Shown here piece after piece: positions 1 through 22,271 of a stretch of 22,271 bases of DNA. The DNA lies in the IMG/VR virus record IMGVR_UViG_3300008117_000997, positions 1 to 22,271 of that record, one strand, 5' to 3'. Position 1 is the stretch's first letter, and every line of letters starts with the position of its first letter. The notes under the pieces were generated by a model. The model searched no databases. It was not told the origin of the DNA and worked only from the letters and a program-made list of their open reading frames with translations. This stretch comes from a virus. Both the position numbers and the translations under genes were made by a program.

Positions 1-252
1 TAACAACCGCGTTTTACCAAATTGCATAAAACCAGTGTAAAACAATGACTTTAGCCTTGTTACTCTTGAGTAACTTAGCAAAACTGGCAGCCGTTGAGCC
101 TGCTGCATCGGTAAACCGTGAGAATCAAGAAACGGCAAAACACTCAAAAAACCCTTATTTTACGCTGTTTTTTGGGTGCTTGTAATTGTTTAAACTCTAT
201 GTCACACTTTCACCAGTGGCGCACACGGCGCCCAACGACTGGAGGCAAGACA
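1..252 (+). promoter_or_regulatory. Leader region upstream of the plus-strand gene block
   Basis: No convincing gene is seen here. The stretch holds a perfect inverted repeat at 59-74 (GTTACTC-TT-GAGTAAC). It also has a 12-bp hairpin pairing 141-152 with 167-178, one G-T wobble included, around an AT-rich 14-nt loop. A copy of GTTTAAAC lies at 188-195 and a GC-rich 5-bp hairpin at 218-232, just ahead of the Shine-Dalgarno at 241-245. I could not fix a promoter: no clear -35/-10 pair with 16-18 nt spacing stands out. The position before a long plus-strand gene train makes it the likely control region. Confidence 0.45.
59..74. repeat. Perfect 16-bp inverted repeat, operator candidate
   Basis: GTTACTC (59-65) and GAGTAAC (68-74) are perfect reverse complements around a TT centre. 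The short centre suits a dimeric DNA-binding protein better than an RNA hairpin. I saw no second copy in the window, so it differs from the widespread GTTTAAAC palindrome. Its role as an operator for the plus-strand block is inference. Confidence 0.4.
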
Positions 253-420
253 ATGGCACGACAAGCAGCAACACCAACTGCAACCAAGCAGACAACCCGT
301 TTAAAAAAGGTTCTCTGCGAGGTTGACGGTTACATAGCAAGAATCTCTCGCTCAACCCTTATCACCTACGGCAGCCCAATCTGCCCTGCATGCAACCAAC
401 CAATGAGAGAGGCTCGCTAA
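253..420 (+). CDS. Small zinc-ribbon protein (SprT C-terminal-like)
   Basis: This 55-residue protein has a basic N-terminus. A single Cys follows (VLCEVDGYIARIS), and a CPAC knuckle lies near the C-terminus (PICPACNQPM). The pattern, a lone Cys then 'GYIxRxS' then CPxCN, resembles the zinc ribbon that ends SprT-like proteins, but the metallopeptidase part is absent. The start at 253 is chosen because GGAGG at 241-245 stands 7 nt ahead of the ATG; an in-frame extension to 118 has no such signal. The amidoligase gene follows after 2 nt, suggesting co-translation. The exact function is unknown. Confidence 0.7.
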   Translation: MARQAATPTATKQTTRLKKVLCEVDGYIARISRSTLITYGSPICPACNQPMREAR

Positions 421-422
421 TC

Positions 423-1226
423 ATGACAACTTTTGGCATGGAATTTGAGGTTCAAGGAATCTCACCACAACGCGCTGCGGAGCGTTTAAACGCTGCGGGG
501 ATTGTCTGCAATCTGCCACGCGCTCAACATGAAACCGACAACAACTGGAAAGCCGTTTATGACGGCAGCGTGACCAACGGTGCGGAGGTTGTTAGCCCAA
601 TCCTCAACCCTGCCCGTTTAAACGAGGCTCATAAAGTCACCAAGGCGCTCAAAAATGCAGGCGCACGGGTTGACCGTGCCACGGGCTTTCATGTCCACAT
701 CGGTTTAAACGCTTTTGATGCAGGCATGGGAGCGCCCGTTAGCCGTAACGCGGAGAATCTCGCCCGTTTTATCCTCAACTATTACTCCATGCACTCCGCA
801 ATCGCAGCGCTTGTTGCGCCTAGCCGTTTAAACAACCGCTATTGCAGAATTCTCACCCGTGATTTTGCGGAGCGCCAAGCCTCCCACAGTTTAAACGACA
901 ACATGGGCGCGTTTAACGGTGACCGCTACACCTCGCTCAATCTTGAATCCATGCACCGCCACGGCACCGTGGAAATCCGCCTACACCAAGGCACGCTCAA
1001 CGGTGTTAAGGCAATCGCATGGAGCCAGTTTATTGCGGGCTTAATCCAAGCCAGCGTGCAGGGCGTGGATTTAACAACCCAAGAACACCTCAACCCATGG
1101 AGCAACCCAACCGCGCCAAGCGTTGAGAATTCTGCCCTAGTCATTGACACGCTCGTGTCAGGCAATCACCTCAACGCCAGCACGGGGGACTGGCTCAAGG
1201 GTCGCGCAGCCCGTCTAAACGGGTAA
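423..1226 (+). CDS. Putative amidoligase (Amidoligase_2-like carboxylate-amine ligase)
   Basis: This 267-residue protein matches the glutamine-synthetase-fold amidoligase family, enzymes expected to use ATP to join a carboxylate to an amine. Visible motifs are FGMEFEVQG at residues 4-12, NWKAVYDGSV at 41-50, GAEVVSPIL at 53-61, TGFHVHIGL at 87-95 and HGTVEIRLHQGTLNG at 180-194. Together they carry the acidic, basic and His residues typical of the active site. An AGAGAGG stretch precedes the ATG at 423. Five in-frame GTTTAAAC copies each encode Leu-Asn. A class-II glutamine amidotransferase lies 700 bp downstream on the same strand; the family is known to pair with such ammonia donors. The substrate is unknown. 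Confidence 0.82.
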   Translation: MTTFGMEFEVQGISPQRAAERLNAAGIVCNLPRAQHETDNNWKAVYDGSVTNGAEVVSPILNPARLNEAHKVTKALKNAGARVDRATGFHVHIGLNAFDAGMGAPVSRNAENLARFILNYYSMHSAIAALVAPSRLNNRYCRILTRDFAERQASHSLNDNMGAFNGDRYTSLNLESMHRHGTVEIRLHQGTLNGVKAIAWSQFIAGLIQASVQGVDLTTQEHLNPWSNPTAPSVENSALVIDTLVSGNHLNASTGDWLKGRAARLNG

Positions 1227-1235
1227 GCGCGGGCA

Positions 1236-1282
1236 GCCTGCCCCTAGTGGGCTAAGCGTGGGTGCAATCCCCACGGCAGGCA
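1236..1282 (+). ncRNA. tRNA-like RNA fold lacking an anticodon arm
   Basis: GCCTGCC (1236-1242) pairs perfectly with GGCAGGC (1275-1281) as a 7-bp acceptor-like stem. A T-arm is directly adjacent: GTGGG (1258-1262), the 7-nt loop TGCAATC and CCCAC (1270-1274). A 3-bp D-arm-like hairpin TAG-TGGG-CTA lies at 1245-1254, and A1282 would be the discriminator. No anticodon arm and no CCA are present (CGAA follows). A competing hairpin GGGCA-GCC-TGCCC (1231-1243) would use the 5' acceptor strand. Alternatives are a degenerate tRNA, a regulatory leader, or a reduced cobalamin-riboswitch-like core, since the T-loop and the later CGCCAC vaguely recall that class. Confidence 0.5.
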
Positions 1283-1283
1283 C

Positions 1284-1310
1284 GAACGCCACGGAAAGAC
1301 CGTTGCGTTT
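1284..1310 (+). other. Strong hairpin after the tRNA-like element
   Basis: AACGC (1285-1289) pairs with GCGTT (1305-1309). After one C/T mismatch, ACGG (1291-1294) pairs with CCGT (1300-1303) around the loop AAAGA. The 3' strand overlaps the GTTTAAAC copy at 1307-1314. No T-tract follows, so it is not a classical terminator. It may form one structured leader with the preceding element, upstream of the tiny ORFs. Confidence 0.5.
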
Positions 1311-1332
1311 AAACAGAAACGGACTGGAAACC

Positions 1333-1398
1333 ATGAACACAGAACCAACCGCACGCCAGCAATTCGCTCGTGACTTGCTGCTCGTATTAGATAATTGA
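1333..1398 (+). CDS. Possible 21-residue peptide
   Basis: An ATG at 1333 is preceded by GACTGGAA (1322-1329), which resembles the GACTGGAG leaders before 253 and 1933. The peptide starts MNTEPTARQQ, ends LLLVLDN, and stops at 1398 just before the next start. It is too short to test by composition. It could be a leader peptide linked to the upstream RNA structure, or not a gene. Confidence 0.3.
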   Translation: MNTEPTARQQFARDLLLVLDN

Positions 1399-1405
1399 GG
1401 AATTT

Positions 1406-1570
1406 GTGGAGAATAAAATCGCGGAAGCCATGAAGCAACGCCCAAGCGATTACACCGCCAGCGTTGGAACGCTACTCATTGCCCAACTCTGCAACGGGTG
1501 GGGATTAGATGCGTATTATCCAATCGCCAAGGAAATCATGGAACGCCTAGACGAGAGCGCAGGTGTTTAA
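1406..1570 (+). CDS. Hypothetical small protein (54 aa)
   Basis: This is an open frame with a GTG start at 1406, preceded by GAGGAA at 1397-1402; spacing is short, and an ATG at 1430 is the alternative. The product is a small, probably helical soluble protein with the segment TASVGTLLIAQLCNGWG. Its stop codon TAA lies inside the GTTTAAAC copy at 1565, and the next gene starts 2 nt later, giving the junction GTTTAAACATG. The family is not recognised. Confidence 0.55.
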   Translation: MENKIAEAMKQRPSDYTASVGTLLIAQLCNGWGLDAYYPIAKEIMERLDESAGV

Positions 1571-1572
1571 AC

Positions 1573-1677
1573 ATGTACGAAAATCTGCTCCCGTGGTGGC
1601 TCGTTTGGATAGACGGGCGCGTGTTGTTACTGCTCACGCTCACCGTTTACTTCGCACGAAAGGCGTTTAAACGATGA
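1573..1677 (+). CDS. Tiny membrane protein (34 aa)
   Basis: A short protein begins MYENLLPWWLVWIDGR and continues with one hydrophobic segment (VLLLLTLTVYFA, about residues 18-29) and a basic C-terminus (RKAFKR). This topology fits a single-span membrane peptide. It starts 2 nt after the previous stop and overlaps the next start as ATGA (1674-1677), so all three look translationally coupled. The FKR end is encoded by the GTTTAAAC copy at 1665. Function is unknown; a holin or host-membrane effector is possible but unsupported. Confidence 0.55.
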   Translation: MYENLLPWWLVWIDGRVLLLLTLTVYFARKAFKR

Positions 1678-1871
1678 GCCTATCACGCCAAGAGATTGCA
1701 GCGTGGAACCAATACGGGAAACGCTACGACAAGAACGACAACTGTTTAAACTGCGGGGAAAATTTCTACGCAGCGCACCAACCAACATGCCCGTGGTCAG
1801 ATGATTGCGAGCGTTTAAACACCGTCATGTGTGGCGATTGTTTGCGTACCGATTGCAAAGGTTGCAGATAA
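1674..1871 (+). CDS. Cysteine-rich zinc-binding small protein
   Basis: This 65-residue protein has eight Cys. CLNCG comes near the middle, a lone Cys in TCPWSDDC and its partner follow, and CGDC, C and C sit near the end (MCGDCLRTDCKGCR). The spacing suggests two zinc knuckles. The start overlaps the upstream stop (ATGA). Two GTTTAAAC copies (1744, 1813) are read as CLNC and ERLN, one of them inside a Cys knuckle. No family is recognised. Phage mini-proteins of this type often bind host transcription or translation factors, but nothing here proves that. Confidence 0.65.
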   Translation: MSLSRQEIAAWNQYGKRYDKNDNCLNCGENFYAAHQPTCPWSDDCERLNTVMCGDCLRTDCKGCR

Positions 1872-1892
1872 TCCCGCCCTATGTGATACACT
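1862..1892 (+). promoter_or_regulatory. Weak promoter candidate before the amidotransferase gene
   Basis: TTGCAG (1862-1867) and GATACA (1885-1890) are separated by 17 nt. They lie in the 61-nt gap ahead of the amidotransferase start. Both hexamers are imperfect, so this is only a candidate. Confidence 0.22.
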
Positions 1893-1932
1893 TCACCCAT
1901 TAACCGAACACCTACAGACTGGAGAAAAATAA

Positions 1933-2787
1933 ATGTGCGGAATCGCAGGCTATTGCTTAGACCCTAAGCATTACTCACGCATTACAACATCAGACCTCGC
2001 AGGGCAGATGCTCTACGACATTGAACACCGTGGACAACACGCCACGGGCGCTGCATGGATTAACCCACGCAACGGCAGGCGTGTAATCAGCAAGGCAGCA
2101 GCCAGCGCGACAAAGTTCGTGCCAAAGGCAGGCGAGCGCCTATGTGCAGGCGCAACCACTGCAATCTTGCACACGCGTTGGGCTACACAAGGCTCACCAA
2201 CTAACAACAACAACAACCACCCAATCCCACGCGGTAAAATCGTACTCACACACAACGGACACATCAGCAACGATACCGAATTGTTTAAACAACTAGGTGT
2301 GCCTCGTGTCGGTCAGGTAGATTCAGAGGCTGCTGCTGCGCTCATTGCGTTTGCAGACGGCAAGCCTTGGGAAATCCTCGCCGAGTTATACGGCACGGCA
2401 GCGCTCGCATGGATTGGGCAGCATGACCCACGAACCCTGCACCTTGCACGCGTTAACTCATCACCGTTGTGGATAGCGCAAGCCAACACAGGCTCCCTAT
2501 TCTACGGCTCAACGCAGCAGACAGTAGAGAACGCAGCCATTATGAGCGACTGCGAAATTGACTGGCTGCATGAGGCAGCAGAGGGTGAGTATTTCAAAGT
2601 GCGTGACGGTCACATCACCGAGTATCAGACTTTCACGCCTCGCAAATACGAACCAACAAATTGGTGGAGCAACTATCGCCCCGCCTCATCGTATGCCACG
2701 GACTTGGATTATCTAGGTCATTACAACACACGCAAGGCAGACCGCTATGCAAAGTGGTGGGAGGATAAGGAAGAACTACCCTTCTAA
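1933..2787 (+). CDS. Class-II glutamine amidotransferase (Ntn-hydrolase)
   Basis: This 284-residue protein starts MCGIAGYCLD, placing the nucleophile Cys2 at the mature N-terminus after Met removal. It carries HRGQHATG (32-39), HTRWATQG (80-87, with the glutamine-binding Arg), THNGHISN (106-113, the oxyanion Asn-Gly) and VDSEAAAAL (129-137). These mark the glutaminase domain of the PurF/GlmS/AsnB class, which frees ammonia from glutamine. No synthetase domain follows; the C-terminal 80 residues are rich in Trp and Tyr. The amidoligase upstream is the likely acceptor partner. GACTGGAG at 1917-1924 supplies the ribosome site 8 nt ahead of ATG. A terminator follows. Confidence 0.9.
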   Translation: MCGIAGYCLDPKHYSRITTSDLAGQMLYDIEHRGQHATGAAWINPRNGRRVISKAAASATKFVPKAGERLCAGATTAILHTRWATQGSPTNNNNNHPIPRGKIVLTHNGHISNDTELFKQLGVPRVGQVDSEAAAALIAFADGKPWEILAELYGTAALAWIGQHDPRTLHLARVNSSPLWIAQANTGSLFYGSTQQTVENAAIMSDCEIDWLHEAAEGEYFKVRDGHITEYQTFTPRKYEPTNWWSNYRPASSYATDLDYLGHYNTRKADRYAKWWEDKEELPF

Positions 2788-2789
2788 TA

Positions 2790-2944
2790 GTTTAAACAGA
2801 GAGAACCCCTGCTGCGGCGGGGGTTTTTCTTTTGTTTAAACATCGTTAGCACTCTGGTGCTGTGACTGCCAGAAATTATACCAACTGTTTAAACACCAGA
2901 CATGTCACGCTACCACAAAGTAACTTCTTGTCAAGCGTTTAAAC
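2790..2944. repeat. Noncoding array of four GTTTAAAC sites at about 50-bp spacing
   Basis: Copies begin at 2790, 2834, 2887 and 2937, so start-to-start distances are 44, 53 and 50 bp. All are noncoding, which excludes codon usage as their cause. The first two bracket the terminator at 2804-2833. The rest of the 2788-3019 gap is AT-rich from 2950 on, and holds TTGACT at 2984-2989 without a well-spaced -10. The gap is a good candidate for a control region or protein-loading site. Confidence 0.75.
2804..2833 (+). terminator. Rho-independent terminator after the amidotransferase gene
   Basis: AACCCCTGC (2804-2812) pairs with GCGGGGGTT (2817-2825), one T-G wobble included, around the loop TGCG. 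The run TTTTTCTTTT follows. It lies 17 nt after the amidotransferase stop. The T-run runs straight into GTTTAAAC (2834-2841), an arrangement repeated at the terminator near 12842-12898. Confidence 0.9.
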
Positions 2945-3019
2945 AACACGCAGAAAAATTTTTTTATTATCTTTATTAAATGCTTGACTTTTATTTTATG
3001 CGTATGAGAAACTTGCGAC

Positions 3020-3232
3020 ATGACAGAAAACGAACTAACACAACAAGAGATAAACCAACTACGCGCCCGCTTGTTTAACAAAGCGGAACACATCTTGAGA
3101 GAACTCCACCGTGACGACTTTCAAATTATCTATGCCGAACTATGCAGGGAAGCAGGGATACCAAACAAACACGAACACAAGCAAAGTGTACGCGAGCAAT
3201 ACAAAAACCTAATCCAAACAATGAAACGATAG
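3020..3232 (+). CDS. Hypothetical helical protein (70 aa)
   Basis: This is a charged, probably all-helical small protein (MTENELTQQEINQLRARLFN, then a Lys/Arg/Glu-rich rest) with one Cys and no membrane segment. It is the first gene after the 232-nt noncoding gap and so probably the first of a new transcript. The only upstream ribosome-site candidate is a weak GAGAA at 3006-3010. The stop is followed by AGGAG at 3233-3236 (within AGGAGAAC), which serves the next gene. It contains a near-match to the palindrome (GTTTAACA). Family not recognised. Confidence 0.6.
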   Translation: MTENELTQQEINQLRARLFNKAEHILRELHRDDFQIIYAELCREAGIPNKHEHKQSVREQYKNLIQTMKR

Positions 3233-3245
3233 GAGAACAAACCAA

Positions 3246-3422
3246 ATGTATCTAGGGACTGGAGAAATGGCAGGCATAATCATAGCCCTGCTCAGCGCGT
3301 TAATCGTACTGGCTCTCGCCATGAGAGATAACGCACGCTTGAATAAGTACAACGCCTACCTACGCAAGCGCAACTTAGAACTTCTCAAGAAACTTGAGAA
3401 CTCAGTAGAAAGACCTTTCTAA
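3246..3422 (+). CDS. Small single-span membrane protein with coiled tail (58 aa)
   Basis: After a short N-terminus (MYLGTGEMA) comes one hydrophobic segment, about residues 9-26 (GIIIALLSALIVLALAM). A basic, Leu-rich helix follows (LRKRNLELLKKLENSVE). This suggests an N-out membrane anchor with a cytoplasmic coiled tail. The chosen ATG has AGGAG about 9-10 nt ahead. A second ATG at 3267 follows GGACTGGAG but with only 2 nt spacing. TAA is directly followed by the next ATG. A holin-like role is possible but unproven, as the lysis genes lie elsewhere. Confidence 0.6.
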   Translation: MYLGTGEMAGIIIALLSALIVLALAMRDNARLNKYNAYLRKRNLELLKKLENSVERPF

Positions 3423-3581
3423 ATGAGCAGCCTATGGAAAGCAGAAATCACAGACGACATGGTGAAACACCTAAGTCTTGACCAACGCAAAGAATTGTTT
3501 AAACAACTTGACGATGCCGTTGAACGAATAGCCTCGGAGGTTGAGGTAGGCAGGGAGTTTAAACATGAGGTTCAAAAATGA
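3423..3581 (+). CDS. Hypothetical acidic helical protein (52 aa)
   Basis: Begins directly after the previous stop (TAAATG). The product is a short, charged helix-forming protein (MSSLWKAEITDDMVKHLSLD at the start). It has two in-frame GTTTAAAC copies read as Phe-Lys (ELFKQL and REFKHE). The same LFKQL string appears in the amidotransferase and the DUF3846-like protein, always encoded by the palindrome. The stop overlaps the next start by 4 nt (ATGA). Function unknown. Confidence 0.55.
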   Translation: MSSLWKAEITDDMVKHLSLDQRKELFKQLDDAVERIASEVEVGREFKHEVQK

Positions 3582-3688
3582 GAGAGCGTTGTTCAGATTG
3601 TGGAGAGTATCGCAACTCATCAAACTTGTTCAGTACAGAACGCGGAGTAATCTGCGGGAAATGTATGAAAGAGTTTAAACATGACTAA
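3578..3688 (+). CDS. Zinc-ribbon microprotein (36 aa)
   Basis: MRERCSDCGEYRNSSNLFST is followed by GVICGKCMKEF, giving two CxxC knuckles 18 residues apart in a classic minimal zinc ribbon. It overlaps both neighbours by a few bases (ATGA upstream, 8 nt downstream). The final FKHD is encoded across the GTTTAAAC copy at 3673. Another frame over the same bases (3565-3678) is also open, but this one has the meaningful Cys pattern. Probably a nucleic-acid or protein-binding adaptor. Confidence 0.6.
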   Translation: MRERCSDCGEYRNSSNLFSTERGVICGKCMKEFKHD

Positions 3689-3908
3689 ACAATTCTCTTA
3701 CGCAATTTATTTTGACGGAACCAAATGGCAGTTAGACATTGACACGGAGGAACAAGCCTTTCCAAATGGAACTGTCTATGATACCGAAACCAAATCGTGG
3801 GACTATGCCTATCAGGGTGACGGTAAATTTATTGAGGGTGCGCAAGAAGCAGACAAACAACTGCAAGACATGCTCAACAAAATGAATCAAGAAAGGTCAG
3901 GTGTTTAA
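3681..3908 (+). CDS. Hypothetical protein (75 aa)
   Basis: A Trp- and Tyr-rich N-terminal half (YAIYFDGTKWQLDIDTEE, WDYAYQGDGKFIEG) suggests a small beta-sheet domain. It is followed by a Gln/Lys-rich helix. The ATG comes directly after a GTTTAAAC copy, and the stop codon TAA is inside the next copy (3903), so the gene is framed by two palindromes. No family recognised. Confidence 0.65.
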   Translation: MTKQFSYAIYFDGTKWQLDIDTEEQAFPNGTVYDTETKSWDYAYQGDGKFIEGAQEADKQLQDMLNKMNQERSGV

Positions 3909-3910
3909 AC

Positions 3911-4045
3911 ATGTGCGAACATGGCTGGACTGAAAGCCTAGATACTCTCACTGAAAATAATAAATGCAACTGCGGGATAATAGTTTGCCTAGACTGCGGA
4001 GCAGAGTTTGATAAATCAGGCGAACAAGTAGCGTTGGGAGTTTGA
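3911..4045 (+). CDS. Cysteine-rich microprotein (44 aa)
   Basis: MCEHGWTESL opens the protein. CNCGIIVCLDCGAEFD in the middle provides four clustered Cys (CxC then CxxC), with a further Cys-His at residues 2-4 as possible ligands. The start follows GTTTAAAC directly (GTTTAAACATG). The stop lies in GTTTGAAC, a one-base variant in which TGA replaces TAA, and the next ATG again follows at once. Zinc binding is inferred from spacing; function unknown. Confidence 0.55.
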   Translation: MCEHGWTESLDTLTENNKCNCGIIVCLDCGAEFDKSGEQVALGV

Positions 4046-4047
4046 AC

Positions 4048-4182
4048 ATGAGTTACAAGCATGGAGAGAACCACGAGAACTGCTGGCGCGATTGCGACAA
4101 GCACACCGAAGCGGAGTGTTTTGTTTTTGATTGCCCCAATAATGCAGCGCCTCAATACGACTGCGAGGTGGCACATGTTTAA
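4048..4182 (+). CDS. Cys/His-rich microprotein (44 aa)
   Basis: The protein is rich in Cys (five) and His (six): MSYKHGENHENCWRDCDKHT, then ECFVFDCP and YDCEVAHV. The mix suggests metal binding, though spacing is not that of a canonical zinc ribbon. It begins 2 nt after the previous stop. It ends with TAA inside the GTTTAAAC copy at 4177, which simultaneously encodes the start of the next gene. Confidence 0.5.
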   Translation: MSYKHGENHENCWRDCDKHTEAECFVFDCPNNAAPQYDCEVAHV

Positions 4183-4339
4183 ACGCAAAGTATGGAAAGC
4201 GCCACGAATAAAGAACCCTGCTAAGTGCATAGACTGTAACGATGTCTACGAATTAGACGGACTTAACTTAGACCTACGGTGTAGCGATTGCGTAGACCAA
4301 TGGTTAATAGACGACATGGAAATGGAGGAAAGCGAGTGA
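4175..4339 (+). CDS. Zinc-ribbon microprotein (54 aa)
   Basis: Starts ATGTTTAAACG (MFKRKVWKAP), with the palindrome immediately after the start codon; the transglycosylase gene at 5033 begins the same way. CIDCNDVYELDGLNLD and CSDC form a two-knuckle zinc ribbon about 20 residues apart, followed by an acidic tail (DDMEMEESE). It overlaps the previous gene by 8 nt and the next by GTGA. It resembles the ribbon at 3578-3688, so the two may be diverged paralogues. Confidence 0.6.
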   Translation: MFKRKVWKAPRIKNPAKCIDCNDVYELDGLNLDLRCSDCVDQWLIDDMEMEESE

Positions 4340-4476
4340 ACTTAAATAAAGAACTACTCAAAACTCAATACAATTTCTTGGCATCATACCCTTGGCGAGA
4401 GGGAGATGAGCCTGAACAAGTGACGGGAATACTTAATTTATTAGAGGGACTATTAGAGGAGGAAAGTAATGGCTAA
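4336..4476 (+). CDS. Hypothetical acidic protein (46 aa)
   Basis: A GTG start overlaps the previous TGA (GTGA), with GGAGGAA at 4325-4331 as a good ribosome site. The sequence (NKELLKTQYNFLASYPWREG, then VTGILNLLEGLLEEESNG) looks helical and acidic. It overlaps the next start by 8 nt. No family recognised; reality is supported mainly by the ribosome site and tight packing. Confidence 0.5.
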   Translation: MNLNKELLKTQYNFLASYPWREGDEPEQVTGILNLLEGLLEEESNG

Positions 4477-4606
4477 AACAATTACCATGAGTTTTGAATT
4501 TCCTGATACCTACGACTTCTATGAAATCATAGACGAGGTAACGCGAGTTTCATACCCAATTCATACACAACTATCTTGGAAAGTATTGGAGAAAAAAAAT
4601 GACTAA
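4469..4606 (+). CDS. Hypothetical protein (45 aa)
   Basis: GAGGAGGAAAG directly upstream gives a strong ribosome site for the ATG at 4469. The product (MAKTITMSFEFPDTYDFYEI at the start) looks like a short alpha/beta fragment. The stop overlaps the next gene (ATGACTAA). Nothing indicates function. Confidence 0.5.
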   Translation: MAKTITMSFEFPDTYDFYEIIDEVTRVSYPIHTQLSWKVLEKKND

Positions 4607-5033
4607 GAATCCTGAAAAAATTATGAAAGATGTGATAAACGCCTTCGTTGAATACAACAATTCAAATGCGGTGGAACAATCACCAGTGCGAGGAGTAGTT
4701 ATCCGACCTAATGGAACGCATACCGAAGGGTTGTTTAAACAACTAGCAGATTACCAAAGTGCTATTGACGGTTGGATTACTGCGGTGCGTTTATACGATT
4801 ACAACGGACAAGAGATTGCGTGTGCCTATGTAGATGATGAGGGGTTGTTAAAGAACCTGCCATTAAATCCTATGGCGAGCGCCTTATCTTTCTTGTTTGG
4901 TAACACACCACACCTTGTGGGTAACGCGGTGATTGTTGGGCGCTCAGATGATGAGGGTTACGACACAGACCTGCCCGAATTTATCCTTACGCTGGTGCGA
5001 AACATCAGTGCTAAACAGGAGAAGGAAGCATAA
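4599..5033 (+). CDS. DUF3846-like phage protein (144 aa)
   Basis: A core of RGVVIRPNGTHTEG (31-44), ADYQSAIDGWITAVRL (50-65), IACAYVDDEGLLKNLPLNPMA (73-93) and LVGNAVIVG (106-114) matches the pattern of the DUF3846 family of small phage and plasmid proteins, whose function is not established. The run 'VVIxPxG ... GxI ... DEEGxLKxLPxN ... GxxVVVG' is the recognisable part. Its stop overlaps the transglycosylase start as TAATG, after an AGGAGAAGGA ribosome site. Confidence 0.65.
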   Translation: MTKNPEKIMKDVINAFVEYNNSNAVEQSPVRGVVIRPNGTHTEGLFKQLADYQSAIDGWITAVRLYDYNGQEIACAYVDDEGLLKNLPLNPMASALSFLFGNTPHLVGNAVIVGRSDDEGYDTDLPEFILTLVRNISAKQEKEA

Positions 5034-5473
5034 TGTTTAAACGATTAGTCGCTATCTTCCTCATTGTTACTGCATCGGTAGCAATAGACGACAGGTTTTT
5101 TGATAAAGACCATGTGCCTCTCACACCATTGGTTAATGATGGCAAAGTGGCAGGCACAGTGGTTGCCTTTTACGAGAACGAATACCAACGCTATGCAGTA
5201 GACATGCTTACACAAATGGGCAAACTAGAACAGTGGACTTGCTTGTACACACTATGGACACGCGAGAGTAACTGGAATCCACGCTCACTTAACCGTAAGT
5301 CAGGTGCCTATGGCATTGCACAATTCATGCCAGCAACATGGAAACTCGTAGGGTTTAAACGAACTGATGACGGGTTCGTACAAGTGGAAGCAGGGCTTGC
5401 GTACATACAAAGAAAATACGGAGGCAACATCTGCAAAGCGCTCGGTTCAAATCTATCAAGAGGGTGGTACTAA
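5033..5473 (+). CDS. Secreted lytic-transglycosylase/Rpf-like muralytic enzyme
   Basis: The N-terminus MFKRLVAIFLIVTASVA is a signal peptide or signal-anchor. The C-terminal half has a lysozyme-like fold signature. LYTLWTRESNWNPRS (71-85) includes the likely catalytic Glu78, GAYGIAQFMPATWK (91-104) follows, and GLAYIQRKYGGNICKAL (121-137) and a GWY end complete the domain. Two Cys (70, 134) could form a disulfide outside the cell. Enzymes of this type cut peptidoglycan glycan strands. It lies far from the holin and M15 endolysin of block 4, so it may act early, locally or on the outside rather than in final lysis. Confidence 0.82.
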   Translation: MFKRLVAIFLIVTASVAIDDRFFDKDHVPLTPLVNDGKVAGTVVAFYENEYQRYAVDMLTQMGKLEQWTCLYTLWTRESNWNPRSLNRKSGAYGIAQFMPATWKLVGFKRTDDGFVQVEAGLAYIQRKYGGNICKALGSNLSRGWY

Positions 5474-5658
5474 TGACCGAATACCAAGAACTAATAGAGG
5501 GATTGCGTAATCACCTCATACTCAGTGGGCTAACCTACAACGCAGAGGTACCCACTCAGCCAGTAATCATCAGACCAGTACGCGTTGAAATGCTGGCAGC
5601 CACAGTCATGGAGTATTTAAATGCAGCAGGATACGCAAATACAACCAAGGTTTCATAG
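5473..5658 (+). CDS. Hypothetical protein (61 aa)
   Basis: The ATG at 5473 overlaps the transglycosylase stop (TAATG). The product begins MTEYQELIEGLRNHLILSG and ends with a helix (VEMLAATVMEYLNAAGYANT). It has no Cys and no membrane segment. Its 3' end overlaps the WhiB start by 38 nt and carries that gene's ribosome site. Function unknown. Confidence 0.55.
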   Translation: MTEYQELIEGLRNHLILSGLTYNAEVPTQPVIIRPVRVEMLAATVMEYLNAAGYANTTKVS

Positions 5659-5980
5659 AATCAGAAAGGTGCTGCGTTTAAACAGCCGTGTTTACTACAC
5701 GCTTGTTTACAATCCACGCAACTTCACAGATGCTAAATGCTACGGTGTACCTACCGAAGTATTTTATCCACCACAAGATAAGTTTTCTCCCGATGAGGAA
5801 CGCTACATCAGGAATAGAATCTGCGGAGGCTGCCCAGTAATTGAAGCCTGCGGGGAGTGGGGACTAGCCCACGAACGCTACGGTATTTGGGGTGGCATGA
5901 CACCTGCAATGCGTGAAAGAGAACGCAAGAAACGCAAGTGGGGATTAACCGAGCCTGCGTTGAGCAACAATCAAAGATAG
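5621..5980 (+). CDS. WhiB-family iron-sulfur transcription regulator
   Basis: This 119-residue protein has four conserved Cys. AKCYG comes first; after an FYPP-type segment and RYIRNRICGGCPVIEAC follow CxxC and a fourth Cys. The WhiB signature GIWGGM and a basic C-terminal stretch (RERERKKRKWG) come next. WhiB proteins bind a [4Fe-4S] cluster and act with the sigma factor on actinobacterial promoters; phage copies such as mycobacteriophage TM4 WhiB interfere with host WhiB genes. GGAG at 5610-5613 supports the ATG at 5621; a GTG at 5669 is an alternative. The family indicates an actinobacterial host. It closes the plus-strand block at a terminator. Confidence 0.92.
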   Translation: MQQDTQIQPRFHRIRKVLRLNSRVYYTLVYNPRNFTDAKCYGVPTEVFYPPQDKFSPDEERYIRNRICGGCPVIEACGEWGLAHERYGIWGGMTPAMRERERKKRKWGLTEPALSNNQR

Positions 5981-5995
5981 GTTAAACTAGAACAG

Positions 5996-6039
5996 CAAGC
6001 ACCGCCTAGGTTCCAGTCCCGAAAGCGGTGCTTGTTTAT
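5996..6039. terminator. Terminator between converging gene blocks
   Basis: CAAGCACCGC (5996-6005) pairs perfectly over 10 bp with GCGGTGCTTG (6025-6034) around a 19-nt loop. On the plus strand TTTATTTA follows. On the minus strand the trailing sequence is less T-rich (CTGTTCT), so it is best for the plus strand but probably serves both. It separates the WhiB gene from the minus-strand genes. Confidence 0.82.
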
Positions 6040-6216
6040 TTATGAAGCCGATTTATCACCAGTAATAATACGAATAGCCCAGTCAAGTCCAGCGTTTAAA
6101 CCCTTAGACCACTCATCTTTTTCTGTGATTTTAGAGTACTCAATTTTCTGTACAAACTTTTCTATGAACGCCTTATGAAGAAGGTTAAAGCGCTCAATAA
6201 AATCATCATCTGTCAT
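6040..6216 (-). CDS. Hypothetical small helical protein (58 aa)
   Basis: A minus-strand frame starts at 6216 (MTDDDFIERFNLLHKAFIEK) and continues with ITEKDEWSKGLNAGLDWAIR, ending beside the terminator. The start overlaps the kinase stop as ATGA, which supports it as the last gene of the block. The LN in KGLNAG is encoded by a GTTTAAAC copy. The pattern 'WxxGLxxAxxW/I' is common in small phage proteins of unknown function. Confidence 0.65.
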   Translation of the reverse strand: MTDDDFIERFNLLHKAFIEKFVQKIEYSKITEKDEWSKGLNAGLDWAIRIITGDKSAS

Positions 6217-6749
6217 AGTTTAAAAACATTGTGCATTAGCATGAACACTTCTTCAGCCAAATCATCAAGAGTCCCATCGTTGTATAGCACTCGTTTAAAC
6301 ATGTGATTATCCATAGCGCGTTCACTTACATGGTCATTGACTGCTGCATGGTTGTGTCTGTTTATACGCCACACTTCCCCGCCACGCTCCTCAATCATGC
6401 GTGCTTCATTAGGGAAACGAACATCAGGTATGACTATGCGCTCGCCTTCATTGACTTGATTAAACAAACGCCACACCCATACATCTTGGTGGATTTGTTG
6501 GCGACCAACTTCAGTACCCATAACCTGTAATAAACGGCGCACTTCATCTTTAGCCTTGGCTACTTCCCAACCGTACATCTGCACTATCTCGTTTAAACGG
6601 TGACCATCATGCAAGATTGGATTCAAAGCAATCAACGATTCACGAATACCATCAGCAAACGCCATGCGTTTAAACCCGTAGTTCAATACGAGCAACTCAG
6701 CAACTGTATCCTTACCGCTTCGGGCATAACCGCTTAATCCAATAATCAC
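6213..6749 (-). CDS. Deoxynucleoside monophosphate kinase
   Basis: This 178-residue P-loop kinase has GYARSGKDT (7-15) at the N-terminus. Its other marks are a KDEVRRLLQVMGTEVGRQ segment in the middle, QDVWVWRL, and VIPDVRFPNEARMIEE, the pattern of phage dNMP kinases such as T4 gene 1 product. These phosphorylate dNMPs to feed replication, and some act on modified nucleotides. The GTG start overlaps the upstream stop (GTGA), with AGGAGGAGC as ribosome site. Three GTTTAAAC copies lie in the gene, two read FKR and one RLN. Confidence 0.85.
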   Translation of the reverse strand: MIIGLSGYARSGKDTVAELLVLNYGFKRMAFADGIRESLIALNPILHDGHRLNEIVQMYGWEVAKAKDEVRRLLQVMGTEVGRQQIHQDVWVWRLFNQVNEGERIVIPDVRFPNEARMIEERGGEVWRINRHNHAAVNDHVSERAMDNHMFKRVLYNDGTLDDLAEEVFMLMHNVFKL

Positions 6750-7426
6750 TCTTGCTCCTCCTGATTTCTAATTTCTGCTCGTGCTTCTGCATTACTACGA
6801 ACGCGCCTACGACCACGCCATACTGGTGCTTCGCCACCTAACCTGTCTTGCAGTTTAACTATCGCACGCTTGACACGCTTGCGCATTGCTTCCTCCGTGG
6901 TTCCATAAGATTCAGCAAGCGCACCAAACTCCATACCACCGTTGGCATAACGCATGCGCAGTAAGTCTTGGTCTGCCTTGTTTAAACGGTCAAGCCCTGC
7001 TGCAACATCTGACAGCAAAGCAACGCGGTTACCACCTTCGGAAGGCTTAGCACTACGAGAAATGTATTCACTACTCATGTCTGGTGTATCAGTCCAACCT
7101 TGGTGTGTCCATACATCACGCAATAGTTCATGTAACACCTCGTGTGTGTAATAAAAACTATCGTTGATTGGTGAGCGAGATAAATGCGAGCGCTCTTTGG
7201 CAACATACTTTTGCGCTTCGTTATAGAAAGTTTTGCGCAGTTTAAACTTCAGGCTTTCTTCATCAGTCCACTGCTCTATCTTGTGCCAGTGTTCTAATGC
7301 CCACAAGGATAAGTGCTGGTACAAATCATCAGTGGTTACGATGCCACGATGCATACGATTAGCACGGGTTGCAACTTGACGGGCTACCCCGTAAATAGTT
7401 TCCCAAACTTTATCTTGGCTATCCAT
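6746..7426 (-). CDS. RNA polymerase sigma-factor-like protein
   Basis: This 226-residue protein has a helical N-terminal half containing TTDDLYQHLSLWALEHW (31-47), reminiscent of a sigma region-2 entry. A C-terminal sigma region 4 lies at about 143-196 (GLDRLNKADQDLLRMRYANG, then a helix-turn-helix FGALAESYGTTEEAMRKRVKR). The tail is very basic then acidic (WRGRRRVRSNAEARAEIRNQ). Similar proteins in actinobacteriophages are labelled sigma factors. It may steer host RNA polymerase to phage promoters. It overlaps the neighbouring genes by a few bases on both sides. Confidence 0.72.
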   Translation of the reverse strand: MDSQDKVWETIYGVARQVATRANRMHRGIVTTDDLYQHLSLWALEHWHKIEQWTDEESLKFKLRKTFYNEAQKYVAKERSHLSRSPINDSFYYTHEVLHELLRDVWTHQGWTDTPDMSSEYISRSAKPSEGGNRVALLSDVAAGLDRLNKADQDLLRMRYANGGMEFGALAESYGTTEEAMRKRVKRAIVKLQDRLGGEAPVWRGRRRVRSNAEARAEIRNQEEQE

Positions 7427-7826
7427 CTTTTGGTTCTGCTTTCTCGTTCTTTAGTTTACGCATTGCCATAAGCAAATCATCAACGGTGATGAGATAACCC
7501 TTGCTCTTGTTCGGTGGAATCTCGCAAGTAATCTCACGACCAAACTCTTTAATCGCATACAAAACATGAGAGGTTGGCACCATAAGTACGCCCTGTTCAA
7601 GTACGAACGCCCAGTAATCCGCTTCGGTTACCATCACGCCCGATGCTTCCCATGATTTTGATTTCATGTACCAACACTCAACTTCTATGTAGAGATTGTT
7701 GGTTACCCACCATTTTCTATCTCGCTTTACTTCTACCTTCTTGCCTTGGGTTAGCAGTTCTTCAACTAACTGTTCACCCTTTCGCCCGTATCCAAAGTCC
7801 AAGTCAAATGATGAGTTCTTTGCCAC
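7419..7826 (-). CDS. PD-(D/E)XK-type nuclease domain protein (135 aa)
   Basis: The arrangement SFDLDFGYGRKGEQLVEELL (6-25) followed by KVEVKRDRKWWVTNNLYIEVE (30-50) provides the acidic residue, the E-x-K pair (E32, K34) and a downstream Glu expected of PD-(D/E)XK nucleases. The family is common in actinobacteriophage replication clusters; a role in DNA repair or recombination is inferred. The start is GTG at 7826, just after the GTTTAAAC copy that contains the TOPRIM gene's stop. No membrane or zinc motifs are seen. Confidence 0.62.
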   Translation of the reverse strand: MAKNSSFDLDFGYGRKGEQLVEELLTQGKKVEVKRDRKWWVTNNLYIEVECWYMKSKSWEASGVMVTEADYWAFVLEQGVLMVPTSHVLYAIKEFGREITCEIPPNKSKGYLITVDDLLMAMRKLKNEKAEPKDG

Positions 7827-7829
7827 TGT

Positions 7830-8450
7830 TTAAACACCCACTCGTTTGCGCAATCCCTCTGCTCCTTCAGCAAGGAACACATCGTTGACATCGCAGTTGT
7901 CAGGCATGAACACGGGGAATACATTGTCCAATTCTCGTGAGAGGGTCTTAGCCATCTCTTTACCTGCGTTGTCACCATCACAAAACAACATAATCTTTTC
8001 CCAATCCGCAAGGACACGGGAGTAAAACGGTTTCCAGTTGTTTGCCCCAGGCAAACCAACCGCAGCAAAGCCCACTTGCGTGGCAATGATGGTATCTAGT
8101 TCACCTTCACAAATCACAAGCATGTCAGCATCTTTATCCAATGCTTGAACATTGTAAATGTGAGTGCTTGCTCCTGGTCTTGATAAATATTTTGGTCCAC
8201 TATCATTGTTTAAACTGCGGAAACGGATGTCAACTACACCTGATGGAGTTAAATAAGGGATAGCCAACTTACCAAGGTAAGGTTCGTGTCCCGCTTCAGG
8301 ATTCGCCACGAAGCCGAGGCGGAACATACGCGCTGTCGCCTCTGTTATACCGCGACCCGTCAGGTACGGCAGCGCCTCGCTTAGGTTTCCTTCGTAGTTC
8401 TCCGTTGCTTTCGCCAGTAATTCTCTCTGCGATTTTGAGAGCCTCGCCAT
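7830..8450 (-). CDS. DNA primase, TOPRIM half of a split primase
   Basis: This 206-residue protein has a linker domain (SEALPYLTGRGITEATARMF, 24-43; HEPYLGKLAIPYL) followed by a TOPRIM fold. That fold shows ICEGELDTI (113-121, with Glu115) and LFCDGDNAGKE (155-165, the DxD pair). This is the catalytic half of a DnaG-like primase that makes RNA primers. The zinc-binding half is the separate gene at 8296-8673, which overlaps it by 155 nt in another frame. AAGGAG 6-7 nt ahead of the ATG at 8450, inside the CHC2 gene, shows independent initiation. The stop lies in the GTTTAAAC copy at 7828. Confidence 0.85.
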   Translation of the reverse strand: MARLSKSQRELLAKATENYEGNLSEALPYLTGRGITEATARMFRLGFVANPEAGHEPYLGKLAIPYLTPSGVVDIRFRSLNNDSGPKYLSRPGASTHIYNVQALDKDADMLVICEGELDTIIATQVGFAAVGLPGANNWKPFYSRVLADWEKIMLFCDGDNAGKEMAKTLSRELDNVFPVFMPDNCDVNDVFLAEGAEGLRKRVGV

Positions 8451-8673
8451 AGGTAACTCCTTCTCGTTTCATAATAAGTGAATACACATCGCCTGCCATG
8501 TCGCAAGCAAAACATCTAAAGCCACCGTTGTCTATGTTTAAACGAGCCGACTTTACATGGTCATTGTGGAAGGCGCAACGCACTGATTGCCAACCTCCAC
8601 GATTGGTAGAGATTACAAATCCGTAATGCTCAAGTACTTTAACGATGTCATGCTTAGAGGTTGGCGAGGACAT
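8296..8673 (-). CDS. DNA primase, CHC2 zinc-finger half
   Basis: This 125-residue protein carries the CHC2 zinc finger of DnaG primases. VRCAFHNDHVKSARLN (31-46, C33 and H36) and GFRCFACDMAGDVYSLIM (51-68, C54 and C57) supply the four ligands that recognise template DNA. The tail (KPKRG ... SAYVPPRLRGES) is basic and Pro-rich. The start at 8673 is chosen because it overlaps the upstream stop by only 20 nt; in-frame ATGs at 8694 and 8706 are alternatives. The last 50 codons overlap the TOPRIM gene in another frame. A domain split like this is seen in other actinobacteriophages. Confidence 0.82.
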   Translation of the reverse strand: MSSPTSKHDIVKVLEHYGFVISTNRGGWQSVRCAFHNDHVKSARLNIDNGGFRCFACDMAGDVYSLIMKREGVTYGEALKIAERITGESNGELRRKPKRGAAVPDGSRYNRGDSAYVPPRLRGES

Positions 8674-9016
8674 CACTGAGTTTCTGAACGACATACGCTT
8701 CACCAACTCCCTTGTTGCTTGCCTTGATAATTACCAATGGCGTAGGTGCAACGGCTAGTCGTTTAGCAACTCGGTAGTTCTCTGCTTCAATCTCTGCTTC
8801 TCGTATCCACCCACTTAAGTCAATGCGCCCATCACGGCGTGGAGCCTTTGCTTCTACAACATAGGCACCGTTAACCCCTGGAACATACACATCGCCCACA
8901 TCATTACGACCTGCACGAGGCAAACGCTGTGCGTTTAAACCTTGCTCCATAAACCAATCGGCTAAGTCAATCTCCCATGCTGCGCCTCTACGCTTGTTGC
9001 TCTTTTGCTGGCTCAT
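8654..9016 (-). CDS. Holliday-junction-resolvase-like PD-(D/E)XK nuclease
   Basis: This 120-residue protein has KRRGAAWEIDLADWF (8-22, Glu15), RLPRAGRNDVGDVYV (31-45, Asp42) and AYVVEAKAPRR (51-61, E55-x-K57). That is the ordered active-site set of archaeal-type Holliday junction resolvases and phage relatives. A late helix with SGWIREAEIEAENY would pack on the core. It is likely to process recombination or replication intermediates. AAAGGAGAGAGC precedes the ATG at 9016, which overlaps the glycosyltransferase gene by 29 nt. Confidence 0.8.
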   Translation of the reverse strand: MSQQKSNKRRGAAWEIDLADWFMEQGLNAQRLPRAGRNDVGDVYVPGVNGAYVVEAKAPRRDGRIDLSGWIREAEIEAENYRVAKRLAVAPTPLVIIKASNKGVGEAYVVQKLSDVLANL

Positions 9017-9725
9017 GCTCTCTCCTTTCGGCTGCTTCTACTGCTGCCCAATACAAGTTGTAGTAAGCATCGTCAAATGAAAATCGTTTCATGTGCTTGG
9101 CAATCACACCAGTGTGTGCATGTACGGGTATACCCGCAGCCTTGACCTTACGGAAGAAGGCAATGTCCTCACCAATAAACTTCTCACCACGCTCGTTATT
9201 CTCACCAAACCAAAAGTCATCAGGAAACTTCTCGTTTAAACCTTTGAGTACGCTCTTGTGCATTAGCACTAATCCCATGCCAGCGTTGTCAACCTTTACT
9301 ACTTGGTTCTTAGGTAAAGGGTGAAGATACTTAACCTCGTATTGGTTTCCAGTTTCATTAAATACACATGGCATAGGTTGCATCAAAGAACTTTCCATGC
9401 CCTTGCTAATGAAGTAAACACCGCTAACTACTGGGCGTGCCACTTTGTCAGCCGTATCCCATAGGGTCTTGAGCATCTCCTTAGTTAGCACAATGTCGGA
9501 GTCAATCCATAACGCCCAGTCAGTGTTAACCTTCTGCCACATCTCTATGGCTGCTTGGCGTTGGCGTGCTATCTGATTGCCTTGTACACGGATAGCGTTA
9601 TTAACTGGCACACCTATTGTTGGAGCATGGATAAGTGTGTATACCAAACCCTCAGTAAACTTTCCATCAGTGTTACCGTTGTCGCACCAAATGATAGATA
9701 AAGTTTCTTTATTACTATGCGCCAT
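8988..9725 (-). CDS. GT-A family glycosyltransferase
   Basis: This 245-residue enzyme has a Rossmann-type start (LSIIWCDNGNT), QGNQIARQRQAAIEMW (48-63) and the metal-binding DxD motif in WALWIDSDIVLTKE (70-83). A conserved VDNAGMGLVLMHKSVLKGL segment and a late GEDIAFFRKVKAAG and HAHTGVIAKH follow. It should transfer a sugar from a nucleotide donor; the acceptor could be DNA, a phage structural protein or the host envelope. The ATG at 9725 is preferred, with AAAAGGA upstream and a short overlap with the previous gene. No other sugar-pathway gene is in the window. Confidence 0.82.
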   Translation of the reverse strand: MAHSNKETLSIIWCDNGNTDGKFTEGLVYTLIHAPTIGVPVNNAIRVQGNQIARQRQAAIEMWQKVNTDWALWIDSDIVLTKEMLKTLWDTADKVARPVVSGVYFISKGMESSLMQPMPCVFNETGNQYEVKYLHPLPKNQVVKVDNAGMGLVLMHKSVLKGLNEKFPDDFWFGENNERGEKFIGEDIAFFRKVKAAGIPVHAHTGVIAKHMKRFSFDDAYYNLYWAAVEAAERREHEPAKEQQA

Positions 9726-10089
9726 GGTTATGCATCCTTTTCTCGGAGCGGTCAATAATGGTCATTGCGTTCTCGGCTAACTCTTTAAAGTTCTCCGACA
9801 TAAGAATTAGTTTTTCGGCGACTTCTTCTCTGCACTCTGCTCCGTGTTCTTCCCTGAGATGAGCAGCAAGTTGCGCCACATAGTCAGCAAACTGGAGTGA
9901 CTCAAGCCAGATTGCAGATGGGTTGAAGATTTTGTTTGTTGCTTCATCAACATATTCCACAAAGTTTGGAAGTTCATTGAGTAGAGTTTCCTTCAACTCC
10001 TTCGGAAGTTTCGCCTGCTGGATTGCTTCCTCCACCATCTCTGGTGTAATTGACTGTTCCCCCCGAAAGAAGCGTTTTGTATTCTTCAT
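9715..10089 (-). CDS. Hypothetical helical protein (124 aa)
   Basis: This is a charged, largely helical protein (ITPEMVEEAIQQAKLPKELK, then FADYVAQLAAHLREEHGAEC and MSENFKELAENAMTIIDRSE). AAGGAA about 7 nt before the ATG at 10089 supports this start. In that case its first 39 codons overlap the next upstream gene in another frame. A later start would remove the overlap but lacks a better signal. Function unknown. Confidence 0.6.
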   Translation of the reverse strand: MKNTKRFFRGEQSITPEMVEEAIQQAKLPKELKETLLNELPNFVEYVDEATNKIFNPSAIWLESLQFADYVAQLAAHLREEHGAECREEVAEKLILMSENFKELAENAMTIIDRSEKRMHNHGA

Positions 10090-10303
10090 CTGTGAGTTCC
10101 TTGAATTGACCCGTTTCCTTCTTCCGCCAAACATAAGTTCTCCATCCCACTGTCCAAGTAAAGTTCTTCGGTAAAAACATCAACTGCGCTTTCATGTCTG
10201 TAATCAGTGTCTTGGTAGGCACAACTACATCTTGGCTATCTAAAGAACCCACAAGGTTTCCCTCATTGCCAACCTCTGTAAGTTCCCAATCAGAATTCGT
10301 CAT
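9974..10303 (-). CDS. Hypothetical protein (109 aa)
   Basis: The body (MTNSDWELTEVGNEGNLVGS, then FTWTVGWRTYVWRKKETGQF) has alternating polar and aromatic residues typical of a beta-rich fold, followed by a loose Gly/Ser/Thr tail. The start at 10303 overlaps the membrane-protein stop by 14 nt. Its last about 39 codons overlap the gene at 9715-10089. The low-complexity tail tolerates such dual coding. No family recognised. Confidence 0.55.
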   Translation of the reverse strand: MTNSDWELTEVGNEGNLVGSLDSQDVVVPTKTLITDMKAQLMFLPKNFTWTVGWRTYVWRKKETGQFKELTDEEYKTLLSGGTVNYTRDGGGSNPAGETSEGVEGNSTQ

Positions 10304-10424
10304 CGTCATCCTCGCTTTCATAGTTATCAAAATCAATCACAACATCTACAACAGCCATAGCAACAATGATTGCTACTGCTACAAGTATTGCAAGCGAGGC
10401 AAACATGGCAAGGATAAACTTCAC
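10290..10424 (-). CDS. Small membrane protein with acidic tail (44 aa)
   Basis: The GTG start overlaps the helicase stop (GTGA). The sequence VKFILAMFASLAILVAVAII continues hydrophobic to about residue 27 and ends in an acidic tail (DFDNYESEDDDDEF). This is a single-span membrane protein with the acidic end probably inside. Its place within the replication block suggests membrane attachment of a replication or partition function, but that is speculation. Confidence 0.6.
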   Translation of the reverse strand: MKFILAMFASLAILVAVAIIVAMAVVDVVIDFDNYESEDDDDEF

Positions 10425-11200
10425 GGTGCCACCAAGTCCTTAATCTGCATACTGGCAGGGTCATAAGCAAGCCACACTGGTGTAGCGCCCGTTGAATCAG
10501 CAGGTCCATAACGGTTCTTAACCGCACATACACCCATTGAAGCAATCTGTCCGTGGACTGTAAGTATCAGAGAAGGGGTTTGGGCAACCTTTCCATGCAG
10601 CGATGAACGCGGAGGACATGGGTTTCCATTAACACCTTCACTTGTATGGTGACACACAACAACAGCAGCGCCAGTATCTCTAGCCCACCACTTGAGTTCA
10701 CGCATAAGTGTGCGTAATCCGCCCCACTCATCTTGTCCATCAAGGGTTACATCTACTGCGTTGTCAAGCACAATGAGTTCAACATCTTTACCTAAGCGCT
10801 CGCGGGCTGCAAGGACTGCATCCTCTACATCTTTGAGCGTAGGTGCAGAATCAAACTCCCACATGATGTGGTCAGCAGGCTTGAGCATTTGCGCTGCCCA
10901 CTCTCTGTCTGCTTCCATCATTGGTTCTACTTCTGCTTGAGTTCTACCAGTTAACATCGCAAGCAAACGCAAACTCATTGTATGTGAGTGAGTATCTGCG
11001 GAGATGTAAAGCGTTGGTACTTGCGCATGCACTGCAAGTGACAGAGCAAGTGTTGATTTACCAGCCCCTGGAGGACCAGCAATCATGCTTACCTCGCCCC
11101 GTCTAAACGCTATCTGCTGCTCAAGCAGAGAGCGCCACACTGTTGGCAGTGTCGCACCCCCTGCTGATGCAGTACGGATTGCGCGGGATAAGAGGCGCAT
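10421..11200 (-). CDS. DnaB/RecA-like replicative ATPase (helicase)
   Basis: This 259-residue P-loop ATPase has Walker A AGPPGAGKST (41-50), a sensor region LYISADTHSH (64-73) and Walker B VELIVLDNAVDV (140-151). A DnaB-like AAVVVCHHTSEG (178-189) and KNRYGP near the end follow. It matches the compact RecA-fold helicases or loaders of actinobacteriophages, which lack the DnaB N-terminal domain. Together with the split primase it should form the replisome core. A ribosome site (AAGGTGAC) lies somewhat far (12 nt) from the ATG. The gene has no exact GTTTAAAC copy, only GTCTAAAC at 11101. Confidence 0.82.
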   Translation of the reverse strand: MRLLSRAIRTASAGGATLPTVWRSLLEQQIAFRRGEVSMIAGPPGAGKSTLALSLAVHAQVPTLYISADTHSHTMSLRLLAMLTGRTQAEVEPMMEADREWAAQMLKPADHIMWEFDSAPTLKDVEDAVLAARERLGKDVELIVLDNAVDVTLDGQDEWGGLRTLMRELKWWARDTGAAVVVCHHTSEGVNGNPCPPRSSLHGKVAQTPSLILTVHGQIASMGVCAVKNRYGPADSTGATPVWLAYDPASMQIKDLVAP

Positions 11201-11243
11201 TGTTTATACAGTCACCTTGTACTGGCATGCCTGACCCTGTGGC

Positions 11244-11432
11244 TTAGGGCATAGCATCCTTGATAACTGCCATACCTTCAACAGTTTTCTCAAGGTCAAC
11301 AAGCGCAGCAAGGCGCTGTGTTAGTTGGTCAAGTAGTAAGTCAAGTTCAGCACCATCGGTAGCACGAAGGTTAATCAACATGCCATCCTTCTTGGTCTTG
11401 AAGTTGATTTGGATTGGTGAGTTTTCACTCAT
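11244..11432 (-). CDS. Hypothetical small protein (62 aa)
   Basis: The N-terminal half looks like a beta hairpin (IQINFKTKKDGMLINLRATD) and the C-terminal half a helix (ELDLLLDQLTQRLAALVDLE). This architecture is common in small phage proteins encoded beside a RecB/Cas4-like nuclease. The start overlaps the nuclease stop by 8 nt, and the helicase follows after 43 nt. Function unknown. Confidence 0.7.
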   Translation of the reverse strand: MSENSPIQINFKTKKDGMLINLRATDGAELDLLLDQLTQRLAALVDLEKTVEGMAVIKDAMP

Positions 11433-12261
11433 CTGTATCTTCTCCTAGTTCAGGGTATTTGTGTGATTCGGAACCATTAACTGCATAGCATGCGTGATTG
11501 ACAGAACATGTACCGCACATAAATCCTGGCTGTGGGATAAAGATGTTGTTGTCTACCGCAGTTTTAAAGCCCTTAACCTGTGAGGCTAAGCGCCGTTCAG
11601 TGTAGTGTGACAATTCTACTGGCTCAGTTAATTCACCAGTACGAGCCATGAAGTAGGCACCCTTAACAGGTCGGATACCCATAGCCTTGTCGCACATAAT
11701 CGCGTATGTGCCTAATTGGGTATAGGTAACTGGTGGCTTGCTTGAAGTCTTGATGTCAACGACTACAAGTTCCCCATCGGGTGAAACCATAAGTCGGTCA
11801 AGAAAGCCCTTCATTAGGACTCCACCAATTTCTACATTGAGTTCAGTTTCAATGGCTGCTTCGCCACCTGATAGCAGGTATGGCTGGTACCCACTGTCTT
11901 GTCTAAACTGAATCCAAAAATCCACCATCTTGGGTCCATTATCCAACCACCATGATGCATCCTCTTTGTTGGGATACGCCTTAGTAGCCCTGCCACCAGC
12001 ACGGAACGGCATGCCGTTGTCAGCAAGACGATAGTTTTCTTCCCATCTAGCAGCAAATACTGCAGTAGGGTCAAACCCATCGGGATTAGTGTCGTATATT
12101 TCTGTTGCCTCATGTAGAGATTTACCACCTACAAGCCAGTAGGATGGATTCTCAGGCACTTTCTGTATGCGGGTAAGGTAGAACGACCAGCCACAGTTGA
12201 GCCATGTAGACATGGCGCTGTGGGAGATGTAACCTTTCCCAGTCTTTTCTTCAAGTGTCAT
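11425..12261 (-). CDS. Cas4/RecB-like PD-(D/E)XK exonuclease with Fe-S cluster
   Basis: This 278-residue protein has all elements of the Cas4/AddB nuclease class. Cys23 is in STWLNCGWSFYL, His50 in GGKSLHEA, Asp155 in MKGFLDRLMV and D169-x-K171 in VVVDIKTSS. A QLGTYAIMC helix and a C-terminal CGTCSVNHAC (249-258) add Cys249, Cys252 and Cys258. The four Cys would hold a [4Fe-4S] cluster. Such phage enzymes act as DNA exonucleases in recombination and end processing. No cas1 or cas2 is nearby, so a CRISPR role is unlikely. AAAGGAG precedes the ATG at 12261; it is the first gene of the minus-strand block. Confidence 0.88.
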   Translation of the reverse strand: MTLEEKTGKGYISHSAMSTWLNCGWSFYLTRIQKVPENPSYWLVGGKSLHEATEIYDTNPDGFDPTAVFAARWEENYRLADNGMPFRAGGRATKAYPNKEDASWWLDNGPKMVDFWIQFRQDSGYQPYLLSGGEAAIETELNVEIGGVLMKGFLDRLMVSPDGELVVVDIKTSSKPPVTYTQLGTYAIMCDKAMGIRPVKGAYFMARTGELTEPVELSHYTERRLASQVKGFKTAVDNNIFIPQPGFMCGTCSVNHACYAVNGSESHKYPELGEDTDE

Positions 12262-12388
12262 TTATTCTCCTTTGCAATAGAGGAGTTTACATACACCTCG
12301 CTCCTCTATTCTGCGACACGCCGAGAGAACTACACTCTTGTAATTAAAAAATCACTATACTCCTGTTCGTGCAGAACGGGTTAAGTGT
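12262..12388. promoter_or_regulatory. Divergent control region with a 10-bp inverted repeat
   Basis: AATAGAGGAG (12276-12285) and CTCCTCTATT (12301-12310) are perfect reverse complements around 15 nt. They would form a hairpin in the 5' leader of the minus-strand nuclease gene, just before its AAAGGAG site. On the plus strand TATACT (12356-12361) is a possible -10 for the zinc-ribbon gene at 12389, but no -35 with good spacing is evident. The gap lies between divergent genes and so should hold promoters for both. Confidence 0.5.
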
Positions 12389-12607
12389 ATGTGTCTGCTG
12401 AAGCGGAAGCGAAAGCAGGCTGTATTTAAGCATAGTTATCGTGGTATTCCAACTCACGCCTGCCCGTGTGGTTCAGTTCTTTTAAAGGTTAATTGTATTT
12501 TTGAAAATGGCGAAATTGCTTTGTGGTTTACCGAAGCAGAGTGTGCTTTATGTGGCGCAGAATTAACCGCTCCAACTCCAGAGGATTTTGAAGATGCCGA
12601 AATATGA
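12389..12607 (+). CDS. Zinc-ribbon protein (72 aa)
   Basis: After a very basic start (MCLLKRKRKQAVFKH) comes a four-Cys ribbon: ACPCGSVLLKVNCIF, then EIALWFTEAECALCGAELTA. The ligands are CxC and a late C-x2-C with an extra Cys between, followed by an acidic end (PEDFEDAEI). It resembles small zinc proteins found near structural or regulatory genes of actinobacteriophages. There is only a weak ribosome site, consistent with a short leader from the TATACT candidate. It overlaps the next gene by 14 nt. Confidence 0.7.
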   Translation: MCLLKRKRKQAVFKHSYRGIPTHACPCGSVLLKVNCIFENGEIALWFTEAECALCGAELTAPTPEDFEDAEI

Positions 12608-12770
12608 CTTTAAATGCAACGCCTGTGGCATTGTCCAAGAGTTGCTCTTGTCAGTAGTTGAAAGTTCAACTATTCCTAACTGCACATTGTGTGATGGTCC
12701 AATGGTGCGGGTGTATACGCCACCAGCCGTACAGTTCAAGGGTCCTGGATTTTACAAGACGGGCGGATAG
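12594..12770 (+). CDS. FmdB-like zinc-ribbon protein (58 aa)
   Basis: MPKYDFKCNACGIVQELLLS provides the first CxxC, and PNCTLCDGPMVRVYTPPAVQ the second. The end (FKGPGFYKTGG) matches the FmdB/CxxC_CXXC_SSSS putative regulatory family, including its GPGFYxTGG tail. Its exact role is not established in phages. The ATG at 12594 has GAGGA upstream within the previous gene. A strong terminator follows after about 70 nt. Confidence 0.85.
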   Translation: MPKYDFKCNACGIVQELLLSVVESSTIPNCTLCDGPMVRVYTPPAVQFKGPGFYKTGG

Positions 12771-12841
12771 TGTTACTATCTCATTGCTACAGTATTTGGG
12801 GAAGTGCTGTAGTGCAGTAAAACTACATATCGGATAAATGC

Positions 12842-12890
12842 AAAAAAGCCCCCGCTCATCAAGATATTTCTTGACGGCGGGGGTTCTTTT
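12842..12890. terminator. Bidirectional terminator between converging genes
   Basis: CCCCCGC (12849-12855) pairs with GCGGGGG (12877-12883), and inside it TCAAGA pairs with TCTTGA. TTCTTTT follows on the plus strand. An A-run (12842-12847) gives a T-run on the minus strand, so it can stop both the zinc-ribbon transcript and the lysis transcript. Directly after it is GTTTAAAC (12891-12898), as at the terminator near 2804-2841. Confidence 0.9.
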
Positions 12891-12907
12891 GTTTAAACAG
12901 TATTAAG

Positions 12908-13090
12908 TTATTTAGTTCTTCCGAACTCTCCAGCAGATGGGTCTAGCCACTTCAACACTGGACCAAGGAAGCCTGCGAGGGCAGCCACGGCTAGTGTCTT
13001 GATGTCTGTTTCACCAGCGAGGTAGAGTGCGATTGCAGCAGAGGCTGCAGCACGGAACCAGGTCAGCGATACTTGCTTTAGTGTTTCCAT
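12908..13090 (-). CDS. Holin-like membrane protein (60 aa)
   Basis: METLKQVSLTWFRAAASAAI begins a protein with two hydrophobic segments (about 12-26 and 32-47, AVAALAGFLGPVLKWL) and a short polar end (EFGRTK). The pattern RAAAxAAIALYLAG ... AVAALAGFLxPxLxWLDP recalls small phage holins and phage membrane proteins next to endolysins. It begins directly after the M15 endolysin stop (TAAATG), the typical pairing of endolysin and holin. It would form the lysis lesion in the membrane. Confidence 0.72.
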   Translation of the reverse strand: METLKQVSLTWFRAAASAAIALYLAGETDIKTLAVAALAGFLGPVLKWLDPSAGEFGRTK

Positions 13091-13624
13091 TTATTTGCCT
13101 TTCTTGTTTGCCTTACCATGAACCTTGCAGCAGGTGCAGACTGGTACCACAATGGTACCTTTTGCTACCTTTTTCTTGGGCGTTCCACCAATGGCTTCAG
13201 CCACTATCTGCTTAGTCAGGCTTGGTTGATTCTTCCACCAGAACCAAGGGCTGGTATCACCAGCGAACTCAGGTTTGATGGAAACATGGAGGTGCTTGTC
13301 GTGCGGATTACTACCCGCGTACTTTCTATCACCTTGTTTTGCGAATTTTTTTGACCAGATTTTTCCGTTGAAGATAAGATAGTCCACTCGGTTATCTTCT
13401 TTGAGTCGCTGAAATATATCCGCACAGTCAATTCCATTTTTTGGGTCATGGGTTAAGTCTACCGCAAGACCTGTATTGTGGTCTGAGTTAGGACTTTGTT
13501 TTAAATGTGCAATGGAAGGGAGTAACCCGTCTGAGGCTTTCTTCCGTAGGGGTGCAAGGGCAGTCGCCTGGCGTAGCATGGCAATCGCAGCAGGGCTGGC
13601 AGACTTGGCAACCTTGGGTTTCAT
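13091..13624 (-). CDS. Endolysin, M15 peptidase (VanY/L-Ala-D-Glu type)
   Basis: This 177-residue protein has SDHNTGLAVDLTHD (47-60) with zinc ligands His49 and Asp56. NPHDKHLHVSIKP (107-119) carries the later His ligands (His111 or 113). This is the metallopeptidase signature of M15 enzymes, which cut peptide cross-bridges in peptidoglycan. The N-terminus (KSASPAAIAMLRQATALAPL) is a possible helical pro-region. The C-terminus is unusual: a Lys-rich stretch, then VCTCCKVHGKANKKGK. No signal peptide, so export needs the holin. GAGGAAG precedes the ATG. Confidence 0.85.
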   Translation of the reverse strand: MKPKVAKSASPAAIAMLRQATALAPLRKKASDGLLPSIAHLKQSPNSDHNTGLAVDLTHDPKNGIDCADIFQRLKEDNRVDYLIFNGKIWSKKFAKQGDRKYAGSNPHDKHLHVSIKPEFAGDTSPWFWWKNQPSLTKQIVAEAIGGTPKKKVAKGTIVVPVCTCCKVHGKANKKGK

Positions 13625-13627
13625 CTT

Positions 13628-13831
13628 TCACTTCCTCAATACTTCTTTGACTAAATCAGTTAACAGGTCAACTTTTTCTTCAAGGCTATTCACCTTGTCT
13701 TTAAGACTTGACCCACCATTGGGCTTGAGTTCCGACAGGTAATGTTTAGTTAGATGTTTAACACCCATGGCTAGTGCGCCAACAAGAGTGGTTACGGATA
13801 CGGCTAAAGCAGCCCAATCAGCAGGAGTCAT
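13628..13831 (-). CDS. Membrane-anchored coiled-coil protein (DUF2746-like)
   Basis: MTPADWAALAVSVTTLVGAL is a hydrophobic N-terminal segment. After a short linker come LKPNGGSSLKDKVNSLEEKV and a Leu-heptad coiled coil to the end. The 'PNGGSSLxD' plus coiled coil matches a small family (DUF2746-type) often found in lysis regions of actinobacteriophages. It may act as a second holin or spanin-like component. The gene lies 3 nt before the endolysin start and follows a GTTTAAAC copy at 13848. Confidence 0.72.
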   Translation of the reverse strand: MTPADWAALAVSVTTLVGALAMGVKHLTKHYLSELKPNGGSSLKDKVNSLEEKVDLLTDLVKEVLRK

Positions 13832-13849
13832 GTTTTTATCCTTAAATGT

Positions 13850-15820
13850 TTAAACGACAGTACGAGCGATAATCTGGAGAATTCCACCGTAGCCAGAGTA
13901 GTTTCCGTTAGGTGGTGTGGTGCGGGTGAAAGACACCTGCTCAATCACTGCCTCAATAGGTTCTCCGTCAGCAGTGAAATCTTGGATGATAATGGTTTCG
14001 CCTTGGGCTTCCATAGCCTCAAGCGCTTGCAGTCTACCTAGTGCGTATCCTTGGAATCCCATGATGTTCTTATTGCGGTCACGCTCCGAATCAAAACAAA
14101 AGACAGGGATTTGAATAACGCGAGCGCGGGTAGGAGTAGGCAGAGCCTTAACAGAGTAACCATAGATAACAGCACCAGTCGTGGCAGTTGTATCGTTACG
14201 ATTGAGGCGGAACTTAAACTGCGCTTCAACTGAAACATCGCCAAAAACCGATGAGAGGTCGTAGTCATAATCAGATGTACTCCCTTGTGCTACTGTACGG
14301 AAGGCTGTGTCTGTTCCATTTTGAACACGAAAAATATCAATGTCACCTTGCAGTGTTCCTTCGGTGCGTAGTTTTAAACGCTTCCATGCTTTGTTCTCAA
14401 GTGTTTCATAACGGATGATACCTGTGGTGAACTCACCTGATTCAACAAGTTCGGTGGCATGCTCAATAAACAAACCATCACCGTTTACACAGAAAGCAAT
14501 TCTTCCATCACCAAGGTTGGCAACGCCTTCTACTTTACCTGTTGTGGATTCTGCATAAACATCTGTTGCATAGGCATAGGTGCCATTAGACAATGGTTGT
14601 GATAAGTCAACTCGGTATACGCCAGAGTATCCACTAATACCAGAGTCAACTCCAGCAATAATGAATTTACTATAAGCGCTCATCTTGTAGATGCCAAGAT
14701 TTGATTCAAATATAAGCGGTCCATAAGACAAGTCGCCAACCTCATTGGCTATAGCAATTCGTAATCCTCTGCTGGTACCGATAGCCACATAGGTGCCAAG
14801 GTATCCAAGCAAGCCAGTAATGTTTTCTCCACTAGGTAGTGTGATTACGCTGGTCATTGTGTTTAAAGTTCCATCATTAGCAACGGTAATTTTATACACA
14901 TTGCCTTGTTCGCCAGAAAATCCACCAACATAAATAGCAGCGCCAGCCTCGGTTACAGCCCTAAAGGTGTAGCCAGTAGGCAGCGTGCTGCTTCCATTAA
15001 CAGCAGTAAGTGTGCTGAGGTTAATTGATGAGCCAGTGTTTCTGTTTATTTCATAAACAAATGTGCTTTGGTTTGTGTCATGAAAGGCTAAGATAAAACG
15101 ATTTTTAACATAGGCAATAGTTGCAGTTTCTGCGTTTGCTGTATTGATTGCATAGTCTTGATGCAGTGCAGGAGTATTCTCGTCAAATGAGTAGCGCCAC
15201 ACTTTGGTTGGTGTAACCATCATCAAGTCATTACCGCCCATGGCTACTGCAATAATGTTCTCCGTAAGTGAAGTGTTGTTGACAATAGTAGTTTCTGAGT
15301 AGTCACTTACCCTGATACGCACAACGCGTGCAGTTTCAGTAGATGCGTACTTGACCAGTATTAGATACTCAACGCCACCGATAACGGTATTGAATACACG
15401 GCTATCTCCAGTAAATGCTTCTTGCAAGAAGGTTCTGCGTAGTAGTGAGATTTGTCCTGGAGTCCAAGGATTAACACCAACAGATGAACTGAAGCGGAAG
15501 CGTGCTTCCTCAAGACTTCCAACAATTGGCTCTTGATAAGTACTGCCTGCTCCAAGGTGAAAAGACGATTGGCTTCTAATCCAATAGCCAGAGCCAGATA
15601 GTGATTGCTCGCCTGGGTCGCGTAGTTGGTCTACACGCTGTGTGCGAAACTCTGCAGTCTGTCTACGGTACGGAGTTTGGTCTGTGATGGCAGCAATAAA
15701 CGGCATGCCACCAATAGCAAAATCAAATTTGTATGTAGTCGGGTCGTAATAGGTTGAGATGCGACCAGATAAGTCAATGACAACGCGTTCAGAAATATCG
15801 GGTGGTCTGCTATCTACCAT
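13850..15820 (-). CDS. Large tail/minor tail protein (656 aa)
   Basis: The N-terminus (ISERVVIDLSGRISTYYDPT, then FDFAIGGMPFIAAITDQTPY) looks like a virion attachment domain. The middle, roughly residues 100-470, is a series of beta-strand units with Gly-aromatic turns (for example GVEYLILVKYAST, NRFILAFHDT, GAAIYVGGFSG), suggesting a beta-propeller. The C-terminus (RVIQIPVFCFDSERDRNKNI to the end) has a distinct alpha/beta character. Such proteins form the tail tip or host-contact part of actinobacteriophages. GGAG lies ahead of the ATG. The stop sits in GTTTAAAC at 13848. Confidence 0.65.
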   Translation of the reverse strand: MVDSRPPDISERVVIDLSGRISTYYDPTTYKFDFAIGGMPFIAAITDQTPYRRQTAEFRTQRVDQLRDPGEQSLSGSGYWIRSQSSFHLGAGSTYQEPIVGSLEEARFRFSSSVGVNPWTPGQISLLRRTFLQEAFTGDSRVFNTVIGGVEYLILVKYASTETARVVRIRVSDYSETTIVNNTSLTENIIAVAMGGNDLMMVTPTKVWRYSFDENTPALHQDYAINTANAETATIAYVKNRFILAFHDTNQSTFVYEINRNTGSSINLSTLTAVNGSSTLPTGYTFRAVTEAGAAIYVGGFSGEQGNVYKITVANDGTLNTMTSVITLPSGENITGLLGYLGTYVAIGTSRGLRIAIANEVGDLSYGPLIFESNLGIYKMSAYSKFIIAGVDSGISGYSGVYRVDLSQPLSNGTYAYATDVYAESTTGKVEGVANLGDGRIAFCVNGDGLFIEHATELVESGEFTTGIIRYETLENKAWKRLKLRTEGTLQGDIDIFRVQNGTDTAFRTVAQGSTSDYDYDLSSVFGDVSVEAQFKFRLNRNDTTATTGAVIYGYSVKALPTPTRARVIQIPVFCFDSERDRNKNIMGFQGYALGRLQALEAMEAQGETIIIQDFTADGEPIEAVIEQVSFTRTTPPNGNYSGYGGILQIIARTVV

Positions 15821-15891
15821 GTCGCTCCTTGTTTTTAGGTATGAAAAATGAGCAGTTTAAACACATGCTCAGGTGTAGACTTTAAGAGTCT

Positions 15892-16149
15892 TTAGTTTTC
15901 TATTGCTGGAGTTGGAGTTACTTCTTCCACATCAATGATTTCTTCTTCAGAAGTTTGCACTGGTGGTTGAGGATATGTAAATGTCTTAGTTTCAAAATCA
16001 TAAAGACATCCAATACCAGGTGTTGGCTCAATATCTGTTGTTTCTATAATAGCCGTATATTCATTTTTAATGTGTTCAATAAATGAATCATCAGCAACTA
16101 TAGAATTAGCAACATAATTACCTTGAAGTAATGCAAATGTTCTTTCCAT
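15892..16149 (-). CDS. Hypothetical tail-region protein (85 aa)
   Basis: The first 50 residues (NYVANSIVADDSFIEHIKNE, then GIGCLYDFETKTFTYPQPP) look like a compact alpha/beta domain of the kind found beside tail-fibre genes. The tail is acidic and Pro-rich (EEEIIDVEEVTPTPAIEN). It lies directly between the glycine-rich adhesin and the large tail protein, so a tail accessory or chaperone role is plausible. AGGAG precedes the ATG. Confidence 0.6.
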   Translation of the reverse strand: MERTFALLQGNYVANSIVADDSFIEHIKNEYTAIIETTDIEPTPGIGCLYDFETKTFTYPQPPVQTSEEEIIDVEEVTPTPAIEN

Positions 16150-16158
16150 AATTTACTC

Positions 16159-17763
16159 CTATTGTACCCAACTTAGAATTACTTGACCTGAACCACCATT
16201 ACCACCAAGGGCTTGGCGTTGATTAACAATTGTAGAGTTACTAAAAGAAGCACCACCACCGCCTCCAGCACCAGTATTGGCTAATCCAGCAACGCCGTTA
16301 TAGTCATAATAACCTGATGAAGCAGACCACACACGGGCATCTCCAGCGCCATAGCCAGGTTTTGGTAAACCAATAATTACATTTAGTTGACCATTTACGC
16401 CACCTAAACCACCAGCACCCCAACCTTCTGCTGTAGGCGCTCCACCATTTCCTGGTTTAATAAACGCTCTTTGTGCATTGCTTCTTACTCCAGAACTGCC
16501 TTGACCAAACTCTGACACCATAGATGTAAAAGCATTAGTAACAGTTATTTCTGCAGATGCAGCAGTTGAGCCTCCATACCAAACCATAAACGGTTGATGC
16601 TCATCTGGACCTGTACCTCTTGATGCCCCGTGTCCTGCAAGCATTGCCCAGTTACTGGTGGCGCTTAAGAACGATGCCCCTCCACCGCCAAAGTCGCCTC
16701 CAACAGCACCGCTAGAATCCATAATGTTTTGACCTGCTCCGCCACCCTGAGCAATCAATCCAACAACATTGTTTACAATACCTGCACCACGAATTAGCCT
16801 TGCTCCGCTAGTTCTATAGTTTTTGTAACTTGTTGCGGATGAGCCAACTTCAAACTGAAGTCCAGTAAGTCTTGGTGAGCCAGAAGATGAGTTAACTGTT
16901 ACTTGATTGCGGATTAAAGCCCAAGTAGAACCACCAGGAGCAGTTGCGGTTAAAGTTCTTTGATTCCAAACAGTTGTGCTTCCAGAATAAAACTGAGTTC
17001 CACTACTGCTAGTGCTTACAACGCTTCCTCTAAATGAGTCAAGCCATTGAATCATTATCTGTGTTGTAATACCGTTTATATTATCCATATTAAAATATGC
17101 AGAAGCGGTATATGTTGTACCAGCAGTTACTGGAACAAGGTAGTATATGTCACCAAAATCTGGTGTTGAAAATCCTGGTTGATAAATAGAACCATAAGTC
17201 CAGGCTGGTGTTGATGTTCCGATAGATATACCAGAAATTGTATTTACTGTTCCAGAACCATAGTTGCTATTATTTGGTGATGAATTAGTTAATGAAATTG
17301 ATGGTGGGCTAGTAAATCCACTACTACCTGAACTACCACTAACATAAAATACACCAGATTGTTGCCCAAATTCTGCAGCACCGCCAATACATCCATTAAT
17401 TAAAGTTGCACTATATCCAAAACTTGAGTAACCCCCACTTTGAGAAACAACTGGGCTTGTCGTGGTTCCAGAACCGCCTGCACCGCCTGCGCCAACAGTA
17501 ACTGTATATGTAGTTCCAGGGGTAACAGAAACAGTCCCGCGCACTACACCACCACCACCACCACCACCTCCAGCATTAGATGTGCTACCGCTTGTGGTTG
17601 ATTGCATAGCATAACCGCCACCACCTCCACCGCCAACCATTGCAACATTAACGGAAGTTACGCCAGCAGGTGCTGTCCAAGTAGAGGATGAATTAAATAC
17701 TTGAACTCGGTTTGATAAAGTAGTTGCGCCAGTAGTGGCTGCGGGATATTGTTGAATCGCCAT
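16159..17763 (-). CDS. Glycine-rich tail adhesin (534 aa)
   Basis: The start VFNSSSTWTAPAGVTSVNVA followed by a run of Gly (VGGGGGGGYA, later GGGGGGGGVV) and VTPGTTYTVTVGAGGAGG is the classic glycine-rich domain of phage tail adhesins. The C-terminus returns to the theme (GGNGGSGQVILSWVQ). Between them, about residues 200-325, is a different beta-rich insert (IYYLVPVTAGTTYTASAYFN, then a Trp-rich stretch) that resembles a carbohydrate-binding jelly roll. The protein probably decides host-surface binding. Its start overlaps the upstream stop (TAATG). Confidence 0.75.
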   Translation of the reverse strand: MAIQQYPAATTGATTLSNRVQVFNSSSTWTAPAGVTSVNVAMVGGGGGGGYAMQSTTSGSTSNAGGGGGGGGVVRGTVSVTPGTTYTVTVGAGGAGGSGTTTSPVVSQSGGYSSFGYSATLINGCIGGAAEFGQQSGVFYVSGSSGSSGFTSPPSISLTNSSPNNSNYGSGTVNTISGISIGTSTPAWTYGSIYQPGFSTPDFGDIYYLVPVTAGTTYTASAYFNMDNINGITTQIMIQWLDSFRGSVVSTSSSGTQFYSGSTTVWNQRTLTATAPGGSTWALIRNQVTVNSSSGSPRLTGLQFEVGSSATSYKNYRTSGARLIRGAGIVNNVVGLIAQGGGAGQNIMDSSGAVGGDFGGGGASFLSATSNWAMLAGHGASRGTGPDEHQPFMVWYGGSTAASAEITVTNAFTSMVSEFGQGSSGVRSNAQRAFIKPGNGGAPTAEGWGAGGLGGVNGQLNVIIGLPKPGYGAGDARVWSASSGYYDYNGVAGLANTGAGGGGGASFSNSTIVNQRQALGGNGGSGQVILSWVQ

Positions 17764-18068
17764 TACGCTATCTCCACTCCGCTAATGTGAAGCGTTACTG
17801 CAGTAGTAGATGCTCCACCAGTAATTGTCTGGGTTGCTGCAAGAACTTGCTTAAGGTCAACAACAATAACTGTGTTTGCAGGAATGCTTACTGTTGGAAC
17901 AACATTGGTTCCATTAAGTGCAATTGTTGCGGTTGAAGTTGATGCTGCTGTGTTAGATATTGCGATGTTGGTAACAACTGCACTTGACCCTGATGGGGTT
18001 GTATAGAGAGTTGTTCCTGTATTGGTTGTTGCTGCGCCTCTAAAAAGCGCTTTAGTTGTCGTAGCCAT
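17763..18068 (-). CDS. Small beta-rich tail protein (101 aa)
   Basis: A Ser/Thr/Ala-rich protein of regular beta strands (TTLYTTPSGSSAVVTNIAIS, then STATIALNGTNVVPTVSIPA and HISGVEIA) with no Cys. This composition is typical of phage decoration or fibre-associated domains. It sits between the long fibre and the adhesin, coupled to the latter by TAATG. It may be a fibre tip or chaperone subunit. No closer assignment can be made. Confidence 0.6.
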   Translation of the reverse strand: MATTTKALFRGAATTNTGTTLYTTPSGSSAVVTNIAISNTAASTSTATIALNGTNVVPTVSIPANTVIVVDLKQVLAATQTITGGASTTAVTLHISGVEIA

Positions 18069-18081
18069 TATTACCTACTTT

Positions 18082-20610
18082 CTAATAAACACCCATTATG
18101 ATTAACTGGAACTCATCGGTCACACTTCCGACCCCAAGAGTTCCGTTCATAACGATGTCGCCTGTTGTTGTTATTGTTCCACTGGCAGTCGTGGTGCCAG
18201 TAATTGTGGTGTTGTTAACTGTTGATGCACTGACGGTTGTAACTGTTGCGCCAGATGAAATTAAAGTTGAACCAAGTGTTGGTGCGCTATAACTTGATAC
18301 AGTACCCCAAGATGAAGTAGTGCCGTCAGTTGTAAGATACTTTCCGCTTTGTCCTGTTTGTGATGGAACTACATATTGAGTAGTTGTATCAAGGGCAAAT
18401 GTTGTACCTGTAAGGGTAAGCCCAGTGCCAGCAGAATAAACAGCATCTGTTGAGAATAATGCAAAGGTAATTGCAGTTACGCCAACTGTTCCAGTTGAAG
18501 CAACCGTGGTGATAAATGACTCGCCAGAGAAGTTACCTTGTTTAGTATAAACAGCAGATGTGTATACCTCATCCCATGAGTCAAAGTCTGTTGCACGACT
18601 CCATGCTCCAGATGCTGCGACATAAACACCATTATCAGCCTGCGTTGACTGGTCCTTAACAAGGATTCTATCTCCAGCAATTGGAGTGTATCCATTGACC
18701 GCCGACAAGCCAGAAAGTGTAATGTTGCTGGAAGTAGCAGTTTCTACTGGGTCATGAAAGTGCAAACCAGCCAATGCAGTTGCAGCCAAATCGTATGCTT
18801 GCTTAACAGAGTTTGGAGTTGCTGCAGATGTGGTAGATGTACTGGTTACAGAATCAGTAAGTTGAATGTTTGTAATTGCAGATGAAGATGTAAATACCTG
18901 CCATGCACTGCCATCGTAAGCATACATGTTATTGTTTGTTGTATTCCAATAGATAACACCCGAAGTAAGTGGGTTGCCATCATTATCAACAGTTGGTGCT
19001 GTTGCTTTTGGACCAAGGTATCTATCATCAAACTGGTCCCACGCAGCCTCTGCAGATGTAGCACTTGATGCTGCACTTGTAGCAGATGTTGCTGCTGCGG
19101 TAGCAGAGTTAGCAGCGCTTGTTGCTGAGGTGGCTGCTGCTGTTGCAGAGTTTGCTGCAGATGTCGCAGATGTTGCAGCAGCAGTTGCTGATGCACTTGC
19201 ATTAGATGCTTGGGCAATAGCAATAGATGCAGCACTATCGGCGCTTGTAGCACTTGTGGCTGCAGCAGTAGCAGATGCAGCAGCAGAAGCAGCAGATGTG
19301 GCTGCAGCAGTAGCACTTGCTGCTGCAGATGTAGCACTTGTTGCTGCAGCAGTTGCGCTATTTAATGCGCTAGTTGCACTTGTCGCTGCAGAAGTAGCGG
19401 ATGTTGCAGCAGCGCTTGCTGAATTAGCAGCATCTGTTGCATAAGAAGCAATTGTTGCAACCGAGTTCGCAGCAGCAGTGGCACTGGCAGCAGCAGATGT
19501 AGCCGAAGTAGCAGCAGCACTTGCAGAGTTAGCAGAAGCGGTAGCGCTTGTGGCTGCGCTTGCTGCACTTGTGGCTGCTGCGGTGGCAGATGTTGCTGCG
19601 CTTGCAGCGCTAGTAGCAGCAGCAGTCGCACTTGTTGCAGCAGAAGATGCTGAGGTAGATGCAGCAGTTGCGCTTGCAGCAGCGCTTGTTGCGCTGGTTG
19701 CTGCAGCAGATGCTGAGTTAGCAGCCGATGTTGCATAGCCTGCAATGGTTGCTACAGAAGCAGCAGCAGTTGCTGCAGAGGCTGCAGCGCTGGTGGCTGA
19801 TGTAGCAGCCGAACTTGCTGAGGTTGCAGCAGATGCTGCACTTGTGGCAGCAGCAGCAACTTGAGCATCGGCAAAATCTTTGCGTACTGCATCGCTTGCA
19901 TTAACTGGAGTTGCAAGGTTTGTTACCGTATAACCGCCAGCATTAAGGTTGGAGCCAAGAGTTTTATTGCTTATGGTTTGGGTTGCAGAATTTAAGATTA
20001 CAGTGCCTGATGTATTAGGCAAGTAGATTGTATTATCTTGTGTTGGCTCTACAACCTCTAATGTGGTTTCATGGGCATCTGCAGTATTGCCTTCAAAGGT
20101 AATGCCAATGTTACCAATTACGCCAGTAATGGTTGGGTTTGATAAGGTCTTACGGGTAAGTGTCTGTAGAGCATCGGTACCTACGACAACACCATCACCT
20201 GTCTGCAAACCATGAACATGTGTTTGGTTGGCAGCAGTAAGAATTGCTTGGTCAATGTCATACCCACGAGCAGCAATATGGTTTTCTGACTCACGGAACT
20301 CACGACCTGATACGCCATGGCGAACCACTGCACCAGCAGAGTGGGCTACAGCCTGTGTATTATCGGCACCACGAGTTACAGTAAGGGTTGTGCTGCTACC
20401 AGATGTGACAGTTAAAACTTCTTCTTTAGATGTGTCTGGGTCAACAATCAGCGTATATGGAAAAGATGTCGGGAATCCAGAAATGGATGCGACAATGAAG
20501 GATGTGTTTGATGCCCCTTGTGATTGTGCGGGGATAGATGATTGGAGCGAGGTTTCTACTGCGGTTGAGGAGTAGTACCGCGCTGGTGAGCCTGGGTCGC
20601 CTGCTGCCAT
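18082..20610 (-). CDS. Long tail fibre with alanine-rich heptad-repeat shaft (842 aa)
   Basis: Residues 1-110 (YYSSTAVETSLQSSIPAQSQ, GREFRESENHIAARGYDIDQ) look like the virion-binding end. Residues 130-250 have repeats such as LTRKTLSNPT and ISNKTLGSNL. Residues 257-522 consist of about 38 seven-residue repeats of type SATSAAx, a likely fibrous trimeric shaft. Then come a DRYLG...DGNPLTSGVIYWNTT segment and a beta-rich C-terminal region (GYTPIAGDRILVKDQST, SGKYLTTDGTTSSWG). It resembles aquatic phage fibres. AAGGTAG precedes the ATG. Confidence 0.78.
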   Translation of the reverse strand: MAAGDPGSPARYYSSTAVETSLQSSIPAQSQGASNTSFIVASISGFPTSFPYTLIVDPDTSKEEVLTVTSGSSTTLTVTRGADNTQAVAHSAGAVVRHGVSGREFRESENHIAARGYDIDQAILTAANQTHVHGLQTGDGVVVGTDALQTLTRKTLSNPTITGVIGNIGITFEGNTADAHETTLEVVEPTQDNTIYLPNTSGTVILNSATQTISNKTLGSNLNAGGYTVTNLATPVNASDAVRKDFADAQVAAAATSAASAATSASSAATSATSAAASAATAAASVATIAGYATSAANSASAAATSATSAAASATAASTSASSAATSATAAATSAASAATSATAAATSAASAATSATASANSASAAATSATSAAASATAAANSVATIASYATDAANSASAAATSATSAATSATSALNSATAAATSATSAAASATAAATSAASAAASATAAATSATSADSAASIAIAQASNASASATAAATSATSAANSATAAATSATSAANSATAAATSATSAASSATSAEAAWDQFDDRYLGPKATAPTVDNDGNPLTSGVIYWNTTNNNMYAYDGSAWQVFTSSSAITNIQLTDSVTSTSTTSAATPNSVKQAYDLAATALAGLHFHDPVETATSSNITLSGLSAVNGYTPIAGDRILVKDQSTQADNGVYVAASGAWSRATDFDSWDEVYTSAVYTKQGNFSGESFITTVASTGTVGVTAITFALFSTDAVYSAGTGLTLTGTTFALDTTTQYVVPSQTGQSGKYLTTDGTTSSWGTVSSYSAPTLGSTLISSGATVTTVSASTVNNTTITGTTTASGTITTTGDIVMNGTLGVGSVTDEFQLIIMGVY
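19045..19842 (-). repeat. 21-bp-period repeat encoding the fibre shaft
   Basis: About 798 bp of GC-alternating sequence encode roughly 38 heptads (SATSAAT, SATAAAT, SASSAAT and variants) in an unbroken seven-residue register. Two units beginning SVATIA(G/S)YAT occur at residues 285 and 383, exactly 14 heptads (294 bp) apart, and are followed by near-identical heptads. That points to internal duplication. The low complexity creates long spurious open frames on the other strand. Confidence 0.88.
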
Positions 20611-20618
20611 TTTCTACC

Positions 20619-21512
20619 TTATCTTTGATAGTGCGAACGGATTGGATGTTGACGGCGTTGGTTATTCGCCACTTCGTTTAAACGCTGTGTGTAAATGTTG
20701 TACAAGAATCTGGCAGCGTTTTGTCCAGAACCTGTTGGGCGCACGCCATCAAGCATGTCTGCTGCTGCAGACTGAGGACCAAGGCGTGATGGGTCCAAGA
20801 ACGAAATCATGCGGAAGGCTGCGCCGTAGATGGCAACATCCTCCGAATATGATGGGAAGCCTGTGACTGTTTCATAGTCATCACTATCATTAACAAGCAG
20901 TGTTGGGCGCTTGCTGTATGACACATGTACTGTTTGTCCAGGCACAATCTCTGAATAGATAGATAGGCTCTTTGTGGTAGCAAAGGCATCTGAATCTGCA
21001 ACTCTATCTAGTTGCCACGCACGAGCAGGAAACCACTCTTTTGATGGACCTACTGTTGAATAAGTTACAGATAGGACATTTTGAACAGCAGCAGGAATTT
21101 GGTATGAATACTGCGCTGCTACATAATCAAAGTCGTATGTGCCTAGGGCAAAGATGCTTGGGTACATGGCATCAATTGTGTTGTTAATAGCATTTTTAAT
21201 TTCATTGCGTGGGAACAATGGAGCCATTGTTACCTTAGCGTTACTTGAGTGAGCAGCAGCAGTTGTACCGCGCTGCGCTCTACCCCAAGGGGCAAGCGTT
21301 AAAGTGTTGGCTACATTATCCGTAGTGTTAACGAATACAATTTCATCATCAATCTGTACATATCCACGACCAATAACTGAAGCATCATAAACACTTAAGG
21401 TTGTTGTTGTGCTGTTAGCACTGCTAACTAACCATGTGGCAGACTCTGTATTTTCTGTATAGCCATGCAATACCGCTTCAACGCGGTCTGCTAGTTGTCC
21501 AAAGGTACTCAT
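20619..21512 (-). CDS. Virion connector/tail-completion-like protein (297 aa)
   Basis: The N-terminal part (FGQLADRVEAVLHGYTENTE) is followed by a beta domain (VQIDDEIVFVNTTD). Next comes a longer helical and mixed region with PRNEIKNAINNTIDAMYPS, and a C-terminus with RFLYNIYTQRLNEVANNQRR. The layout of 'EIxxAINxTIxAMYP' plus 'DVxIYGAAFRM' recalls head-tail connector or tail-completion proteins of phages. The assignment is by style only. GGAG stands ahead of the ATG, which overlaps the previous stop (ATGA). The RLNE is encoded by a GTTTAAAC copy. Confidence 0.5.
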   Translation of the reverse strand: MSTFGQLADRVEAVLHGYTENTESATWLVSSANSTTTTLSVYDASVIGRGYVQIDDEIVFVNTTDNVANTLTLAPWGRAQRGTTAAAHSSNAKVTMAPLFPRNEIKNAINNTIDAMYPSIFALGTYDFDYVAAQYSYQIPAAVQNVLSVTYSTVGPSKEWFPARAWQLDRVADSDAFATTKSLSIYSEIVPGQTVHVSYSKRPTLLVNDSDDYETVTGFPSYSEDVAIYGAAFRMISFLDPSRLGPQSAAADMLDGVRPTGSGQNAARFLYNIYTQRLNEVANNQRRQHPIRSHYQR

Positions 21513-21784
21513 AGGTTAATGCTCCTTAACGCAGCCACGGCTGATAGTCCAGATGTGCCAGCAAGTTCATTGCAGATGGCGTTTAAACCTTTATAGTTGT
21601 TTGGCTGGCGTGTAGAACTAGCCTTGTAATTAAGGGCAGCAATAAGTCCTAAGCCATTTGTACCAGCCCATGCGTTAGCAGCACCCTGTGGTGCTTCATA
21701 GACTGTATAAACGGGGTATGTTCCGCCATTGGCTAGACGGTTAAGTTCGCCCGTAAGGGTGCTTCCTGCTACTCCTGTTGCCAT
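21509..21784 (-). CDS. Hypothetical virion-region protein (91 aa)
   Basis: An Ala/Gly/Asn-rich protein (MATGVAGSTLTGELNRLANG, then ANAWAGTNGLGLIAALNYKA and GLNAICNELAGTSGLSAVAA) with repeated 'G-L-x-A-(I/A)-x-N' turns that may be two related halves. It starts in a TAATG overlap with the upstream gene and ends in ATGA with the next. A structural role is inferred from position. The KGLNAI string is encoded by GTTTAAAC at 21581. Confidence 0.65.
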   Translation of the reverse strand: MATGVAGSTLTGELNRLANGGTYPVYTVYEAPQGAANAWAGTNGLGLIAALNYKASSTRQPNNYKGLNAICNELAGTSGLSAVAALRSINL

Positions 21785-21954
21785 TACTTGCCTTTCTTCT
21801 TAGCCTTGCGAGCCACTGCTGCGTTATCTACTAGGTTCGGATACTTCCGACCCGCAGCCTTTGCACGAGCCTTGGCAGCAGCCTTCTGTGCAGAAGTAAG
21901 TTTTGTAGATGTCTTTTTTGGATTCTTCTTGTCCCAAAATGCTTTACCTTTCAC
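21784..21954 (-). CDS. Basic Lys/Ala-rich small protein (56 aa)
   Basis: The GTG at 21954 overlaps the upstream TGA (GTGA), with AAGGTGA as ribosome site; an upstream TTG at 21975 is the alternative. The protein is dominated by Lys and Ala (KKNPKKTSTKLTSAQKAAAK, then ARAKAAGRKYPNLVDNAAVA) and ends KAKKKGK. The charge suggests nucleic-acid binding, and its place among virion genes suggests a packaged DNA-associated or small structural protein. No family recognised. Confidence 0.6.
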   Translation of the reverse strand: MKGKAFWDKKNPKKTSTKLTSAQKAAAKARAKAAGRKYPNLVDNAAVARKAKKKGK

Positions 21955-22226
21955 CACTTCACCTTGTCTGCCCAATACGCTGCACTCATTTTGCCTTTAG
22001 CAATGTTCTTTGCATGGCGTGCTTTAAATGACTTCTGGCGTTTTGTGGGCTGTCTATCGCCTGTTACACCTTGTTGACCAAAACGGATGGTCTTTACTTG
22101 GCTGCCTTCTTTTGCTACCACCACATGTGATTTGGTTGGGTGGCTTGGTGTGCGCTTTGGTTTATTAAAACCAGATACGCCAGCCCGCGCTAAGCGCGGG
22201 TCGCGCTTACTTCTTTTTTCCGCCAC
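21951..22226 (-). CDS. Conserved basic phage protein (91 aa)
   Basis: The N-terminal part is very basic (RSKRDPRLARAGVSGFNKPK). The C-terminal part (SHVVVAKEGSQVKTIRFGQQ, then SFKARHAKNIAKGKMSAAYW and ADKVKW) is a compact block I recognise as a conserved small domain of aquatic phages and some plasmids, of unknown function. Start is GTG at 22226, overlapping the upstream partial gene by 20 nt. Its stop overlaps the next start (GTGA). Confidence 0.68.
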   Translation of the reverse strand: MAEKRSKRDPRLARAGVSGFNKPKRTPSHPTKSHVVVAKEGSQVKTIRFGQQGVTGDRQPTKRQKSFKARHAKNIAKGKMSAAYWADKVKW

Positions 22227-22271
22227 GCTTGGCAGCCTTCTTTGATTTGCCTGCTACAGATAGAGCAATAG
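22207..22271 (-). CDS. C-terminal end of a basic protein (partial)
   Basis: Only the last about 20 codons lie in the window: a frame reading IALSVAGKSKKAAKRGGKKK to a TAA at 22209-22207. The Lys-rich end resembles the small basic proteins that follow. The gene begins beyond the window edge, so its function cannot be judged. Confidence 0.5.
   Translation of the reverse strand, partial: IALSVAGKSKKAAKRGGKKK

Follow-up and report, generated by a model that had tools for sequence, protein, structure and literature searches.

A dispersed phage octamer as the probable binding site of a SprT-family zinc-ribbon protein

The early block and the repeated word

The window, by which we mean the whole 22,271-nt stretch of viral DNA analysed here (IMG/VR record IMGVR_UViG_3300008117_000997), contains 41 exact copies of the octamer GTTTAAAC, with start positions spanning 188 to 21581 and 36 of the 41 located before position 9242 (Table 1). 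The first gene of the early block encodes a 55-aa candidate regulator; in relatives its product is a metalloprotease of the SprT family that bears a zinc ribbon at the C-terminus, and the window form is the ribbon alone, the HExxH motif and the SprT domain being absent. A C-terminal ribbon with a KQxTR arm is found together with a dispersed GTNTAAAC word, one copy of which lies in the regulator's promoter region. The other 40 copies are dense across the early genes and sparse across the structural genes.

Table 1. Coordinates of the candidate regulator, its upstream elements and all copies of the octamer in the window
Feature	Coordinates	Strand	Basis
TTGTAA, -35-like element just 5' of promoter-region site	180..185	+	-10 less clear, putative
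GTTTAAAC in regulator's own promoter region, proposed autoregulatory operator	188..195	.	exact match and context
GGAGG, Shine-Dalgarno of regulator	241..245	+	read in sequence
Candidate regulator, 55-aa zinc-ribbon protein (KQTTRL arm, CPAC)	253..417	+	ATG 253, stop 418-420; profile-found domain
GTTTAAAC site	484..491	.	exact match
GTTTAAAC site	616..623	.	exact match
GTTTAAAC site	703..710	.	exact match
GTTTAAAC site	826..833	.	exact match
GTTTAAAC site	889..896	.	exact match
GTTTAAAC site	1307..1314	.	exact match
GTTTAAAC site, then ATG	1565..1572	.	exact match
GTTTAAAC site	1665..1672	.	exact match
GTTTAAAC site	1744..1751	.	exact match
GTTTAAAC site	1813..1820	.	exact match
GTTTAAAC site	2283..2290	.	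exact match
GTTTAAAC site	2790..2797	.	exact match
GTTTAAAC site	2834..2841	.	exact match
GTTTAAAC site	2887..2894	.	exact match
GTTTAAAC site	2937..2944	.	exact match
GTTTAAAC site	3497..3504	.	exact match
GTTTAAAC site, then ATG	3557..3564	.	exact match
GTTTAAAC site, adjoins ATG of 3681-3908	3673..3680	.	exact match and ORF list
GTTTAAAC site, then ATG	3903..3910	.	exact match
GTTTAAAC site	4177..4184	.	exact match
GTTTAAAC site	4733..4740	.	exact match
GTTTAAAC site, overlaps ATG of 5033-5473	5035..5042	.	exact match and ORF list
GTTTAAAC site	5353..5360	.	exact match
GTTTAAAC site	5676..5683	.	exact match
GTTTAAAC site	6094..6101	.	exact match
GTTTAAAC site	6293..6300	.	exact match
GTTTAAAC site	6591..6598	.	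exact match
GTTTAAAC site	6668..6675	.	exact match
GTTTAAAC site	6980..6987	.	exact match
GTTTAAAC site	7240..7247	.	exact match
GTTTAAAC site	7828..7835	.	exact match
GTTTAAAC site	8208..8215	.	exact match
GTTTAAAC site	8536..8543	.	exact match
GTTTAAAC site	8933..8940	.	exact match
GTTTAAAC site	9234..9241	.	exact match
GTTTAAAC site	12891..12898	.	exact match
GTTTAAAC site	13848..13855	.	exact match
GTTTAAAC site	15855..15862	.	exact match
GTTTAAAC site	20676..20683	.	exact match
GTTTAAAC site	21581..21588	.	exact match

The original prediction had counted 41 copies of this palindrome, and the exact count agrees. When octamers were compared with Markov models, as it had suggested, GTTTAAAC took first place among the 11,734 canonical 8-mers that are over-represented in the window, with 0.72 copies expected at order 2; expectations rise to 2.3 at order 3 and 35.5 at order 6 because the higher-order models absorb the word itself. 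One-off variants are scarce: GTTTAAA followed by A, G or T occurs 2, 1 and 0 times, and TTTAAAC preceded by A, C or T occurs 0, 0 and 1 times. Equal enrichment of other AT-centred octamers, which had been named as a sign of composition bias, was looked for among palindromes in the window and not seen (ATTTAAAT, 1 copy; CTTTAAAG, 1; TTTTAAAA, 0), and base composition therefore does not explain the word. By our own gene calls, 18 of the 41 copies encode Leu-Asn and 11 Phe-Lys, with 12 noncoding or at gene edges, close to the predicted split of 17 Leu-Asn, 12 Phe-Lys, 4 stop and 8 noncoding.

Aligned copies of GTTTAAAC are intact in 77–96% of cases in seven relatives, as compared with 22–34% for neighbouring 8-mers; per relative, the word is preserved at 17–25 of 22–31 aligned sites. 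The flanks, originally described as unconserved, are mostly so, except for a weak preference for Y at the position preceding the core and R at the one following it (YGTTTAAACR) in two site-rich relatives, L005 and L012. Composition or codon bias could appeal to a moderate A+T content only, against which stand the absence of neighbour words, the use of two sense frames plus noncoding copies, and conservation far above the flanks; the scarcity of variants and this conservation rule it out, and its probability is negligible. The proposed DNA-level signal fits best, with sites kept independently of their surroundings and a word that changes between lineages.

Word classes and the early gene block

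Among relatives (81 sequences) three related words are found, one each: GTTTAAAC, GTCTAAAC or TGTCTTAAG. Twelve records of class A, to which the window belongs, contain 20–47 copies (41 in the window). Structural genes are enriched in the word of their own class, both in class A (63 observed, 6.5 expected; other words 10/8.5 and 1/5.5) and in class B (23 observed, 6.4 expected; other words 5/3.4 and 5/2.9). In class A replication genes the A word is the more numerous (47/3.1), but enrichment extends to the C word (16/1.4), and the separation into classes is therefore imperfect.

Word class travels with the early gene block, as judged from class changes counted on gene trees of 30 clusters, leaving out three unlabelled sequences and the mixed L056. 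The fewest possible changes are reached only by the trees of dNMP kinase, WhiB, the transglycosylase (full records only; 3 changes with all rows) and the amidoligase, which is A/C-only, while the remaining trees need 2–8, mostly 3–8. Because class moves with the early block and structural genes are enriched in their own word, the reader of the word is probably encoded in the early block. G008 and G009, which are ~97% identical over three long stretches, differ in early block and main word, and G008, a natural recombinant, suggests that the regulator and the dense sites are able to transfer together in a single block. A replication or segregation mark, one of the roles first considered, is less likely, since word class tracks the early block and not the replication genes.

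These trees also bear on other readers. A host protein could read the word, which would then reflect host range; word class does differ between lineages, and HIP1 of cyanobacteria is a host-wide word. Structural-gene trees, however, ignore class, with 2–8 changes where 1 or 2 suffice, and the word family appears again, in each case together with a KQxTR ribbon, in phages of Arthrobacter, Microbacterium, Streptomyces, Dinoroseobacter and Acinetobacter. We consider a host reader very improbable. The sigma factor was rejected, as its tree requires 6 changes and sigmas that are nearly identical accompany different words; DnaB, primase, RusA-like and Cas4 proteins were ruled out by their gene trees. 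The dNMP kinase co-segregates with the word in the window's own clade but was not found in word-bearing ct2KA10-like loci, and it is not a DNA-binding family.

Another early-block gene might serve instead. The chief contender is WhiB (5621-5980), from a known transcription-factor family; within the clade of the window its tree shows perfect co-segregation with word class, at the minimum of 2 changes. In AZ/EH-type phages the role would fall to one of the 'DNA binding protein' genes neighbouring the SprT-like gene. Within the ct2KA10-like clade, however, WhiB is present in word-less L203 and L204 and was not found in word-bearing L185, L202 and L212; none of six cultured annotations listed in full names a WhiB, and a gene with the annotation 'DNA binding protein' is present in Bachaco and Kieran, both of which lack the word. 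We give this alternative a low probability. In a contrast of ORF content between blocks, the top cluster occurred in 61/70 word-bearing and 2/9 word-less blocks, but antisense or overlapping ORFs headed the list, which made this automatic contrast difficult to interpret, and we draw no conclusion from it.

Co-occurrence of the zinc ribbon with the word

The zinc-ribbon domain was located in early blocks by profile. The word is present in 70 of 72 non-redundant blocks with a ribbon and in none of 7 without one (79 blocks), in a set where 60 of 88 rows had been retrieved using the SprT/zinc-ribbon protein itself. With ct2KA10-like DnaB as the query, the word was found in 5/6 blocks with a ribbon versus 0/7 without, and all 15 blocks retrieved with DnaB of the window's clade have both. 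Arm type follows the word as well: TRL accompanies GTTTAAAC/GTCTAAAC in 10/10 blocks, and [GS]R[ND][KT]N accompanies GTCTTAAG in 60/60. The exceptions, L223 and L304, encode a ribbon in a complete block from which the word is absent, and an unbiased search of both blocks gave no clear replacement; TATATA and AGACAGGAGA-type words are enriched in them, and also in ribbon-less L166. Based on these patterns, GTTTAAAC is likely to be the DNA-binding site of the phage-encoded SprT-family zinc-ribbon protein, represented in the window by its 55-aa form. Of the roles listed in the original prediction, a repressor or silencer fits best, given that ribbon presence and arm type accompany the word.

An out-of-sample prediction on cultured phages held. 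GTGTAAAC is the top 8-mer in 9/9 ranked actinophage genomes with a KQxTR ribbon, at 14–41 copies versus 0.03–0.20 expected; LazerLemon, with the arm KKQGTR, has 40. Four proteobacterial phages carry GTTTAAAC at observed/expected counts of 8/0.02 (R5C), 8/0.98 (Alexa), 6/0.71 (PT1) and 4/0.09 (Persinger), its rank among 8-mers being 42 in PT1 and 25 in Persinger, where there are 6 and 4 copies only. A copy lies just upstream of the SprT-like gene in Alexa, PT1 and Persinger, and none does so in R5C. Six phages with SprT-like relatives but with other arms or no ribbon lacked GTNTAAAC in the part examined, and belonging to the family is therefore not enough to predict the word; the complete MW2 record contains a single GTGTAAAC. 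A dimeric reader had been among the candidates first named, but a strict dimer is unneeded because GTCTAAAC, the class C word, and GTGTAAAC are non-palindromic. Scans of genome contigs for a host, with DnaB and with the SprT-like alignment, found no relative; WhiB and kinship suggest Actinobacteria as the host group.

Over 44 aa the window ribbon shares 45% identity with the C-terminus of a 'SprT-like protease', as cultured relatives are annotated, of Arthrobacter phage Reedo. The window ribbon contains three cysteines, compared with four in B-type ribbons, and its model (mean pLDDT 73) gave no significant fold match in a PDB search. B-type relatives match PF10263, 4 of 5 scanned exceeding its cut-off. 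PHROGs named neither an ordinary nor a cluster A-like repressor among 20 window ORFs (five small early ORFs left out), and Pfam named no ordinary repressor among 10 window proteins, nor was one named among 10 further window and relative proteins.

The ribbon might instead tether a SprT protease to the dispersed sites, where it would clear host silencers, crosslinks or stalled complexes, with no repressor involved. HExxH is invariant in nine aligned B-type proteins and present in AZ/EH-type proteins as HELVH and HELIH, and SPRTN (6mdw) is the best PDB match of a B-type model, a weak match below significance (E 0.05). On the other hand, the sites persist in the window and its closest relatives although the protease domain has been lost there, HExxH is also missing in one B-type row (L295), and regulation is the role suggested by a site within the promoter region of the gene itself. 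We regard the tethered protease as unlikely.

Site contexts, proposed mechanism and known systems

In 18/18 class A contexts examined at the ribbon gene, a -35-like TTGA or TTGT element precedes the site by no more than 10 nt. Other sites mostly lack a promoter link: by strand, TTGA[ACT] immediately precedes 9 and 5 of 178 sites (random, 3.9%). Window-class sites are overall not start-associated (53/365 within -60 to +30 of starts; random, 15%), but some A-type sites touch a start codon (bin at -5, 14 versus 3.4). B-type sites follow the direction of transcription (733 sense, 145 antisense), 339 of the 733 standing just before a Shine-Dalgarno-like sequence, and C-type sites show no orientation to transcription. 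The B-type pattern would suit sites acting on RNA, through leader or translation control. The window word, however, is a palindrome and mostly intragenic, and the regulator's copy, beside a -35-like element, probably precedes the transcribed region. Since ribbon-less L166 too is enriched in AGACAGGAGA-type words, the Shine-Dalgarno link may be mutational convenience. We give an RNA role little likelihood.

Under the preferred reading, the zinc-ribbon regulator would bind the site in its own promoter region and, being first in the early block, probably restrains its own production. The remaining 40 copies would be dispersed operators at which bound protein hinders transcription; as most sites have no promoter link, roadblocking is our guess. 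Physical binding, repression, roadblocking and immunity in temperate cultured phages are all inferred from sequence patterns. More broadly, SprT-family zinc-ribbon proteins, with or without protease, may form a new class of sequence-specific phage regulators, in which the arm picks the word (KQxTR, GTNTAAAC; GRNxN, GTCTTAAG) and dozens of operators are dispersed in phages of Actinobacteria and Proteobacteria, and may include the immunity repressor so far missing from temperate phages of the Arthrobacter AZ and Microbacterium EH groups. We advance this wider reading tentatively, because of the other annotated DNA-binding genes near the SprT-like gene in the cultured phages.

Cluster A stoperators (L5, Bxb1) are described in PMC6550527 as 20–30 dispersed sites per genome with a 13-bp core, situated within promoters, and with a lineage-specific consensus that changes with the regulator. 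The L5 analogy drawn in the original prediction stands for dispersed copies of one consensus (41 here), lineage-specific words and a promoter-region site, and extends to the replication gene order Cas4/exonuclease, DnaB, primase, sigma and to a DnaB 35% identical in Nerujay. As to orientation, the B-type word runs with transcription, the C-type word does not, and the window word is a palindrome. The analogy fails for the protein, here a zinc ribbon with or without SprT domain, and for the site, another and shorter sequence, with an 8-bp core, palindromic in the window, and weak Y/R flanks in place of a 13-bp asymmetric site. The Nerujay repressor has a weak HTH match below cut-off and no similarity to the Reedo SprT-like protein.

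To our knowledge, dispersed operators have so far come from one repressor family with an HTH fold, and here the same arrangement is associated with an unrelated protein, a very small zinc ribbon, as well as with database-named proteases. B-type relatives resemble SprT/Spartan (SPRTN) in their PF10263 match, HExxH motif and weak fold match, whereas the window protein lacks the protease domain; the literature searched, available in part, yielded no sequence-specific DNA sites for this family. HIP1 is likewise a short palindrome repeated many times over, in coding as well as noncoding DNA, but of other sequence and in bacterial genomes, and we know of no linked reader gene. Start-associated sequences of cluster K mycobacteriophages are reportedly a repeated motif; B-type sites often precede start codons and some A-type sites touch one, but window-class sites differ as a whole. 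The proposed reading would make the binding word predictable from the protein arm and hint at a role for a gene whose relatives occur in 170 records of cultured phages. Powerpuff, one of the cultured phages with the pairing of protein and word, forms homoimmune lysogens, with no identifiable repressor in this phage and its cluster (PMC8758107), and the SprT-like protein is now a named candidate for that role.

The word in the window

Recounting gave 41 exact copies of GTTTAAAC in the window against 0.72 expected (Markov order 2), with 36 of the 41 in the first 9.2 kb, as the original prediction of 41 copies, mostly within 9 kb, had it. The ranking of octamers against a Markov model that it had called for places GTTTAAAC first among 11,734 over-represented canonical 8-mers of the window, where variants differing by one end base are almost absent. 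In seven relatives, 17–25 of 22–31 alignable sites per relative are intact, compared with 22–34% of control 8-mers within 60 bp of sites. Selection on GTTTAAAC thus acts at the DNA level, as had been proposed.

The 22-kb virus record is probably a fragment. The nearest cultured DnaB proteins come from two ct2KA10 records (50%), followed by those of mycobacteriophages (cluster A Nerujay, 35%) and Streptomyces phages, at 35–37%.

Genes of the window, and one gene of a relative, named by similarity
Feature	Position	Remarks
Zinc-ribbon protein	253-417 (+)	55 aa
Amidoligase and glutamine amidotransferase	390-1226 and 1933-2787	
Transglycosylase		
WhiB		
dNMP kinase		
Sigma-like factor		
Two-piece primase		
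RusA-like resolvase		
DnaB-like helicase		
Cas4-like exonuclease		
Glycosyltransferase	8988-9755	Within replication gene order; relatives have one too
Degenerate SprT/ribbon protein, locus L103	13355-13900	C-terminus has a weak YnfU zinc-binding family match, below cut-off

Word classes among the relatives

Word classes were surveyed in 81 sequences, namely the window and the best 80 of 251 DnaB relatives, as full records where fetched. The class A word GTTTAAAC was found in 62 of them, class B, TGTCTTAA(G), in 12 and class C, GTCTAAAC, in 3; A and C words occurred together in one sequence, and class was unclear in three. All three words can be aligned under TGTYTWAAS. By tblastn, amidoligase and glutamine amidotransferase matches were confined to phages of classes A and C, with 0 in the B phages of this set, in which many loci are fragments.

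To locate the inheritance of word class, trees were compared for 30 gene clusters, each present in record G001 and in at least 12 records. Only dNMP kinase, WhiB, transglycosylase and amidoligase reached the fewest possible class changes. Transglycosylase did so among full records and needed 3 changes when all rows were used; amidoligase is present in A and C only. The remaining trees required 2–8 changes, mostly 3–8. Structural genes of A phages contain the A word 63 times against 6.5 expected (B, 10 against 8.5; C, 1 against 5.5). In B phages the structural genes have the B word 23 times against 6.4 (A, 5 against 3.4; C, 5 against 2.9). The A-phage replication genes are rich in the A word (47 against 3.1 expected), yet also contain 16 C words against 1.4; many duplicate contexts suggest that GTCTAAAC occupies few conserved places there. 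On the whole, word sites adapt to some factor encoded within the early block.

Two records, G008 (class B) and G009 (class A), share ~97% identity over three long stretches, while their early blocks cannot be aligned and their main words differ. The pair (loci L097-L098 and L107-L108) reflects a recent recombination that exchanged the regulator jointly with the dense sites. A further record, G016 (L117-L120), is 76.6 kb, about twice the usual group length, and may be a fusion or a larger phage.

The zinc ribbon as candidate reader

We regard the ribbon as very probably the reader that binds the word. The first gene of the early block adjoins terminase, and in B phages it encodes a SprT-like metalloprotease (PF10263, HExxH) whose C-terminus forms a zinc ribbon preceded by a KPKGRNxN-type arm. 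A and C phages carry a degenerate SprT domain with the ribbon, or the ribbon only, and the arm KQ[ST]TRL; the window's version of this gene is the one at 253-417, coding for 55 aa. Blocks were delimited by the transglycosylase and large terminase genes, and the word was scored as present at one or more per kb. It was present in 70 of 72 ribbon-bearing blocks and in 0 of 7 without ribbon (Fisher 1.2e-8; 79 non-redundant blocks), a set for which 60 of 88 rows before redundancy removal had been fetched using the ribbon protein itself. Blocks fetched via DnaB of the window's clade had ribbon and word in 15 of 15 cases; those fetched via ct2KA10-like DnaB had the word in 5 of 6 with ribbon and 0 of 7 without. 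In this distant ct2KA10-like clade, found via DnaB, the word tracks the ribbon gene, not WhiB. Arm TRL pairs with an A or C word in 10 of 10 blocks, and [GS]R[ND][KT]N with the B word in 60 of 60.

Two ribbon-bearing loci, L223 and L304, have no recognisable word in their early blocks. TATATA is strongly enriched in both. It is likewise enriched in L166, which lacks the ribbon, and in L311, which has ribbon and word alike. A AGACAGGAGA-type Shine-Dalgarno context is enriched in L166 and other ct2KA10-like loci, ribbon gene present or not.

Among cultured phages of Arthrobacter and Microbacterium, the window ribbon also matches genes annotated 'SprT-like protease'. As a test outside the original sample, over-represented 8-mers were sought in six cultured phages drawn from the search hits, with no word chosen beforehand; 14 further phages were then counted for GTGTAAAC, and 8-mers ranked in 13. 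GTGTAAAC ranked first in nine phages that have a KQxTR arm (Honk, Reedo, UtzChips, DrSierra, SuMoo, Powerpuff, JackieB, Liebe and Percival), at 14–41 copies against 0.03–0.20 expected; LazerLemon (arm KKQGTR) has 40. The flanks of GTGTAAAC, CGTGTAAACG, are reminiscent of the window's YGTTTAAACR. A copy lies 5′ of the SprT-like gene in LazerLemon and in each of the nine save Liebe, where it is upstream of a likely earlier start, and Percival, where it is just within the gene as annotated, yet 5′ of the homologue-suggested start. Sites not wholly inside annotated genes number 14 of 28 in Reedo and 17 of 32 in Honk (chance ~10%). Four Proteobacteria phages with a KQxTR arm showed excess GTTTAAAC in the part examined (observed/expected: R5C, 8/0.02; Alexa, 8/0.98; PT1, 6/0.71; Persinger, 4/0.09), with a copy just upstream of the SprT-like gene in Alexa, PT1 and Persinger; it is not the top-ranked 8-mer in PT1 and Persinger. 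With another arm or no ribbon (Bachaco, Bernstein, Kieran, Didgeridoo, MW2 and phiAsp2), the word was absent from the part examined; the whole MW2 record has one GTGTAAAC.

Microbacterium phage Didgeridoo (L391) encodes a 53-aa ribbon-only homologue, annotated hypothetical, with a KSRSGR arm, a case in which the protease domain was lost in parallel; the part examined has zero GTNTAAAC. Actinoplanes phage phiAsp2 (L418-L419), whose SprT-like gene has a different arm, carries another dispersed word; this one, AAGTGTCA, occurs 14 times against 0.2 expected and contains a TTGACA-like element.

Site placement and possible mode of action

All 18 printed contexts of class A have a -35-like TTGA or TTGT immediately before the last site 5′ of the ribbon gene, and some (L012, L023, L058) have a -10-like hexamer ~18 bp further on; in the single C context the site adjoins TTGACA. 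Sites outside the ribbon-gene promoter region showed no comparable -35-like link. A small protein, predicted to be expressed first, whose gene has a site in the promoter region and which has dozens more over early genes, would most plausibly be a silencer that regulates itself and acts through dispersed operators. The protease would not be needed for silencing, since the window's lineage has lost that domain. That the predicted ribbon binding causes repression or roadblocking we rate at about even chances.

According to PMC8758107, AZ (Arthrobacter) and EH (Microbacterium) phages share a SprT-like protease and have no identifiable repressor, and Powerpuff lysogens are stable and immune to Powerpuff, Lego and YesChef; its main text nowhere uses 'motif' or 'repeat'. 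A role of the ribbon protein in AZ/EH immunity is a tentative suggestion, because other annotated DNA-binding genes sit near the SprT-like gene. The open-licence literature searched did not name these words in phages or assign a repressor role to the SprT/ribbon protein. Cluster A stoperators, as described in PMC6550527, work similarly, but the window system has a shorter site and an unrelated protein and is not a member of that group. Class B sites share with stoperators an orientation along the direction of transcription: 733 are sense against 145 antisense (394 against 138 among sites without a nearby Shine-Dalgarno).
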